Assembly (NCBI RefSeq): GCF_014192335.1
Contig: NZ_JACHXU010000005.1
Location: 124,001-188,000, forward strand
Source: Aporhodopirellula rubra
Lineage (GTDB): Bacteria; Planctomycetota; Planctomycetia; Pirellulales; Pirellulaceae
Direction of reading: 5' to 3'
Length of the DNA: 64,000 nucleotides
The notes below the pieces were generated by a model. That model worked only from the letters and a program-made list of their open reading frames with translations. It had not been told where the DNA came from and ran no database searches. Both the position numbers and the translations under genes were made by a program. Numbering within the stretch: position 1 is the stretch's first letter; each line of letters begins with the position of its first letter. Shown here piece after piece: positions 1 to 64,000 of the stretch.

Positions 1-1269
1 TGGTACCAAGGCGAATCCAATCACGGTGAAGGGATGCTGTACACGGAAAAGAAAAAAGCCCTGATTGGCGGTTGGCGTGAACGTTGGCAACAAGGCGATT
101 TCCCATTCTATTACGTCCAAATTGCTCCGTACCAATATGGAAACGAAGACCCCGCAATCCTTGCTCGTTTCTGGGAAGCCCAAGCCGCTGTTCAAGAAGA
201 AGTCGACCACACCGGCATGGTCGTGATTAATGACATCGCAACAATCGGCGACATCCATCCTCCAGGCAAACAGGAGGTCGGCAAACGTCTCGCAATGCTC
301 GCTCTCAAGAACGATTACGGTCGATCTGAACTCGTTGCGAACAGCCCCGAGTTTGAATCGCTGGAAGTAGTCGGTCGTCAATTGAAAGTCGTCTTCAACA
401 ACACCGCCGGTGGACTCAAGACACGCGACGCGAAAGCACCAACCCACTTCGAGATCATCGGTCCTGGATCCGCTGGCTTCCAAACCGCGACCGCGACAAT
501 CGATGGCGATGCCGTGTTACTCTCATCGGATAAAGTAGATACCCCCGTCGCGTTTCGATTCGCGTGGCACAAGCTAGCCGAACCCAATTTGATGGGCAGC
601 ACGGGACTTCCAGTCGGCGCGACACGCGGTGGTGAAGTCCCCGCATTCGTTGACACTCTTCCGATCGGCGACGGCTACGAAATCGTCTACGACCTCGACC
701 TTTCCAAACTCGGCGAAGACATCCACTACGATGTCGACAACAGCGACTCGATCGAATCATTCGATCGAATCGGCTATCTGCTCGAATTGGCGAGCGACGA
801 TGGAGCCCAACGCACACTGTTTGTATCGATGGACGCATTCACCAATGAAGTCGAAAAGATCGGTATCCCAACGTTCGCTTCCGGTGCTCACTTTCAATGC
901 AGCGTCGGATCACTCGACATTTACTCAAACGTCGATGGCATCACGACCGGCACCGGACTCGAAACCGGCAATATTGAGTTTTGGCCGAACAACTACGGCC
1001 CCTCCAATGACTCCAAGATAAAAGGAGCCAGTAACCAACTCTACGATACCGGCGACGCACCAAGCGCCCCTGTCGATGGATACGGAAGCATGCAGGTCCA
1101 TAACTTTGGAGCGAAACAGACTCTCTTCGCAATCAATAAATGGAACGCAGGTAACAAGGCCGATATCGGAATCGGAAACAGCAACGGCGACACTCGCGAC
1201 TGGACCTTCACGGGCAACGCGAGTTCCTACGACAGCAAACGATTGCGAGTCTACGTGCGAACGAAGTAG
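1..1269 (+). CDS. Sialate O-acetylesterase-like protein, 5' truncated
   Basis: The reading frame is open from base 1, so the gene starts upstream of the window. The first visible residues, WYQGESN, are a conserved block of the SASA/DUF303 carbohydrate esterase family, which removes O-acetyl groups from sialic acid and similar sugars. About 70 residues later comes [15 protein letters not shown], the family's conserved Asp-x-His region holding the catalytic His. The last 200 or so residues form an added C-terminal region rich in Gly, Asn and Asp with beta-strand spacing, of no family I can name. The N-terminal half with the signal peptide and the first catalytic block is missing because of the window edge. 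Probably exported. The family call is firm; the exact substrate is not known. Confidence 0.85.
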
Positions 1270-1332
1270 ACATCGTCTTTTCATGTTCCGTCGCTCGGCA
1301 CCATCCGATATGGTGTCGATGCGACCGGACCT

Positions 1333-4300
1333 TCAGTCCGCGATCAAACGAGTAATGCTGTCTTCAGGCAGCGTGTGCTTGACGCGTGCCGTGATCCGAA
1401 GCGTGTCCTCAGTTCCCGACGCATCGGTATCCACAAACTCGAATGCCCAAACGTCGGAATCAACGCCAGATGCCAAACGCAATCCGTGATCGATGAGCGT
1501 TCCCGCCCAACTCATCACGTCCCACGATCCCGACCGAATCGTGCCGTGAAAACCCGGTTCGAGGAACGCGTTTTTCTCGAACGTGACGTCTCCTCCCTCG
1601 CCACGATACGCGTTCACCTTAATCGATCCGATACCTCGCTGATCAACGATTAGTTTCAGCGTGCTGATCGAGTTCTGGTGCCAAAACCCAGCCCCACGAT
1701 TGTGCGAACCAATCTCAATCAACGCCGGGCCTGAACCGTCGACCGTAAAGCGTCCCTCTCCATCGGCATGCCCCAGTGTGACTCCCGATTGAGTCTCCAA
1801 CCCGCCTCCTGAGATGACGAACTCGGCGGTGCCCTCATAATTGGTATTCCCAATATCAAGACTACCGAGCGTCGGCTTGACAGATCGTTTCAGCCTCAGC
1901 TTTCCTCCGCTGAGACGAAAAATGCCTTTTGACTGAGCATCCAAACCGATCTGCAACGAATTGAGCGTCACGTCGCCACCACTCTGTTCGACCGTGCCGT
2001 GCCCACCGGAAAGCCCCACGCGTGTGTGCCGTGTCGATCGTGCCGTTGCCTCGAGTCTCCCTCCCGTGATCTCCAGTTCCCCCGCCCTGCCAAATTCGGA
2101 TCCGACATAGATCGCGTTGAGGTTGGGCGAAACTCCTTGCCCGTATTTCACCTTGTTGTCGCCAGTGAGATTGATGAACGCAGAGTCCTGGCTGCTCGGA
2201 AGCGAGTTCACAGTCCAGTTTTTTTGGTTGTTCCAATCGTTGTCGCCATCACGATTGCTCCACTCAACATCACGATAGACAGACGTCTGAATCGTGTGTT
2301 TCTTCGTATCGCTGCCCCGAGTGAGGACTTGCCCACTCGCCCACAGCAGTTCTCGTAGATCGGAATAGTAGACTTGCTGCACCGAGACATCTGCGTCGAT
2401 GGCCGAGACGGCCGCGACCGCTGCCGATTGACCGAGAACCATAAATACCGGTTCCATCCGGATGGATCCAAACGCGATGTGCGTCGCCGAAACGCAAACG
2501 GGGACCAGCAAGTTCTCACACTCATCCGCCTTCGGAACAATGCTCCGATAGGAGATCGGATACGGTCGCAATCCGTGTTCTTGAACATCACCTTCGTTTC
2601 GCGCCGCCCCGCCTTGAACGATGCGTTGGCAGTTGTGTGAATCCATCCCGTACGCCGCCATACCAACCGAGTCGTTGGCGACAACGTTGCCGCGACAGTT
2701 GTGCTCGGTCATCACGTAGTCTGATTTCATTCGCCGTGCCTCACGCACATACAACTGATTCGAAAACCCCTGCGTGTCCAAGAACTCATCACGACACGGA
2801 CCGAATGCTCGAAATTGCGATCGCAGGCTTTCTTGCACACGCGGACTCGTCGACATGAAATACCAGAAACCACGAACGTAATTCTCATGCGTTTGCCAAA
2901 TTTTCTCCCGCGTGGCGTAATCAGCATCAGGGTATTCGTAGTTTCCGCCGATGAAGTCCGTCGAAATGCCCTGCGAGTTATTGATGTCCGTTTTGAAGTT
3001 GGGCATCCAGACTGGATTGCAGAAGTTCTTCATCTTTGGCTCCATGCCCTTCGCAACGATTCTTTCAACCCGCCGGGCCGCCAACTCATAGCGTCCGGGA
3101 TCGTAGTCATCCGGGGGCAACAACTCCCGCCGGTTCGCAGCAACGTTGGTAAAACAGAGACGAAAGTTGTACGCCTGCACTCGATGATCGGCTTCCCCGG
3201 GCGTTCCACCATCCCCGTTTTGAACCAACGGAATCAATCCACTCGACCGGTCGCCAGGAATGACGTACGGATCAACACTATCGTAAATCTGATTCTTAGG
3301 CGTTCGATCACGGATGCCGTTGAGTGTCTCGTCGTACTCCGAGTTGGCCTCGCGACCAACGCGATAACTCACACCCGCCATCGCCATCAAATCGCCTTCG
3401 TAGGTAGCATCGATAAACATCTTGGCGTGATAAGTTTCGCCAGCATCCGTCTGCAGCGAAAGTATCCTTGTCGCGTCCATCGTGACACGTTCAATACGTT
3501 GCTCGCGTTGCACCTCAACACCCGATTCTTGCAATAGCTCTCCGAAAATTTTGTCCGCAACATGAGGCTCGAATGTCCACATCGTTGCACCTGGCCCGCT
3601 CACTTCCTGGAGCGTGGTTCGCTTTGACCGAAGCGAGAAAAACTCCTCTCGTGTTTCATGAACCCACGCGGAATCGTCCGCGTAGTGCTCCGCCACACGA
3701 CGGTAAAACTCTCGACTGAGCCCACCGATCACATCCTTGTTACCAATGTCGGTCGCCCCTAAACCGCCTGATGTCATCCCACCGATATACTTCCCAGGTT
3801 CCAAAAGCACAACCGATCGATTCATACGAGCGACTTGCACGGACGCGATCACGCCAGCACTCGTTCCGCCATACACCACAACATCGGCATGGGTTGCACC
3901 CTCTTCATGCTCTGGTTTTCGACCATGGTTCAGCAGGAGAGGCCGAACCGCTGAGGCCACATGTTTTGCAATGATCGCGCTGCCTTGCTCGCGTGGATGC
4001 ACCCCGTCAGGCGACATCCAAATCGGCTCCAACGGGAGCAACGAATTCAGATCAACGACGGGAACCTTCGCATCGCGAGCAACTTCCATCGCGGTCGCTC
4101 GATATTCCGTCATCAACTTTGCTAACCCGCCGACCTGATCGAACGTCGCCTTCTCGTGACGTTTGAAATAGGCCGCGTGATCAATAGGAGGCAAAGTACA
4201 GATAACGACACGACTGTCATGAGAGCGACACTTTTCGATCATCGTTCGAAGATTCGCCGCATAGTCACTCACCGGGACATGTTTCTTACTGTCCACACGG

Positions 4301-4629
4301 ATATCGTTGGTCCCAAAGAAAATCACCACCACATCGGGATTCTTCTCGATCACATCCCGATTCATTCGGCGAAGCCCTTCCTGCGATGTATGACCAGCAA
4401 CGCCAGCATTCATCGCCTTCACCCCTAACAACCGTCCCAAAATCTCAGGGAACCCACGTCGCGTAATACTGTCGCCAAAACAAACAACGGTCGTCTTATT
4501 TCGCTCGGCTCCCACAGCCTGCCCGACCTGAGATTGCGTCGAGAAACCGAGACCGCACGCCACGATAGCGAGATAGCGAATCCAAAGAAATCGCCCCAAA
4601 GCAGAACGAGCCTCCAACGAACAAATCAT
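1333..4629 (-). CDS. SGNH hydrolase / FAD-dependent oxidoreductase fusion with C-terminal beta-repeat domain
   Basis: This 1098-residue protein appears to have three parts. After an N-terminal hydrophobic segment, residues about 45-235 are an SGNH/GDSL esterase: GDSIT carries the nucleophile Ser, GTND is block III and DGVHP carries the catalytic Asp/His. Residues about 248-780 are an FAD-dependent oxidoreductase, starting with a dinucleotide-binding stretch around VVYGGTSAG and followed by GGMTSGG, typical of the FAD_oxidored family found beside glycan-degrading enzymes. Residues about 788-1098 are a Gly-rich beta-repeat domain that is clearly paralogous to the C-terminus of the FecR/LamG protein encoded just upstream. 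It is the third gene of a minus-strand run behind an ECF sigma factor, after a 190-base gap. Probably secreted. Substrates are unknown. Confidence 0.85.
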   Translation of the reverse strand: MICSLEARSALGRFLWIRYLAIVACGLGFSTQSQVGQAVGAERNKTTVVCFGDSITRRGFPEILGRLLGVKAMNAGVAGHTSQEGLRRMNRDVIEKNPDVVVIFFGTNDIRVDSKKHVPVSDYAANLRTMIEKCRSHDSRVVICTLPPIDHAAYFKRHEKATFDQVGGLAKLMTEYRATAMEVARDAKVPVVDLNSLLPLEPIWMSPDGVHPREQGSAIIAKHVASAVRPLLLNHGRKPEHEEGATHADVVVYGGTSAGVIASVQVARMNRSVVLLEPGKYIGGMTSGGLGATDIGNKDVIGGLSREFYRRVAEHYADDSAWVHETREEFFSLRSKRTTLQEVSGPGATMWTFEPHVADKIFGELLQESGVEVQREQRIERVTMDATRILSLQTDAGETYHAKMFIDATYEGDLMAMAGVSYRVGREANSEYDETLNGIRDRTPKNQIYDSVDPYVIPGDRSSGLIPLVQNGDGGTPGEADHRVQAYNFRLCFTNVAANRRELLPPDDYDPGRYELAARRVERIVAKGMEPKMKNFCNPVWMPNFKTDINNSQGISTDFIGGNYEYPDADYATREKIWQTHENYVRGFWYFMSTSPRVQESLRSQFRAFGPCRDEFLDTQGFSNQLYVREARRMKSDYVMTEHNCRGNVVANDSVGMAAYGMDSHNCQRIVQGGAARNEGDVQEHGLRPYPISYRSIVPKADECENLLVPVCVSATHIAFGSIRMEPVFMVLGQSAAVAAVSAIDADVSVQQVYYSDLRELLWASGQVLTRGSDTKKHTIQTSVYRDVEWSNRDGDNDWNNQKNWTVNSLPSSQDSAFINLTGDNKVKYGQGVSPNLNAIYVGSEFGRAGELEITGGRLEATARSTRHTRVGLSGGHGTVEQSGGDVTLNSLQIGLDAQSKGIFRLSGGKLRLKRSVKPTLGSLDIGNTNYEGTAEFVISGGGLETQSGVTLGHADGEGRFTVDGSGPALIEIGSHNRGAGFWHQNSISTLKLIVDQRGIGSIKVNAYRGEGGDVTFEKNAFLEPGFHGTIRSGSWDVMSWAGTLIDHGLRLASGVDSDVWAFEFVDTDASGTEDTLRITARVKHTLPEDSITRLIAD
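1384..2270 (-). repeat. Paralogous C-terminal beta-repeat domain, copy A
   Basis: This encodes about 300 residues at the end of the SGNH/FAD fusion. It opens with an NW motif (NNQKNW) and runs through units such as GELEITGG, RHTRVGLSGG, EQSGG and SLQIGLD to a close with SDVWAFEFVDTD and TLRITA. Nearly every motif has a counterpart in the same order in the FecR/LamG protein at 4823-5700. The pattern resembles autotransporter-associated beta-strand repeats. Confidence 0.8.
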
Positions 4630-4819
4630 ATGGTTGATCAGAATATGCAGGTAAACGAAACAGCAAAACGCGCAGGGAACCCTCGCGTGCTAGAAACAGA
4701 ACGAGCCCTCGCCACGCAACAAACGCTTAGATTGCTCGGATCGCTACAGGCAAAACGGGGCGAATTCGATCCGTCATAATGACGCTCGATTCGCAGAAGG
4801 CTTTGCTCAAAGAATTGAC

Positions 4820-7441
4820 TTAAGGCTGCGCCGTGATACGCAGCGTATCGGGACTCCCCGACGAATCGGTGTCAACGAAGCTGAAACTCCAAACATCGGT
4901 GTCGACGTGAGAAGCAAACTGCAAGCCTTCATCGACTAAATCACCATCCCATTTCAGGATGTCCCATTCTCCGGCACTCGGTGTTGCCTCAAATCCAACA
5001 TCGAGCAACGCACCATTGGAAAAGTGAACATTGGCTCCGTCGTCGGCAGTCGTTTCATGCACACGAATTTGAGAAACGCCTTCGTCGTCGACGCGCACCT
5101 TGAGAGTGCTTCCGGTATTCTGTACCCAAAAGCCGTCGAAGTCTCGGAACGATCCGATGTCAATCCGCGATGCTTTCGACCCGCGGACAAAGAACACGCC
5201 CGTGCCGCCGTCTCGGCCGAGAGTCACACCGCGACGCGTCATCAGCGTCCCGCCTGATATTTCCAAGAGGCCACGTCCAAGCTGAGGACCAATTTCCAGG
5301 CTACTCATCGTAGCACTGACACCGCGGGACAACAGGAGGTTCCCACCACTCAACTGGTAGGTCCCCTGCGACGACGGATCGAGACCGATTTGAAGTGTGT
5401 TGAGGTCGACCTCTCCACCGCTTTGCGTCACGATCCCAACTCCACCTGCAACCCCAACGCGGGTATGACGGTCGGAATTTCGGGTTGCAAACAGACTTCC
5501 TCCGGAGATTTCCAATTCTCCAAACCGACCTGTCTTCGATCCAACGATGACCCTGCTGAGAACCTCAGTCGCGCCACTGTCGAAAACGGCTTTTTGCTCG
5601 TCCGATGCATCGATGTAAACGTCGTCAGACCGCGTTGGCACGACACCTGCGAACCAATTGCTCGGGTCACTCCAGTTGTTGGCCTTCTGCCCCTTCCAAT
5701 ACGCTGCTTTCAGATCATGGAAAGCGAGAACTTCCGATTGAGAAAATGCCCGGTTGAACATCACGAACTCATCCATCCGGCCATTGAAATTACGCACCGG
5801 TGACATCACCTCGTCGCTGCCGCGAGGCGTCCAGTTACCCAACTCCAACTGGCCCGTTCTCAGAAAAGAAGAATCAGGCAATGTTTGAATGAAGTCGTGA
5901 CTGACCAACTCCCCGTCAATGTACTGACTGCACGTTCGATTGATTCCGTCCCATACAAACGCTAGTTGCATCCATGTTCCCAGGCGTTGAGGACCGATGA
6001 CCGGGTCGCTTAAGAAATCGCTCACCGAATTATCCCACTCGGCCGAACGACGCGCCAATCGCAATCGCCCCATCGGATTATCAGCGCCTGTTCGCGAAAT
6101 TTTCCACTGCAACTCGCCTTCTACCGCATCGCCCGACATCAGCAGTGAACTGAACGTTCGGTCAATCGACCCGACACGGATGGAAGTGATGCAAGTCAAA
6201 GATTCGTGCTCCCCGTCGACCGAAAACAGCACTCGATCGGAAACATTTTTGAAATCCAACGCACGCTTGCCCGTCCAACGCCCACTCGTCCAATCGCAGC
6301 CTACGATAATTCCATTCCCGTTACCTTCTGCATCGCGAGCGTGATTGCGGACAATCGTATCCTGATTCCCTCTCAGCCCGTCGTTCGTTCTTTCAAAGTC
6401 AAAATAAACGAGACACGAGGGGTCATTGGAAATGGCCTTACGACGTTGCTTCCACGATTGACGCATTTCATTGATAACAGCCCGCGTTCTTGAGTTGATC
6501 TCGGCTGTCGAAGGGAATGATTCCGAGGCCGCGGGAATGTTATTGAAGATACCGTCTGTCGCGACGCCGACTGCTTCCCCTTCGCGAAGCTCTCGCATCG
6601 GCAAGTCAACCACTTGAGAACTTAACTCCACCAGCCCATCGATGACGTGGACTTCCGCCGTCGTGTCGCCACGGACATCCATCGCAAATGCCGTCCCACG
6701 ATCAACGACTTTCACCAAAGGCGTGTGCACGAGGAACCCTTGCGCCGGCGGTGGAACATCGACGCTCAGCCGGCCTTTCTCACAGCGTATTTCCATATCG
6801 CTGATCACTTCTAAATCGGCCGGACCCTTCAGAACAATCCGAGCGCCGCGGTTGGTCTGAATTTCAATCAAGCCGTTTTCAAACTGAATTCGCCGAGCTT
6901 TCATCGGCTCTCCCACGCTCGGTGCGTTCAATGGATTCTTCCATTCGACGTCAACTGCTTTCCTCAGCACAGCGACCCAAACGTCACGCAGTCCGTCGAC
7001 AGGACGCTCATCATCCACCGACGACGATTGCCCTCCATCGAGAGAACTCTCATTGGACGCGTTCATGTCGGAAGAATTCAGTGCGACCTGATCACGCGTG
7101 CCAACGCGTCCGCCATCACGCAGAATCCAACTTCCGACCATCGCCAACATCAAACTTGCCGCGAGCCCAGCGACAATCCATTTCAATATCGGTTTGGCCT
7201 GACGCGACTCCGACACCGTCGGCAACTTGTCTCCACCTTCGCCGTCCTGCCCCAACACTTTAACGCCCCAGGCCTCCTGCCCGTGCTGACGCAAATGAGC
7301 ATTTAGTTCGGCACGCTGCCAGAAAAACTCTCGAGCCTTCGGATTTGCGAGCAGCATCTCTTCCAATTCGCGTTTCGTCTCCGAATCGAGCCCTTCGTCG
7401 AGGTAGAGGTCGAGCAGTCTTGCAAGTCGATCAATATCCAT
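4820..7441 (-). CDS. FecR-domain anti-sigma-like protein with LamG domain and beta-repeat C-terminus
   Basis: This is an 873-residue protein. The N-terminus (LARLLDLYLDEGL, then a helical segment to about residue 60) resembles the cytoplasmic anti-sigma region of planctomycete FecR proteins. A single membrane segment follows near residues 88-107 (IVAGLAASLMLAMVGSWIL). A FecR domain is at about 190-280 (FLVHTPLVKVVDRGTAFAMDV), and a LamG/concanavalin-like domain at about 345-570 is marked by FNGRMDEFVMFNRAFS. From about 583 comes the beta-repeat domain shared with the downstream SGNH/FAD fusion. The start is 3 bases after the stop of the ECF sigma gene, so the two are almost surely co-transcribed. 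Likely a membrane sensor/anti-sigma partner of that sigma factor (inference from the pairing). Confidence 0.85.
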   Translation of the reverse strand: MDIDRLARLLDLYLDEGLDSETKRELEEMLLANPKAREFFWQRAELNAHLRQHGQEAWGVKVLGQDGEGGDKLPTVSESRQAKPILKWIVAGLAASLMLAMVGSWILRDGGRVGTRDQVALNSSDMNASNESSLDGGQSSSVDDERPVDGLRDVWVAVLRKAVDVEWKNPLNAPSVGEPMKARRIQFENGLIEIQTNRGARIVLKGPADLEVISDMEIRCEKGRLSVDVPPPAQGFLVHTPLVKVVDRGTAFAMDVRGDTTAEVHVIDGLVELSSQVVDLPMRELREGEAVGVATDGIFNNIPAASESFPSTAEINSRTRAVINEMRQSWKQRRKAISNDPSCLVYFDFERTNDGLRGNQDTIVRNHARDAEGNGNGIIVGCDWTSGRWTGKRALDFKNVSDRVLFSVDGEHESLTCITSIRVGSIDRTFSSLLMSGDAVEGELQWKISRTGADNPMGRLRLARRSAEWDNSVSDFLSDPVIGPQRLGTWMQLAFVWDGINRTCSQYIDGELVSHDFIQTLPDSSFLRTGQLELGNWTPRGSDEVMSPVRNFNGRMDEFVMFNRAFSQSEVLAFHDLKAAYWKGQKANNWSDPSNWFAGVVPTRSDDVYIDASDEQKAVFDSGATEVLSRVIVGSKTGRFGELEISGGSLFATRNSDRHTRVGVAGGVGIVTQSGGEVDLNTLQIGLDPSSQGTYQLSGGNLLLSRGVSATMSSLEIGPQLGRGLLEISGGTLMTRRGVTLGRDGGTGVFFVRGSKASRIDIGSFRDFDGFWVQNTGSTLKVRVDDEGVSQIRVHETTADDGANVHFSNGALLDVGFEATPSAGEWDILKWDGDLVDEGLQFASHVDTDVWSFSFVDTDSSGSPDTLRITAQP
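4823..5700 (-). repeat. Paralogous C-terminal beta-repeat domain, copy B
   Basis: This encodes about 290 residues at the end of the FecR/LamG protein. It shows the same ordered motifs as copy A (NWSDPSNW, GELEISGG, RHTRVGVAGG, TQSGGEVDLNTLQIGLD, TDVWSFSFVDTD, TLRITA). The two copies also resemble each other at DNA level near their ends, which points to duplication of the module. Confidence 0.8.
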
Positions 7442-7444
7442 CTC

Positions 7445-7996
7445 TTAGCCCACCGCCTTCAAATGAGTGGTGATGCATTTTTGAAGCGCAGTCCTCGCCC
7501 GGGACAACACAACGTAAACCGAGTCAGTGGACCATCCCAGCAATTTGGCAATTTCCGCGGCGCTGTGGGCACGGGAATAACGCAACTCAACAGCACGTCG
7601 AGTGTGAGGAGCGAGCGCGTCCATACAGTCTTTTAACGCGGCCAGACGTCCTTCTTCTTCATCCGGCGTCATCGGCGAGTGCGACACACAAACCGCCTCG
7701 ATCACATCAGGGGACAACATCAACGATGTTTTTTGATTTCGGTTGCACTCTTCAAGCACCTTGTATCGAGCGATCGTGCACGCCCAAGCGACGAAGTTCG
7801 TTTCCCTCTCGTAATCCTCCGCCTTTGCGGTAATCGTCAGAAAGGTTTCCTGCATCACATCGTCGGCCCGGCTCATATTCGGCAACAGACTGAGAATGAA
7901 CCCTCGAATACGAGGCGAGTGCAACACGAAAAGTGCGTTCACGTGATCGCGATGGGTCGGGGCGGTCGAATTCAAATCATTGGCTCCAAACAACAT
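7445..7996 (-). CDS. ECF-type RNA polymerase sigma factor
   Basis: This is a 183-residue sigma-70 family protein of the extracytoplasmic-function type. Region 2 is visible in SRADDVMQETFLTI and NFVAWACTIARYKVL. Region 4, a helix-turn-helix, is in HSAAEIAKLLGWSTDSVYVVLSRARTAL. It resembles the planctomycete subfamily often paired with FecR-like proteins. I chose the ATG at 7996 because the longer reading frame adds 25 basic residues before region 2 that the family does not need; no strong Shine-Dalgarno decides it. It is the first gene of a unit with the FecR/LamG gene 3 bases downstream and the SGNH/FAD fusion beyond. Its target promoters cannot be read from the sequence. Confidence 0.85.
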   Translation of the reverse strand: MLFGANDLNSTAPTHRDHVNALFVLHSPRIRGFILSLLPNMSRADDVMQETFLTITAKAEDYERETNFVAWACTIARYKVLEECNRNQKTSLMLSPDVIEAVCVSHSPMTPDEEEGRLAALKDCMDALAPHTRRAVELRYSRAHSAAEIAKLLGWSTDSVYVVLSRARTALQKCITTHLKAVG

Positions 7997-8425
7997 ATCA
8001 ATACGCGGGCACGTGCCTCTTATACCTCGGAGCAATGAGCGACGCAGCTCATTCCTTAACAACAAAACCACGCCTTCAAGGTGTTTTTTGCGATCTAAAT
8101 GACGAAACCGCTCAGACTTCCCGCCACACGAATCTTCGGCAACAAAGCATGGGCAACCTGCGTCCGCAATGCGAACTCATCCGCTTCGTTTACGGCCAAA
8201 CAAGCCCCCCCCCATATTAGCCAAAACCCACTGGCCTGGCAACGACGCGGTAAACCCATCGAAGCTCCCGAAGTTTCGCGCTTCAAAATGAATTTTAAAA
8301 AGAAATTCGGCGAAAGATTGTTAAGAACCCAACTCAGTTCTCCATAGATCCACGGGCAGTGGTCCCCAAGCGTCCGTTAACCGGTTCCACGGATGCTTTA
8401 TTAAGCAATCTTTAACGAGGGAAAA
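7997..8425. other. Divergent intergenic region
   Basis: This 429-base region lies between the ECF sigma gene (minus) and the first DUF1559 gene (plus). It must carry both promoters, but I could not assign a convincing one. It contains a run of nine C at 8205-8213, and GAGGG just before the DUF1559 ATG is a good ribosome binding site. No gene was seen. Confidence 0.5.
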
Positions 8426-9685
8426 ATGATTAAGCCACAGAAAAAACTGGGGTTCACGCTAGTTGAGCTCCTCGTCGTGATCGCCATCATTGGTGTTTTA
8501 GTGGGGTTGCTACTCCCCGCTGTGCAGGCAGCTCGCGAAGCAGCTCGCCGCATGAGCTGCAGCAACAATTTCAAGCAAATCGGCTTGGCGATTCACAATT
8601 ACCACTCTTCGTACAACCAAATCCCGACTTGGTGTGCAGGAACATTCGAAAATGGTGGCGACTCAAGGAACCCGCCGACGGCGAACAACCTTTTCAACTT
8701 GAGCCACATTCCTGCGATCATGCCGTTCATGGAACAGCAGGCCCTTTGGGAGCTGATTTCCAACCCGTATGACACGGGAGGCTCCGGCAATCCCAATGAA
8801 ATGATCCAGCCATTTGGGCCTTACCCCGATTTGACTCTCGCACATCACGCCGCCTTCGGTGGGTATGAGCCGTTCCTGACCAACATTCCGACATTGCGTT
8901 GCCCGAGCGATCCAGGCGTAGGCCTTCCTGCTCAGGGACGCACGAACTATGGCGCGTCGTTGGGTGACTCGTTCCTGCGGGCGGACGGTAGCGGACTGGA
9001 TCGTAAGGGCGAGGTTCCCTTCTCCGGCGGCAGATCCCGCGAGTCATGGACGAGGCAGCAAGAGGGTGCCGGTCGAGGTTTCTTTAACGCTCGATTTACC
9101 GGAAGAGCGTTCCGGGATATTACCGACGGCTTGGCCAACACGATCTGCATGGCCGAGATCATCACCGACCTGGGCGATAACGATAAGCGATCGACACCGG
9201 CAGGCGACTCCGCCGGCCCCGGCTCGCGACGCAGTGGTGCCAACGTACTCGGCGGCAACCACAACAAGTGCAAGTCTCTGATTGATCCCGAACGTCCACA
9301 ATTTTACGACTTCTCACTTTCGAGTGGCACGATCGGCCGCGTCGGCGGTGCTGAACACGGGCGTGGTTACAAATGGGCCGCAGGCATCAGCCTCTACACC
9401 GGCGTGATCGAAATGTTCCCGCCCAACAGTGAGCTTTGCATTTCCAAAGATGCTCTCGGTACCGGACTGTTGCCTGCTGCCAGCCGTCACCAAGGTGGCT
9501 GCCACATTCTCATGGCTGATGGTGCTGTGAAGTTTGTCACTGATTCAATCGACACCGGCAACTCGCAGGACCCCAACGCTCGCGTTGTTGGAAACGGCGT
9601 GGATATCGGATCTGAAAGCCCCTTCGGTATCTGGGGCGCCATGGGCTCCTGCAAAGGTGCTGAAGTTATCGACGAAGAGTTCTAA
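8426..9685 (+). CDS. DUF1559 protein with type II pseudopilin N-terminus (copy 1)
   Basis: This 419-residue protein begins with a prepilin cleavage and methylation motif, [15 protein letters not shown], followed by a single hydrophobic helix and [22 protein letters not shown], the planctomycete DUF1559 signature. The middle holds Cys-containing blocks (RCPSDPG), and the C-terminus has the conserved HQGGCHILMADGAVKFVTDSI element. These proteins are amplified in Planctomycetes and are thought to be pseudopilin-like surface components; no function is proven. GAGGG 6 bases upstream supports the start. It is followed by a hairpin and a small lipoprotein gene, an arrangement repeated by copy 2. Confidence 0.93.
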   Translation: MIKPQKKLGFTLVELLVVIAIIGVLVGLLLPAVQAAREAARRMSCSNNFKQIGLAIHNYHSSYNQIPTWCAGTFENGGDSRNPPTANNLFNLSHIPAIMPFMEQQALWELISNPYDTGGSGNPNEMIQPFGPYPDLTLAHHAAFGGYEPFLTNIPTLRCPSDPGVGLPAQGRTNYGASLGDSFLRADGSGLDRKGEVPFSGGRSRESWTRQQEGAGRGFFNARFTGRAFRDITDGLANTICMAEIITDLGDNDKRSTPAGDSAGPGSRRSGANVLGGNHNKCKSLIDPERPQFYDFSLSSGTIGRVGGAEHGRGYKWAAGISLYTGVIEMFPPNSELCISKDALGTGLLPAASRHQGGCHILMADGAVKFVTDSIDTGNSQDPNARVVGNGVDIGSESPFGIWGAMGSCKGAEVIDEEF

Positions 9686-9715
9686 TCAAACCCGGACCGG
9701 CCGATACCAAACGCT

Positions 9716-9735
9716 CTCTCGCGATTCAGCGAGAG
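9716..9735 (+). terminator. Hairpin after DUF1559 copy 1
   Basis: CTCTCGC (9716-9722) and GCGAGAG (9729-9735) form a perfect 7-bp stem with a 6-base loop, 31 bases after the stop codon. No T-run follows, so it may be an mRNA processing or stabilising hairpin rather than a full terminator. It lies between the DUF1559 gene and the lipoprotein gene. Confidence 0.45.
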
Positions 9736-9820
9736 GGCTCTGTGGGCAGCGTCTTTACAACGTTCCTCACACCACTCTCCCGACAAATATCCATTCCTCT
9801 TTTATAAGTGTTAAACGAAC

Positions 9821-10012
9821 ATGACGCGTTTTTTCATTTTGTTTTCAGCTGTGCTATGCGTCGCGAGCCTCTCAATTTCAGGATGCGGCGGTAGTGGTGC
9901 AACCGCTCCATCAGGCGACGAAATCTCGAACTTTGTTGCCGACAATCCAGAGATGATGGAAGAGACCAAGCGGTATCAAGCAGATCCCCTTGATGACACA
10001 ACCGACGATTAA
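9821..10012 (+). CDS. Small lipoprotein following DUF1559 copy 1
   Basis: This 63-residue protein has an N-terminal hydrophobic segment and a lipobox SISGC, after which a Gly/Ser-rich linker and an acidic tail follow (EISNFVADNPEMMEE, DPLDDTTDD). Signal peptidase II would cleave before the Cys, leaving about 40 acidic residues attached to a membrane by lipid. It lies 135 bases downstream of DUF1559 copy 1. The same gene order and a similar design recur after copy 2, which argues that it is real. No known domain; its function may be linked to the pseudopilin-like protein. Confidence 0.75.
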   Translation: MTRFFILFSAVLCVASLSISGCGGSGATAPSGDEISNFVADNPEMMEETKRYQADPLDDTTDD

Positions 10013-10020
10013 CCAATCAG

Positions 10021-10077
10021 GCGATGGATTTCCATCGCTCAAAGAATTTGAGACGCGAGCGTCTCAGACGCTCGCGT
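10021..10077. repeat. Three adjacent perfect inverted repeats
   Basis: Directly after the lipoprotein gene lie three back-to-back perfect inverted repeats. They are 10021-10038 (8-bp arms, 2-base centre), 10039-10051 (5-bp arms, 3-base centre) and 10053-10077 (12-bp arms, 1-base centre, GC-rich). The last could act as a strong hairpin. No T-run follows. Confidence 0.6.
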
Positions 10078-10192
10078 TAACGACACGATTCTGAAGAACA
10101 TTTTCATTCGGCAACCCCGAACGATGTCTCACATTGCCGGAACCTCACCCCGGTTCCGCTTTTTCAATTTTAAATTTTCTGAAGGTAATTTG

Positions 10193-11422
10193 ATGAAAGC
10201 TTCTAGAACGAAGAAAGGTTTCACACTGGTGGAACTATTAGTGGTCATCGCCATCATTGGTGTATTGGTAGGGCTTCTCCTGCCGGCTGTTCAAGCAGCC
10301 CGCGAGGCGGCACGCCGGATGAGCTGCAGCAACAATTTCAAACAAATCGGTTTGGCAATCCACAACTACCACTCCGCATACAAGCAACTTCCCACGCACG
10401 GTGGCGGCACCATGGGAACGACAGAATCGTCGCCCATTAACTATGTCCACCGCTACCAGACCGTCAGCGCTGGTAACGGGACTGCTCACAATAATTCTCA
10501 GTTGAGCATGCTCGTTGGGATTACGCCATTCATCGAACAACAAGCGATTTGGGAGCAAATCTCGAACCCAAGCAACGTTGGAGGCACTTGGCCTGCCATG
10601 GATCCAACGCCTGACACGCCCGCATACGAACCTTGGGCCACGACCATTCCAGCGTTTCGATGCCCGAGCGACCCCGGTAAATCTCTTCCTGGACGCGGAA
10701 CAACGAACTTTGCTTTAGGAAGAACCAACTACGCGGCATGCCTGGGTGATTCGACTTGGATGTGTTCAATGTTTGCCCATGCAGACATCACCGGCGGAAC
10801 GGCCAGCGAAGCGGCTCAGCACAACCGAGCCGCACAACGAGGCTTTTTCAAAATGTTCAATAACAAAGGCAGGTTCCGCGATTGCTTGGACGGCCTCTCA
10901 AACACCATCGCGATGGGCGAGATCATCACCTATCTGCGAGACAAGGACATCCGAGGCAGCATCCGTCGAAGCTCAGGTGGTAACGATGATAGCATCTCGA
11001 GCCTTCGCGATAATCCTCAGCTGTGCCGCGGAAACATCAACCCCAACAAACCGCAGTTCTGGAGTGCAAACCCAGACAGAGACACTCGCTCACGCGGATT
11101 CCGTTGGGCCGACGTCAGCGTGATGTTCAGCGGTGCTCACACGATCCTGCCGCCGAACAAAGAACTCTGTGGCCGCTCGAACTTTGATGACTTGGTCGCG
11201 ATGGGCACCATGTCCAGCCAACACCAAGGTGGTTGTCACGTCTTGATGGGTGACGGCGCTGTCAAGTTCATCACCGATTCGATTGAAGCGGGCAATTCAC
11301 AAGCTGGCAACGTATGGCTCAACGGCACCGGCGCTCAAGCTCCAGGGTCGAAAAGCCCCTATGGTCTCTGGGGATCCCTCGGAACTTGTGCTAGCAAAGA
11401 AACCATTGAAGAAGACTTTTAG
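10193..11422 (+). CDS. DUF1559 protein with type II pseudopilin N-terminus (copy 2)
   Basis: This 409-residue paralogue of the gene at 8426 has the same [15 protein letters not shown] prepilin motif, the [17 protein letters not shown] block, RCPSDPG, and the [21 protein letters not shown] element near the end. I start it at 10193, where GAAGG precedes the ATG and the pilin leader is the short basic [10 protein letters not shown] frame extending to 10124 would put 23 unneeded residues in front of the leader. A good intrinsic terminator follows, then another small lipoprotein gene. Likely a surface or envelope pseudopilin-like protein, as for copy 1. Confidence 0.93.
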
Positions 11423-11449
11423 TTTCTGACGCGCCGTCGGATCAATCAT

Positions 11450-11483
11450 CGCAGGGCGCTATAACGCCCTGCGATATTTTTTT
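11450..11483 (+). terminator. Intrinsic terminator after DUF1559 copy 2
   Basis: CGCAGGGCG (11450-11458) and CGCCCTGCG (11465-11473) form a perfect 9-bp GC-rich stem with a 6-base loop, followed by ATA and seven T (11477-11483). This is a classic rho-independent terminator. It lies between the DUF1559 gene and the lipoprotein gene, so it would reduce or cut read-through. Confidence 0.85.
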
Positions 11484-11506
11484 ACGTATCTTAAATCGAG
11501 TTTAGC

Positions 11507-11677
11507 ATGAAAATTTTGACAGTTCTGTTTCTGGTGTCCTTGGGCTGTTCAGTCATCACTGGTTGTGGAGGCGGAGGAGAACCGACCGTGGCAACGGAAA
11601 ACCTAACCGATGCTGATCTTGCAGCGTATGAAGCAGAGAACAGAAGACTGGAAGAAGAAACGACGGCTGGTGAATAA
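11507..11677 (+). CDS. Small lipoprotein following DUF1559 copy 2
   Basis: This 56-residue protein has a hydrophobic N-terminus (MKILTVLFLVSLGCS), a lipobox VITGC, then GGGGEP and an acidic helical tail (LTDADLAAYEAENRRLEEE). Its size, lipobox, Gly linker and acidic tail match the small lipoprotein after DUF1559 copy 1, though the sequences differ. It starts 84 bases after the DUF1559 stop, behind an intrinsic terminator. No known domain; probably a membrane-anchored partner or accessory of the DUF1559 protein (inference from the repeated order). Confidence 0.7.
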   Translation: MKILTVLFLVSLGCSVITGCGGGGEPTVATENLTDADLAAYEAENRRLEEETTAGE

Positions 11678-12072
11678 CGCTAGGTAGCGTCTTCCAAATT
11701 GAACTCTTTTGACATGCCAGCAAACCGCTGGCTGTCTCGTTCGTCCCTTCTGCCGTCAAATACAATCGTCTTGAAGCGGCGTCGTTCTTTGGCTTGATCA
11801 CGTTGCCTCATTCAAGGCAGCCCTGCAAACGCAACGCCACTCTCAGTAAACCTGATTTCTGCACACATCAGAATGCGACGCATTGGAGTTGGAGATCTCA
11901 AAATTCCGGAGTGTTTGCAGCACGGGCTTTGTGCGACCCGCTAGCCCCTCGAAGTACACCGTAGCTTCCTCGGAATGCACTGCTTGCAGAGACCGACACA
12001 CCTTTGGTTGCCTGCATCGCAAGCAATCGTCGGTGTTACCAATGGGCCAAATTGATCGCGTCAGGAAAGCTC
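11678..12072. other. Intergenic region, no feature recognised
   Basis: This 395-base stretch lies between the small lipoprotein gene and the multiheme cytochrome gene. No convincing gene, RNA or repeat was found. The cytochrome promoter is presumably here but could not be assigned. Confidence 0.5.
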
Positions 12073-14121
12073 ATGCGCCAAGCGGAAAACCGTTGCGATG
12101 CACCTAACGTCAGCAGACGGGGCGTCGGGCCCAGGGCAACGAGTCGAAGGCTTATGCTGCGAGGCATCATCGCGGCAATCGTCATCGTAGTGACGTTGAA
12201 CCTCATTGCTGCGGCGAGCGTGAGAATGGCAACAGACCCAATTGAATCGCACCGATTTTCGAAGCCACGGGCTCAGGCGTTTTCTTACAAGTCTGGATCT
12301 TTGACTGCATGGTGGACCCCGGTGACAGAACCGCCCGGCCCCTCTGTCAAACCCGTAAACTCATCGCCACGAGACAGCAACATCCATCCCGGCGATTATG
12401 TGGGACCGGACTCCTGCAAGGAATGCCATGCTCGAAACCATGAGTCCTGGTCCACGCACTCACACCGATTCATGAACGCCTACGCGAACGAGTCAACTGT
12501 TAAAGGTGACTTCTCAGGCAACGCGTCGATCAACTACTTCGGAGGACTTGGTGAATTTCAACTGGTAGGTAGTGAATATCGGATGAAGCTGACTCGTGGC
12601 AACATCACGCGTGTCTATCGCATCAACCAAACAATCGGCTCACGATTCACTCAGTACTATGTGGGAAAAATGATCAAAGGGCCCGAACACGCTGGTCATG
12701 ACTTTTACAAAACGGATCATGTGTTGCCATTCGGCTACTGGCTTGACGAACAACAATGGATCCCAATTGTGCACGTGCATCAAATTGTCGATGAAGATGC
12801 ACAGACGCAAAAGGATGAAGACGAATGGCCTTCGGACCAGCGACTCGATCCGTTCTCGAATCCTGGATTCGTGCCATACAGTGTGTGCAATGACTGCCAT
12901 ACGACGTTCCCACTCGCTGACTTATTCGTTAAGAGCCCTGACATTCTTGGCATGCATTTCCCGCACAAAGCCAACTTCTCCGTTTCTGATTACTTAAGAA
13001 GCGAGCGTCCCACGTTTCGTAGACGGGACCAGCGCCCATCGGTTCATTCGCGAAAGGAAATCATGAACCTGATCGAAACAACAAGAGAATGGGAAGCTCC
13101 AGACATGGCAGTGAATCTAGGCATCAGTTGCGAAGCCTGTCATATGGGTAGCAAAGCACATGCGGAAGACAAACACCAAAAGCTGGACTTTTTCGCGAAG
13201 AGTCCGCACCTGCGTCTGGAAGGATTGAAAGAAAAGGACTTTGGTCGCAATCAAACCAACGTCAATTACATGTGCGGTCGGTGCCATGCCGGAGGCCGCC
13301 CCGTGTATGCGAACGAGATTTCAACCTGGAATTCGACCGAATACACCGACGCAACACTGGGAAGTTGTTACTCTGAATTGAAATGCATCGATTGCCATGA
13401 TCCGCATTCCGGCATCGGCAAAAAGTGGGCCGCGACTCCGACGCAAGACGATCAATCGTGTATCCGCTGCCACGATCAATTTACTGAACCTGCTGCGATT
13501 CAAGCACACACACATCACAAACCGAACACCGCCGGATCACGCTGCATGAATTGCCACATGCCGCGGATCAATGAAGGGCTACAGGACATCGTACGTACGC
13601 ACGCGATTTTTTCTCCCACCGACCGCAACATGATCGAGAAAAACCATCCGAACGCATGCAACATGTGCCACACCGAAAAGCCGATCGACTGGACGTTGAC
13701 TCACCTGAATGAATGGTACGGGAAAACCTATTCAGAAAACCTGCTGGCCAAGTCCTATCCCAATCGCAGTGCCCCGGTTGCCCAAAATTGGCTTGCGAGC
13801 CGAAAATCTTCCGTTCGTTTGATCGGAGCGGATTCGCTAATGAGAACCGAATCTCACTGGGCGATTGACGATCTACTCGATTCGTTAGACGACCCGTTTC
13901 TAATCAATCGACAATTCGCCAGCAGAGGTTTAGAACAGATGCTGGATATTGACCTCGAGAACTTTGGATATCAGTTTTATATGACAATTGACGAGCGAAA
14001 AGAACCACTCAAAAAGTTACGTCAGAAAGTTGGAGCCCCCGCCTCAATGAACGGGACGACAGATAGGCATCGTGGATCCAACAAAAATAACGCCCTGAAT
14101 TCCAAAAAACCTGTTAATTGA
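12073..14121 (+). CDS. Membrane-anchored octaheme c-type cytochrome
   Basis: This is a 682-residue protein with one N-terminal signal anchor (GIIAAIVIVVTLNLIAAA) and eight CxxCH heme-binding motifs: CKECH, CNDCH, CEACH, CGRCH, CIDCH, CIRCH, CMNCH and CNMCH. The layout, with the first motif in a cytochrome c554-type block (GPDSCKECHARNHESW), resembles multiheme electron-transfer proteins. The C-terminal 120 residues are heme-free and helical. Likely a periplasmic electron carrier or reductase anchored to the membrane. The start is uncertain: AGGA lies 6 bases before the ATG at 12073, while an ATG at 12154 would start directly at the anchor. It stands alone, without a recognisable catalytic partner. 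Confidence 0.85.
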   Translation: MRQAENRCDAPNVSRRGVGPRATSRRLMLRGIIAAIVIVVTLNLIAAASVRMATDPIESHRFSKPRAQAFSYKSGSLTAWWTPVTEPPGPSVKPVNSSPRDSNIHPGDYVGPDSCKECHARNHESWSTHSHRFMNAYANESTVKGDFSGNASINYFGGLGEFQLVGSEYRMKLTRGNITRVYRINQTIGSRFTQYYVGKMIKGPEHAGHDFYKTDHVLPFGYWLDEQQWIPIVHVHQIVDEDAQTQKDEDEWPSDQRLDPFSNPGFVPYSVCNDCHTTFPLADLFVKSPDILGMHFPHKANFSVSDYLRSERPTFRRRDQRPSVHSRKEIMNLIETTREWEAPDMAVNLGISCEACHMGSKAHAEDKHQKLDFFAKSPHLRLEGLKEKDFGRNQTNVNYMCGRCHAGGRPVYANEISTWNSTEYTDATLGSCYSELKCIDCHDPHSGIGKKWAATPTQDDQSCIRCHDQFTEPAAIQAHTHHKPNTAGSRCMNCHMPRINEGLQDIVRTHAIFSPTDRNMIEKNHPNACNMCHTEKPIDWTLTHLNEWYGKTYSENLLAKSYPNRSAPVAQNWLASRKSSVRLIGADSLMRTESHWAIDDLLDSLDDPFLINRQFASRGLEQMLDIDLENFGYQFYMTIDERKEPLKKLRQKVGAPASMNGTTDRHRGSNKNNALNSKKPVN

Positions 14122-14851
14122 TGCTAAGACATAGGCGTTCTCCTACATCACATTTCAGATGAACGTTTCAGTCCAAAGTCTGGCAGTATTCCACAGGTAA
14201 GTTACCAGCGACTGAATCCGAATGAATTTTGGTTGGCAATAAGCAAGACCAGGAGTGATCACTGCGGATAGCAGCACGACAAATACCAACATCTACACCG
14301 AAAAACACATCTAGTTCAGTGCACAAAGTGCCAGAAATTCCTAAGCGTAACGCCTGACTTTGAGCAGAAGCAGCCTCGTGCGATAGTCATACAAAAGCAC
14401 CATTCATTATCAGCGTCTTTCATCAATCAGCATCTTGCTAGTCAGACAAACTATCCAATCATGCCGCGTTCACACATCACGTATCGTTAGCGACGTCCAA
14501 AACTCAGTTCTAGACGCTTTCGCAAAAAGCAATCATTCCCTTTCGATTTCTCACGCTAGAAAAAAGCTCAGCCGATCGCTTCTTCTATCAAGCTTTTATT
14601 GCCACATAGAAAATGAGAAGAGAACACACCAAATTACAATGACTCGTTCCGTTCCACTTTTCAAATTAGTATGCGAGATAAACTGGCTGCATATCGCGCA
14701 GTTCATCGCGTTTCCTAAATCGCAGTTCAACGCCACCCCTAAATTTTGCAATCGTCAGTAATAACAATCTGAACAGAACGCGTAAGGAACAGCGGGGTTG
14801 AAATCTAGCCTCCACCCAATGTTCCGAGACAAAAAGAAAAACAGAGCCCCC
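14122..14851. other. Long intergenic stretch, no gene supported
   Basis: This 730-base stretch is richer in A and T than its surroundings. One open frame of 108 codons (14435-14761) exists, but it has no ribosome binding site, no domain and an unlikely composition, so I do not call it. No tRNA-like or repeat structure was seen. Confidence 0.5.
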
Positions 14852-15451
14852 ATGCGAATTCGAACTGAAACCGTCGGCATCTTCTTGTTGCTTTCAATCG
14901 CAACATTCTCCACGCCCGCCTTCGCCCAAGGCCGTCGTCAAGCACAGCCCGGGAAGGAACCGCCTCATCCACCGAAGGTCGGCGAACAAGCTCCCGATTT
15001 TGAACTGAAAACGCTTGGCGGAGATATCGTTTCGCTAGAGAAATTGACGGAAGACTCTCCGGTGGTGATTCTGGTGCTGCGTGGTTGGCCTGGGTATCAA
15101 TGCCCCATTTGCAATCGTCAGGTCGGAGAGTTCCTTAACAAGCAATCTGACTTCGCCGACGTTCAACTGGTCATGATCTATCCCGGGCCTGCAGACCTCC
15201 TCGCGGAACACGCAAAAGAGTTCCAAGGTGCCAAATCGTTCCCCGACAACTTTCACTACGTCATCGACCCAGACTACAAGTTCACCAACGCTTGGGGATT
15301 ACGATGGGAAGCCACCCGGGAAACCGCGTATCCCTCGACTTTCGTCATTGGAAGAGATCGTAAGATTCTCTTTGGACAGACCGTCGTGTCTCATCGAGAC
15401 CGTGTGAACGCGAGCACCGTGCTGGAAGTTTTAGCGAAGCCTGAGCCGTAA
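14852..15451 (+). CDS. Secreted peroxiredoxin/thioredoxin-fold (AhpC/TSA) protein
   Basis: This 199-residue protein has a signal peptide ending near TPAFAQG. It then shows the AhpC/TSA fold: GEQAPDFELKTLGGDIVSL, followed by VVILVLRGWPGYQCPICNRQ, with two Cys as CPIC at the active site. The family reduces peroxides through a peroxidatic Cys; the second Cys three residues later suggests a redox-active pair. I start at the ATG at 14852, which opens directly into the signal peptide; the longer frame adds 18 polar residues. It is followed by an alginate-lyase-type gene on the same strand, 119 bases further. Likely protects the periplasm or paryphoplasm from peroxides (inference). Confidence 0.85.
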   Translation: MRIRTETVGIFLLLSIATFSTPAFAQGRRQAQPGKEPPHPPKVGEQAPDFELKTLGGDIVSLEKLTEDSPVVILVLRGWPGYQCPICNRQVGEFLNKQSDFADVQLVMIYPGPADLLAEHAKEFQGAKSFPDNFHYVIDPDYKFTNAWGLRWEATRETAYPSTFVIGRDRKILFGQTVVSHRDRVNASTVLEVLAKPEP

Positions 15452-15570
15452 CATCCGCCCCCCCCTGTGTACCGGCGACCATGTTTTCAAATGTTCGAAA
15501 GACATGGCATGAAACAACCCATTGGTCCGCTCGACGGATCCCGATTCACATCCTCAGACATCTAGCCCCC

Positions 15571-16794
15571 ATGAAAAGCCTTCTTCTCATTCTGCTGACC
15601 TTTGGTTCGTCGATTACCGTTCTCGCTGAGGAAAACCTAAATCCTCAGGAAGCAGAAAAAGCATTCGTCCATCCCGGGGTGCTTCACAGTCGAGCAGAAT
15701 TGGAATTCATCAAGCAGAAACTCGAGGCGGGCGAGGAACCCTGGATCACCGCATGGAAAGAACTCCAGTCACCCACGACGCAAAAATCGAGATCGAGAAG
15801 GCGGTCGAGGTCAGACAGACGCTCTTCTCGATTCGTGAACGTTTCAAGTCTCGATTACAAGCCCAGTCCCCTCGCCGACGTGGTTCGCGGAGCCAGCAAC
15901 AACCCCAACATCGGCAGCTCCGATTTTTCAAACGACTCCACTGCAGCCTACTCACATGCACTGCAGTGGTGCATGACGGGACAGCCCGCTCATGCGGAGA
16001 AGGCGATTGAGATTTTGAATGCATGGTCTGAAACACTCGAAACGGTTTCAGGACACGACGCAAGATTGTTGATTGGGATGGCGGGGATGGGCTACTGCAA
16101 CGCAGCAGAGCTTCTTCGCCACACCGACGCCGGATGGAAAGCGAACGACCAAGATCAATTCACTCGAATGCTTCGAGAGATCTTTTATCCCGTGATCGAG
16201 GATTTCTATCCGTCCGCCAACGGCAATTGGGACGCATCGATGATCCAAACGATGATGGCAATGGGGGTCTATTTGGACGACCGCGAAATGTTCGACCGTG
16301 CCGTTAACTACTTCCGAAACGGCGAAGGCAACGGTGCGATCGAAAACTATTTCAACGAATTTGGTGAGTGCCAAGAAAGCGGACGCGACCAAGCACACAC
16401 TCAAATGGGAATAGGGTTCTTAGCCTGCGCATGTGAAATCGCGTGGAAACAAGGCGTCGACCTTTACAGTGCAGCCGACAATCGTCTTGCCTTAGGGTTT
16501 GAGTACACGGCCAAATTCAACCTTGGCAACGATGTTCCATACGAACCCTACACGAGTTTTGAAAGCCGGTACCACTACCCGAAAATTTCGACAAACTCAC
16601 GAGGGCGGTTCTCCCCGATCTACGAACGAATCGTTCATCACTACCGCGACAGAATGGGCCTCGAAATGCCATATAGCTTTCAGGTCGCAGAAGAACGCCG
16701 CCCGGAAGGCTTTTCAACGACGCATATCCCGTGGGGCACTCTGATGTTTTACGGCTTGCCTCGCGGTTTGAATCCGATCGAGATCAAACCGTAG
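15571..16794 (+). CDS. Alginate lyase family secreted protein with Arg/Ser-rich insertion
   Basis: This 407-residue protein has a signal peptide (MKSLLLILLTFGSSITVLA). HPGVLHSRAELEFIKQKL, the downstream helices (AAYSHALQWCMTG, AIEILNAWSETL) and NGNWDASMIQTMMAMGVYLDD match the alpha/alpha-barrel alginate lyase family (PF05426 type) that cleaves uronate polysaccharides. An unusual Arg/Ser-rich run encoded at about 15781-15834 interrupts the N-terminal part, between the first helix and the SLDYKPSPLADVV block. I chose the ATG at 15571 because it opens the signal peptide. Substrate is inferred only from family; the neighbouring sulfatases would suit a sulfated algal polysaccharide diet. Confidence 0.82.
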   Translation: MKSLLLILLTFGSSITVLAEENLNPQEAEKAFVHPGVLHSRAELEFIKQKLEAGEEPWITAWKELQSPTTQKSRSRRRSRSDRRSSRFVNVSSLDYKPSPLADVVRGASNNPNIGSSDFSNDSTAAYSHALQWCMTGQPAHAEKAIEILNAWSETLETVSGHDARLLIGMAGMGYCNAAELLRHTDAGWKANDQDQFTRMLREIFYPVIEDFYPSANGNWDASMIQTMMAMGVYLDDREMFDRAVNYFRNGEGNGAIENYFNEFGECQESGRDQAHTQMGIGFLACACEIAWKQGVDLYSAADNRLALGFEYTAKFNLGNDVPYEPYTSFESRYHYPKISTNSRGRFSPIYERIVHHYRDRMGLEMPYSFQVAEERRPEGFSTTHIPWGTLMFYGLPRGLNPIEIKP

Positions 16795-16888
16795 ACCACA
16801 CTGTTGCACTGCGTCCGACTTTCCGTTTCCGCAACAGGGACCGGCCCGCCGGTTTAAAAACCGCAAAACGATTCGGTGCGTCGCATCG

Positions 16889-18259
16889 CTATTCTCCTAA
16901 CCTCGAAAATCGCAACACGTCGTTGCCGTCACCATCGGTCAGATACAGCAAATCATGTTCGTCAATTCGAAAACTAGTGACGCGAGAGAAGGCCTCGGTG
17001 AATCGCGACTCCTGCTCCATCATCGCGGGAGGGCCTGCGCGTCGGGTTGTAATCAACGGTCCAAAACTGATCGCGTTACCGTCAATGGTTGCCTGACCAC
17101 GGTAACGATTGACTGAGGTACTGCCCCCGACGGCCCCATCGGGTTCAATCTCCAGCGTTGATTGCGCTCGATCAAGAACGCCTTTTCCTGCGATGTCCTC
17201 CGCCAGCCATTTTCCGAACAACCCACGCGGATCATCGGCATTGCTGGCCGCATCAGGGTTCGACCAAATCTGATTCCAGTCCCTCTTCATATCAACAACC
17301 GTCCACCCACGCGCTGCCGCGGCCTCAAGAGCGGTGGTCAACTTTCCGGACGCTGGCGGTTTTTCGTCGTAGGCGTACTCGCGTTCCGCATCCGTGTGAT
17401 GCACAATCAGCCCAAAGCTCGGGTGCGGATTCCCAATCGTGGTGTACTCCAACATCGCTTGGTCACCGTCGCTGTTTCCAAAACATGCGATCGGGCGGCG
17501 GCCGATAAATTGGTGGATCCCCACCGGTTTTCCCTCCTTGTCATCGACGAAAAGCTGATCGAGCGTTTTGATGAGAACGGGTTTGCCGTCGCGCATCTCG
17601 TACCTCACCTGCGCTGTTGAACCTACGACGTTCTGCGGCGGGATTTCGTAAACACGCTCCGACCAAACTCGCATGAAGTCAGCTCCTCCGCCCGATACGA
17701 TGAAGCACTCGAATTGGTGGGACCGTAAGTAGTCCAGCAACTCTTGCATTGGTTGATACGTCAACTCCAGGTACGGTCGTTTGAATCGCGGATGTGACGC
17801 AGATTCAGCCCATTGATTTACACGCCGATCAAATTCATCAGTGGTCATGCCGGCGTGAGTTAACGCCAATATTCTCATCAGTCCGTCATGGTGTTTTCCC
17901 TCAAGTAATTTCCCGATGTCGCCGTCGAGCATCGCTTTAACCATGGGATCAGCTGCAAGTGCCGGCTCGGTAGGCACACGGCGTTTGACTTCATCGAATG
18001 CGAAGGCCGCCTGAAAAGGAAGCGGTGCTTCGCTCCACAACGTCCCGTCATTATCGAAAACGGCGATGCGTTCACTCGGGGGCACAAAGCCCGGTGAACC
18101 TTCCTCAGTAACGTTCTCAACGAATTCGATAATCGCACGTTTCGTGGCTCCCTCATTCCACGAGGGCAAATGATCGGCGGCAACCGACGACAGTGTCATC
18201 GCCATCATTCCGATGATGGTCAAACTGAGAACGACTAACATCTTTACTCGTTTTTTCAT
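16889..18259 (-). CDS. Secreted HAD-family phosphatase fused to a META domain
   Basis: This 456-residue protein has a signal peptide (VVLSLTIIGMMAMTLSSVAAD). Residues about 40-330 are a HAD-superfamily hydrolase: motif I FDNDGTLW with the nucleophile Asp, motif II IVSGGGADF, and motif III/IV near CFGNSDGDQAML. Residues about 345-456 match the META/HslJ domain (GLFGKWLAEDI, QSTLEIEPDGAVGGS, FGPLITTRRAGPPAMMEQE). HAD enzymes usually hydrolyse phosphate esters; META domains occur in envelope stress lipoproteins. The joining of both in one secreted chain is uncommon. It converges with the alginate-lyase gene and diverges from the TfoX-like gene. Confidence 0.85.
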   Translation of the reverse strand: MKKRVKMLVVLSLTIIGMMAMTLSSVAADHLPSWNEGATKRAIIEFVENVTEEGSPGFVPPSERIAVFDNDGTLWSEAPLPFQAAFAFDEVKRRVPTEPALAADPMVKAMLDGDIGKLLEGKHHDGLMRILALTHAGMTTDEFDRRVNQWAESASHPRFKRPYLELTYQPMQELLDYLRSHQFECFIVSGGGADFMRVWSERVYEIPPQNVVGSTAQVRYEMRDGKPVLIKTLDQLFVDDKEGKPVGIHQFIGRRPIACFGNSDGDQAMLEYTTIGNPHPSFGLIVHHTDAEREYAYDEKPPASGKLTTALEAAAARGWTVVDMKRDWNQIWSNPDAASNADDPRGLFGKWLAEDIAGKGVLDRAQSTLEIEPDGAVGGSTSVNRYRGQATIDGNAISFGPLITTRRAGPPAMMEQESRFTEAFSRVTSFRIDEHDLLYLTDGDGNDVLRFSRLGE

Positions 18260-18441
18260 ATCCAGACTCCAGCCTGATGTGCGTGAGGAAGCTCGCTACC
18301 AGGATAGTGAGTTCGTTCGCGCGTACAATGACCGACAGGAGATCCGCTCGATTCGTGGATCGTCGACGCACTTCTACGAACCGAGAATCTGCCACGCCCC
18401 CAAAATCGTCTGCCATTTAACATCGGCAATGAGGAAATGCA

Positions 18442-18774
18442 ATGACTGAAGAAGATGAGCTATTGGCCTCCCGGATTCGGCCACTCATGAAGCGACGGAA
18501 AGGATGCACCGAACAAAAAATGTTCGGCGGCGTGTGCTTCATGATCAACGGAAACATGTGCGTTGGTCCATGGAAAGGCTCACTCATCGTTCGCTTGGCA
18601 AAAGAAGATCACGAGAAAACCCATTCGCTTCCGCACGCCAAACCGATGGATCTCACCGGAAGAGTGATGAAGGGTTGGGCAAGAATCGACCCCGCCGGAA
18701 TCTCCAACGACGATGATCTTAAGACTTGGATTGACCGAGCCGCCAAGCACGCACGCTCGCTTCCTGCCAAGTAA
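18442..18774 (+). CDS. TfoX N-terminal domain protein
   Basis: This 110-residue cytoplasmic protein matches the TfoX_N family: KMFGGVCFMINGNMCVGPWKGSLIVRLAKED is spread over the conserved core, then VMKGWARIDPAGI and a C-terminal helix (LKTWIDRAAKHARSL). The family is named after a competence regulator, but most stand-alone TfoX_N proteins have no proven role. GAGGAAATGCA precedes the ATG and gives a usable ribosome binding site. It is divergent from the HAD-META gene, with a 182-base shared promoter region. Confidence 0.88.
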   Translation: MTEEDELLASRIRPLMKRRKGCTEQKMFGGVCFMINGNMCVGPWKGSLIVRLAKEDHEKTHSLPHAKPMDLTGRVMKGWARIDPAGISNDDDLKTWIDRAAKHARSLPAK

Positions 18775-18884
18775 ACATCCCACCAAGTAAACACGGCTCG
18801 GAGGTCCGAGTCCGCGCATGTGGTCTGCGTGTCAGGCAATAAAAAATCAGCAAACGTAGGCGGCAAATTCGAGTTACCGACCAA

Positions 18885-20382
18885 CTACCGCGATGGCATT
18901 TCCTGCGAGAACTTAGCATTCGTTCGTTTTAACTCGGCAAGCGATTTCGCACGCATGGTTTTCAACAACTCCAGATATCTGGGGTCAACAGCCAAATTCT
19001 GCAACTCCTCGGGATCGGACTCCAGGTCATCGATTTCTTCGGGTTCCCCCGCAATCAAAGTGCGAGTGTAATTGTAGCGGCCGTCGCGGAGTAAGACATA
19101 CCAAGGAATTCCACCGACTTCGTACATCGGGCCGTCTGTTGGAATCGGGTAGGTATCATCACCATCTTTTCGTCCCGTATGCGTCATCAACATGGGCAAA
19201 TCCCAATCGATCGTCTCCGGGTTCTGCATGAGAGGTTGAATATCCCGGCCATCGGTTCGCCACGGCAGAGTCACTTCCGCGACGTTGCAAAACCAACGAA
19301 CTAAATCTGGCGCATTGACGGGGTGCCGGCAGACTTTGCCTTGTGCCAGCACACCTGGATGCGAAACAATCAACGGCGATGCGATCGCGGCATCGTAGGC
19401 GGCAACTTTCTTATTGAGCCCGTGTTCACCCAAACTGAACTCTTGATCCGCAGTAAACACGACCAACGTGTTTTCGAGTTGCCCGGACTCACGGAGGGCA
19501 GCCATCACGCGGCCTACGCCTTCATCGATTGCCATCACGCATTCGTTGGTTTGTTGCACCCAATCGTCCAACGATTGACCGACCGTGTTCGTGTTGAAGT
19601 TTGTCGCATCTGCTTTCCTCTTTCGCCGCCGAATCGTCCCGTTCTGATCACGGCCCCACGCTGCGACGTTTGGCAAATAAGAGGGTTTGTCTGGCCACCG
19701 TCCCGTAATATCAGCGGGCACATCCGCTTTGTTTCCAGCAAGTTTCCCGTCGTGTCGATCGGCCGGTGTGGTAGGCCCGTGCACGGCTCCGTACACAGCC
19801 ACAAACACCAAGGCTTTTCCGCGTCGCGATGTTTCCCCTTCACATATTCGACGGCCCAGTTGGTGTAGTTATCCGTTGAAACTGATTATCTGATCGTAGA
19901 AATAGTTTCTCGCGTTCTCAGGATGCGCAGGTCGATTCCAAACGATTTGATGATCCCAATCGCGTCCATGACCGGTATCGGTTCCCGTGTGCCACTTGCC
20001 AATATGTGCAGTGTGATACCCCTGTTCGCGAAACACCGATGGCCAGAAGCGACATTCCTGCGGATCGTATGCAATGCCTGGATACTCGCCCTCCATCCGC
20101 ATCGATTGCACGCCATGCTGAAGATGCCCGGTAAGAAAACTGGCGCGGTAAGGCATGCACCAAGCACCAAAATAGCCACGTCGAAATCGAATCCCACGCT
20201 TCGCCAAATCATCGATGTGAGGGGTACTTACCCAAATCAGGCGACTCGGGGTAACAAGACAGCGTTTTGTAGTTCAGGTCATCGGTAAAGATGAACAGAA
20301 TATTCGGACGATCAGCGGCAGCGGACTTCATTGCCGCCACGATCAAGAACAAAACGATCACTCGGTAGGTTTTCACGTACAT
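18885..20382 (-). pseudogene. Sulfatase pseudogene with at least three frameshifts
   Basis: Three reading frames together spell one sulfatase of about 500 residues. The first piece (from 20382) has a signal peptide and NILFIFTDDLNYKTL, and ends at SPDLGKYPSHR. At 20234-20236 one extra base (A in the plus strand) breaks the frame: without it the text reads on as STPHIDDLAKRGIRF. The second piece carries the signature region CMPYRASFLTG and HTAHIGKWH, and stops at 19869. The sequence resumes in another frame (TDNYTNWAVEYVKGKHRD) and shifts again near 19800 into the last piece, YGAVHGPTTPADRHDG to the end. The formylglycine motif has Tyr where Ser is usual (CxPxR kept). The gene is very likely inactive. 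Confidence 0.88.
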
Positions 20383-20487
20383 CTCTGCCAAGGGAGTGCC
20401 GAAAGAAAAAGAAAACAATCGCTTCGCCCGGCGCGGATTTCCGCATCATCAGTCGATCAAAGCGATCACCAAACGTCCGTGAATCAA

Positions 20488-21156
20488 CTATCGCACCGAC
20501 ATTCGATAATCCCGAACAGCGAGTTTTCCGTGTGCGAATGTCAGCGTGATCGCCGATTTGTCGCGTACGAACGCTGCATGCTGAACACGGTGTTCAAAAT
20601 CACCAATTGCCAGAACCGCGTTCTCACCACGAATGTCTAAACTCAGTCGCACCCATTGGTCCTGAATCGCAGGCAAATCAGGAAGCCCTTCCGGCTTGAT
20701 CGTGTCGCCCTTGTTCTGCTTGGACGACTTTGTTTTCCATGCGATCAACCTAGTCGGAACGCGTGACGGGCCTGCTTTGCACGCGTCGGTCTCATCCGCC
20801 AATGTGACTCGAAAGATGTGGCCATCGCCGTTTAACGTGAAAACAACACGCTGACAGTCGGTCGCTTTCATTTCGAATTCGACATGACCTTCTTTAAACG
20901 TTACGGGCCAACTCAAAATCGGTCCGTGGTTGTGGTGCTCCACATACCGTTCCGGATCACATACCACCGTTGCGACATTATCACGATACATCCACTGACC
21001 TCGATCAGCATTGTCGACGCGCCCGTCGAGATGCGACGACGAAAAGTCGTCAATAAACACGCCGTCGTCGAACGCATTTTCATTGTCCGCGAAACACGGT
21101 GTAACCAGAATCGCCCCAAAAGCGACCATTAAAATGCATCTGCTAACCATGATCAT
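20488..21156 (-). CDS. Secreted hypothetical protein, DUF1080/LamG-like fold
   Basis: This 222-residue protein has a signal peptide (MVAFGAILVTPCFADN). The rest is predicted beta-rich: FIDDFSSSHLDGR, GHVEFEMKATDCQRVVFTLNGDGHIFRV and WVRLSLDIRGENAVLAIGDFEHRVQHAAF. This order resembles the laminin-G/DUF1080-like (3-keto-disaccharide hydrolase-like) beta-sandwich proteins common in Planctomycetes. GGAAGG lies 4-5 bases before the ATG at 21156. It sits between the sulfatase pseudogene and an intact sulfatase, all on the minus strand, so a role in sulfated glycan handling is possible. The family call is tentative. Confidence 0.65.
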   Translation of the reverse strand: MIMVSRCILMVAFGAILVTPCFADNENAFDDGVFIDDFSSSHLDGRVDNADRGQWMYRDNVATVVCDPERYVEHHNHGPILSWPVTFKEGHVEFEMKATDCQRVVFTLNGDGHIFRVTLADETDACKAGPSRVPTRLIAWKTKSSKQNKGDTIKPEGLPDLPAIQDQWVRLSLDIRGENAVLAIGDFEHRVQHAAFVRDKSAITLTFAHGKLAVRDYRMSVR

Positions 21157-21198
21157 GTGCCTTCCAAAATCAATATGATCTGTCTATTCGGATGAGAA

Positions 21199-22734
21199 TC
21201 AATACTTTCCGTTCGTACCGAACATTTCTTTCTTTGACGGTCGAGGTCGAACACGAACACGATGGTCAGGCTCGCCGGTGATCCGGTCAAATTCATCTGG
21301 AGTCCGTTTGCTCGGGAGATAGTCACCGGTCGTCGACGTCCAATCGTCCAATGCTGACTTCAGACGCTTCGTGACTGACGCATAAGCAGGATCGTCAATT
21401 CGATTATTCAATTCGCCTGGATCCCGTTGCAAATCGTATAACTCCCATCGAGGTCGCGGCGAACGGAAACACGTTTGCTGCTCCTCGGTCAGACTTCCTT
21501 TCTCTTGCAGCCTCAACATCGCCTGCCAACTCAATCCGCGCCCCGCATCAGCCGACGGTGTCGAAGGCAAATCAACGTAGTCATTTCGAACCAATTTGAA
21601 CCGGCCATCGACGACGCAACGAGCATGGTCTTCGTAGTCGTGCCAGTGATCTTCGCCGAACGCGAATTCACGATGCGCGAGTGTCGGATCGCGCAACACC
21701 TCTGCAAAACTGCGGCCTTCGGACGCAATGGCATCTGCCTCGCCACCGGCCAACTGCAGGAACGTGGGCGCTATATCCACTGCGCTGACCAACGCGTCCG
21801 TCGTCACACCGGCGGCAATTTGAGCAGGCCAACGAACAATCCACGGCGTACGAATTCCACCATCGTACAGAGTCGTCTTATCCCTCGGGAACGGACGCCC
21901 ATTGTCGCTGATGAATAACACAATCGTGTTTTCGGCCACGCCCTGTGATTCCAGTTTCGACAATACTTTGCCCACATAGGTGTCCAGTCGCCCAATCTCG
22001 TCATAGTAAAGTCGCAGGTCCTCTCGAACCGCAGGGGTGTCCGGCAGGTGCGGCGGCACGATGACGTCGGCGGTATGATGAGGTGGATCGAGAGCCCCGT
22101 CGGTGTACTCACGGTGTGGATCTAATGCCGCCAACCAAAGGAAGAACGGCTTATCGAGATCACGCTCTCCGAGCGCACGTTCCCAATCCTCGCAACCACT
22201 GGGTTGTTTGGCGACCATTTTGGGCGGCTCGCCGTCTTTCCCCGAAGGCAAGACAAAACCTGCCGTGGACGCTTCGTAGATTTTGTCGAACGAATCGCGA
22301 ACCGCATCGCCCATATGCCATTTCCCCGCGGCGGCCGTGTAATATCCCAGCTTCTTAAGCTCCTGTGGAAACGTGGGCATCTCCGATGGTATGGGCCAAT
22401 GCAGTTGTTCGGCACCGGTGTTATGCGGGTACCTTCCCGTGATCATGCTCGCCCGCGAAGGGCTACATGAATTCGTCGTCAAATACGCGTGTTGGAACTT
22501 CAGCCCATCCCGGGCGAGGCTATCAATGTGCGGCGTCCGAATGGCGGGATGACCATACGCACCACAATCATCCCAGTTCATGTCATCAGCGATCATTAAC
22601 ACGATGTTGGGAGGTGCCGATTGGCGACTTAGCGATTGGGCAAACGCGGACTGTGACACTAACGTGCCGACAATGATGGCCACCGACCATCGCAAACAAT
22701 TGTCAAAAGTAGCTGAGTTCATTTTAGATAACAT
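21199..22734 (-). CDS. Sulfatase with canonical CSPSR signature
   Basis: This 511-residue protein with a signal peptide (VAIIVGTLVSQSAFAQ) shows all main marks of the formylglycine-dependent sulfatases. NIVLMIADDMNWDD holds the metal-binding Asp pair, NSCSPSRASMITG carries the Cys that is converted to formylglycine, GKWHMGD follows, and LFISDNGRPF has the second Asp-Asn pair. The C-terminal part (LYDLQRDPGELNN) is the usual substrate-side domain. It hydrolyses sulfate esters, probably on polysaccharide. I start it at 22734 (ATG), in front of the signal peptide; ATG 22722 is also possible. Its gene precedes the LamG-like hypothetical gene. Confidence 0.92.
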   Translation of the reverse strand: MLSKMNSATFDNCLRWSVAIIVGTLVSQSAFAQSLSRQSAPPNIVLMIADDMNWDDCGAYGHPAIRTPHIDSLARDGLKFQHAYLTTNSCSPSRASMITGRYPHNTGAEQLHWPIPSEMPTFPQELKKLGYYTAAAGKWHMGDAVRDSFDKIYEASTAGFVLPSGKDGEPPKMVAKQPSGCEDWERALGERDLDKPFFLWLAALDPHREYTDGALDPPHHTADVIVPPHLPDTPAVREDLRLYYDEIGRLDTYVGKVLSKLESQGVAENTIVLFISDNGRPFPRDKTTLYDGGIRTPWIVRWPAQIAAGVTTDALVSAVDIAPTFLQLAGGEADAIASEGRSFAEVLRDPTLAHREFAFGEDHWHDYEDHARCVVDGRFKLVRNDYVDLPSTPSADAGRGLSWQAMLRLQEKGSLTEEQQTCFRSPRPRWELYDLQRDPGELNNRIDDPAYASVTKRLKSALDDWTSTTGDYLPSKRTPDEFDRITGEPDHRVRVRPRPSKKEMFGTNGKY

Positions 22735-22850
22735 CTCTGCGAATAAAGTGGCAACTGAGTGCCTACTCAGCACTGTTACGGATAGAAACCAATCTGCAAT
22801 CGTGTGCAATCTACCCCGACTCGGGAAATCTTCATCAAACGACCACACCC

Positions 22851-24098
22851 TCACGGTGCGTATTTTGATGGAAACAACGATCGGATGGCGGGTAATGGAA
22901 CGGCGTGCCTGACGACGAGTTCAAACCCATCGGCGCCAAAATCCTCCGATTCATCCCACAGAAGTGATTCGGCTTCGCTTTCAACCTCCGGCTCAAGCTC
23001 GCCCAAACCATGTCCTAACTTAGCCAACGAGGGACCGTCTCCCAGCATCACGATCGAAACCAAACCAACTAATTCGTGATCTTGATTGAAGATGCCACAA
23101 CCGCTGCCACCGGGACCAAACTTCAACGAAACCTCCATCCATTGCTTCCCTTCAATCCATGGATTCCGCATCAGGTAGCCTCGGTCATAGGTGTAAAAAC
23201 GATTCTCGGTGTGATGAATCATCACAAGATCGTCACCAACCTTAGGCGGAGTTTTGGCTACCGCGACAAACGGAAACTCATCCCCATGGAGACGTAACAA
23301 TGCGATATCTTTGAGACGATCTCCGGCAAGAAATTCAACGACGCGATAGTTTCGTCCGTCGCTCGTCAATGCCGTCAGTCCGAGCTCAAACGCTTCGGCG
23401 ACATGAAAGTTCGTCAACAACAGACCATTCGAACTGATCAAGACGCCGCCACTGGTGAAGTAGTCGTCACCCTGACCGCCGGCAATGATCACCGTCGCCT
23501 GCATCAGGTCTTCGACGGTCGCCTTCGCTGACTCCGCACTCGAAAGATGCAGCGAACACGTTTCAGGCACGTTTTCAATTTGAACCGACTTAACGGTTCG
23601 CATGTCATTGAGTGCATCAAGGTGCCGATGATAAACCGCTCCGTCGATCAAGGCATCGTCAATTCCATCGGTCAGCGAACGCAGCGGCACGTACGTCTCT
23701 CCTGGATCTTCCGGCTCGTCAACGAGTTCGGAGTCGAGTTGCTCAATCACTTCGCCCAATTCCTTCAGTTCGTCGACATCGAGCAATTGGTCTTCGTTCG
23801 CATCGAGAAATCGGAAAAGTCGACGTGCCGGCAACTGATATTCCGGATACGAATCACGCAGAAAGCGTCTCAGTGCCTTTTGATCACACGTTCCATCCGG
23901 CGCCAGTATCTTCAAACGCTCGTCCCATTCGGCATTCGCCACTCCCGCATCTTCTGGTGGGTCATCCGCATGACCACCCCCACTGATCAAGACGCAGACA
24001 GCCGCCATCAAGGGAAGCGCCATCCAAGATTGCCGTCTCGTGGGACAAGACTTCGTTTCGCAAGCACACATCAAAACACTTTCCTCTCGTTTCCTCAT
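22851..24098 (-). CDS. Secreted trypsin-like serine protease with an EF-hand
   Basis: This 415-residue protein has a signal-type segment (WMALPLMAAVCVLISGGGHAD). An EF-hand loop, DANEDQLLDVDEL, is near residues 100-115, so calcium binding is likely. The protease domain follows, with catalytic His in LLTNFHVAE, Asp in LKDIALLRL and Ser in GPGGSGCGIF: the full trypsin/HtrA-type triad in order. No PDZ domain is seen, unlike HtrA. An acidic, Glu-rich stretch (GELEPEVESEAESLLWDESED) lies near the C-terminus. The start is uncertain: ATG at 24155, 24098 or the one nearer the signal peptide. Downstream of the PhoD fusion on the same strand. Confidence 0.85.
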   Translation of the reverse strand: MRKREESVLMCACETKSCPTRRQSWMALPLMAAVCVLISGGGHADDPPEDAGVANAEWDERLKILAPDGTCDQKALRRFLRDSYPEYQLPARRLFRFLDANEDQLLDVDELKELGEVIEQLDSELVDEPEDPGETYVPLRSLTDGIDDALIDGAVYHRHLDALNDMRTVKSVQIENVPETCSLHLSSAESAKATVEDLMQATVIIAGGQGDDYFTSGGVLISSNGLLLTNFHVAEAFELGLTALTSDGRNYRVVEFLAGDRLKDIALLRLHGDEFPFVAVAKTPPKVGDDLVMIHHTENRFYTYDRGYLMRNPWIEGKQWMEVSLKFGPGGSGCGIFNQDHELVGLVSIVMLGDGPSLAKLGHGLGELEPEVESEAESLLWDESEDFGADGFELVVRHAVPLPAIRSLFPSKYAP

Positions 24099-24176
24099 TG
24101 CATCACATCGTCGATGCGCTATCGCACGTGAGCGATCATATTCTCTCCGCGACACCCCGCCAACGTCGCCACACGA

Positions 24177-26669
24177 TTACTCACTCTCAGGAAACGAGAC
24201 ACGATGGAGTTCCATCCCCCGGTCGTCAAAGAACGTCACCTCCATCATGTCTCCCGCTTTCACCTGCAAAAAACCACCACTCGGTGTCGCGGACGTGTAT
24301 GGTTGCCGGACCAACGAATCAGGATCCGATCCAAAATCAGCCCCGGGTGGGACACCCATTCTCGAATTTTCATCGTTCAACGCACCACACGAAAATTCGT
24401 GTATTCCTGACGCGTGAATGCTGTGATACTGCCAATGTCGATCACCACAGACGAGGAAGAGATTGTCCATTTGGTTTGTCTCAACCCATTCGAAAAATGA
24501 ATCGGCCTCGTGTCGAAAGCCATCCAGATTTGCGTGGTTGTCTTTTTTATAGGCGTCATCGGGGCCAACCATCGGAGTTGGGCTGATCAGCAACTTCCAC
24601 TTCGCGTCACTCGCCGCGAGGGTCTTTTTCAACCAGTCGCGTTGCTCGACACCCCACAACGTTTTCTCAGGGCCATCGGGTGCGTTGTTTTTGGAACGAT
24701 AGTCGCGTCCCTCCGTCAGCCAAATCTGCACATCACGACTCACCCGGATCGTGCGATACGTTCGGGGATCAGAGTCCTCAAATGACGCGATGGGCAGTTG
24801 TTCGCGAAAAAGGTGAATCCCCGTCGCCGCAGACGGTTCCTTCGTTGAATGCGGATCCGAATCATTGAATCGAAAATCATGATCGTCCTTTGACCAATAC
24901 GCGGGAACGTCACGAAAAAACTCGATCATTCGCGGGAAGCGAAACTGTTCATGCCAGCAGCGTCTGAGTTCTTCGACCGTTTTGGCAACCCGGAACGGGT
25001 TGTCATAGTAAACAACATCACCCGTGCCAACGAAAAACTCAGGATCTAGCTGCCTCATTGCCTCGAAGGCGGGAAAGCCCAAACGCTTGTCCTCCTTCGT
25101 CGCGGTTAATGGTCCACTTGCGTTTCCCGCTCTGCCGTGCATGAATTTGACATAGTTCATGCAACTGCCAATGATGAACCTCACCGGACGATCGATCTCC
25201 TTGCCGGGCACGGTCTGAAACGAACAAACGGGTCCTCCGCTGAGTTGATCGCTCGACTCACCAAAGAGCGTGCGATAGTAGTACTTGGTGTCGGGCGTTA
25301 AACCGGACAGCAACGACCGCACGATATGATCGCGTTCAGGTGTGGCCAACTGGAGCGGCGACCGGAACCCTGCCGTGAAATCCTCGCTAGCTGACCATTC
25401 GAAACAAGCGATACCGGGATAGCCGAGCAAGTCTCCGTGGGAGTTCAGCGTCGTGCCTTGCGTAAGCCGAGTTTGCAGTAAAACCGAAGACTCGGTCACC
25501 TCCCCCGACATCGTTCCTTGCCCCAACGAGAGACCACGATGCTGCGATACCGATGTGTTCGGCTCGTTCGATTGTTCATGCATCGGCGAGAAAGAAACCC
25601 ACCATGGCGTTTTCCCCGTGTCGACTGAATCCGTCTCGATCAACTTTCCATCCTGCCTGATCGCATAGCAGACCAGTTTATTTGAGCGTTGTCCCGCAAC
25701 CACCGCATACCGCCCACCCGGCGACAAACTAAAGGATCGAGGAACCGTAACCGTTGACTTCCGCTGTAAAAGCGAAAGTTCACCCGTCGTATCGGAAATC
25801 GCAAAGACCGCGATGCTGCCGTGCCCTCGATTGCCGACGTACACAAAATCCCCCGATGGATGCACTTCCACATGCGAGGTTGACGCCTTACCGTCGACAT
25901 CTCCAGAGGTAGTGTTGATCGTCAGTCGAAGAGAGAGTGTCCCCGAGTCCGAATCGAAGCCATAGGCACTCACACTTCTCCCTTTCTCATTACTGCCATA
26001 AACCAAATCAGCGGTTGGGTGAAACCATACGTGCCTCGGCCCGACATCATCATCCCGCTGCAACTTTGCCGGCGCGTTCGGCGTCAACTGTCCGGTCTGC
26101 GTATCCATCCGAAATTGCGAGATACAGTTGGGACGCGTGTGCGAGACGAATACAAACTCACCGCTGCGATCGATTGCGATCCCATGTGTCCTTTCATCGA
26201 GTTGCAATGTCTGCACAGGTTGATCCGACAATCGACCTTCGCCAACGATACGATGGACCGTGACTTGTCCAGTCGAGTAATAACATGCGATCAGAAAATT
26301 GCCTGACGGCGTTATCAACAAATAACTAGGGCTGGCAGGCACCCTGACATTCTGCAGTGGGCTCAATGAAGCGGATTCAACACGGAACACCGACACAGAA
26401 TTCGGTTCTCCACCGCCAACATAGAGATGGCGACCGACATGATCAAAACACGATGCCCCTGGTTTCGAATCCACGGGCGTTTGCGACTCGCGGGTCAACT
26501 TCCCGCCGGTTTCGATCGCGTAGATGTCCAACCGCCGTTCGTTGCGGACAGAGACGACCGCACGCGGTCCATCGGCCGTCACGGACGTGGCAACGCACAC
26601 GCAGGATAGGCAAAGCAATATGAGCGTGAGAGCACGAACGCTGCCTCCAAACATTGAAAGAGACGACAT
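24177..26669 (-). CDS. Beta-propeller (lactonase-type) / PhoD-like metallophosphatase fusion
   Basis: This 830-residue protein has a signal peptide (ALTLILLCLSCVCVATSVTA). Residues about 30-360 form a 6-phosphogluconolactonase-type propeller: repeats such as GRHLYVGGGEPNSVSVF, GEFVFVSHTRPN and GDFVYVGNRGHGSIAVF. Residues about 370-830 match PhoD-like phosphodiesterases, with a Fn3-like lead-in (LSGLTPDTKYYYRTL), then FVGTGDVVYYDNP, WSKDDHDFRF and CGDRHWQYHS as metal ligands. The ATG at 26669 lies one base after the sulfatase stop, so translation is probably coupled. An upstream frame exists but overlaps the sulfatase. The lactonase activity of the propeller is not assured. Likely a secreted phosphatase or phosphodiesterase. 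Confidence 0.87.
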   Translation of the reverse strand: MSSLSMFGGSVRALTLILLCLSCVCVATSVTADGPRAVVSVRNERRLDIYAIETGGKLTRESQTPVDSKPGASCFDHVGRHLYVGGGEPNSVSVFRVESASLSPLQNVRVPASPSYLLITPSGNFLIACYYSTGQVTVHRIVGEGRLSDQPVQTLQLDERTHGIAIDRSGEFVFVSHTRPNCISQFRMDTQTGQLTPNAPAKLQRDDDVGPRHVWFHPTADLVYGSNEKGRSVSAYGFDSDSGTLSLRLTINTTSGDVDGKASTSHVEVHPSGDFVYVGNRGHGSIAVFAISDTTGELSLLQRKSTVTVPRSFSLSPGGRYAVVAGQRSNKLVCYAIRQDGKLIETDSVDTGKTPWWVSFSPMHEQSNEPNTSVSQHRGLSLGQGTMSGEVTESSVLLQTRLTQGTTLNSHGDLLGYPGIACFEWSASEDFTAGFRSPLQLATPERDHIVRSLLSGLTPDTKYYYRTLFGESSDQLSGGPVCSFQTVPGKEIDRPVRFIIGSCMNYVKFMHGRAGNASGPLTATKEDKRLGFPAFEAMRQLDPEFFVGTGDVVYYDNPFRVAKTVEELRRCWHEQFRFPRMIEFFRDVPAYWSKDDHDFRFNDSDPHSTKEPSAATGIHLFREQLPIASFEDSDPRTYRTIRVSRDVQIWLTEGRDYRSKNNAPDGPEKTLWGVEQRDWLKKTLAASDAKWKLLISPTPMVGPDDAYKKDNHANLDGFRHEADSFFEWVETNQMDNLFLVCGDRHWQYHSIHASGIHEFSCGALNDENSRMGVPPGADFGSDPDSLVRQPYTSATPSGGFLQVKAGDMMEVTFFDDRGMELHRVSFPESE

Positions 26670-26670
26670 T

Positions 26671-28254
26671 TTAACGTGCGGCCTTTGCGGGTGCTTTCTT
26701 CTTTTTTGGTTTCTCATTCGCGATAACAGGACGTTCCATCTTCGAATCAGTCGAACGAAACACCCATGGTTCCCAGGCCGCGCGTGCCTTCTGCCACTCA
26801 ACGAGTGTTCGAGTCGGATACCAGGATGGCCATCCGACCACATTGAAATCATACTCTGTTTGATTCGCCGTGACCCAATCATCAACAGTCGACATCGGGC
26901 AGTGACCGGGGAACACGCCGACGGCACGAAATTCGTCACTGATACCTTCATCATCAATCACTTCCTTCCGCCAATTTTCTAATTCAGCGAGCATCGACTC
27001 TTTGACAGCGGCATATTCCGGTTCATCGGCGACGTTATGAACCTCATGCGGATCACGACGCAGGTCAAACAACTCAACGGGCGGCTTGCTAGACGCAAAG
27101 AACAGTGCCTGCTCGGGGGTTAGTTTCCCCAACAGATTGAGCACGTTCATTTCCGCCAGCGCCGGATACGCACCCTCTTTGTATCGGTTGTACTGGCACC
27201 ATGGGCGTTCGGGCATGAGGTTCAGGATTAGCTTGTAATCCTTCGACCGAATGGAACGCATCGCGTCATGGGTTTCATCCATCTTGTCTCGCGCCGCGAA
27301 GACATATTCGCGTTTGCTCACTTCGTCACCGAGCAGACTTGAACCGTGCAATGGAACCGGAGAAGCAATCCCAGCGGCATCCAAAATCGTTGCACAGATA
27401 TCGATCGACATTACCATCGAATCGTTCACTTGCCCCGGATCGACGCGTCCTGGCCAACGCATGATCATCGGGATGCGAATGCCACCGTCGTAAAGAAACT
27501 GTTTGCCGCGAATATGGCACCGACCATGGTCCCCGATGAAAAACACGATCGTGTTCTTGGCCAACCCTTCGTCCTCTAGTCTTTTCAATAGAGCCCCAAC
27601 CTCGCGATCCACCAACTGCATTTGCTCGAGACCGTTGGCCCAATCGCGACGGATGAACGGAGTGTCGGCGTAGTAGGGTGGTAACTCGACGTCAGCAATA
27701 TCGACCGGCCGCTCGGGATCACGATTCCATGTTCTGTGCGTCCCGCCGAACGTGATTCGTGCAAAAAAAGGTTGACCGGGCTTTCGCTCGCTCCAGTCTT
27801 CGCCTTCGAACAATTCGTTTTTCTTTGTTGGCAAAAAATTGCAATCCGTTTTCCAACTCATCAACGCCGTAAAATAGCCAGCCTCCTTGAGCAAATGCGG
27901 AATCGGCTTGATGCCATGTGGCAAAGGTTGCTTGTTGTGTTCGCGGTGTTGATTGGCCCGAATGTAGTTCTGATGAAACCCGGTCATCATTGCCGAACGA
28001 GACGTCGAACAAACCGGCGACGTCGTGAACGCACGTTCGTACCGAATTCCCTCCGATGCGAGCTGATCGACATGCGGTGTTTGCAAGCCCTTGGTGCCAT
28101 AGCACGAGAGGTCCGGCGACCAATCCTCAATCGTGATCCACAGGACATTGGGCCGGACGTCTTTTCCATCAGCCCCGACACACGAAACGGTTGCGAAAAC
28201 CGAAATGATCAAAGTCGTGGTGCTGCAGATTTTTCGAACGATAGGATTCAGCAT
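26671..28254 (-). CDS. Sulfatase with variant CSTSR signature
   Basis: This 527-residue protein has a signal peptide (TTLIISVFATVSCVGAD). NVLWITIEDWSPDLSCYG gives the N-terminal metal site with Glu-Asp in place of the usual Asp-Asp, and SPVCSTSRSAMMTG is the active site, with Thr where Pro is normal after the Cys. FFIGDHGRCH is the second metal site (Asp-His). The C-terminus ends in a Lys-rich tail (KPKKKKAPAKAAR). The family cleaves sulfate esters or sulfamates. The formylglycine-generating enzyme tolerates changes at the Pro position, so activity is possible. Its stop is one base from the start of the PhoD fusion gene. Confidence 0.9.
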   Translation of the reverse strand: MLNPIVRKICSTTTLIISVFATVSCVGADGKDVRPNVLWITIEDWSPDLSCYGTKGLQTPHVDQLASEGIRYERAFTTSPVCSTSRSAMMTGFHQNYIRANQHREHNKQPLPHGIKPIPHLLKEAGYFTALMSWKTDCNFLPTKKNELFEGEDWSERKPGQPFFARITFGGTHRTWNRDPERPVDIADVELPPYYADTPFIRRDWANGLEQMQLVDREVGALLKRLEDEGLAKNTIVFFIGDHGRCHIRGKQFLYDGGIRIPMIMRWPGRVDPGQVNDSMVMSIDICATILDAAGIASPVPLHGSSLLGDEVSKREYVFAARDKMDETHDAMRSIRSKDYKLILNLMPERPWCQYNRYKEGAYPALAEMNVLNLLGKLTPEQALFFASSKPPVELFDLRRDPHEVHNVADEPEYAAVKESMLAELENWRKEVIDDEGISDEFRAVGVFPGHCPMSTVDDWVTANQTEYDFNVVGWPSWYPTRTLVEWQKARAAWEPWVFRSTDSKMERPVIANEKPKKKKAPAKAAR

Positions 28255-28428
28255 ATTCTCGTTGCGTTAAAAAGGCGTAAGAGCAATAAAATGAAAGAGG
28301 AAATCTCCACCAAGGCCGGGACATTTCTTCGTCCGAACCTTGGGCGAGTAAAACAGAAAAAACGCGACAGATGACTCACTCCAAACGGCGTCGAAACGCA
28401 TTGAGTGGGATCGTCAACGAGCCCCGTA

Positions 28429-30936
28429 TCAGGGCTCCCGAAACAGAGGGCTGTCGACCACCACGGCGATCGTGTCAACGATCCGGTAATCGTTCTCGGC
28501 CGACTTCAAAACGATTTCCTCAACGGCAGCGGTATCTTCGGGCTCAACTCCGTTGGCATAGACCAGCAGTTTCTTAACGAAGCACCGTACAAATTGCTTC
28601 TGATTCGCTTCGTCCCTCATCAGGCCACGGAAACCAACGATATCGTCATAGCTGTTCCCATTCCGAAACGTCGCTGAGGCATCGATCGGAAGTTCGAACT
28701 GCTTTTCGACCGATTTCTTTCGCTTCGGCACCTTGGCCTCTGAAACGGGTTCACTGACGCTGACCTGCACGTACGCGTCGCGCCACGCCCCCATGGGGTC
28801 AAAGTTCTCGAACGCATATCCATACGGATCGATGCTTCGATGACACGACGCACACGTTTCTTCAGCAATGTGAGCGGCTAGGATTTCCTTGATCGTTTTG
28901 GCTTGGCGAACATCGGGTTCCTGTATCTCGACATCGCCCGGAGGTGGCGAGGGCTTGATTCCCATAAAATTCTCTAACACGTAGACCGCGCGGTGAATCG
29001 GTGAGGTTCCCAAACTGTCAGCGGTGAGCGTCAGGAAAGCCCCCATTCCCAACATTCCCCCGCGACGCTGGTCAGTGAACTCGTATCGCCGCAAGATCGA
29101 ATCTTCCGGCACATCGTCGACGCCGTACACCTCCGCCAAATCGGCATTGATGAACGAGAAGTTCGCGGTCAACATTTCGGGTAACGGCATGTTCGTTTCG
29201 ATAGCATGACGAAAAAAGCGTTTCGCTTCGGCAATCATGTCATCACTGACACCTTTTCGGTGATAGTGCGCAAAGTGATCTGGATCCGGAGCCATGAAAT
29301 TGATCCGATCTAACTGCAACCACCCCTGCGGAAATTCATCGAGGAACTCATCGCCGCGATTGCTGGTGAAGTATTCCACGATGGCATTGCGAACCGATGG
29401 ATAGTCATCGAGTTTTCCCGCCCGAACAAAATCACGCAACGCGTCGCTGGGCAGAGTGCTTTGCAAAAAGAAGGACAGCTTTGTTGCGAACCGGTCCGGA
29501 TGTGAGGCCCCTTCTGGATTGATCAATAGAAAGGAAGGCGACACGAAAATCGCAACAATCCCTTCCTTGATCGCTTCCAAATCACCGAGTTCTTTCTGAC
29601 GCATCGATACTAAACGCACCAACGGATCGAGTTCACCGTCACGCACCTCGCGTCGCCATGCTCGCTCAGCAATCGGTTTGAGTATTTCCTCCGCGTTGTG
29701 AGCGTTCGGCGACTCACCGACAAGGGCAACCTGCCGTTCGGGTGGCCAGGACTTGTAGATCGGGCCTTCGACATCTGCACTGAAAACGCGTGGACGTGGA
29801 CCGCGCCAATAATCCACCCAATAACTCCAGTGATTGACACGCAAGTTCCTTCCACCGGCCTTCTTAGGACGAATTTTGGAAACGACTTTCTCGTACAACT
29901 CGGGATCATTTTCCTTGATATGGTCATGGGCGATTGATTGTTGAAACTTGAAGTTCCCGTTGCCTCTTTTTCGAAGACCATCGGTAGGATAGGAAAGCTC
30001 GATGCGGGTTCCCTTTGCCAACCATTCCGTCAATTCAATTTCCTTCACCTCATTGTCTGGCAATTCGTACGTGCGGACGCGATCGCCAAAGTGAATCGAC
30101 AATCGGATCGGGTCCCCATCGTAGACACCGGTCTGCTCCGAATCGTAGTAACCACGGTCAACACCAGTGGCTCGGATCTTGATGCGATAATATCCCGTAG
30201 TGGGCACTTCCTTGAAGTTCTCGAACGACATTTGCAAACGCATGTCGCGAAATTCCAAACTGTCGCTATTCCGGCCCGCGGATTGACGACGTGTCGTTCG
30301 CTGATTCAGTGACGACATTTGCAGCAACGCCGAAGGGACCTCGTAGCGTTGGGAAGGCGTTCGCTCACCCGTCAGAACAATCGCGTCAACGATTTCCCGC
30401 ACCGTATCGACATATTGCTCGAGGTGATATTCACTGATGCCGAGCACGTCACCGTTGGTATCGAACCCATCATGCAACGTATCACCGAGAAGATTGCCGA
30501 GCGGAAAATGCGTCCCGGGATCTTCAATCCCCAACGCGTCGCTGATGCTGTTGGCAAACTCCCGATTGTTCAGGCGACGGGTCGGAATTTGGTAGTCGGC
30601 TGCCACATCGGCATCACGAGCCAAGACAACGTCGCGAATGTATTCTGCGATCTGTTGACGTTCCGTTTCCGTAACTTTCGAATCTTCGCTCGGCGGCATG
30701 TCGCCGAGCGAAACATATTCCATACTCGACTGCCAATATTCTCGGCTGTCACGGGTAACACCACCACCGAGCATGTCAAGATGAAAGCCTCCCTCGGGTT
30801 CATCACCCGTGTGACATTTAGAACAATGCCGCTGCAAAATAGCGTGCTCCACCGCATGCGATGCGGGACAGAGCAAGACTGATGTCGATGCCACCAATAA
30901 AACAGCAATACCGAACAGACGATGAAGGCTACGCAT
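28429..30936 (-). CDS. DUF1592 protein (PSD1/DUF1587/DUF1588/DUF1585 type) with heme motifs
   Basis: This 835-residue planctomycete protein is of the large family with DUF1587, DUF1592, DUF1588 and DUF1585 blocks. A signal peptide (LLVASTSVLLCPASHA) is followed by the cytochrome-like LQRHCSKCHTGDEPEGGF with one CxxCH, and a second, CASCH, lies in the conserved CASCHRSIDPYGYAFENFDP stretch. These proteins are thought to be secreted c-type cytochrome-linked enzymes acting with DUF1552 partners; no biochemical function is established. The ATG at 30936 overlaps the stop of the DUF1552 gene by 8 bases, showing tight coupling. The next genes on the same strand are a sulfatase and the PhoD fusion. 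Confidence 0.9.
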   Translation of the reverse strand: MRSLHRLFGIAVLLVASTSVLLCPASHAVEHAILQRHCSKCHTGDEPEGGFHLDMLGGGVTRDSREYWQSSMEYVSLGDMPPSEDSKVTETERQQIAEYIRDVVLARDADVAADYQIPTRRLNNREFANSISDALGIEDPGTHFPLGNLLGDTLHDGFDTNGDVLGISEYHLEQYVDTVREIVDAIVLTGERTPSQRYEVPSALLQMSSLNQRTTRRQSAGRNSDSLEFRDMRLQMSFENFKEVPTTGYYRIKIRATGVDRGYYDSEQTGVYDGDPIRLSIHFGDRVRTYELPDNEVKEIELTEWLAKGTRIELSYPTDGLRKRGNGNFKFQQSIAHDHIKENDPELYEKVVSKIRPKKAGGRNLRVNHWSYWVDYWRGPRPRVFSADVEGPIYKSWPPERQVALVGESPNAHNAEEILKPIAERAWRREVRDGELDPLVRLVSMRQKELGDLEAIKEGIVAIFVSPSFLLINPEGASHPDRFATKLSFFLQSTLPSDALRDFVRAGKLDDYPSVRNAIVEYFTSNRGDEFLDEFPQGWLQLDRINFMAPDPDHFAHYHRKGVSDDMIAEAKRFFRHAIETNMPLPEMLTANFSFINADLAEVYGVDDVPEDSILRRYEFTDQRRGGMLGMGAFLTLTADSLGTSPIHRAVYVLENFMGIKPSPPPGDVEIQEPDVRQAKTIKEILAAHIAEETCASCHRSIDPYGYAFENFDPMGAWRDAYVQVSVSEPVSEAKVPKRKKSVEKQFELPIDASATFRNGNSYDDIVGFRGLMRDEANQKQFVRCFVKKLLVYANGVEPEDTAAVEEIVLKSAENDYRIVDTIAVVVDSPLFREP

Positions 30937-32212
30937 GATCAAGCGAGAAACTCCCGGTGCTGAGATTGAAGCTATCCCGTTCGATTCCGAATCGCTGCAT
31001 CAAAGTGACGTAGAGATTGCACAACGGCATATTTTTGCCTGCCGCACTGCGGGTGTCGACGTGACCGAGGTGTTTGAACCCGCCACCGGCAACGAGAATG
31101 GGAAGATTGCGGTTTGAGTGAGTTCCCCCATACCCCATTCCGCTACCGAACAAGATCACCGTGTGATCCAGCATCGATCCGTTCGCATTGGGCTCGTCGA
31201 TTTCATCGAGTCGCTTCATGAACCTCGACAACTGCTCGATCTGGAACGACTCAATCGCAACCAACTCCGACACGACCTGTTCGTCCTTGCCGTTGTGTGT
31301 GCAAGCGTGATACCCACGATTAACGCCATTGACGTCGGTGTACCCCAACTCGTTGGGAAACGCGATAGTGGCGACGCGTGTGAGGTCGGTCTGAAACGCG
31401 TAGGCGACCATATCAAACATCGCGTTGTAGCGATTAATAATGCTGGCCTCGCCTTCGAGGTGATGCGAGATATCGAATTCCGGTTTATCACGACCGACCC
31501 ATTCTTCACGCGTTTTAAGACGATTTTCTAATTCGCGAATCGACGTGCCGAATTGATCCAATCGCTCTCGGTCGGCCACCCCGGCCTTCGCCTTCACTCC
31601 AGCAAATTGTTCACGGACGGCATCGAGAATACTGCCGTTACGTTGGATCGTCGTCAATTGATGGCGTTTTTCCTGCTCACTCAGATTCAAGAACAGATGT
31701 TCGAACAATCGTTGCGGGTCGGTGAACGGCTTCAGCTCGACACCGTTCGCATTCCACACCATCCGTATGCCGGTTTGCAGTGAAGCATGAATGGAAGGGT
31801 ACCGAACGTCACTTCCGATATGCCTGGCGATCAGTTGATCGATCGACATGTTCTTTTCCGGGAACGCGTGGCTCGTCTCGGGCAACACTCCGCTGAGAAA
31901 AGCGAGTTCGCGACCATGGCCGCTTTTCATTCCATGATCGGTGTGCGAGAAAACGGTAAACCGATCCTTCGCCCACTCCAAAGGCTGTAGCGTTCGCGAC
32001 ATCGTGTAATCACGACCGAAATCCTTTGGAAAAAAATTCGGCGGGTGCATCCCCAGTGGATTGCCGACCACCAAGAATCGAAGCGTTCCTGCTGGCCGAT
32101 GCGATTGGCTACCTGCAGACGGCTTTTCTGCCGCTTGGGCAATCGATTCGAGTTTTGGCAAAGCGATGGCTCCGCCGAAACCTTGCAAAATAGAGCGACG
32201 CGAAAAGGGCAT
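30929..32212 (-). CDS. DUF1552 protein with Tat signal
   Basis: This 427-residue protein begins with a twin-arginine export signal (SRRSILQGFGGAIALP), so it is probably folded with a cofactor or metal before export. The rest matches the DUF1552 family (sulfatase/alkaline-phosphatase-like fold suspected): NPLGMHPPNFFP, SHTDHGMKSGHGRELAFLSG, DQLIARHIGSDVRYPS and TVILFGSGMGYGGTHSNRNLPILVAGGG. In planctomycetes the gene is regularly paired with DUF1592, as here by an 8-base overlap. The gene is divergent from an ECF sigma/FecR pair, with a 329-base region between them that carries identical outward-facing motifs. Confidence 0.9.
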   Translation of the reverse strand: MPFSRRSILQGFGGAIALPKLESIAQAAEKPSAGSQSHRPAGTLRFLVVGNPLGMHPPNFFPKDFGRDYTMSRTLQPLEWAKDRFTVFSHTDHGMKSGHGRELAFLSGVLPETSHAFPEKNMSIDQLIARHIGSDVRYPSIHASLQTGIRMVWNANGVELKPFTDPQRLFEHLFLNLSEQEKRHQLTTIQRNGSILDAVREQFAGVKAKAGVADRERLDQFGTSIRELENRLKTREEWVGRDKPEFDISHHLEGEASIINRYNAMFDMVAYAFQTDLTRVATIAFPNELGYTDVNGVNRGYHACTHNGKDEQVVSELVAIESFQIEQLSRFMKRLDEIDEPNANGSMLDHTVILFGSGMGYGGTHSNRNLPILVAGGGFKHLGHVDTRSAAGKNMPLCNLYVTLMQRFGIERDSFNLSTGSFSLDHA

Positions 32213-32423
32213 GGGGACTTACTCTTGATACGATCAGGTGGGGCGGGCGGGACATCGATTTTAACGCCTTTGCGTGGTCAACTGTGAACTTATCTATCGT
32301 GTCCCCTCGACCTGCCTCTCGTTTTACATTTTTCTCGAAAGTCCGCCTCGCTCCTTCCGTTGACCAATGCGATGACTGGCCCCGAATCAACCGCGACGAA
32401 CGTTAAACCGTAACGCCGGCCGC

Positions 32424-32434
32424 AGCATACTTTC
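32424..32434 (-). promoter_or_regulatory. GAAAGTATGCT motif facing the DUF1552 unit
   Basis: On the minus strand this reads GAAAGTATGCT. An identical copy on the plus strand is at 32480-32490, so the two form a perfect 11-base inverted repeat, 45 bases apart and pointing outward. It is 212 bases from the DUF1552 start. It could be a recognition element of a shared regulator or of the adjacent ECF sigma factor. Confidence 0.45.
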
Positions 32435-32479
32435 ACACGACCGAGCAAAATCCATAGACGAGTGACCGTTTTTTTCTCC

Positions 32480-32490
32480 GAAAGTATGCT
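32480..32490 (+). promoter_or_regulatory. GAAAGTATGCT motif facing the ECF sigma gene
   Basis: This plus-strand copy of GAAAGTATGCT lies 52 bases before the ECF sigma start codon and mirrors the copy at 32424-32434. The distance suits a promoter element or activator site. Autoregulation by the sigma factor would fit, but is inference. Confidence 0.45.
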
Positions 32491-32541
32491 TCCTTTCCCA
32501 CAAACCGTGGCAGGTTCCGGCAACTGATCAGATAAGACACC

Positions 32542-33087
32542 ATGGAACATTCCGAACCCTCACCGGCATCACCGACCTTAGCTGATTTCATGCCGCTGTT
32601 TCTTAGCCACGAAACCGCCCTTCGAACGTACGCACGGGCCATCCTTCCCGATTGGGGATCGGTCGACGACGCCCTGCAAGAAGCCAGTGTGACAATGCTG
32701 GAAAAGTTTGACCAACTTCATACCGTGGACGGTTTCCTCCCGTGGGCCAAAGTGATCTTACGTTTTAAGTGCTTCGCGGTCGCGGCGGCCAACCGACGTC
32801 ATCGCCCGATCCTCAGCGAGGAGGTTCTCAGGTTGATTGCCGACGAAGCGGAACCGTTGTCTCAGCAAACGCTCCTTGACTCGAGAGCCGCGCTGGATGC
32901 TTGCATGCAACGATTCTCTGACTCGCACCAAACACTGCTTCTCGCACCCTATGCCGGTGACGGCGAAGTGAAACGGACTGCCGAACAAGCGGGCAAAACG
33001 GCAAACGCCTTGTACAAACTGATTGGGCGTCTCCGAGAGAAATTGAGCGAATGCGTTGAAGTCAAACTGCAGCAGGAGATGACCTAA
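32542..33087 (+). CDS. ECF-type RNA polymerase sigma factor
   Basis: This 181-residue sigma-70 family protein belongs to the planctomycete ECF group. Region 2 is around YARAILPDWGSVDDALQEASVTMLEKF and FLPWAKVILRFKCF, and region 4 is around RTAEQAGKTANALYKLIGRLREKLSE, where the turn of the helix-turn-helix can be seen. The FecR-type gene starts one base after its stop codon, so they form a pair like the sigma/FecR pair at 4820-7996. It is divergent from the DUF1552-DUF1592-sulfatase-PhoD unit, which makes that unit a candidate target (inference). The two ECF genes are not close copies. Confidence 0.87.
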   Translation: MEHSEPSPASPTLADFMPLFLSHETALRTYARAILPDWGSVDDALQEASVTMLEKFDQLHTVDGFLPWAKVILRFKCFAVAAANRRHRPILSEEVLRLIADEAEPLSQQTLLDSRAALDACMQRFSDSHQTLLLAPYAGDGEVKRTAEQAGKTANALYKLIGRLREKLSECVEVKLQQEMT

Positions 33088-33088
33088 G

Positions 33089-34444
33089 ATGGATCCATCC
33101 ACACTCATGCATCGCTATCTTCTCGGACGTGTCAATGCCGACGAGGTCCGAGAACTCGATCAGCGACTGACGAACGATCCGGAATTCCGTGCTCGGTTCG
33201 TGAAGGCCGCCACGCTCGATGCTGGGCTGCGAGAGATCGCGATCGAACGTGGCACCGAACCACAATCGTTCGGCGTCGGGCAGTCACCACAAGTCAATCG
33301 GAACAATTCTCATTGGTTAGTTCCCATGGCGCTAGCAGCATTAGCGGCGATCCTCCTCGTCGTCATTGGGTTGCAGCCAAGCACTACGGGGACAGCCACA
33401 ATTGCCACGCTGGTGTCGAGCGAAGCCGCGGCGTGGGAGAGCACTCTGCCGACCACACCAGGCTCGCATCTCGCAGCGGGCACCATGAACTTGCGAGCCG
33501 GCGTTGCCACCATCCGATTTCGCTCCGGTGCTGAAGTCCTGCTGGAAGCCCCGGCAGAATTGCTCTTGGTTACGCCAATGCGAGGTAAGCTTGCTTCTGG
33601 CGCCGCAGTCGTCGATGTGCCTGAATCGGCATATGGATTCATATTGGAAACCCCCGATGGTTACGCCGTGGACTACGGCACCCGTTTTGCCGTCCGAGTG
33701 GATCCGACGAAACAGCAATCCGACTTTGAACTCGTCGAAGGTGAAATCGCGGTCCATCAACCGACGACCGGCCGGGAGATTCGGTTGGTCGATGAAGGAG
33801 AGGTTGCAACCATTCAGGACAGTTCGTTCGTAACGGGAACACAGGAGGTTATCGATACGGGCATGCCGAGCAGTCCTCTCATCACTCGCGTGGGAACAAA
33901 CGGACGATCCGATTCGGTACTTCCTAACAACAAGCGGCACAAGTTTATCGACCGCGAGATACTGAGCGTCAAACATCATCGACGTGAAAAGTGGGACTAT
34001 CGATCGTTTTTCGCATTCGATCTCTCAACCGTCAATCTGGATTCTGCCAAAGAAGCTCGCCTCCGATTGAATCTCGTTCCGAGTGTTCGCGGCTTTGCAT
34101 CGCGTCTACCAGAAATCAATCGGTTCGGTGTTTATGGGATGACGAATGACGCGAAACAAAATTGGCAAATCGGTGGTACCTGGGAAGATGCCCCCGCTCC
34201 CGACGACGGCGTGTTGCTAGGCACCTTCGAAATCCCTCGCAGCACCCAGCGTGGAACATTTGGAATCGCGAACGAGGAGCTCTTGAATTTTGTGAAAGAG
34301 CGATCCGACCGGTCGGTGACGTTTCTCTTGATCCGTCTCACTTCACAAATCGAAGGCAACGTTGCCGGCCTGACTCACGCCTTCGCAAGCGACTATCACC
34401 CCGAATCGGTCGGCCCGTTGCTGGAGTTTACTTTTGACGAGTAG
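33089..34444 (+). CDS. FecR-domain membrane protein with C-terminal DNRLRE-like domain
   Basis: This 451-residue protein has a short N-terminal cytoplasmic part (MHRYLLGRVNADEVRELDQRL) similar to anti-sigma regions, then one membrane segment (MALAALAAILLVVIGL). A FecR domain spans about 120-240 (TIRFRSGAEVLLEAPAELLL, TPDGYAVDYGTRFAVRV). The C-terminal 190 residues (KWDYRSFFAFDLS, EARLRLNLVPS) resemble the DNRLRE carbohydrate-associated beta-sandwich. It is probably a membrane partner of the ECF sigma factor encoded one base upstream, and may sense a glycan through its outer domain (inference). It lacks the LamG and beta-repeat parts of the FecR protein at 4820. Confidence 0.83.
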   Translation: MDPSTLMHRYLLGRVNADEVRELDQRLTNDPEFRARFVKAATLDAGLREIAIERGTEPQSFGVGQSPQVNRNNSHWLVPMALAALAAILLVVIGLQPSTTGTATIATLVSSEAAAWESTLPTTPGSHLAAGTMNLRAGVATIRFRSGAEVLLEAPAELLLVTPMRGKLASGAAVVDVPESAYGFILETPDGYAVDYGTRFAVRVDPTKQQSDFELVEGEIAVHQPTTGREIRLVDEGEVATIQDSSFVTGTQEVIDTGMPSSPLITRVGTNGRSDSVLPNNKRHKFIDREILSVKHHRREKWDYRSFFAFDLSTVNLDSAKEARLRLNLVPSVRGFASRLPEINRFGVYGMTNDAKQNWQIGGTWEDAPAPDDGVLLGTFEIPRSTQRGTFGIANEELLNFVKERSDRSVTFLLIRLTSQIEGNVAGLTHAFASDYHPESVGPLLEFTFDE

Positions 34445-34645
34445 CCCAATCGCCCCGACTCACTTACGTTTCAACAGCCTGACCGCCAGCGATGACATAA
34501 GACCTCCCGATCAACGCGCCAACTTCGACCCGTTTTCACGGTCAATCTCCCTCCAAAGGCCGCTTTGGTAAAGCAACTCCCGATCGGGTTTCTGATAAGA
34601 TGAGTTGTTTTCAGCAGCGTGTCTTCTCACCCTTGAAATTCGATC

Positions 34646-36097
34646 ATGCGACAAGTCCTCACACTGACTCTTCTGGTTTTATCGAGCCTAACCTCAACAG
34701 GCACACTCGCCGCTGCTGACACCAAACCAACACGCCCCAATGTGGTACTTTTCGTTACCGATGACCACGGTCTCGATGCGTTGGGATGCTATGGCAATCC
34801 GGTAATCCAGACACCGCATATGGACCAATTGGCGACGGACGGTGTTCGTTTTACTCGGGCCTATTGCACGAGTGCGAGCTGCGCCGCGAGTCGGAGCGTC
34901 ATCCTGACCGGACAGTACGGACACGCGACCGGATCGTACGGCCACGTCCACGACTACCATCACTTCAGTACGTTTGACTCGGTTGAGTCACTCCCGGTAC
35001 TGTTGGAAAACGAGGGTTATCAAACGACGCGCATTGGCAAGTATCATCTCGCTCCTGATTCGGTTTACCGGTTCAACACCGTCCTCGATGTCGACCCTCG
35101 CAGCACCGTCGAGATGGCGGACGCTTGTAAAGAGACGATCACCTCGAAAAAGCCGTTCTTTCTCTACTTCTGCCCCGATGACCCTCATCGTGGTCACCCC
35201 TTCACGCCAGCAGTTTGGAGCGATCCCAATTCATTCGGCAATCGTCCAGAGGGCTACCCCGGTGTCGAGACCGTCACCTACCCTCCATCTGACGTGCGGG
35301 TGCCTGCATTCTTACCAGACTCCGAGGAGTGTCGTGAAGAGTTGGCTCAATACTACCAGTCGGTTTCACGAATCGATCAGGGATTGGGACGACTACTGGA
35401 CTTGATCGCGGACGCGGGCAAGTCCGACGACACCATCGTCATCTATCTGTCCGATAACGGCATCGCCTTTCCGGGTGCGAAAACAACGGTATACGAACCC
35501 GGCATCCATCTTCCACTCATCGTAAAGGACCCTCGTTCGAAAACATCCGGAACGGTCAACGATGCCCTGGTTACATGGGCAGATCTCACACCGACAATCC
35601 TCGACATGACGGGGACCATCGTCGACTCGAAACGATTCCAAGGTCGCAGCTTTGCCGGTATTCTCGGTCAAACATCTCCGAAGGGATGGAATGAAATCTA
35701 CGCCGCTCACAACTTTCACGAATTGACGATGTACTACCCCATGCGAGTCATACGGGAAGGCGATCACAAATTGATCTGGAACATCGCGTACGGATTGAGC
35801 TACCCGTTTGCCTCGGACCTGTGGGCGTCCTCCACATGGCAAGGAATCCATCGTGCGGAAGAAACGCATTTCGGCAACCGGTTGGTGAAGGACTATCTCT
35901 TTCGGCCTGAGTTCGAACTCTACGATCTCAAAATGGATCCGCACGAACTTAAAAACCTAGCTACGGACGATGCCCATTTAAAACTGCTCGACCGGCTAAA
36001 AGAGAAGTTAAAAGCGTTTCAAATCGAAACCAAAGATCCATGGCAGATCATGTGGGACAATGAAAGTCAGGTTCAGGGAACCGGAGTAGGGCTCTGA
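34646..36097 (+). CDS. Sulfatase with variant CAASR signature (SGSH-like)
   Basis: This 483-residue protein has a signal peptide (TLTLLVLSSLTSTGTLAA). NVVLFVTDDHGLDALGCYG gives the N-terminal metal site, ASCAASRSVILTG the active-site Cys with Ala in place of Pro, and IYLSDNGIAF the second metal site. The motif and YGNPVIQTPHMDQLATDG with GSYGH resemble heparan N-sulfatase (SGSH)-type enzymes, which cut sulfamates; a related substrate is possible. It lies 202 bases downstream of the FecR gene and may be part of the same regulon. No strong ribosome binding site was seen at this ATG. Confidence 0.9.
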   Translation: MRQVLTLTLLVLSSLTSTGTLAAADTKPTRPNVVLFVTDDHGLDALGCYGNPVIQTPHMDQLATDGVRFTRAYCTSASCAASRSVILTGQYGHATGSYGHVHDYHHFSTFDSVESLPVLLENEGYQTTRIGKYHLAPDSVYRFNTVLDVDPRSTVEMADACKETITSKKPFFLYFCPDDPHRGHPFTPAVWSDPNSFGNRPEGYPGVETVTYPPSDVRVPAFLPDSEECREELAQYYQSVSRIDQGLGRLLDLIADAGKSDDTIVIYLSDNGIAFPGAKTTVYEPGIHLPLIVKDPRSKTSGTVNDALVTWADLTPTILDMTGTIVDSKRFQGRSFAGILGQTSPKGWNEIYAAHNFHELTMYYPMRVIREGDHKLIWNIAYGLSYPFASDLWASSTWQGIHRAEETHFGNRLVKDYLFRPEFELYDLKMDPHELKNLATDDAHLKLLDRLKEKLKAFQIETKDPWQIMWDNESQVQGTGVGL

Positions 36098-36290
36098 CGC
36101 TGCACACACTTCCGTAACATTTTTAATAACGTGATGACGCGTCTTCCTATCCATCGTCCCCGTCGATCGAGGAATTGCGATCGAGTATTCTGAAATGAAC
36201 GTGTGACAGCCATATGGGCTGCGTACCGGCCTCGATTCAGCAGCCAATTCAAGAAACTTAGACTCAAAGCCTCGTTCGAGATGCAAGCTC

Positions 36291-37427
36291 ATGACGACGC
36301 GAATCGTTCCTCTAACTGCATTTGTCTGCTTGTTGCTAGGACTGACCGCGTACAGCAAGTGGCATCGCGATCCGATCCATGTCTCCGGTTTTATCGAAGC
36401 CGACGAGGTTCGTCTCGGATCGCGTATCGGTGGCAGGGTCGCCCGGGTGAACGTTCAGGAAGGGCAATCCGTTGACGCAGGCATGGTTCTCGTCGAACTC
36501 GAACCGTACGACCTGATTGAACGCGAGTCGGAACTCGAGTTGACACTCGCAGCTCATGAAGCCGACTACCAACGCGTGATCGCTGGCTATCGCCCCGAGG
36601 AGATCGGTCAAGCCCAAGCAAAGCTCGACCAACTCCAAGCACGCCTCGATCTCCTACGCGCCGGACCTCGCCAACAGGAAATCGAAGCCGCTCGAGCACG
36701 TCTCTCGCTCGCCAAGGCGGAACAAACACTCGCCGAGGAAACAACACAACGCCTGAGCCGACTCGCCCAATCAAACGCGACGTCGGAACAAGAACTCGAT
36801 GCCGCCCGAGAACGTTACGAAGCGTCGTTGGCCAATGTTGCCGTCCGTCAACAGGAACTCGCATTGTTGGAAGCAGGTACCCGAGAAGAAGAACTGCGTG
36901 AAGCAATCGCTCGAGCCAAGGAAGCCGAGCAGGCTTTGCTGTTGATGCAGAACGGTAATCGCGCCGAGGAAATCGAACGAACCAAAGCGTCTCGGGACGC
37001 CGCCCAAGCGGCACTCGATGCGATTCGAAAACAAAAGGAGGAACTGCAAATTAAGTGCCCTACCGACGGCACGGTCGAAGCCCTCGATCTGCAACCCGGT
37101 GACATGATCGCACCAGGAGCCCCCGTTCTTTCGATTTTAGATCGCGAAAATCTCTGGGTACGCACCTACCTACCGCAAAATCGCGTTGGCATGAACGTCG
37201 GTCAAACATTGCCGCTGCGTGTGGACAGCTTTCCCAACGAAATCTTCGAAGGAACGATTGCCTTCATCGCCAGGCAATCTGAATTCACCCCTAGTAACGT
37301 GCAAACGCCTGAAGAAAGATCCCAACAGGTTTTCCGAACCAAAATCACGATTCACGACGACCAAAACCGATTGCGGCCGGGAATGACTGTGGACGTGTGG
37401 TTGGATCAAACCGGCACGGCTGAATGA
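36291..37427 (+). CDS. HlyD-family membrane fusion protein of an ABC exporter
   Basis: This 378-residue protein has one N-terminal membrane segment (VPLTAFVCLLLGLTAY). A biotinyl-lipoyl half follows (HVSGFIEADEVRLGSRIGGRVARVNVQEG spread over residues 27-60), then a long coiled-coil hairpin rich in Ala, Glu, Arg and Gln (about 85-245). The second lipoyl half is IKCPTDGTVEALDLQPGDMIAPGAPVLSI, and a beta-barrel domain ends the chain. It resembles the YbhG-type adaptor, which links an inner-membrane ABC exporter to the periplasm. Its stop overlaps the start of the ABC gene (ATGA). The substrate is unknown and no outer-membrane TolC-type gene is near. Confidence 0.9.
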   Translation: MTTRIVPLTAFVCLLLGLTAYSKWHRDPIHVSGFIEADEVRLGSRIGGRVARVNVQEGQSVDAGMVLVELEPYDLIERESELELTLAAHEADYQRVIAGYRPEEIGQAQAKLDQLQARLDLLRAGPRQQEIEAARARLSLAKAEQTLAEETTQRLSRLAQSNATSEQELDAARERYEASLANVAVRQQELALLEAGTREEELREAIARAKEAEQALLLMQNGNRAEEIERTKASRDAAQAALDAIRKQKEELQIKCPTDGTVEALDLQPGDMIAPGAPVLSILDRENLWVRTYLPQNRVGMNVGQTLPLRVDSFPNEIFEGTIAFIARQSEFTPSNVQTPEERSQQVFRTKITIHDDQNRLRPGMTVDVWLDQTGTAE

Positions 37428-39685
37428 ACTCGCCCATCATCGACGTCCGATCACTCTCACGTTCGTTCGGTCCGTTGACTGCGGTCCAAGACGTCTCGTT
37501 CCAAGTCCATCGCGGATCGATATTTGGATTACTGGGCCCCAACGGCAGCGGCAAGTCGACCATCATCCGCATGCTGCTCGGCATCCTGCCGCCGAGCAAT
37601 GGCGATGCTAGCGTTTTGGGGATGAACGTTCGCACGGATGCCGAATGGATCAAACCACGCATCGGCTACATGTCGCAGCAGTTCAGCTTGTACGCGGACC
37701 TCTCCGTCCAGGAAAACATTGACTTCTACGGGCGCATCTATGGGCTTGAACGCCAACGTTTGTCTCAGCGAAGAGCGACCGTGCTCACCCTCACCGGACT
37801 CAGCGATCGAACGGGACAACTCGCGGGAACGTTATCGGGCGGATGGAAACAACGGCTCGCTCTCGCGTGTTCTTTAATCCATGAGCCCGACGTCCTATTT
37901 CTTGATGAGCCCACCGCTGGCATTGATCCGGTCGCCCGTCGAGATCTATGGGACCTGCTGTTCGAGTTATCTGGACGCGGTGTGACGTTGTTTGTCACCA
38001 CGCACTACATGGATGAAGCGGAACGTTGTAGTGATGTGGGCTATCTTTTCGAGTCTCGTCTGTTGGTCCTCGGCAAACCACATCAACTGAAAGAGCTTCC
38101 CGAGGTCAATCCAAACGGCACCAAGCGTTACGAAATTCGAATCCCGAATCCCGCTCGCCATATCTCGGCGATGAGGACACTTCCCGCAGTTCGCGATGCG
38201 ACGCTGTTTGGTGAAACGATTCATTTGCTGCTCGACTCGACACGCTCGCCCGCCGGTGTGCTCGACGATCTCGGACTCTCACTCCAAACCAACGTGCGCG
38301 AGATCGCCCCCAGTCTCGAAGACGTGTTCGTCACGCTCACCCGCAACGCAGAGGAACGCGACAAAGATTCGGCGCCGATCCAATGTTCGAACGTTGTTGA
38401 AACGGAGGCTAGCGAAACAACGGAGGCTGATGCCCCAAAGAAGGACTCTCCCCGCGACACCGCATCTGATTCAGTTCAACCTGAATCACTCATCGCATCG
38501 TCTTTGTCCCGGAAAAAGAAACCGAGACGTGGCACCTGGAGTGGACTCGGAGCGATTCTGATCAAAGAACTGGTGCACATCCGCCGGCAACCCACGACGC
38601 TCTTTTTCATGCTTGTGGTACCCGTGATCCAAACCATTATTTTCGGTTACGCGATTGATACCCAAATCGAGCATATTCCAACGGTGGTTTTCAATATGGA
38701 CGGGCGACAGTTGTCCCGCGAATTGACTGCTGCGTTTGAAAACACACGACGATTCCAACTGATTGGGCACGTGTGGGACGAAGAATCCTTTCAGCGTGCC
38801 CTGTCATCCGGACGGGCGAAAGTTGGCGTGAGGATACCACCCAATTATGCCGATCGAATTTTGAGGAGCGAGCAAACCACGCTCCAAGTACTAATCGACG
38901 GCAGTGACTCGCAAGTCGCGACCACGGCACAAAGCACCGCTCAACTGCTCGGGACCAACCTATCGATTCAAATGGCGACCACCAAAGGTGAATCATTACA
39001 ACTCGCGCCCGCGCGAACCGCCTCGGGCGCCGCGTCGCTGCCGATCGAGGTGCGTACGCGAATGCTTTACAATCCCGATCTGGATAGTTCGCACTTCTTC
39101 GTACCGGGTCTCGTCGGAATCATCCTGCAATTGGTCACCCTTTTCTTAACTTCGTTTGCCGTCGTGCGTGAACGAGAACTGGGGACGCTCGAGCAGTTGT
39201 TTGTCACGCCGGTCGGACGCACCGGATTGCTACTCGGCAAACTCTTGCCCTACGCACTCGTCGGCTTCATTGCATTGTTGACGGTCCTTGTGGTCATGAT
39301 TTACATCTTCCATGTTGAGATCCGGGGGAGTGTCACGTTGCTGTTTGCATTATCAATGCTTTTCATGGTTTGTTCGCTCGGACTGGGATTATTCGTCTCC
39401 ACACTCGCAAAAACACAACTCGAGGCAGTGCAATTTGCATTTGTGATCATGCTGCCATCGGTGTTGTTGTCCGGCTTCGTCTTCCCTCGCAGTGAAATGC
39501 CGTTGCCGATTTATCTGGTCACGTTCAGCATCCCTGCCACCTACTACATCGAAATCCTCCGTGGTGTCGTTTTGCGTGGTGCCGACACGATCGATCTTAT
39601 CCCATGGATCACCGGACTAACGATTTGCGGCATCCTTGTCATCGCACTGAGCGTCTTCCGATTTCAGAAACGTCTCCACGTGTAG
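37424..39685 (+). CDS. ABC exporter, ATP-binding domain fused to ABC-2 permease
   Basis: This 753-residue protein combines both parts of an exporter. Residues about 5-220 are the ATPase: Walker A GPNGSGKST, signature LSGGWKQRLALA, Walker B VLFLDEPTAG and the switch His in TTHYMDEAE. A linker rich in Ser, Glu and Asp (about 310-365) joins it to an ABC-2 permease with one membrane segment near 385, a large extracytoplasmic loop, and five segments from about 555 to the end (for example VGIILQLVTLFLTSFAVV). The order resembles YbhF joined to YbhS/YbhR, usual for multidrug or lipid exporters. The start codon overlaps the HlyD gene by 4 bases. Confidence 0.92.
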   Translation: MNSPIIDVRSLSRSFGPLTAVQDVSFQVHRGSIFGLLGPNGSGKSTIIRMLLGILPPSNGDASVLGMNVRTDAEWIKPRIGYMSQQFSLYADLSVQENIDFYGRIYGLERQRLSQRRATVLTLTGLSDRTGQLAGTLSGGWKQRLALACSLIHEPDVLFLDEPTAGIDPVARRDLWDLLFELSGRGVTLFVTTHYMDEAERCSDVGYLFESRLLVLGKPHQLKELPEVNPNGTKRYEIRIPNPARHISAMRTLPAVRDATLFGETIHLLLDSTRSPAGVLDDLGLSLQTNVREIAPSLEDVFVTLTRNAEERDKDSAPIQCSNVVETEASETTEADAPKKDSPRDTASDSVQPESLIASSLSRKKKPRRGTWSGLGAILIKELVHIRRQPTTLFFMLVVPVIQTIIFGYAIDTQIEHIPTVVFNMDGRQLSRELTAAFENTRRFQLIGHVWDEESFQRALSSGRAKVGVRIPPNYADRILRSEQTTLQVLIDGSDSQVATTAQSTAQLLGTNLSIQMATTKGESLQLAPARTASGAASLPIEVRTRMLYNPDLDSSHFFVPGLVGIILQLVTLFLTSFAVVRERELGTLEQLFVTPVGRTGLLLGKLLPYALVGFIALLTVLVVMIYIFHVEIRGSVTLLFALSMLFMVCSLGLGLFVSTLAKTQLEAVQFAFVIMLPSVLLSGFVFPRSEMPLPIYLVTFSIPATYYIEILRGVVLRGADTIDLIPWITGLTICGILVIALSVFRFQKRLHV

Positions 39686-39714
39686 CCGGCAGAACCGTGT
39701 AGCCGGCTGAACAC
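39681..39714. repeat. Tandem 17-base duplication at the ABC gene's end
   Basis: TGTAGCCGGCAGAACCG begins at 39681 and TGTAGCCGGCTGAACAC at 39698: two near-identical copies in tandem, the first overlapping the stop codon of the ABC exporter gene. It is a small local duplication without clear function. Confidence 0.5.
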
Positions 39715-40054
39715 AGCGAGAAAAGACCACCGGTTGAGTGGACGCTGCGAGAAAAACTTCGCCGCTCCGTTCTCACCGGCAGTTAATCGGAACGTTCCCG
39801 CACAACGTGGACAAACCACGGCAACGTATGATTTGCTGGCATTGAGGTAGTTTGCATCGAATGGGCCCAATACGCCACAGCTCCTCCTGCTCCGCACGCA
39901 CGTAATAACACACATCGTGCGTTGGTGCCCGCTCTGCGACCTCGATCGCATGCTCTCTTCGCACTTTTAGGCTCAATTTGCGATCGGCATGATCATTGCA
40001 ACTCTTCGCATCAAACTTCCGATTTGAGCACACAAACGTAAAGGGAGTCATGCG
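39686..40054. other. Intergenic region carrying the acg promoter
   Basis: This 369-base region lies before the Acg-type gene. It carries the sigma-54 promoter listed separately and, upstream of it, dyad and half-site material: TGCGA/TCGCA arms at 39935-39950, GTGCG at 39917-39921 and CGCAC at 39960-39964. AGGGAG gives a ribosome binding site before 40055. No gene was seen. Confidence 0.6.
39985..40000 (+). promoter_or_regulatory. Sigma-54 (-24/-12) promoter of the Acg-type gene
   Basis: CGGCATGATCATTGCA has GG (39986-39987) and GC (39998-39999) exactly 10 bases apart. It agrees well with the sigma-54 consensus TGGCACG-N4-TTGCW: only positions 1 and 6 differ. The -12 GC is 56 bases before the ATG at 40055, as it is for the cytochrome c' and USP genes. 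Confidence 0.75.
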
Positions 40055-41065
40055 ATGACACTCACCTATAACAGCGCTGCCATGCAGCAACGCACCAGCG
40101 GTCTGAAGAAACGACTGCGATTGGCGATCGAGTTCGCCGTGATGGCTCCTTCAGGACACAACGCACAACCATGGAAGTTTCATATTGTCCGAGATGGCGT
40201 TGAACTATTCGCCGACCGGACTCGTGCCTTACATGTCGTCGATCCCACCGATCGAGAATTGACAATCAGTTGCGGCGCGGCTCTTTATCAATTGCGTCTC
40301 GCACTCAACTGCGACGCTCTGGCAACGCTCGTCCATATTTTGCCAGATCCAGCTCGTCCCGATCTGCTAGCAAAACTCCGGATCAGTGGTCCTCACACTC
40401 CCGGCGAGGAAGAACTGGAGCAGTTTCGCGCGATCTCGCAGCGCCGAACGAACCGCAAACCTTTCGATACCAAGCCCGTCCCCGCATCCATTTTTGACGA
40501 GTGGTACTTGGATTCGAAATCCGAGAACTGTTGGTTGCAACTGATTGACGAGTTTACTCAAAAACACCTGATCGCCGATCTCGTGATTGAAGGCGACCGA
40601 ATCCAAGGCAGTGACAAGGCATTCCGACGTGAACTCGCGAAATGGGTACACGCAAATCGAAGCACCCGTCGCGATGGCATGCCAGGATATGCCCACGGCG
40701 TTGGCAACATAGCCTCCTACCTGGGACCGCTTCTCGTCCGCACGTTTGACTGGGGTGAAGGTCAGGCAGCGAAAGACAAGCAGTTGGCGGAGGGTTCTCC
40801 GTTGCTGGCGATTCTTGGCACCGAAGAGGATACCCCTGCAGCCTGGATCGCATGCGGACAAGCACTCGCGAAGTTGTTGCTCCTCGGCACCGCGAGAGGC
40901 TTATCAGCATCGTTCCTTAACCAACCCATCGAAGTCTCGTCACTACGTCCGCAATTAGGCGAATATTGCGATAACGAAGGTTTTCCGCAAATCCTGTTGC
41001 GTTGGGGCTATGGTCGTGAAGTCCAACCGACACCTCGCCGTGCGATCGAAGATGTTCTGATTTAG
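40055..41065 (+). CDS. acg: Acg-type FMN-binding nitroreductase-fold protein
   Basis: This 336-residue protein matches the Acg family: a two-part nitroreductase fold with LRLAIEFAVMAPSGHNAQPWKFHI, SCGAALYQLRLAL, RRTNRKPFDTKPV and GEYCDNEGFPQILLRWGYG. Acg proteins bind FMN but lack clear nitroreductase activity; in mycobacteria acg (Rv2032) belongs to the DosR dormancy regulon. AGGGAG 7 bases before the ATG supports the start. A sigma-54 promoter lies 56 bases upstream. It converges with ppsA across a bidirectional terminator. Here it probably acts in the redox/hypoxia response of the hydrogenase island (inference from neighbours). Confidence 0.85.
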   Translation: MTLTYNSAAMQQRTSGLKKRLRLAIEFAVMAPSGHNAQPWKFHIVRDGVELFADRTRALHVVDPTDRELTISCGAALYQLRLALNCDALATLVHILPDPARPDLLAKLRISGPHTPGEEELEQFRAISQRRTNRKPFDTKPVPASIFDEWYLDSKSENCWLQLIDEFTQKHLIADLVIEGDRIQGSDKAFRRELAKWVHANRSTRRDGMPGYAHGVGNIASYLGPLLVRTFDWGEGQAAKDKQLAEGSPLLAILGTEEDTPAAWIACGQALAKLLLLGTARGLSASFLNQPIEVSSLRPQLGEYCDNEGFPQILLRWGYGREVQPTPRRAIEDVLI

Positions 41066-41223
41066 TCAGACAGGAACAGCAGTCGCCGTCTTCGGTTGGC
41101 GTGTCATCAAGCTCCATAACTGCACGTCAAAACCGCAACCATACCGCCATACTCGCTTTTCAGTGCGCGACGTCCTTTCGAGGGTGGCGTCACTATTGCC
41201 TTCCGAATTGCCATTGAACAAAA

Positions 41224-41257
41224 CGTTCCCCCGTTCGTTGACGGAGGAACGCTTTTA
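41224..41257. terminator. Bidirectional terminator between acg and ppsA
   Basis: CGTTCCCCCGT (41224-41234) and ACGGAGGAACG (41241-41251) form an 11-bp stem with one mismatch and a 6-base loop. AAA precedes it and CTTTTA follows, so it may end transcription of both the plus-strand acg gene and the minus-strand ppsA gene. Confidence 0.65.
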
Positions 41258-41284
41258 GCGTTTGCGTTCACTAACCGACTCGCC

Positions 41285-43714
41285 CTAAGACGATGACGCC
41301 ACCAGATCGTCTTCCACATGCAACACGTGCATGGTGGTTTTCAAAACGGCATCCGGTGTCAGCGAAATGCTATCGATGCCTTCTTCGACGAGAAACTGTG
41401 CAAAGTCAGGGTAGTCACTCGGGGCTTGGCCACAGATACCAATTTTGGTTCCGCTTGCTTTTGCGGATCGAATAACGCTGCGGATCATTCGCTTCACCGC
41501 TTCGTCGCGCTCGTTGAACACATGAGCAACGATTTCGGAGTCGCGATCGACACCCAACGTTAACTGAGTCAGGTCATTCGATCCGATCGAAAATCCATCG
41601 AAGATTTCCGCAAACTGATCCGCGAGAATGACGTTGCTCGGGATCTCACACATGACATAAATCTCAAGTCCATCTTGACCGCGAACGAGTCCATATTTCG
41701 CCATTTCCTGTTGCACCAATTGTCCTTCTTCGATCGTACGACAGAACGGGATCATCAGTTTCAAATTCACCAGCCCCATTTCCTGCCGAACCTTCTGAAC
41801 CGCCCGACATTCGAGGCCAAACGCCTCTTGATAACGAGGGTGATAGTAGCGTGACGCCCCGCGAAATCCGATCATTGGGTTGGCCTCTGTCGGTTCAAAA
41901 CCTCTCCCTCCGATCAACCCTGCGTACTCATTCGTCTTGAAATCACTCAAACGGACGATCACTTCCTTCGGATAGAACGCCGCACAGATCATCGCGATCC
42001 CTTCGGCGAGCTTGTCGACATAGAATTGAGGTTTGTCGCCGTAACCGCGAGTGACCTTTTCGATCTCGGCACGAGTCACTTCGTCGAGGTCATCGAAACA
42101 AAGCAATGCTTGCGGATGAATCTTGACGTAGTTGCTGATAATGAACTCTTCCCGTGCTAGTCCGACACCGTCTTGAGGAATCATCGAAAACGCGAATGCT
42201 TCATCGGGCGATGCGACGTTCATCATGATTTTTGTCTTCGGGCGCCGGAGCGTGCCCAAATCAATCGTTTCGACCTCGAAGGGAAGGATCCCTTCATAAA
42301 CATTTCCGGCATCCCCTTCGGCGCAACTGATCGTGACCAGATCACCGCACCTGAGTTCATCGGTCGCGTTGCCAGTTCCGACGATCGCCGGCACTCCGAG
42401 TTCACGACTGACGATTGCCGCGTGACAAGTGCGACCGCCACGATTGGTAACGATTCCGGCGGCCCTTTTCATAATCGGTTCCCAATCAGGGTCGGTTTTG
42501 TCCGTGACCAAGATTTCACCCGATTGAAACATTGCCAATTCATGCACGTCTCGAATCAGTCGAACTGGACCGGACGCGATCTTCTCACCGATCGAGCGTC
42601 CCGTCAGCAACAACTTCCCACGTTCCTTCAGATGGAACCTTTCGAGTGTGCTAACGGATCGGCGTGACTGAACCGTTTCCGGCCTCGCCTGCACGATAAA
42701 CAACTCGCCGGTGTTACCATCCTTTGCCCATTCCATGTCCATAGGACAATGGGAGCCTTTACGCGTGCTGTAGTGCTCTTCGATTGCGCACGCCCATCGA
42801 GCGAGCTGCAAAATATCGTCATCCGAGATCGCGTACTTCGCCGATTGTTCAGGTGTCACGGGGATATTTTTGGTCATCTTGCTTCCGCCAACATCGTAAA
42901 CCAGTTTCATTGATTTCGAACCGAGACTCTTTTTGAGAATCGGGCGACGTCCTTGCCGCAACGTTGGCTTGAACACGTAGTACTCATCTGGGTTGACGCT
43001 CCCTTGCACCACATTTTCGCCCAATCCATAGGCGGCGTTGATTAGCACTGCGTCGCGAAAACCGCTCTCGGTATCAATCGAGAACATCACCCCCGACGTT
43101 GCCAAATCAGATCGAACCATTTTCTGCACACCAATCGACAGCGCGACTTGCATATGGTCGTACCCGTGCTGATACCGATAGGAGATGGCACGATCCGTGA
43201 AGAGCGATGCGTAACACCGTCGGCAGGCGTCGAGCAAGAATGCTTGGCCTCGAACATTCAGATACGTTTCCTGCTGTCCGGCAAAACTGGCATCTGGTAA
43301 GTCTTCCGCCGTCGCGCTGCTTCGGACAGCAACATCTGCCAACTGATGATTGTGCGCATCGCACAGATGGTGATAGGCCGTCACGATCGAGTGACTCAGC
43401 GAATCAGGCAACGGCGCATCAAGAATCATGTGCCGAATAATCATCGCATGATGCTGCAGATTCCCAACATCCTCCACGTCGATCCCGCTGAGTATCTCAG
43501 GAATTTCCTTATCCAAACCTGACTCGCGTAGGAAGACGCGATAACCATGCGCGGTGGTTGCGAAGCCGTTGGGAACACGAATTCCCTGGGGCGTCAGTTC
43601 GCGGTACATTTCGCCCAGCGACGCGTTCTTACCGCCAACGACGGCCACATCGTCCATACTGATTTGGTCGAACCAGCGTACGAGATCCAAGGTGTTTTCT
43701 GTCGCAACGCTCAT
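41285..43714 (-). CDS. ppsA: Phosphoenolpyruvate synthase
   Basis: This 809-residue protein converts pyruvate plus ATP to phosphoenolpyruvate, AMP and phosphate. The N-terminal ATP-grasp part is seen in VGGKNASLGEMYREL and the DLPDASFAGQQETYLNV block. The phosphohistidine domain has the catalytic His in GGRTCHAAIVSREL, in the form typical of PEP synthase rather than pyruvate phosphate dikinase. The C-terminal PEP-binding barrel has GIDSISLTPD and SNDLTQLTLGVDRDS. I start at the ATG at 43714, with GGGAG 8 bases upstream. It may use fermentative pyruvate for gluconeogenesis when oxygen is low. It sits 148 bases behind the 37-residue membrane protein gene. Confidence 0.93.
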   Translation of the reverse strand: MSVATENTLDLVRWFDQISMDDVAVVGGKNASLGEMYRELTPQGIRVPNGFATTAHGYRVFLRESGLDKEIPEILSGIDVEDVGNLQHHAMIIRHMILDAPLPDSLSHSIVTAYHHLCDAHNHQLADVAVRSSATAEDLPDASFAGQQETYLNVRGQAFLLDACRRCYASLFTDRAISYRYQHGYDHMQVALSIGVQKMVRSDLATSGVMFSIDTESGFRDAVLINAAYGLGENVVQGSVNPDEYYVFKPTLRQGRRPILKKSLGSKSMKLVYDVGGSKMTKNIPVTPEQSAKYAISDDDILQLARWACAIEEHYSTRKGSHCPMDMEWAKDGNTGELFIVQARPETVQSRRSVSTLERFHLKERGKLLLTGRSIGEKIASGPVRLIRDVHELAMFQSGEILVTDKTDPDWEPIMKRAAGIVTNRGGRTCHAAIVSRELGVPAIVGTGNATDELRCGDLVTISCAEGDAGNVYEGILPFEVETIDLGTLRRPKTKIMMNVASPDEAFAFSMIPQDGVGLAREEFIISNYVKIHPQALLCFDDLDEVTRAEIEKVTRGYGDKPQFYVDKLAEGIAMICAAFYPKEVIVRLSDFKTNEYAGLIGGRGFEPTEANPMIGFRGASRYYHPRYQEAFGLECRAVQKVRQEMGLVNLKLMIPFCRTIEEGQLVQQEMAKYGLVRGQDGLEIYVMCEIPSNVILADQFAEIFDGFSIGSNDLTQLTLGVDRDSEIVAHVFNERDEAVKRMIRSVIRSAKASGTKIGICGQAPSDYPDFAQFLVEEGIDSISLTPDAVLKTTMHVLHVEDDLVASSS

Positions 43715-43862
43715 CGCTAGAACTCCCGTGAAAGTAACTAAACCCAATCTAAACTTCAGAACGCCCGATGGTGCTCTTTACCTAATTCACACCAGTGAGT
43801 GAACGCCGGAAATCATCAATCACTCAATCCTATGAGAGTATTCGCTGGCACCAAAACTCTCT

Positions 43863-43976
43863 CTAAGGACCAACTGCATTCTGCATCAACACAATGAAGA
43901 GGATGAACGCAAGAATGCCTGCAGCAATCCAAAACAGCGTTTCGTGACGCGAACGCGGCAAACGTTGATCAGACAT
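43863..43976 (-). CDS. Small single-span membrane protein (37 aa)
   Basis: This short gene starts at the ATG at 43976, with a strong GGGGAG ribosome binding site 7 bases upstream, and stops at TAG 43863. The protein has a basic cytoplasmic start (MSDQRLPRSRHE), one membrane helix (TLFWIAAGILAFILFIVLMQ) and a short tail (NAVGP). Its codons, the clear ribosome binding site and the clean helix support a real gene. It is the nearest gene upstream of ppsA on the same strand (148 bases), between ppsA and the cytochrome c' gene. Function unknown; small membrane proteins often assist larger membrane complexes. Confidence 0.72.
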   Translation of the reverse strand: MSDQRLPRSRHETLFWIAAGILAFILFIVLMQNAVGP

Positions 43977-44044
43977 GTCAAATCTCCCCTTACGAATTTG
44001 CTTTTCGACAATCGTAGAAAAGGCACGTTTCGTGAACTACCAAA

Positions 44045-44065
44045 GGCACCGCGAAAATCGGTGCC
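44045..44065 (-). terminator. Possible terminator of the cytochrome c' gene
   Basis: Reading the minus strand, GGCACCG (44065-44059) and CGGTGCC (44051-44045) form a 7-bp stem with a 7-base loop, followed by TTT. It lies 27 bases after the cytochrome c'-like stop codon at 44092. The T-run is short, so it is a weak candidate. Confidence 0.45.
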
Positions 44066-44091
44066 CCCTCGCGACGTCGCCACCGCGAACG

Positions 44092-44559
44092 CTAGCGGAT
44101 TGCGGCGTTTTTTCCCTCCGACGAAACTGCCCGTTGTTCGTCGAAGTCAGATTCCCGGATTGATTGATGACACCGAACACAACTGACCGTGAGTTGGTGA
44201 TAGGCCAACGTCACACCATCGATGTTCTCCTTCCGTGCTTGTCGCATTAACTCTTCGGTGACGCGTTCGAACGCCCGAACGTGTCCGCGGTATCCCTCGT
44301 GCCGACTGCGAACAAACCCTTCGATCTTGTTCAGCAATCGCATTTGATTCGCATTCATCTCAATCAGGTCAAAGTCGCCCATCGAGAGCCCACGCAAAAT
44401 GCCTCCGGAATAGTCGAGTTTCTTTTGCATCCAGAAGTCGAGCGGTTGCTCCGCCGTTTCGCTCGGAACAATCTCACCGTCAGGAAACTCGCCCTCATCC
44501 TGAGCAGCCAACGGTGACGCAAGAAACACCACCATTAAAACCAATTGAATTTGACGCAT
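44092..44559 (-). CDS. Secreted cytochrome c'-like protein
   Basis: This 155-residue protein has a signal peptide (IQLVLMVVFLASPLAAQ) and one heme motif, CVRCH, near residue 130, after a run of amphipathic helices (FWMQKKLDYSGGILRGL, ANQMRLLNKIEGFVRSRHEGYRGHVRAFE). This is the four-helix cytochrome c' design with the heme near the C-terminus, and a role in NO or redox handling in the periplasm is possible. GGGAG lies 7 bases before the ATG. A strong sigma-54 promoter sits 56 bases upstream, the same spacing as for acg and the USP gene. It is divergent from the cNMP-binding/hydrogenase beta unit. Confidence 0.82.
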   Translation of the reverse strand: MRQIQLVLMVVFLASPLAAQDEGEFPDGEIVPSETAEQPLDFWMQKKLDYSGGILRGLSMGDFDLIEMNANQMRLLNKIEGFVRSRHEGYRGHVRAFERVTEELMRQARKENIDGVTLAYHQLTVSCVRCHQSIRESDFDEQRAVSSEGKNAAIR

Positions 44560-44613
44560 GACAATTCTCCCGGGCAGATATCAGACGATTGGAAACTCTG
44601 ACATGAATGGGAT

Positions 44614-44629
44614 GGCAAAGCCTGTGCCA
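44614..44629 (-). promoter_or_regulatory. Sigma-54 promoter of the cytochrome c' gene
   Basis: On the minus strand TGGCACAGGCTTTGCC matches the consensus TGGCACG-N4-TTGCW at nearly every fixed position, with GG and GC 10 bases apart. The -12 GC is 56 bases from the ATG at 44559. This is the best sigma-54 match of the window. Confidence 0.8.
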
Positions 44630-44672
44630 CCAATCAAACGAGCCAAACCTATCCGTCTGAATGCGCATAAAA

Positions 44673-44697
44673 GCACGACGTGCGTATTCGCTCGCAC
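44673..44697. promoter_or_regulatory. GTGCG/CGCAC dyad, candidate shared enhancer
   Basis: GCACGACGTGC (44673-44683) is a dyad with a single-base centre. Overlapping it, GTGCG (44680-44684) and CGCAC (44693-44697) form a dyad with an 8-base spacer. It lies midway between the two divergent sigma-54 promoters at 44614 and 44759, about 60-70 bases from each. This is where an NtrC-type activator would bind. Confidence 0.5.
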
Positions 44698-44758
44698 GCT
44701 CACGTCCCAAACGGACCATTTACCGAGCGTTTTAGCCTTCGCGGTGACCAACGGATGA

Positions 44759-44774
44759 TGGAACGACGATTGCG
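44759..44774 (+). promoter_or_regulatory. Sigma-54 promoter of the cNMP-binding/hydrogenase beta unit
   Basis: TGGAACGACGATTGCG has GG and GC 10 bases apart and differs from TGGCACG-N4-TTGCW at two fixed positions. It lies 28 bases (from the -12 GC) before the ATG at 44801. It is divergent from the promoter at 44614-44629. Confidence 0.7.
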
Positions 44775-44800
44775 ACGCAAAGGTGTGGAGGGTTCTACTG

Positions 44801-45280
44801 ATGCATGACAAAGCCACGCCACAGATGCTTCGAGAGTTGCAAGTCGGAAACGATCTACCCGAAACCGACCAGATCGAATTGGCTAGTATCGCCAACGTTG
44901 TCAGTTTCAATGCTGACGAGCGCGTATTCCGCGAAGGCGACAAACACTCGTTCATCTACTGGCTGCTCGACGGGAGCATTTCACTCGAAATGAGTTCCGG
45001 CGTCCCCGCCGCGAAGGCTCTGTTGACGCTCGGCCACGGCGACATCCTGGCATGGTCGGCATTCCTGGCAGGCGGACGCATGACCGCGACAGCGCGAGTC
45101 GCGGAACCGACACGATTGGTGCGGTTGGACATCCAGGAACTGCGGAACTTGTGTCAAGCAAACCACGAAATCGGCTTTCGCGTGATGGAACACCTGGCAT
45201 CACAACTCGCTCAAAGACTACTGGCAACGCGTTTGCAATTGTTAGATCTCTTTCATTCCCCTAACGGGAGCAACGAGTGA
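44801..45280 (+). CDS. Cyclic nucleotide-binding-domain protein without DNA-binding domain
   Basis: This 159-residue protein is a single cNMP-binding beta-roll of the Crp/Fnr type: ERVFREGDKHSFIYWLLDGSISL, then the turn GHGDILAWSAFLAGGRMTATARVAEPTRLVRLD, and a C-terminal helix. It ends where a Crp protein would begin its helix-turn-helix, so it cannot bind DNA as Crp does. GGAGGG 8 bases upstream favours the ATG at 44801 over a GTG 18 bases earlier. Its stop overlaps the GTG start of the hydrogenase beta-like gene (GTGA). Such a domain beside this Fe-S subunit may gate the hydrogenase in response to a nucleotide or redox signal (inference). Confidence 0.85.
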   Translation: MHDKATPQMLRELQVGNDLPETDQIELASIANVVSFNADERVFREGDKHSFIYWLLDGSISLEMSSGVPAAKALLTLGHGDILAWSAFLAGGRMTATARVAEPTRLVRLDIQELRNLCQANHEIGFRVMEHLASQLAQRLLATRLQLLDLFHSPNGSNE

Positions 45281-46395
45281 ATACGAACGTGAACCAACCT
45301 GAAGGCTTTATGCAACGCGATGAACTTCAAACACTGCTCGATCTGCTAGGGCAGCAGGGGTACGAAACCATCGGCCCCACCATCCAACAGGACGCGATCG
45401 TTTACAGAAGCATTCAGTCAACCAAAGAATTACCGCTGGGATGGACTGACGAACAAACCCCGGCCGTCTATGAACTTCACCGTGATGACCATCAATCCGT
45501 CTTTCGGTTCAACTCGAGCCCCGACTCTTGGAAACGTTTCCTATTTCCTGCGTCTCTCGAGATCGGAACGGCAAAGTTGACCGACAACGGTTGGGAATTT
45601 GACGCGCCGAACGAACCAACGCCCCGCTATGCATTGTTCGGCGTTCGCGCATGCGACCTCGCCGCGATCGCCGTTCAAGATCGTGTTTTTCAAGAGAACG
45701 CGTACGTCGATCCCGCCTATCAACGACGACGGAAGGCTGCCTTCATTGTGGCCGTCAATTGTGTGACGGCCGCATCGACATGTTTTTGTCGTGCGATGAA
45801 TACGGGGCCCGAATGCGATTCCGGATTCGACCTCCTGCTGACCGAGATTACCGACGGATTCATCGTCCGCTCCGGATCCGCCTCCGGTCAAGCGATACTG
45901 GCCGAACTCAACCTCGAACCGCCAACCTCCCTCCAGATCAACGAGGCCGAATCCGAAGTTGCCAACGCGAGCGACCAACAAACCAAACGTTTCGATAAAG
46001 AGGGCGTTCACGATCTTCTAGCGAAGAATCTCGAAAATGCTCACTGGACCGACGTAGCGGAACGATGCCTGTCCTGTGGAAATTGCACCATGGTTTGCCC
46101 CACCTGCTTCTGTTCCACCGTAGGAGACGAATCCAACCTTGCCAACACCGAAGTCAAAAGAGTTCGCCGGTGGGACAGTTGCTTCAACATTGACTTCAGT
46201 CATACCGCCGGTGGCGTGGTGCGCAACGACATTCGCAGTCGATACCGACAATGGCTCGTTCACAAATTGGCGACCTGGGAAGACCAATTTTCGGTAACAG
46301 GCTGCGTCGGCTGCGGACGCTGCATCACATGGTGTCCCGTCGGCATTGATCTCACCGAAGAAGTGGCCGCAATACGCAAAACGAATGCAACGTAA
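45277..46395 (+). CDS. hyhB: 4Fe-4S dicluster protein, sulfhydrogenase beta-subunit type
   Basis: This 372-residue protein resembles the beta subunit of group 3b [NiFe]-hydrogenases (sulfhydrogenases). Its N-terminal part has a conserved Cys region ([34 protein letters not shown]). The C-terminus has two 4Fe-4S cluster motifs: [16 protein letters not shown] and [14 protein letters not shown]. It would pass electrons between the gamma/delta subunits and another acceptor such as sulfur compounds. The GTG start overlaps the cNMP-binding gene stop by 4 bases. It lies about 8.6 kb from the gamma, delta and alpha genes, with regulators and other genes between, rather than next to them as in typical operons. 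Confidence 0.85.
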
Positions 46396-46485
46396 AACGA
46401 TTGCGACGAGACCGAACAAACATTGAAACCGCTCACCAACGCAGTGATCTGCCCGCCCATCCCCCTCCACTCGGAGACGAATACC

Positions 46486-47073
46486 ATGACGAAATACAAC
46501 GAGAATTCGACATTAGCTCGCCGCGCCCAACTGGGTTCGTTCTTTGAAGAACTGGAGGATCGAATCGTTCAAAAGCTGCGAACCGAAGCCAGCAGTGAGG
46601 AAGGTCGAGCCGAATTGTTGCGAAGCACCGGTCTGCATGACGAAGTGTTGCTGAATGAGTTGAGTAGTCTAGGAATCCCCGCTGATGGCTTGATGGCACT
46701 GCGTTTATTCCCACTGATTCTCGTCGCGTGGGCCGAAGACGATGCAGATGCGAAGGAACGCACCGAGGTGCTCTCCCAAGCACTGAAGATCGGTATTCGC
46801 CAAGACACCACGGCGTGGATTTTGCTCACCCAGTGGCTCTCGAAGAAGCCACCGGGGCTCGGCGTGGACGCTTGGAAGCGTTACGTACACGAGATCTTTG
46901 CATCAATGTCGGATGTTGCGAAATCGCGGCTTATTCAACTCACTGAATCCCAAATGCTACACGTTGCCAAAGCATCGGGCGGTCACTTCGGGTTCGGAAA
47001 GGTATCGAAAAAAGAAGCCGCAATCATTCGTCAGATCACCACGGCAATGCGGCAGCAAACGTTGATGCGATAG
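46486..47073 (+). CDS. TerB-like helical protein
   Basis: This 195-residue cytoplasmic protein has no clear active-site motif. Residues about 70-115 ([31 protein letters not shown]) look like the helical TerB domain, in which acidic residues after a hydrophobic helix can bind metal. The second half is helical and ends in [21 protein letters not shown] start at the ATG at 46486, with GGAG 9 bases upstream; the longer frame adds 21 unlikely residues. It lies 90 bases after hyhB on the same strand and may be co-transcribed with the cNMP-binding/beta unit. The TerB call rests on pattern only; function unknown. Confidence 0.6.
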
Positions 47074-47134
47074 AGGATCATGCGATCGACACCGCTCCAC
47101 GGGGCTTTGATCTGCGAGTTCCCTGTCGGTCTCT

Positions 47135-48166
47135 TCACACGGACTCAACCGGTTGGTTGAATTTCTCTCGAAACGCTTGAATGTCTCCGATGTGCCCCAT
47201 TAGGATCAATGTGTCGCCGACCTGGATCACCTGAGACGCGTTCGGGTTGAATAGCAATTTCCCCTCTCGAGATTGAATCGCAACGATAAGCAGTTTGTGG
47301 CCACGATGAGCATCGGTCGCACCAACGGACATCCCGGTCAATAGGCTCGATTCGGCGACACGCAATTCATCCAGTTCCAAGTCGGAGAATTCACGTTGCG
47401 AGACCAATTCCATCAAATCCGCCGTCGTTGGACGTGTGATCACGCGAGCCATCTGTCGCGATCCAACCACTGTCGGCATCACGACACGGTCGGCTCCCGC
47501 TTGGCGCAATTTCTTCTCGGTGCTGCGTAGTTCCGCTCGCGCGACAATCTGAATTTTGGAATTGAGATTACGTGCCGTGAGTGTCAAGAATACGTTTTCG
47601 GCGTCTCCGGAAAGCGCCGCCACGAGAGTTCGTGCCCGAACGATCCCGACTGACTCCAGCGTGTTTTCTTCGGTCGCGTCTCCCGTCAAACACGCGAAGC
47701 CAAGAACATCCGCCTCGCGGATTCGGTCTGCGTTCAATTCAATAATGACGACAACGCGTCCCTGCGACCGCAAGTCTTCTGCCAAACTCTGGCCCATCCG
47801 TCCAAAGCCACAGATAATGACGTGATCCTTCATGTTTGCAATTTCAGCGGTCATTCGACGTAATCCGATAAGGCGATCGATCTCTCCCGCCAAGAGTAAC
47901 TGAATCAACCCGCCGAATGTATACGCAGCCGCAGACATTCCGATAAGGATCACCAACACCGTATACAGTTGCAGCCCTGGTGAAAGCGAACTCGATTCGC
48001 TGTAGCCAACCGTGGAGATCGTGATCACTACCATCCAAACGGATTCTAGCCATCCATAGTCACCAAGATAGCGATAACCCGCAACCGCGATGGCAAACAC
48101 AAACAGCAGCAACACACCGCCACTGGCGATGCGTTGGACCGGCGTCCTCGAAGCATGCGTCCTCAC
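47135..48166 (-). CDS. Two-TM potassium channel with RCK (TrkA-type) domains
   Basis: This 343-residue protein has two membrane segments (GVLLLFVFAIAVAGYRYLG and LQLYTVLVILIGMSAAAY) around a pore with the K+ filter TVGYSES. An RCK-N Rossmann domain follows, with the NAD-binding GFGRMG and an acidic strand end (VVVIIELNADRIRE), then an RCK-C domain (ADLMELVSQREFSDLELDELRV) that ends with GDTLILMG. It conducts K+ under control of a bound nucleotide or ion. It uses a GTG start, 27 bases behind the NtrC-type regulator gene on the same strand. The NAD(H)-binding site could link K+ flux to redox state (inference). Confidence 0.9.
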   Translation of the reverse strand: MRTHASRTPVQRIASGGVLLLFVFAIAVAGYRYLGDYGWLESVWMVVITISTVGYSESSSLSPGLQLYTVLVILIGMSAAAYTFGGLIQLLLAGEIDRLIGLRRMTAEIANMKDHVIICGFGRMGQSLAEDLRSQGRVVVIIELNADRIREADVLGFACLTGDATEENTLESVGIVRARTLVAALSGDAENVFLTLTARNLNSKIQIVARAELRSTEKKLRQAGADRVVMPTVVGSRQMARVITRPTTADLMELVSQREFSDLELDELRVAESSLLTGMSVGATDAHRGHKLLIVAIQSREGKLLFNPNASQVIQVGDTLILMGHIGDIQAFREKFNQPVESV

Positions 48167-48193
48167 TCGCGGCCCACCCGAACAAAAGGACGA

Positions 48194-49657
48194 TCAAACG
48201 GCTGATCCACACGACGATACGAATTCACGACATTCGCCGTTCGTCTCCTTGTTTGCGTTCGCGTTGTTTTGGAATCGATCGAGCAAACGATACAATTTTC
48301 GTCGATGAATCCCCAATCGCCGGGCCGTACTGGCTTTGTTTCCATGTTCCTTCGCCAAGACCTCTTCGACGTGAACACGGACAACATCATCGAGTTTAAA
48401 TCTCGCGTCGCCGAGCATCTCACTGTATGGGGAAGCATTGGACGGGGCATGAAGGCTATCGGTACTTTCGGTTCTGGAACGCCCTGGCAAAGCCTGATTG
48501 TAGTTCACGATCTCGCACGGCAAATCGTCCAACATAATATCAAAATTCTCCGCCAGGATCGTGGCTCGTTCGATGACATTAATGAGTTGCCGGATGTTGC
48601 CCGGCCATGGATATCGGTTCAGAGCGTCTCGGGCGTCCTGTTCAATTCGGAACGAGCGTGGCAGAAAGTGATCGATCAATCGGTCGACGTCGCCTTCGCG
48701 TTCACGCAACGTCGGCAACTGAATCGAGAAAACGTTGATTCGATAGAATAGATCTTCTCGGAAACGTCCCGCATCGACTTCCTGTTGCAGGTCACGATTC
48801 GTGGCCGCGATGATTCGCACTTTCACTCGACGTTCTCGATGGCACCCCACCCGGCGCATGGTTCCGTCTTCGAGGACGCGCAACAGTTTGGGCTGCAACG
48901 AGAGCGGCAATTCGCCAACCTCGTCGATGAACAACGTGCCTTCATCTGCAATCTCAAACAACCCTGGCTTGTCGGCCGTTGCTCCGGTAAACGATCCCTT
49001 CAAATGACCAAACAATTCACTCTCAACGAGGTTCTCAGGGAACGCAGCGCAGTTAACGGTCACAAACGGATTTTCCGCGAAGTGACTCGCCTGTTGAATC
49101 GCCTGTGCGACGACCTCTTTACCGGTTCCACTCTCGCCTTGCAAAAGCACGGGCTTATTCGTCGGCCCGACTTTTTCGATCATTTTGACAACTTGCATGA
49201 GCGACGGCGATTCACCGATCAGGGACGCCGCCGGGCGTGCGCGTGAGATCACCGCCTTGAGTTGCTTGTTTTCCTTCTTGAGCTGGCGTCGCTCGCGTGC
49301 GCGGAAACAATGATGTTCGAGATCGCCCAAAGAGCACGGCTTCCTCAAATAGTCACACGCTCCCATCTTCATAGCCGAGACTGCGGTTTCCACCGTTCCC
49401 TGTCCCGTCAACATGATCACTTCAATGTCCAATTTCTCTTGATGGACGCGTTGCAACAACTCGAGACCAGACATTCCCGGCATGTTCATGTCAAAGATGC
49501 CGACATCGAAAGTCTCTCGCTGAATCAGACTGAGAGCCTCGGCCGCGTTGGATACATCGGTAACCTCGTGTCCCTTGCGTTGCATCCACTTCGCCGCCGA
49601 ACGGCGCGAATCCTCTTCGTCGTCAACGAGCAACAGCTTAATAGGAGTTTCGGACAT
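48194..49657 (-). CDS. NtrC-family sigma-54-dependent response regulator
   Basis: This 487-residue protein has a receiver domain ([18 protein letters not shown]; phospho-acceptor Asp in [12 protein letters not shown]), a sigma-54 activator AAA+ domain with Walker A GESGTGKE, the loop GSFTGA (usually GAFTGA) that contacts sigma-54, and Walker [13 protein letters not shown]. The C-terminus is a Fis-type helix-turn-helix ([23 protein letters not shown]). GAGGA precedes the ATG at 49657. It is followed by the K+ channel gene 27 bases on. It is the natural activator for the four sigma-54 promoters found here (inference; same locus). Two nearby kinases could phosphorylate it. Confidence 0.93.
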
Positions 49658-49928
49658 CACGTTTCCTCACGGGAGTGATTTGGAGGTCAAAGTCTCCCCG
49701 CCGCAAAGTCGATCCACGATCATGTATCCCCGCAGCACGGTGGTCGAACCTGCTGCGAATGACGTTCCGCAGCCCACGACAGCACAAACCGCTACACAAT
49801 GCCCCAATCTCACGTGCATCGCCGCACAGATGGTCGCCGATGCACGCTTTTGACGTGTCTCACTTTTGCCTACGGTGGCGGACCGAATTCACTCGGTGCG
49901 ATGTCGAATTAGCCGGTAAAAGCGTTGG
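49658..49928. other. Region upstream of the NtrC-type gene
   Basis: With the candidate small gene, this makes the 425 bases between the PAS kinase and the response regulator, both on the minus strand. It probably carries the regulator's promoter. On the minus strand TGGATCGACTTTGC looks like a sigma-54 element, but GG and GC are only 9 bases apart. No gene was seen. Confidence 0.4.
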
Positions 49929-50057
49929 CTAGCTTCGGTTTTCGTTTCGTTTCATGAGGCAGTTCGCAGTCAATTCATGTGAGAGCATTTCAAATGATGA
50001 CGTATCCAATACCGCAACCGGACTCACAAAATCCAGTCTCACGAAGTCTGGCGACAT
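49929..50057 (-). CDS. Candidate 42-residue small gene
   Basis: This is an open frame of 42 codons on the minus strand, directly downstream of the PAS kinase gene. AAGGAG lies 8 bases before the ATG at 50057, one of the best ribosome binding sites around. The product starts MSPDFVRLDFVSPVAVLD and ends KRNENRS; no domain or membrane segment is seen. It may be a small co-transcribed gene or chance. Confidence 0.35.
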   Translation of the reverse strand: MSPDFVRLDFVSPVAVLDTSSFEMLSHELTANCLMKRNENRS

Positions 50058-50082
50058 CGGCTGTATCTCCTTGGAAATTGCT

Positions 50083-51168
50083 TTAGTTTGCATAAAGCTG
50101 CGGAAAACGAATCCGAACCACGGTTCCGCCGCCGGGATGGTTCGACGCGTCAATATTCCCTTCGTGTGCCTCGATGATGCGACGGCACACCGCTAATCCC
50201 AGACCCGTGCCCTGTTGCTTGGTCGTAAAGAACGGTTCGAACAAACACCGCTTCACGGCTTCATCGAGGCCAGAACCGTGATCTCGCACGCAGATCTGTA
50301 GCATTCCCGTTCCAGAGTCCAAACGCCGGCATCGAATCTCGATCGTTTGATAGACAGAACTCGCCTGTAACGCGTTTTCAAGAAGGTGACGTAGCACGAC
50401 ACCAAACCGGTCAACATCAAGACTCACCGAATCACAGAAGGCGTCGCACTCGATATGTAATTTCGGCGTTTCGCCCCTACGTTCCCGCGACCATTGGTCG
50501 GTCACCGCCCTTATCAGCCAACGCAGGTCGACGGAAGAACGCTTCAGGATAATCGGTGCGGCGTACTCGCGGACGTCTTCGTATGTCCGATGAATACTGT
50601 GCAAGGCCTCTCGAATACGGTTCGTCAATTGATGCGTCTCAGAATCCTCGACGAGATCCATTTCCAGCAAATCGAGACAGGATTCTGCTCGTTGCATCGC
50701 ATTGCGAGATTCATGCGAGAGCCCCGATACCATTTGCGATACCGCGGCCAAACGTTCACGCTGAACATGCTTCTCCGTGCGAGACTCGTGATCAGAAAGC
50801 TTGACAACATTCGCCAATCGCATCTCACCGTCTATCGTGGTTATCGGATGCAGCGTGACTTTTGCAAGAAAGTCTGTTCCGTTTCGACGTCGGGCCGACA
50901 ACCACCACTCCTTGCCGGGTTCTGGGGCGCGCAGATGTGACAAGAAGCACAGATACTGTGACATATTGTCACTGGAGGCGTCCTCGGGAAAGAGTTGCTC
51001 CAGCTGCCTCCCTGCTAATTCTGATTCCTCGTATCCGAACCATCGTTCGGCGACAGGATTCACCACATGGATAATCCCGGCTGGACTCGAAACAAAAATT
51101 GCCACCGGAGAGGTTTCAAGGAGGAAGTTTGCCAACCTATTGTTTCGTACCGTGGGAATAGTCTGCAT
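50083..51168 (-). CDS. PAS-domain sensor histidine kinase
   Basis: This 361-residue cytoplasmic kinase has no membrane segment. Residues about 10-125 form a PAS domain (FLLETSPVAIFVSSPAGIIHVVNP, WFGYEESELAGRQ). The phospho-acceptor helix is a variant, SHESRNAMQRAESCLDLLE. The ATPase domain has the N box HLLENALQAS, then RDHGSGLDEAV and TTKQQGTGLGLAVCRRI. The ATG at 51168 starts just before the PAS domain; a longer frame to 51300 is possible. PAS domains often sense redox or oxygen through heme or flavin. It probably feeds the NtrC-type regulator encoded downstream on the same strand (inference). Confidence 0.88.
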   Translation of the reverse strand: MQTIPTVRNNRLANFLLETSPVAIFVSSPAGIIHVVNPVAERWFGYEESELAGRQLEQLFPEDASSDNMSQYLCFLSHLRAPEPGKEWWLSARRRNGTDFLAKVTLHPITTIDGEMRLANVVKLSDHESRTEKHVQRERLAAVSQMVSGLSHESRNAMQRAESCLDLLEMDLVEDSETHQLTNRIREALHSIHRTYEDVREYAAPIILKRSSVDLRWLIRAVTDQWSRERRGETPKLHIECDAFCDSVSLDVDRFGVVLRHLLENALQASSVYQTIEIRCRRLDSGTGMLQICVRDHGSGLDEAVKRCLFEPFFTTKQQGTGLGLAVCRRIIEAHEGNIDASNHPGGGTVVRIRFPQLYAN

Positions 51169-51550
51169 GGTGCTTCTGACGCTCAAGAGTTCTTTCAAAC
51201 CAGCGTCACCGAATACGCAACCGGGATGCCACATCCCAATCGAGCACGCACAAATTTGCTCCGACTTCGGCACAACGTTCGCTCCGAATGAAACCGCCAA
51301 CCAGAAGTCGTGTTAGAAATAACGATCATTTTGATGGTCGTCACCGTTACGGGCATCATGAACGATCCGGATTCCTTTCCTCACCCCACTTTCAGACCCC
51401 ACATCGCGTCCCAAACCACTAGGGTGCTATGAACGCAATTGTTAAAAACAATTTTCGGATCTGAACATTAGCCAGGAGGAATCGGATAGGATCGAAAGTA
51501 GGCGATCTCTACAAAACTGCCGTGACTGTCCTTCAATCGGAGTCAATACC
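51169..51550. other. Divergent region between the PAS kinase and flavodoxin genes
   Basis: This 382-base region holds promoters for the PAS kinase gene (minus) and the flavodoxin gene (plus). It contains a 7-bp perfect dyad listed separately. A GG-N10-GC pair at 51423-51436 is too poor elsewhere to be called a sigma-54 promoter. No gene was seen. Confidence 0.45.
51437..51453. promoter_or_regulatory. AATTGTT-AAA-AACAATT dyad
   Basis: A perfect 7-bp inverted repeat with a 3-base centre lies 98 bases before the flavodoxin start. It is A/T-rich and resembles operators of redox regulators in general shape only. No regulator can be named. Confidence 0.35.
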
Positions 51551-52243
51551 ATGCGTGCGATCGTCATCTTTGCTTCCTGTGAAGGCCAAACCCTTCGCAT
51601 CGCACATCGGATTGCACAGACGATGGGCAAACACGGCGTGCCCACGGATACGTTCGACGTCGCCAAACAATCCGTCACCGAAATCGCATTAAAGACTTAC
51701 GACGCCGTTGTGTTGGGTTCGTCATTACACTACGGAGAACATGATCGTCGGATTGAGTGGTGCATCCGAGAACACCAGCGATACTTAGCGAAAATTCCGA
51801 CGGCTTTCTTTTCGGTTTGTCTCGGCATCCTTAGCAAAAATGAACAAGACCGACATGCAGCTGAAGACGTGACCGACGAACTTCTTTCACGCAACATCTT
51901 TAACCCGTCACGGCGGACGGCATTCGCCGGAGCGCTGCGCTACTCAGAGTACGGCTGGCTCAAGAAACGCATCATGCGTCACTTCGCTGAGATTTCAGGG
52001 TACGCCACCGAGTTAGCGCAAGACTATGAATACACGGACTGGCAAGCCGTTGAGGCATTCGCAGTCGATTTCGCCGAATATGTACTGAGGTGCCGCCACC
52101 CCGATCCGATTGGACCATGGCCAGCCGATGCGACTCGGCGTCATCAATGTCATCGCCAATGCGTCAAGGAGAGATCCACGCAACTTGGCAACGATACAGT
52201 CATCGCGGGTGACGCCCAAACCGAAAACGCGAACGTTGAGTGA
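51551..52243 (+). CDS. Flavodoxin-domain protein (HemG-like protoporphyrinogen oxidase)
   Basis: This 230-residue protein has an N-terminal flavodoxin domain (IVIFASCEGQTLRIAHRIAQTM binds the FMN phosphate; VVLGSSLHYGEHD follows) that matches the menaquinone-dependent protoporphyrinogen oxidase type HemG, which works in heme synthesis without oxygen. Residues about 120-180 are consistent with that family (NPSRRTAFAGALRYSEYGWLKKRIM). The C-terminal 50 residues (HRQCVKERSTQLGNDTVIAGDA) are an extra, weakly structured tail. It is placed between two kinases. Oxygen-independent heme synthesis would fit an anoxic regulon; whether the substrate is protoporphyrinogen needs testing. Confidence 0.82.
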   Translation: MRAIVIFASCEGQTLRIAHRIAQTMGKHGVPTDTFDVAKQSVTEIALKTYDAVVLGSSLHYGEHDRRIEWCIREHQRYLAKIPTAFFSVCLGILSKNEQDRHAAEDVTDELLSRNIFNPSRRTAFAGALRYSEYGWLKKRIMRHFAEISGYATELAQDYEYTDWQAVEAFAVDFAEYVLRCRHPDPIGPWPADATRRHQCHRQCVKERSTQLGNDTVIAGDAQTENANVE

Positions 52244-52256
52244 GCGGTCGCTTACG

Positions 52257-53750
52257 TCAAATTTGAACCGGCTCCCTGTGCAGTGACGAATGACAACAGT
52301 CGCTGTTGCCTTGACTGTGCTTCGCGATTCGGATGACGAATTTCGCACCACGGCCGTTCGAGTTCCCGACTTTAATACTCCCACCATGGGCTTCGATAAT
52401 CCGTTGGACGATCGACATGCCTAACCCGGTTCCACGGACTTTCGTAGTGTAGAAGGGCTCAAAGAGTTTCTCACGCTGCTCGCTCGATAACCCCGGTCCG
52501 TTATCCTGGACTTCCAACCAAATCCAATCCGGTCCATCACATTTACAATCGATGGTGATCTGAGTTGGGTCTTCGCATGCGGCCAGTGAATTTTCAAAAA
52601 GGTTACGAAAAACACGCTCTAGACGCATCTCATCAACCTCGACGACGAGAGCGCACCCACAGAGTTTTTCTACGATTTTTGCATCACGATCCCCACGTGA
52701 TGACGCGAGATAGCCCCACACTCGACGCCATAGCTCGGGCAGATCGACTGGTTCGCGATGCAGTTGAAGGGGTGCCGCGTATTGGCGCACCTCTTCGAGC
52801 GTTTCTTTCAATTCGTTCGATGCCCGATAGATCGAATCGACTTCCTCTCGAAGATCCGATTCCAGTGGGATGTCAAGCTGCAGAATATCAACGCTCGCCT
52901 GAATCCTCTGCAACGCATTACGACTTTCATGAGCGATACGCGTGACGGTTTGACCAATCGCGGCCAATCGCTGAGATTGAACCGAGTTCCGTTGGGCTGC
53001 GATCAAGTCGGTGACGTCAACACCAATCGCCAAAATCGATTTCACCTGGTCATGATCGTCTTTTAAAGTCGTGTTGGACCAACGAATTTGTCGCTCTCGC
53101 CCGTCTGTCATCAACACGGAATTCACCACACCTGCGCTTTGCACATTGTGCGCGACACCTAAGAAAACATCACATACCCGCTCTCGGTCATCGGCCGGGA
53201 TGCATTTGGTAAACCAATTGCAACCGAGCAGGTCCTCTAATTTCCAACCGGTAATTTGAGTGAAATACTGATTGAAACGCTGGATCGTTCCGTCCGGGGC
53301 CAGCACAAGGATGACGGCCTCGGCGGTCTTGAGTACTTCAGCGGCGAATTGATGTTCTTCGCACAACTGGTTTTCGATGCGCCGCTGGCGAATGATGCGA
53401 GCGACGCTCGCACGAATCACATCGGCATGAAACGGTTTGCAGATATAGTCGACGACCCCCAATTTCAACGCCGCAATGGAATGCTCCAGATCCGCGTACG
53501 CGGTCACGATGACAAACTCTGCGTTGGGCAACAATTCTTTCAGTTCAGGCAGCACCTCTTCCGCCTGCCCGTCGGGGAGCTGGCGATCGAGCATCACCAA
53601 TGCGATATGAGGTTGCAGGCCGGCAGCGCGGACCTGTGCGAAATTTTCTGCAATTCGAACGTGATGTCCGTCTTGCTGCAAAATCTGCGTCAGGTTAGTC
53701 AAACTGTCCGAATCGTCTTCGACGAGCAACACCTCTAACTCATCGTTCAT
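52257..53750 (-). CDS. Hybrid receiver/PAS/histidine kinase
   Basis: This 497-residue protein has an N-terminal receiver (VLLVEDDSDSLTNL; phospho-acceptor Asp in VMLDRQLPDG), then a PAS domain (AEAVILVLAPDGTIQRFNQYF, TGWKLEDLLGCNWF). The histidine-kinase part follows: the acceptor helix IAHESRNALQRIQASVDIL and the ATPase domain with NLFENSLAAC, DNGPGLSSEQRE and TTKVRGTGLGMSIVQRI. No membrane segment. The acceptor helix HESRNA-x-QR is the same variant as in the PAS kinase at 50083, so the two kinases are related. The receiver at the front suggests it is itself controlled by phosphate transfer. It converges with the flavodoxin gene, 13 bases apart. Confidence 0.88.
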   Translation of the reverse strand: MNDELEVLLVEDDSDSLTNLTQILQQDGHHVRIAENFAQVRAAGLQPHIALVMLDRQLPDGQAEEVLPELKELLPNAEFVIVTAYADLEHSIAALKLGVVDYICKPFHADVIRASVARIIRQRRIENQLCEEHQFAAEVLKTAEAVILVLAPDGTIQRFNQYFTQITGWKLEDLLGCNWFTKCIPADDRERVCDVFLGVAHNVQSAGVVNSVLMTDGRERQIRWSNTTLKDDHDQVKSILAIGVDVTDLIAAQRNSVQSQRLAAIGQTVTRIAHESRNALQRIQASVDILQLDIPLESDLREEVDSIYRASNELKETLEEVRQYAAPLQLHREPVDLPELWRRVWGYLASSRGDRDAKIVEKLCGCALVVEVDEMRLERVFRNLFENSLAACEDPTQITIDCKCDGPDWIWLEVQDNGPGLSSEQREKLFEPFYTTKVRGTGLGMSIVQRIIEAHGGSIKVGNSNGRGAKFVIRIAKHSQGNSDCCHSSLHREPVQI

Positions 53751-53909
53751 CTTATCTTCCCATCAAGGAAAAGAACGCCACGGTACCAACACGATCAATA
53801 CAAATCATGGAGTTTCCGCTGGCTCTATCGTAACAAACGCCTGATTCACTGGTAACCGTTTCGTTTCAGATGCCTAGTGACTGTTTGTCGCAATTGGGAG
53901 CATTTCATT

Positions 53910-53931
53910 GGCACTCCGCACGCTTGCGTGC
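53910..53931. promoter_or_regulatory. Upstream dyad and second sigma-54-like site
   Basis: GCACGC (53918-53923) and GCGTGC (53926-53931) form a perfect 6-bp dyad with a TT centre, about 93 bases upstream of the -24 element at 54017. It is a candidate activator site. It overlaps TGGCACTCCGCACGC (53909-53923), which has GG-N10-GC but a poor -12 box. Confidence 0.45.
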
Positions 53932-54015
53932 TAGAGCGCGCACCCCTGCACGTTCTGGGATGGAATTTGTGCACAGGGTGCCCCAACGATTCGGAAAACC
54001 ATCCTCTTCGGCCTT

Positions 54016-54031
54016 TGGTACGCAAACTGCA
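54016..54031 (+). promoter_or_regulatory. Sigma-54 promoter of the USP/hydrogenase unit
   Basis: TGGTACGCAAACTGCA has GG and GC 10 bases apart and fits TGGCACG-N4-TTGCW except at two fixed positions. The -12 GC is 56 bases before the ATG at 54086, the same as for acg and the cytochrome c' gene. It probably drives the USP gene and the hydrogenase genes behind it. Confidence 0.75.
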
Positions 54032-54085
54032 ATTGGTTCGATTCGTTCAACGCCCCAAACGATCGACAAACGAGGAGACCTGACA

Positions 54086-55006
54086 ATGAAAATCTTGTTG
54101 GCAACAGATGGCTCTTCCCCCTCCCAGAACGCTACCAAATTCGTGGCAAAATTGGCGAAAAACTGCTCTGTCGATGCTGTGGTTTTGACCGTTTCGTTCG
54201 ATCCCGAACACTATCCGATGCATCCCTGGAGTCCTCACTGGACGGAGCATGAGAGCGACCGCACTCAGCCTATCCTGGACCAAGCAAAATCGGCTTTGGA
54301 AGACGTTTGTGAATCAGTGACGTTGGCTCACGGTTCGGGGTCCGCCGCACCATGCATTTTAGAACAGGCGAAAAAATCAAAGGTCGATTTAATCGTGCTC
54401 GGCGCCAAAGGCCATTCGGCTTTCCGACGCGTCCTGCTGGGCAGCGTCTCAGACAGCGTCGCGGCGAGTGCAGAGTGCTCGGTCGTTGTAGTGCGAGGCG
54501 ACGAACAGCAAGACGTTGATCTAAAGAGAATCGTCATCGGATTCGATCAATCGGTGGCGTCTCGCGAAGCGGTCTGGGAACTGATGCAGTGGAACCTGGA
54601 GCCCAGCTGCGAAGTCAACGTGGTCAGTGTCGCCTTGCAACCCTACGTGTTTGTTGGCGAAGGCTACACGGGACCTCCTATCACGATCGACCCGGCCCTC
54701 GTCAGCAAAATCGATGAGGCGGCCGAACGCATCGCGAGCCAGATCGCAGACCGTTTCCCTCACACCGATGCTCAGACCCCCGTGTCAGACCACATTGGCG
54801 ACTCGATCGTCAACGTGGCGGAGGAAACCAACGCAAACTTGATTGTGGTTGGTGATACCGGGCACAGCCTACTCAGTCGGTTTCTGCTAGGCAGCACTTC
54901 CAAGTACGTTTTGCGACATGCGCCTTGTAGCGTTTGGATCTCGCGTCGCCACTGGAACGCGACTCCCACACCGAATGAGGTGGGCGATGCGGTTGCAACA
55001 ACCTGA
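54086..55006 (+). CDS. Universal stress protein with two UspA domains
   Basis: This 306-residue protein carries two UspA domains in tandem. The first starts at KILLATDGSSPSQNATKF and has the ATP-binding loop LGAKGHSAFRRVLLGSVSDSV; the second starts near KRIVIGFDQSVASREAV and has VGDTGHSLLSRFLLGSTSKYV. Both show the G-x2-G-x9-G(S/T) pattern, so both could bind ATP. GAGGAG 8 bases upstream supports the ATG at 54086, where family similarity begins. The hydrogenase gamma gene starts 20 bases before its stop, so the USP leads the hydrogenase operon. Tandem USPs of this type belong to hypoxia regulons elsewhere, such as DosR. Confidence 0.9.
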   Translation: MKILLATDGSSPSQNATKFVAKLAKNCSVDAVVLTVSFDPEHYPMHPWSPHWTEHESDRTQPILDQAKSALEDVCESVTLAHGSGSAAPCILEQAKKSKVDLIVLGAKGHSAFRRVLLGSVSDSVAASAECSVVVVRGDEQQDVDLKRIVIGFDQSVASREAVWELMQWNLEPSCEVNVVSVALQPYVFVGEGYTGPPITIDPALVSKIDEAAERIASQIADRFPHTDAQTPVSDHIGDSIVNVAEETNANLIVVGDTGHSLLSRFLLGSTSKYVLRHAPCSVWISRRHWNATPTPNEVGDAVATT

Positions 55007-55832
55007 CCCTTGGACGGTATCGGCGGCACGTCTGCGTGATGTGAAGTTGGAAACGCCTGGCGTGCAGACTTACTGGATTGAACTAACGAACCGGGAAGAT
55101 CGCCAAAACTATCATGCCCGGCCCGGTCAATTCAACATGCTCTTCATGCCCGGCATTGGTGAAGCAGCCATTTCACTCAGTCACCTGCCGTCGCCGGGCG
55201 ATTGTTTGGTTCACACGGTTCGTTCGGTCGGCAATGTAACGCGAGCGTTAGCGGCCACCGATCCGGGCGGCACGCTCGGCGTCCGTGGGCCCTTCGGATC
55301 GCACTGGCCGATCGAGCAAGCTCATAACAAAGACATCATCCTCGTTGCGGGCGGGATTGGGCTCGCGCCGATGCGTCCGTTGATTGATCAAATCGTCTTG
55401 AGTCGTCAAATGTTCGGTCGCGTCAGCCTTCTTATCGGCGCCCGCACACCGGCAGACCTTCTTTACACCGACGACTACGATCAATGGCGGGCGTTTGAAA
55501 TCGAAGTCCAATCGACGGTCGATCGTGCGGCGGCCGATTGGTCGGGCAACGTGGGTGTCGTCACGTTGTTAATCAATCGTTTAGGAATCCAGTCACCAAA
55601 ACGCACCATGGTATTCTCCTGCGGTCCGGAGGTGATGATGACCTATGCGATTCGAACCGTTCGTGAACGAGGCGTCCCTCGCGAGAATCTTTGGGTTTCA
55701 CTCGAGCGAAATATGAACTGCGCCATCGGCCTATGTGGTCATTGCCAACTCGGTCCTCATTTCATTTGCAAAGAAGGCCCTGTGCTGCGGTATGACCAAG
55801 TGAAAGACTGGATGCATGTGGATTCGCTATGA
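54987..55832 (+). CDS. hyhG: [NiFe]-hydrogenase gamma subunit (FAD/NAD(P)-binding, 2Fe-2S)
   Basis: This 281-residue protein resembles the diaphorase-type gamma subunit of group 3b hydrogenases. A ferredoxin-reductase-like FAD-binding barrel (HARPGQFNMLFMPGIGEAAISLS) comes first, then an NAD(P)-binding domain (DIILVAGGIGLAPMRPLID), and at the C-terminus a 2Fe-2S site in NMNCAIGLCGHCQLG and FICKEG. It exchanges electrons with NADP(H) or NAD(H). GAGGTG lies 4 bases before the ATG at 54987, which lies inside the USP gene, giving a 20-base overlap. Its stop overlaps the delta gene start by 4 bases. Confidence 0.9.
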   Translation: MRLQQPDPWTVSAARLRDVKLETPGVQTYWIELTNREDRQNYHARPGQFNMLFMPGIGEAAISLSHLPSPGDCLVHTVRSVGNVTRALAATDPGGTLGVRGPFGSHWPIEQAHNKDIILVAGGIGLAPMRPLIDQIVLSRQMFGRVSLLIGARTPADLLYTDDYDQWRAFEIEVQSTVDRAAADWSGNVGVVTLLINRLGIQSPKRTMVFSCGPEVMMTYAIRTVRERGVPRENLWVSLERNMNCAIGLCGHCQLGPHFICKEGPVLRYDQVKDWMHVDSL

Positions 55833-56623
55833 ATAATAAAAAGCGACTCGGTGTTTTTAAGTTCGCCTCCTGCGATGGTTGCCAACTCCAACTGCTGTCG
55901 TGCGAAGACGAACTGCTAGAGCTCGCCGAAACGATCGAAATCGCTCACTTTTTGGAAGCGAGCAGTTTTGTCCAGGAAGGTCCGTTTGACATTGCACTCG
56001 TCGAAGGATCCCTCTCAACATCGGTCGATGTGGACCGCATCCACAAGATCCGGTCCTCATCAAAAACTCTTGTCGCAATCGGTGCCTGCGCGACGTCAGG
56101 AGGCGTCCAAGCGTTACGCAACTGGGGCGATCACGACGAGTTCGTCGCGGCCGTCTACGCAAGCCCTCAATACGTCGACTCTTTGTCGACGAGCACTGCG
56201 ATCGCGGATCACGTGCCCGTGGATTTTGAACTTCGTGGATGCCCGATCGACAAACGCCAACTGTTAGAGGTCATCGGTGCCTTGATCGCGGATCGAAAAA
56301 CGAGAACACCACGACACAGCGTATGCATCGATTGCAAACGGCGAGGGACCGTGTGCCTCGCCGTTACGCGACAACAGCCTTGTTTGGGACCGATAACTCA
56401 AACGGGATGTGGAGCCATTTGCCCTGCCTATGATCGGCCGTGCTACGGGTGCTTCGGTCCCGCTGCTCAGGTAAATTGCCCTGCGTTGTCCGAACACTAT
56501 CTCGCGGGTGATACAACAGAGACGACTCTTCTACACGCTCTTCGCAACGTCTCCGCTGCAGCCAACGTTTTTCAAATCGAAAGCGATCGAATCGAATCCG
56601 CCCATCCGGAGTCGACTCAGTGA
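55829..56623 (+). CDS. hyhS: [NiFe]-hydrogenase small (delta) subunit
   Basis: This 264-residue protein is the Fe-S small subunit of a cytoplasmic [NiFe]-hydrogenase. Cys residues for the proximal cluster lie in SCDGCQLQLLSCEDELLEL, IGACATSGGVQAL and LRGCPIDKRQLLE. Further clusters are bound by CIDCKRRGTVC and by GCGAICPAYDRPCYGCFG. There is no Tat signal, as expected for a soluble group 3 enzyme. It passes electrons from the active site to the gamma subunit. Both ends overlap the neighbours by 4 bases (ATGA, GTGA), so the subunits are made together. Confidence 0.92.
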   Translation: MNNKKRLGVFKFASCDGCQLQLLSCEDELLELAETIEIAHFLEASSFVQEGPFDIALVEGSLSTSVDVDRIHKIRSSSKTLVAIGACATSGGVQALRNWGDHDEFVAAVYASPQYVDSLSTSTAIADHVPVDFELRGCPIDKRQLLEVIGALIADRKTRTPRHSVCIDCKRRGTVCLAVTRQQPCLGPITQTGCGAICPAYDRPCYGCFGPAAQVNCPALSEHYLAGDTTETTLLHALRNVSAAANVFQIESDRIESAHPESTQ

Positions 56624-57915
56624 GTTCCACGCGTAAGATTACCGTCAACGCATTGACGCGTGTCGAAGGAGAAGGGGCGCTGCACATCCGGATCCGGGAC
56701 GAATTGATTGAAAGCGTACGACTCGCGATCTATGAGCCACCACGTTTTTTCGAATCGTTCTTGCGTGGACGAGCGATCGAGGAGGTGCCCGATCTCACCG
56801 CTCGCATCTGTGGGATCTGTCCGGTGGCCTATCAGATGACGTCCGTGCACGCGATCGAAAACTCGCTTGCGATCGCGATCGATCCCGAAATCCGTCGACT
56901 TCGGCGGTTGCTCGTCTGTGGCGAGTGGATCGAGAGTCATGTGTTGCACATCTTCCTGCTCAATGCCCCTGACTTTTTTGGTTGCCACAGCGGCATCGAA
57001 TTGGCTGAACGGTTTCCCGATCAGATCAACACCGGACTGCGCATTAAAAAAATTGGCAATCGATTGCTCGAAGTGCTCGGCGGCCGGGCCGTCCATCCGG
57101 TCAACGTCCGGGTCGGGGGTTTCCATCATCTGCCTTCCAAAGATGAACTGAAAACGTTGTTGCCAGACCTGCGTTGGAGCCTCGAAGCCGCTATCGAATC
57201 GACACGGTGGATCGCGGGTTTTGATTTCCCTGATTTCGACCTCGACTGTGAGTTGATCAGTTTACAAAACAACGACGAATACCCATTCAATGAAGGCGTT
57301 ATTGCATCGACTTGTTGTCCGTCGATCAACGTCAACGAATACGAACAGCATTTCGGCGAAAACCAAGTCGAATACAGTACCGCGTTGCAGTCCTCTCGAC
57401 GGGACAGTTCGGCGCCGTATCTCCTCGGACCACTTGCACGAGTTGCGTTGAACTCGCGCCAGCTATCTCCGTCTACGAAGCATTTGATCGAAACGGCATG
57501 TCCACCATTGCCGCTGACGAACCGTTTCCAAGCGATTATCGCTCGAAGCCTCGAAGTCGTTCACGCATTGGAGGAAGCGATCGATGTGATCGAGAACTAT
57601 TCTCCACCGTATCACGCATTCACCAACTATCGCCCACACGAGTCGGCAGGTTGTGCCGCCACGGAGGCACCTCGTGGCATGATCTACCATCACTACGGGA
57701 TCGATTCACGCGGAATGGTTGCCTCCGCCAACATCGTCCCTCCAACATCCCAGAACCAATTACAAATTGAATCAGACTTGCGGGAATTTTTACCGCAATG
57801 GTTGAACGATTCCGACGAAACGATCGCATCCGAGGCCGAAAAACTGATACGCACCTACGACCCGTGCATCAGTTGTTCGACTCACTTCCTGAAGTTAACG
57901 ATCGATCGATCATGA
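56620..57915 (+). CDS. hyhL: [NiFe]-hydrogenase large (alpha) subunit
   Basis: This 431-residue protein carries the [NiFe] active site. The N-terminal L1 motif is ARICGICPVAYQM and the C-terminal L2 motif is DPCISCSTHF, giving the four Cys ligands of Ni and Fe. EGEGALHIRI near the start is also conserved. It lacks a signal peptide. About ten residues follow the L2 motif's His, and would be removed by the maturation protease encoded next. It starts with GTG, overlapping the delta stop. Motifs and subunit set suggest group 3b (NADP-linked, bidirectional, sulfhydrogenase-like). Confidence 0.93.
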   Translation: MSSTRKITVNALTRVEGEGALHIRIRDELIESVRLAIYEPPRFFESFLRGRAIEEVPDLTARICGICPVAYQMTSVHAIENSLAIAIDPEIRRLRRLLVCGEWIESHVLHIFLLNAPDFFGCHSGIELAERFPDQINTGLRIKKIGNRLLEVLGGRAVHPVNVRVGGFHHLPSKDELKTLLPDLRWSLEAAIESTRWIAGFDFPDFDLDCELISLQNNDEYPFNEGVIASTCCPSINVNEYEQHFGENQVEYSTALQSSRRDSSAPYLLGPLARVALNSRQLSPSTKHLIETACPPLPLTNRFQAIIARSLEVVHALEEAIDVIENYSPPYHAFTNYRPHESAGCAATEAPRGMIYHHYGIDSRGMVASANIVPPTSQNQLQIESDLREFLPQWLNDSDETIASEAEKLIRTYDPCISCSTHFLKLTIDRS

Positions 57916-58373
57916 ACAGCCAAACGTGCCTAATCGGACTCGGCAGCCCTCACGGTGACGATCAGTTCGGGTGGGCAGTTATAGATCGACTTGCCACGAT
58001 GGGACTATCGCACGTTACGCTAACCAAATCGGAACACCCGGTTGATATCCTCGGTATGCTCGACGCCAACGAGCGAGTGATCGTCGTGGATGCGGCGGAA
58101 GGTTTGCCGCCGGACGAGCCGATTCGCAAACTCCAAATCGCCAATGCAATCGACATCCGGATCTTCCGCGAGACTCCCCACCGGGGCACCCATGACATGG
58201 GTCTCGAGTCTGTTTTTCGCCTAGCCCGTTCGCTTAAAAAGCCCACCGATCATGTTACGCTCTGGGTAGGAAAAGGCGAACAATTCGAACCATTCAGTCT
58301 CATGTCGGCCACCACCCAATCTAACTCTGTCCGGTGTGCAGAATTGATTGCGAGCGAGGTGAGCGATGCATGA
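57912..58373 (+). CDS. Hydrogenase maturation protease
   Basis: This 153-residue protein matches the HyaD/HoxW/HycI endopeptidases that clip the C-terminal tail of the large subunit after nickel insertion. IGLGSPHGDDQFGWAVID carries the conserved metal-binding Asp, IVVDAAEGLPPDE the second acidic site and RGTHDMGLESV a conserved His. The ATG at 57912 overlaps the alpha stop (ATGA). It ends with a run into hypA, overlapping by 8 bases. Specific for this hydrogenase by position. Confidence 0.9.
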   Translation: MNSQTCLIGLGSPHGDDQFGWAVIDRLATMGLSHVTLTKSEHPVDILGMLDANERVIVVDAAEGLPPDEPIRKLQIANAIDIRIFRETPHRGTHDMGLESVFRLARSLKKPTDHVTLWVGKGEQFEPFSLMSATTQSNSVRCAELIASEVSDA

Positions 58374-58731
58374 AATATCACTCGTTAGAAGCCTCGTTCG
58401 TCAAGTCGACCAGATCGCCACGGACCACGATGCCAATGCGGATGCGGTCCAGGACATTACCATCGAGATCGGTCCGCTTTCGGGAGTCGAACCGGAATTG
58501 GTACGAATGGCTTATGATCAACTCTGTAATCAAGAACGTCGTCCGCCTGCCACCTTAACGATCGAGCTATCCTCGCTTCAGGTGAGCTGCCTTGATTGCG
58601 AGAGCGATACCGAACTTCAAGATTTCACATTTCGTTGTGGGCAATGTCATTCTGGACGCGTTCGAGTCATCAGCGGCGATGAGTTCCGTTTACTCTCAAT
58701 CACTTTCGAAGAAGGTGCCACTCTTGCCTAG
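58366..58731 (+). CDS. hypA: Hydrogenase nickel-insertion protein HypA
   Basis: This 121-residue protein begins MHEISLVRSLV, where the first His binds nickel. It has a zinc site CLDC and CGQC, 25 residues apart. It passes nickel with HypB to the hydrogenase large subunit. The start overlaps the protease gene by 8 bases, and its stop overlaps the TTG start of hypB by 8 bases. Confidence 0.94.
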   Translation: MHEISLVRSLVRQVDQIATDHDANADAVQDITIEIGPLSGVEPELVRMAYDQLCNQERRPPATLTIELSSLQVSCLDCESDTELQDFTFRCGQCHSGRVRVISGDEFRLLSITFEEGATLA

Positions 58732-59401
58732 TAAAACCCTTCTCATCAATCGCGACATTCAATCCGAAAACCGTGCCGCGGCCCAGCGACTGCGTCTCGC
58801 GTTCACGCAGACGGGAACCTTCGTCGTGAATCTCGTTTCATCGCCGGGAGCAGGCAAAACCAGCTTGCTCGAAGCGACCTGCCGGTGGTGGAAGAACAAA
58901 TGGAAAACCGCGGTTTTGGTCGGCGACTTAGCGACCGAACGCGACGCCGATCGTCTCCGTCCTTTTGTACCGGTGCAGCAGTTAACGACGGGTGGCGGAT
59001 GTCATCTGGAGTTACCACTCGTCGAAAAAGGTCTCGCCAAACTGCCGAACGAACGCTTTGATTTCTTGTTCATCGAAAACGTAGGAAACTTAGTTTGCCC
59101 CGCCTCTCACGATCTCTCAGAACATCTTCGCGTTGTGTTGCTCAGCACGACCGAAGGCGATGACAAACCGGGCAAGTACCCGAAGATGTTCCGCACCAGC
59201 GACGTGATGATCGTCACCAAAATGGATCTGGCACCCCACGTTCCATTCAACGTCGAGCAAGCCACCCTCGACACACGTCGTATTCGCGAATCCATTGATG
59301 TGATTGAAGTCAGCTCGCTTCATGACCAGGGAATTTCACATTGGTGCCGAATGCTCGAGCAACGTCGAAATACCATGCTGTCCGAAAGAGCAATCCCATG
59401 A
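58724..59401 (+). CDS. hypB: Hydrogenase nickel-insertion GTPase HypB
   Basis: This 225-residue GTPase has Walker A in SSPGAGKTSLL, the switch region VGDLATERDADR, a metal-binding Cys/His in TGGGCHLE, and VTKMDLAP as base-recognition motif. It lacks the His-rich N-terminal tail that stores nickel in some species. The best start is TTG at 58724: GAAGG lies 8 bases upstream and the family's first conserved residues follow soon after; upstream ATG codons lie inside hypA out of phase with the family. Its stop overlaps the hypF start (ATGA). Confidence 0.9.
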   Translation: MPSKTLLINRDIQSENRAAAQRLRLAFTQTGTFVVNLVSSPGAGKTSLLEATCRWWKNKWKTAVLVGDLATERDADRLRPFVPVQQLTTGGGCHLELPLVEKGLAKLPNERFDFLFIENVGNLVCPASHDLSEHLRVVLLSTTEGDDKPGKYPKMFRTSDVMIVTKMDLAPHVPFNVEQATLDTRRIRESIDVIEVSSLHDQGISHWCRMLEQRRNTMLSERAIP

Positions 59402-61692
59402 GGGACACGTTGCCCGACACCGTCGCGCGATCAACATTCCTGTTACGAGGTTTGGTGCAGGGACAAGGCGTCCGTCCAACGATTGCCAACCTTGCCTCAG
59501 ACCTTGGCATCCGCGGGACAGTCCGCAATTGTAGCCGAGGAGTAGAGATCGACGCATTTGCCCCCCCCTCATCACTGGCCTCATTCGCAAAGGCATTAGC
59601 ATCAACGTTTGCAAACGCCACCTTGCAATCGAATACCGCGAATCGCAATTGCCAATCGAAACCTTCCCGTTTCCGAATTATCGAAACTCTCGCTGGAGAT
59701 CGCGTCCAAACCACCGTACCGTTGGATTTAGCAATTTGTCAGGATTGCCTCGCGGAAGTGCGATCGAAATCGAACCGACGTTTCGGATATCCGTTCAACA
59801 CCTGCACACGCTGTGGGCCACGTTATTCCATAATCACAGCGATGCCATTCGACCGCGACTTGACAAGCATGTCGGCGTTCCCGATGTGCTCTCAATGCGA
59901 AGCCGAATATCGCAACCCGAATGACCGACGATTTCACGCACAAACGATATCCTGTCCCGATTGTGGCCCCAGATGCTGGGTCACGGATCGACTAGGAAAC
60001 GTTCTCGCCAGCGGTCGCGATGCCGTCATTTTCGTCGCCGAAGAAATCCTGGCAGGTCAAATCGCGGCGGTTAAGGGTATCGGTGGTTACCAGCTAATTT
60101 CCGACGCAACCAATGACGATGCTGTTGGGCGACTTCGGCTTCGAAAACAACGCCCGAGCAAACCGTTGCCAGTTATGGTCGGTGACACCGACGCGGTCGC
60201 GGCCATTGCAAACGCACGCGAACACGAAAACGCAGCATTGCAAAGTCACGTCAATCCGATCGTCTTACTGACGTCACTGAGCAGGCGGATCGTTTCACCA
60301 CAAGTGGCAGGCTCGCTGAACACGATCGGTGTTATGCTGCCGAGTTCGGCATTGCACGCGATGATTACCGATGCGGTCGGCCGGCCGATCGTCGTGACCA
60401 GTGGCAACCGACACGGATCGCCGATCATTTTTGAAAATTCCGTCGCCGCATCCGATCTGGCCAGCGTCGCGGACGTGATTCTGCATCATGATCGAGACAT
60501 CCTGCATCCTGTTGATGACAGCGTCGTGCAATGCGTTGACGATTTCACGATGACGATCCGAGGCGGCCGTGGTATCACCCCGCTGACCTTCTCGACATCC
60601 GATCAAAATCGCATCCTGGCCGTCGGCGGACATCAAAAACTCGCCCCTGCAATCCAAACGGGAGAAAGTCTCGTTCTCCTTCCACACATTGGCGACATGA
60701 CAACCGAAGCGTGTCGCATTCGGTTTCAAGAGTCACTGGATCAATGCCGGACGCTCTATCAGCTTGACTTCGATTCCGTCACACACGATCAACATCCGAA
60801 CTATTTCACAACCCAGTGGGCACAACAAAACACAACACCAGCGATCTCAGTCCAACATCATCACGCGCACATCGCTGCGTCGATGTTCGAGCACAACCTG
60901 GACGACCAAACGGTTCTCGGTATCACATTTGACGGCACGGGCTTTGGACAAGGGACCATTTGGGGAGGAGAGGTCCTCGAGGCAACGACAACATCCTACC
61001 AACGTGTCGCTCATCTCCGTCCGTTTCGATTGCCCGGCGGTGAATTCTCGATCAAACAACCGTGGCGTATAGCGGCTTCGCTCAACTCACAACTGCCTGG
61101 CTTCGCACCCATCGATCCCTGCCTGCAATTCGCAATCGATCGAGGACCACTGACGTCCAGCATGGGACGATTGTTCGATGCCGTCGCATCCATCGTGCTC
61201 GGTATCGACACGGTTGATTTCGAAGGCGAAGCCGCCATGCGACTCGAGGCAGAGTGTGACCGTCTCGAGGCTGAAACTTATCGGTTCGAGATCACCGATA
61301 ACGAGCCACTGCAAATGGATTGGGGTCCAGTCCTGCGACAGATCGACGAAGACAAGAAACTCATTTCGGCTGCGAAAATTGCGATGCGTTTTCATCACGC
61401 TGTTGCGAATCTAATCGTGGATATCGCGGCGAGATATCGAGACATCCCGTGCGTTTTATCCGGCGGTGTTTTCCAGAATCGCACCCTCTTGGAAGTGACG
61501 TCGCGTCTCGCTAGGCAACAATCACTTGACATCCGATTTCCTCGGGTGCTCCCAATTAACGACGGCGGCTTGGCAATCGGTCAACTCGTCGTTGCGTCGG
61601 CGACCATCAGTCGCAACTCGCACTCACGTCGCGACACATCCGACCGACTTCCTTGTGCACCATCGACCATGGGAGGTCACCCATGTGCTTAG
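59398..61692 (+). CDS. hypF: Carbamoyltransferase HypF
   Basis: This 764-residue enzyme makes the carbamoyl group for the cyanide ligands of the NiFe site. In order it has an acylphosphatase domain (FLLRGLVQGQGVRPTI), two zinc-finger-like stretches (CQDCLAEV with CTRCGPRYS, and CSQCEAEY with CPDCGPRC), a YrdC-like domain (AAVKGIGGYQLISDA) and a Kae1-like carbamoyl domain with the metal site HHHAHIAASM and FQNRTLLE. The length is normal. Its ATG overlaps the hypB stop and its stop overlaps hypC by 10 bases. Confidence 0.94.
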   Translation: MRDTLPDTVARSTFLLRGLVQGQGVRPTIANLASDLGIRGTVRNCSRGVEIDAFAPPSSLASFAKALASTFANATLQSNTANRNCQSKPSRFRIIETLAGDRVQTTVPLDLAICQDCLAEVRSKSNRRFGYPFNTCTRCGPRYSIITAMPFDRDLTSMSAFPMCSQCEAEYRNPNDRRFHAQTISCPDCGPRCWVTDRLGNVLASGRDAVIFVAEEILAGQIAAVKGIGGYQLISDATNDDAVGRLRLRKQRPSKPLPVMVGDTDAVAAIANAREHENAALQSHVNPIVLLTSLSRRIVSPQVAGSLNTIGVMLPSSALHAMITDAVGRPIVVTSGNRHGSPIIFENSVAASDLASVADVILHHDRDILHPVDDSVVQCVDDFTMTIRGGRGITPLTFSTSDQNRILAVGGHQKLAPAIQTGESLVLLPHIGDMTTEACRIRFQESLDQCRTLYQLDFDSVTHDQHPNYFTTQWAQQNTTPAISVQHHHAHIAASMFEHNLDDQTVLGITFDGTGFGQGTIWGGEVLEATTTSYQRVAHLRPFRLPGGEFSIKQPWRIAASLNSQLPGFAPIDPCLQFAIDRGPLTSSMGRLFDAVASIVLGIDTVDFEGEAAMRLEAECDRLEAETYRFEITDNEPLQMDWGPVLRQIDEDKKLISAAKIAMRFHHAVANLIVDIAARYRDIPCVLSGGVFQNRTLLEVTSRLARQQSLDIRFPRVLPINDGGLAIGQLVVASATISRNSHSRRDTSDRLPCAPSTMGGHPCA

Positions 61693-61928
61693 GGGTTCCA
61701 GGAAGAGTGGTCCGTTGGATCAATCGCGAGTCGAACTTTGCGAAAGCGGAGGTGGAGTTTTCTGGCGTCCGTCGCGAGATTCACATGGCCTGCGTGACCG
61801 ATGCCAATCTGGGTGACTACGTCATCGTGCACGCGGGTATTGCAATCTGTCTCGTCGACGAGGTGGAAGCGGAACAGACATTGGCGGAACTCAAATCGCT
61901 GGGCGAGAATTCTGATGAAACACCTTGA
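61683..61928 (+). CDS. hypC: Hydrogenase assembly chaperone HypC
   Basis: This 81-residue chaperone begins MCLGVPGRVV, where Cys2 forms the link to HypD and to the large subunit during Fe(CN)2CO delivery. GDYVIVHAGIAICLVDEVEA is the typical beta-barrel ending, and the family length is about 75-90. It overlaps hypF by 10 bases and hypD by 14. The ATG at 61683 is the only start that gives the required MC N-terminus. Confidence 0.93.
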   Translation: MCLGVPGRVVRWINRESNFAKAEVEFSGVRREIHMACVTDANLGDYVIVHAGIAICLVDEVEAEQTLAELKSLGENSDETP

Positions 61929-63021
61929 CGAATACCGTGACGCGGCGGCATCGCAATCGTTAATCACCGACATCCGTGCGAGAGCAACACGTCCTTGGGT
62001 ACTGATGGATGTCTGCGGCGGGCAAACCCACAACCTCGTCCGGTATGGCATCGAACGAGAATTGGCTGACTGTGTTGAACTGATTCATGGTCCTGGGTGC
62101 CCCGTCTGCGTCACCGCCACCGAACTAATTGACTTTGCCGTGGCACTTGCACTTCGCCCGAACACAATCGTCGCGAGTTTCGGTGACATGCTTCGCGTCC
62201 CAGGCAGTAGCCAGTCGTTGATGCAGGCACGTGAACGCGGCGGGAGAATCCAAATTGTCTACTCACCTCTCGATGCGTTAGCTCTTGCTCGCCAACACCC
62301 GAACGCTGAAATCGTTTTCCTGGCGGTGGGCTTTGAGACGACGGCCCCCGCGACTGCACTGGCGGTGATTCAAGCAACGAAGCTCAGCCTCAACAATTTT
62401 TCGATCGTTCCCGCTCACGTGCGTGTGCTTCCGGCCATGGAAACCATCATGCGAATGCCAGACAACCGCGTCGAGGGTTTTCTGGCCGCCGGTCACGTTT
62501 GCTGCATCACCGGTTTCGAAGCCTACCAACCTTTTGCGTCGCGGTTTCGCGTGCCTATCGTGATCACTGGTTTTGAACCGATTGATCTGCTGCGAGGAAT
62601 TTTGAAAACAGTCGAACTTTTGGAAACAGGACAGGCCATCGTAAAAAACCAGTACAGTCGAACCGTTCAACGTCAAGGCAACCTAGCCGCACAATCGATC
62701 ATCGACCAAGTATACGAAGTCGACGATCGAGATTGGCGCGGGTTCGGAACGATCTCGGGTGGAGGCTACCGACTGCGAGCGGAATACAGCCTCATGAACG
62801 CACGACAAAAGTTCGCCGACGTCCTACCGCCAAAGGGTCGGGGCGATGTCGATTGCCGCGGCGCCGACGTGATGTCGGGGAAAATCAAACCCAAACAATG
62901 CCCCGCCTTCGCAACCACGTGCACGCCGCAATCACCACTCGGCGCCCCCATGGTATCAAGTGAGGGTGCCTGTGCGGCGTACTATCGATTTGAACCATTG
63001 CCGATCAAGGTGCCATCATGA
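61915..63021 (+). CDS. hypD: Fe-S maturation protein HypD
   Basis: This 368-residue protein is the scaffold on which the Fe(CN)2CO unit is made together with HypC and HypE. MDVCGGQTHN holds the catalytic Cys, HGPGCPVCV the Cys pair, and HVCCITGFEAY a further Cys site. C-terminal Cys residues of the 4Fe-4S cluster are in the last 60 residues (CRGADVMSG, CPAFATTC). It starts at the ATG at 61915, inside hypC, and its stop overlaps hypE by 4 bases. Confidence 0.94.
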   Translation: MKHLDEYRDAAASQSLITDIRARATRPWVLMDVCGGQTHNLVRYGIERELADCVELIHGPGCPVCVTATELIDFAVALALRPNTIVASFGDMLRVPGSSQSLMQARERGGRIQIVYSPLDALALARQHPNAEIVFLAVGFETTAPATALAVIQATKLSLNNFSIVPAHVRVLPAMETIMRMPDNRVEGFLAAGHVCCITGFEAYQPFASRFRVPIVITGFEPIDLLRGILKTVELLETGQAIVKNQYSRTVQRQGNLAAQSIIDQVYEVDDRDWRGFGTISGGGYRLRAEYSLMNARQKFADVLPPKGRGDVDCRGADVMSGKIKPKQCPAFATTCTPQSPLGAPMVSSEGACAAYYRFEPLPIKVPS

Positions 63022-64000
63022 ACGCTCCCATGTCACCACTCGCGTGTCCTCGTCCAACAACATCAGATCAAACCATCACTCTGGCCCACGGTGAAGGCGG
63101 CAAGATGATGCGGAATCTGATTCGTGACCGCATCGTCTCGAAGCTCGGAGAAACGAACGTTCAAAGGTTCAGCGATGCCGCCTGCGTGGGAACGATCAAA
63201 GGCAACGTCGCGATCTCGACGGACAGCTATGTCGTTTCCCCGCTGTTTTTCCCGGGAGGCGATATCGGAACTCTCGCGGTCCACGGCACCATCAATGACT
63301 TAGCCATGGCGGGTGCCTCACCTCTCTTCCTCACACTATCACTGATTTTGGAAGAGGGGCTCCCTTTTGAAGTCTTCGACCGAGTCATCGACAGCATCGC
63401 CGAGACCGCGAACACCTGCGGGGTCCCAATCGTTGCCGGCGACACCAAAGTGGTTACCAAGGGAGCCGCCGACGGGATGTTCCTCAACACGACGGGCGTT
63501 GGAGTCCATCACGACGATCAACGCATGTCCGCGAAGCAAATTCAGCCAGGTGACACGTTAGTTGTGTCGGGACCGATCGCGCGGCACGGGATTGCTGTCC
63601 TCGCCGCTCGCGAATCGCTCGAATTCATGCCACCACCAGCATCCGATTCTGCCGCACTCCACCGAGTGGCAGCAGACTTACAAAGCGCACTTGGCAACGA
63701 TCTGAGAACCATGCGTGACGCAACACGTGGCGGTGTTGCCGCGGTGCTTCATGAGTGGGCCGAAGAATCCACTCTCGCGATGTGGGTCGACGAAGCCCAA
63801 CTTCCGCTGCTCCCTGAAACACGCGGCGTCTGTGAACTACTCGGTTTGGACCCGATGTTCGTCGCCAACGAAGGCACCTTTGTCGCGGCAATTGCTTCCC
63901 ACCGGACAGAAGACGCCATTTCGGTGATGAAAACTCATTCCAGTTGCGGCGATCCCGCACCGATCGGATACGCTCGTCGACGTGAAATTTCTCCGGTTTT
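63018..64000 (+). CDS. hypE: Carbamoyl dehydratase HypE, 3' truncated by the window
   Basis: The first 327 residues of HypE, which dehydrates the carbamoyl group passed from HypF to a thiocyanate on its C-terminal Cys. Visible are TLAHGEGGKMMRNLI, SDAACVGTI, ISTDSYVVSPLFFPGG, INDLAMAGASPLFL and RDATRGGVAAVLHEW, all family hallmarks of the ATP-binding AIRS-like fold. The C-terminal active-site Cys lies outside the window. It overlaps the hypD stop by 4 bases (ATGA) and closes the hypABFCDE run. Confidence 0.93.
   Translation, partial: MNAPMSPLACPRPTTSDQTITLAHGEGGKMMRNLIRDRIVSKLGETNVQRFSDAACVGTIKGNVAISTDSYVVSPLFFPGGDIGTLAVHGTINDLAMAGASPLFLTLSLILEEGLPFEVFDRVIDSIAETANTCGVPIVAGDTKVVTKGAADGMFLNTTGVGVHHDDQRMSAKQIQPGDTLVVSGPIARHGIAVLAARESLEFMPPPASDSAALHRVAADLQSALGNDLRTMRDATRGGVAAVLHEWAEESTLAMWVDEAQLPLLPETRGVCELLGLDPMFVANEGTFVAAIASHRTEDAISVMKTHSSCGDPAPIGYARRREISPV

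Follow-up and report, generated by a model that had tools for sequence, protein, structure and literature searches.

A candidate sigma-54 regulon with phased enhancer-like dyads at a hydrogenase and redox gene island of Aporhodopirellula rubra

The 64,000-nucleotide stretch of A. rubra DNA analysed here (the window) carries an island of hydrogenase and redox genes at 39985..64000. Judged from its sequence, this island probably forms one branch of a Pirellulaceae sigma-54 regulon, driven by the NtrC-class response regulator at 48194 through phased GTGC-N6-GCAC dyads, with low oxygen as the signal. Once phosphorylated, the regulator would bind dyads that share one side of the DNA helix, in most cases 40-90 bp above a -24/-12 promoter. 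It would drive sigma-54 transcription of the acg, cytochrome, cNMP-hyhB and universal stress protein (USP)-hydrogenase-hyp genes, as well as of its own gene. The products would help cells through oxygen-poor periods without growth by maintaining redox balance (through an NAD(P)-linked hydrogenase), the supply of carbon and energy, and the state of proteins.

As far as we know, Planctomycetes offer few examples of regulons whose DNA code has been defined. Here a regulator comes together with a binding motif, a candidate oxygen sensor and a promoter rule from which targets can be predicted in new genomes, and the proposal is therefore directly testable; it also places a DosR-like hypoxia/dormancy kit under the control of another promoter and activator type.

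Gene content of the island

Pfam and NCBIfam profile searches bore out the gene names given in a preliminary description of 39985..64000, with the cytochrome c' standing as a likeness. The island includes an Acg-family FMN-binding oxidoreductase (40055..41065, + strand; NF047509, 326.9 bits, cut-off 199) and ppsA, encoding phosphoenolpyruvate synthase (41285..43747, - strand; above the family cut-off). The small c-type cytochrome (44092..44559, -) has a single CVRCH motif and an N-terminus that is signal-like by eye; because the family profile searches (Pfam and NCBIfam) gave no match to it, "cytochrome c-prime" is a mere likeness. Profile matches identify a cNMP-binding-domain protein (44783..45280, +), the sulfhydrogenase-type 4Fe-4S beta subunit hyhB (45277..46395, +) and a TrkA-type K+ channel protein (47135..48166, -), and a hypothetical 216-aa protein (46423..47073, +) recurs in islands linked to the regulator.

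The proposed activator (48194..49660, -) consists of a receiver, an AAA+ domain with GSFTGA and a Fis-type HTH. It is very unlikely to belong to a ZraSR-like zinc or envelope-stress system: planctomycete COG2204 promoter genes are labelled ZraR in the accessible portion of a 2025 survey (PMC12316311), but this protein scores 301 with the ZraR model against a cut-off of 760, and the targets are of redox/hypoxia type. Its NCBIfam scores also fall below the cut-offs of the AtoC (405.6/714), NtrC (394.4/558.6) and NorR (341.6/476) equivalogs. Two kinases follow: the PAS histidine kinase HK1 (50083..51168, -), whose start was reassigned to 51168 from the TTG at 51300, and HK2 (52257..53750, -), a receiver-PAS-kinase hybrid. 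Between them lies a HemG-like flavodoxin gene (51551..52243, +; 121.4 bits, below the cut-off of 142).

The remaining genes are all on the + strand. The tandem USP gene (54086..55006; profile match) was taken to start at ATG 54086, not with the long open reading frame from 53870. It is overlapped by the open reading frame start of the hydrogenase gamma subunit (FAD/NAD, FeS; 54918..55832), followed by the small (delta) subunit (55829..56623; profile match), the large (alpha) subunit (56620..57915; both RICGIC and DPCISCSTH found) and a maturation protease (57798..58373; 43.5 bits, just below the cut-off of 47.45). Next come hypA, hypB and hypF (58366..61692; profile matches), hypC (61683..61928; identified by the MCLGVPG start of its translation), and hypD and hypE (61801..64000), of which hypE continues beyond the window edge. 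USP to hypE may form one transcript; gene order alone ties the hyh genes to the USP promoter. The alpha, beta, gamma and delta subunits belong to the sulfhydrogenase type but score below the sulfhydrogenase equivalog cut-offs; both CxxC nickel motifs are present. The closest solved structure to the large subunit is "Sulfhydrogenase 1 subunit alpha" (E 3e-65), and we take the enzyme to resemble group 3b. The search gave one match for rpoN.

Conserved -24/-12 promoters

All four of the -24/-12 sites reported previously are present: those of acg (CGGCATGATCATTGCA; 39985..40000, +), the cytochrome gene (TGGCACAGGCTTTGCC; 44614..44629, -, the earlier 44614 being the other end of this minus-strand site at 44629), cNMP-hyhB (TGGAACGACGATTGCG; 44759..44774, +) and the USP-hydrogenase-hyp run (TGGTACGCAAACTGCA; 54016..54031, +). 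The regulator gene has a weak -24/-12-like site (49754..49769, -; score 8.6). A pair of -24/-12-like elements between HK1 (51216..51231, -) and the flavodoxin gene (51268..51283, +) had been overlooked; 51268+ is partly kept in three species. Neither has a dyad of the kind described below, which was found at 0/8 HK1/flavodoxin sites examined.

Site score alone is weak evidence, since the top-scoring site of the whole window (45222+) falls within coding sequence and genome-wide consensus matches with at most one mismatch number 290, below the 540 of a reversed control. Conservation was therefore used to decide on sites. The relatives used for footprinting were Aporhodopirellula aestuarii (L056), with the same gene order and a regulator at 80%, and Rhodopirellula sallentina (L057). 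Three of the four promoters are retained in sequence in syntenic relatives though the surrounding DNA has diverged; by base count, the acg promoter keeps 15 of 16 across all three species and the cNMP promoter 15 of 16 in a two-species comparison with A. aestuarii. The longest invariant run in the three-species alignment of the USP upstream region is TTGGTACGCAAACTGC. The cytochrome promoter lies outside the A. aestuarii stretch that was aligned, and in another genome (G036) an orthologous cytochrome composite (dyad plus promoter) keeps both dyad distances, 40 and 57 bp. Orthologous promoters at the USP/hydrogenase, acg, cNMP and flavodoxin genes thus retain the GG-N10-GC elements, the loss of which would have counted against the original proposal.

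Upstream sites scoring at least 13 are concentrated at USP genes (12/37, versus 14/372 other genes; p 2e-7); at the same threshold, AAA_33 (0/17), DHOD (0/13), VIT1 (0/7), trkA (0/7) and HK2 (1/34) genes show no such enrichment. The window ppsA has no upstream site of score 13, and 4 of 6 ppsA genes surveyed have one, mostly in near-identical Stieleria-type loci. Sigma-54 sites occur at 19/36 USP genes where the regulator is present versus 0/19 where it is absent (p 5e-5), a comparison confounded by domain structure: regulator-less USP genes are mostly single-domain and those with the regulator mostly tandem. Carrera-Reyna et al. (2025), in the portion of the article available, describe Planctomycetia sigma-54 promoters as enriched at UspA (COG0589), COG2204 and chaperone genes; unlike here, that portion contains no planctomycete enhancer, regulator assignment, or hydrogenase or oxygen links (PMC12316311).

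The GTGC-N6-GCAC dyad and its phasing

A blind search above -24/-12 promoters returned an enhancer-like dyad, GTGC-N6-GCAC, at 9 of 32 promoters; for any dyad in 400 shuffles the maximum was 5, reached in 6/400. The same dyad with spacers of 0-5 and 7-15 occurs at 0-2 of the 32 (GTGC-N5-GCAC at 0/32), and GCGC-type dyads were not outstanding among them. The dyads lie on a single helix face, at about 39, 50, 60, 70, 81 and 91 bp above the -24 element, a phasing supported by the exact sites (11; R 0.81, p 8e-4) and again by 14 that did not belong to the discovery set (R 0.84, p 6e-5).

Exact dyad-plus-promoter composites number 55 in 72 related loci, versus 0-5 for nine control dyads, and 71 of 79 composite promoters are outside genes. 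Their targets in the 72 loci include USP (21), regulator genes (10), acg (3) and aldolase (3), among others. Allowing one mismatch gives 91 composites versus 8-57 for controls, with R 0.63 versus 0.16-0.56, so that the controls are less clean. Counted by genome, strict composites are no more numerous than in the reversed control (29 vs 42 in the genus; 24 vs 26 in 12 family genomes): the composite signal is placement, not number. The A. rubra genome itself has two strict composites, both within the island.

Each dyad at a window target has one mismatch. The acg dyad (39917..39930, +) is 61 bp above the -24 element, as in A. aestuarii (61) and close to R. sallentina (60). The dyad at 44663..44676 lies 40 bp above the cytochrome promoter and 89 bp above the cNMP promoter; that at 44680..44693, common to these divergent promoters, is 72 bp above 44759 and is exact in A. 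aestuarii, at 71 bp. Two overlap above the USP promoter (53928..53941, +, at 81 bp; 53938..53951, +, at 71 bp). The only exact dyad (49814..49827) is above the regulator gene, 51 bp above the 8.6-scoring site, suggesting candidate autoregulation.

It is highly improbable that chance matches account for the sites and that the island is an unregulated cluster: single consensus matches are indeed common, with no genome-wide excess, but the species footprints, the dyad, the helical comb, the control dyads and the genomes lacking the regulator all argue against chance. The promoters, the dyad, its phasing, its co-occurrence with the regulator and the dyads above regulator genes are features of the DNA itself, and point to the 48194 regulator as the likely activator and the protein that would bind the dyad. 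Its paralogue on another A. rubra contig (C18) might instead be the true activator, the window regulator having drifted to another job. We consider this unlikely. The paralogue is 68% identical to the window regulator, with an almost identical HTH, and retains a full sensor cluster; however, composites lie above genes of the window regulator's own subfamily in 10 loci of relatives, and the C18 stretch (L047) yielded none.

The candidate oxygen sensor and related systems

The regulator had been proposed to respond to low oxygen or redox stress through the PAS kinases of the window. Its role as sigma-54 activator stands as likely. The FixL-type heme histidine is absent from HK1, whose PAS varies freely at that position, which leaves this kinase unable to carry the oxygen claim, and alignment of the HK2 PAS revealed no FixL-type heme signature. 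HK2 may nevertheless phosphorylate the regulator. A sister cluster on C18 encodes a receiver-receiver protein, a heme-PAS kinase, a hybrid kinase and the paralogous regulator. In two relatives (G066 and G070) a FixL-type heme-PAS kinase adjoins a hybrid kinase near the orthologous regulator; G065 has the same gene order, with a candidate kinase gene in that place. The FixL-type signature (HDGYL and IIGIGRE) is present in 9/9 kinases aligned, and the C18 kinase matches solved FixL (1dp6; E 3e-37, 131.8 bits), HDGYL aligning with HDSYI.

These observations support low oxygen as the probable signal, read by the C18 heme-PAS kinase. Following Myxococcus, from which the sign is assumed, the heme sensor would be active with oxygen and keep the hybrid kinase off. 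There is a smaller but real chance that the promoters and dyad serve a general quiescence set with another signal (redox, energy charge, nitric oxide or stationary phase), as the absence of heme features from HK1 and HK2 and the general stress genes (USP, Hsp20, CBS) would allow; the heme-PAS kinases near regulators of this subfamily, one of them compared with solved structures, speak against it. The regulon is spread across several islands, and the heme-PAS kinase lies outside the window island.

The Mycobacterium DosR hypoxia regulon includes acg, USPs and, in M. smegmatis, a group 3b hydrogenase; DosR itself, an activator of the NarL/FixJ type, is paired with GAF-heme kinases and works without sigma-54. 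The earlier reading of a DosR-like set under sigma-54 holds for gene content: Acg, tandem USP, Hsp20, CBS and type IIA P-ATPase are shared, here spread over several islands and species and not all in the window, as is a group 3b-type hydrogenase in the case of M. smegmatis. Unlike DosR, the linked regulator is of the AAA+ NtrC class, with sigma-54 and phased enhancers. The heme-PAS module resembles FixL of rhizobia, whereas output is through NtrC/sigma-54, probably via a receiver-kinase relay, and not through FixJ/FixK. HoxA, HupR and FhlA respond to H2 or formate; as in the present case, they are NtrC-class proteins that act with sigma-54 on [NiFe] hydrogenase and hyp genes, but here a USP gene precedes the hydrogenase genes and the regulon is one of stress. 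We give even weight to a broader interpretation, a low-oxygen dormancy-like programme of Pirellulaceae combining a FixL-type heme kinase, a receiver-kinase hybrid, an NtrC-class activator and phased GTGC-N6-GCAC dyads, in which the DosR kit would have been gathered convergently and the relay duplicated, one copy specialising on the hydrogenase run.

The nearest known system is not DosR; it is NmpRSTU of Myxococcus xanthus (PMC11841059, PMC6211767), a hypoxia-responsive NtrC/sigma-54 relay. There, the CBS promoter is hypoxia-induced and dependent on NmpR and sigma-54, and USP, CBS and P-type ATPase genes are among the targets (PMC11841059). The Myxococcus sensor is believed to be active when oxygen is present, keeping the hybrid kinase off. 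The window regulator shares the NmpR class and architecture (receiver, AAA+, Fis-type HTH, sigma-54), and HK2 is an NmpS-like receiver-kinase hybrid near the regulator, with an additional PAS. Also shared are a separate heme kinase, paired enhancer dyads, sigma-54 promoters at targets, autoregulation (here predicted from sequence) and USP, CBS and P-type ATPase targets. The kinases here carry FixL-type heme-PAS, unlike the protoglobin heme sensor NmpU; the Nmp enhancer is GCGCA-N5-TGCGC, not GTGC-N6-GCAC; and the present set extends to hydrogenase, Acg, Hsp20, Ca-type ATPase and FBP aldolase. The comparison suggests that the NmpRSTU layout is not confined to myxobacteria and that its heme sensor can be exchanged; a 2018 paper had already noted homologues of nmpSTU in Planctomyces sp. 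SH-PL14 (PMC6211767). The window copy lacks local U and T genes, and NmpT-like two-receiver proteins occur in the C18 cluster and in one further locus (L120); the NmpT-like gene of another (L122) encodes one receiver in 133 aa.

Gene content of the hydrogenase island

The Aporhodopirellula rubra genome is available as a draft of 8.55 Mb. From 40055 to the right edge of the window, the gene names given in the preliminary description agree with family searches, and its observation of a sigma-54-wired hydrogenase and stress island is confirmed by gene typing and promoter comparison. The Acg-family assignment is secure, with 326.9 bits to NF047509 (cut-off 199). The large hydrogenase subunit has both the RICGIC and DPCISCSTH motifs, and its nearest matches are sulfhydrogenase 1 and another NiFe enzyme, a cytosolic hydrogenase, so we describe it as group 3b-like. 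The genes for a universal stress protein (USP), the gamma, delta and alpha subunits, the protease and hypA to hypE share one strand with close or overlapping frames, which suggests a single putative operon headed by the USP gene at 54086.

In Aporhodopirellula aestuarii (locus L056), the gene order from hypB to acg is identical to that of the window, and the regulator is 80% identical to the window's NtrC-class response regulator (48194-49660, minus strand). A 37-codon membrane-peptide ORF (MSDQRLPRSRHETLFWIAAG...; 43863-43976, minus strand) downstream of the cytochrome gene also aligns well with A. aestuarii. To the right of hypE in A. rubra (locus L002, C5:187001-207000), reading by eye showed large proteins resembling FG-GAP/ASPIC families and one protein in which the CxxCH motif occurs several times; the region has a single sigma-54-like site scoring at least 11, near 18159.

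Sigma-54 promoters and the GTGC-N6-GCAC dyad

The matrix used to score -24/-12 (sigma-54) promoters was set by hand from general frequencies and not fitted. Genome-wide, the bare consensus showed no excess over the control and was set aside. Sites of such quality are common, the window's best-scoring one lies inside a gene, and each of the window's promoters, taken by itself, could be a chance match. We judge them to be real from species comparison and not from single consensus matches. In an alignment of the USP upstream regions of the window, A. aestuarii and Rhodopirellula sallentina (L057), 102 of 306 ungapped columns are invariant, and the longest invariant run, TTGGTACGCAAACTGC (16 bases), is the -24/-12 element. 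Conservation is 15 of 16 bases at the acg promoter (three species) and at the cNMP promoter (two species), and the cytochrome promoter has an orthologous composite (dyad plus -24/-12 promoter, see below) in SV_7m_r (G036), with dyads likewise at 40 and 57. The promoters proposed in the preliminary description are thus supported. The flavodoxin promoter keeps GGCACA-N-C-N-TTCGC in three species; no invariant run of at least 7 was present in the HK1/flavodoxin alignment (HK1 and HK2 are the window's two PAS kinases).

When every possible 4-bp dyad was counted blind, GTGC-N6-GCAC, an enhancer-like sequence, was found upstream of 9 of 32 promoters, with 0.2 expected; the discovery promoters were hand-picked for gene identity (33 listed, two L122 entries sharing one key). 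The same dyad with other spacers occurred 0-2 times, and the best of all dyads over 400 shuffles reached at most 5. Genome-wide, the bare dyad showed no excess (139 sites against 246 for the reversed control) and was set aside. With up to one mismatch, dyad centres lie 38-40, 48-51, 60-61, 68-72, 81 and 88-89 bp above the -24 element (one at 57 bp belongs to a divergent promoter), and these clustered distances place the dyads on one helix face; the phasing test was run without 4 of the 27 one-mismatch dyads, which lay more than 95 bp away. The same spacing recurs in dyads from the USP survey that are outside the discovery set (R 0.84 for 14 sites, in a list that omits distances of 50 bp, from a site scoring 5.3, and 137 bp). 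HK1 and the flavodoxin gene have divergent sigma-54-like elements (51216-51283), but no dyad was found with them in any of eight HK1/flavodoxin cases, so the site there may be degenerate or the activator a different one.

In the neighbourhoods of regulator orthologues (59 loci), a site scoring at least 13 lies upstream of 12 of 37 USP genes; the background is 14 of 372 among other genes and approximately 1-2% in shuffled sequence. The corresponding counts are 13/64 for NtrC-class, 5/23 for HK1-like and 4/6 for ppsA genes, with no enrichment for AAA_33 (0/17), DHOD (0/13), VIT1 (0/7), trkA (0/7) or HK2 (1/34). Gene labels in these loci are not curated annotation; they are best BLAST matches of greedily chosen ORFs to the genes of the window plus as many as 28 further labelled genes, mostly Pfam-typed. 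USP genes precede AAA_33 and cytochrome genes in several loci.

Across 72 loci (1.25 Mb, including the discovery loci and related species, which are not independent in the counts), 55 exact composites were found against 0-5 for nine control dyads. When one mismatch was allowed, the totals were 91 against 8-57, so that only exact dyads separate cleanly. Composite distances again form a comb (38-40, 48-51, 59-62, 68-72, 78-84 and 90-93), and 71 of 79 composite promoters lie outside genes. The targets of these 71 are USP (21), regulator genes (10), unk216, a 216-aa protein of regulator-linked islands (3), aldolase (3), acg (3), CBS, ppsA, Hsp20 and cytochrome (2 each), and cNMP, Ca-ATPase and an ABC operon (1 each); the other 20 comprise 13 whose target is unlabelled and 7 lacking any gene within 400 bp. 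An ABC transporter operon (L132:4721-9092, genome G055) encodes an ATPase, an FtsX-type permease and an HlyD-type adaptor, and two exact in-phase dyads lie above its sigma-54 site.

Association of the dyad with the regulator

A composite lies above a regulator-subfamily gene in 10 loci, 4 of them closely related Rhodopirellula-type loci. The window's own regulator gene has a weak site, with an exact dyad 51 bp above it. The strict composite pattern occurs twice in the A. rubra genome, both times in this island, which speaks to specificity and not to independence, since the pattern was partly built from those sites. Strict totals elsewhere were not above the reversed control (29 against 42, and 24 against 26). 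In 13 genomes of the genus, 9 of 29 matches fall in regulator islands, all in discovery loci; among the 20 others, none of the four inspected is near a regulon-type gene. Of the 24 matches in 12 genomes of the family, 2 belong to the discovery set and 6 are new and adjoin a USP, cytochrome or regulator gene; among the 16 others, the two inspected are both within coding sequence.

USP genes have a site scoring at least 12.5 in 19 of 36 cases in five regulator-bearing genomes against 0 of 19 in eight regulator-less genomes, a comparison confounded by the mostly single-domain USP genes of the latter and made at a threshold chosen after the scores were known (top score without the regulator, 9.3). 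Genomes were classed as "regulator-less" when they gave no match at 1e-150 (G045 and G069) or when the best listed match had at most 46% identity. Of the 37 genes in the five bearers the sample took 36, and of the 6 in G045 and G069 it took 5, omitting two weakly matching proteins of 911 and 770 aa; the search E-value was 1e-5 for the first seven genomes and 1e-12 for the other six regulator-less genomes, and two more regulator-less genomes had no USP gene at the cut-off. With discovery promoters excluded, promoter plus dyad occurs at 7 of 30 against 0 of 19 USP genes (p 0.03). G045 and G069, members of the genus, have 3 and 5 USP domain matches against 11-16 in the five bearers.

New dyads led to further arms of the regulon in the A. 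rubra genome: on contig C14, USPs, a type IIA Ca-ATPase, a class I FBP aldolase and GlgX, along with DHOD-like, AAA_33 and cytochrome genes; and on C4, divergent Hsp20 and USP genes. The recount of one-mismatch controls and the USP confound temper our confidence, and with both weighed in we consider a sigma-54 regulon the likely account of the island.

A region of C5 (276-336 kb) was considered as another arm and rejected, since its 21 sites scoring at least 12 are accompanied by no exact dyad and only three one-mismatch dyads. One of these sites is perfect (TGGCACGTTCGTTGCA; C5:276001-336000, loci L003, L004 and L005). The surrounding genes include GrpE, glycogen debranching, DUF1206, BrkB-type, APP1 and AI-2E-type genes, and with a separate 553-aa NtrC-class regulator the region looks like a second sigma-54 general-stress regulon.

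Candidate sensor and nearest known system

The preliminary description had the regulator at 48194 activating a DosR-like set through the PAS kinases in response to low oxygen or redox stress. Sigma-54, this regulator and the DosR-like content stand; the interpretation was incomplete on the sensor and the nearest relative. HK1 was rejected as a heme-binding protein, its PAS domain having no heme histidine, and HK2 is a receiver-PAS-kinase hybrid. On contig C18, a paralogous regulator (68%) adjoins a receiver-receiver protein, a PAS kinase and a second hybrid kinase. This PAS kinase matches FixL (1dp6) with an E-value of 3e-37, aligning HDGYL on HDSYI and IIGIGR on IIGIGR, and HDGYL and IIGIGRE are invariant in all nine aligned kinases of the C18 type. 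The corresponding residues of FixL, a His and an Arg, are those that bind heme and ligand. In G066 and G070, a FixL-type kinase adjoins a hybrid kinase close to an orthologue of the window's regulator, and G065 has the same gene order. We propose that oxygen could be the signal and that the regulator may bind the dyad directly.

In NmpRSTU of M. xanthus (PMC11841059, PMC6211767), an NtrC-class regulator receives its phosphate from a receiver-kinase hybrid, which is held in check by a heme kinase thought to be on when oxygen is present. The regulator requires sigma-54, binds paired dyads, mostly 14-15 bp apart, and activates genes for CBS and USP proteins as well as a P-type ATPase with cbb3 oxidase, hemN and hemerythrin; the CBS promoter is hypoxia-induced (PMC11841059). 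Several paired dyads here are similarly laid out, 29-31 bp centre to centre, with others at 10-22 bp. The sensor domain and the dyad, however, are not those of NmpRSTU, and we therefore do not file the system under that name; by analogy, it would most likely work in an NmpRSTU-like manner. Earlier reports mention nmpSTU homologues in a planctomycete (2018; PMC6211767) and sigma-54 enrichment at planctomycete UspA genes (a 2025 survey; PMC12316311); our literature search, mostly of papers outside subscription, found no report of the dyad, the regulon or its hydrogenase link. In receivers of the regulator subfamily (48194-49660 and relatives), the invariant Lys-Pro is followed by a Cys (KPC), and most have another Cys later in the domain; a redox role for these residues is conceivable.
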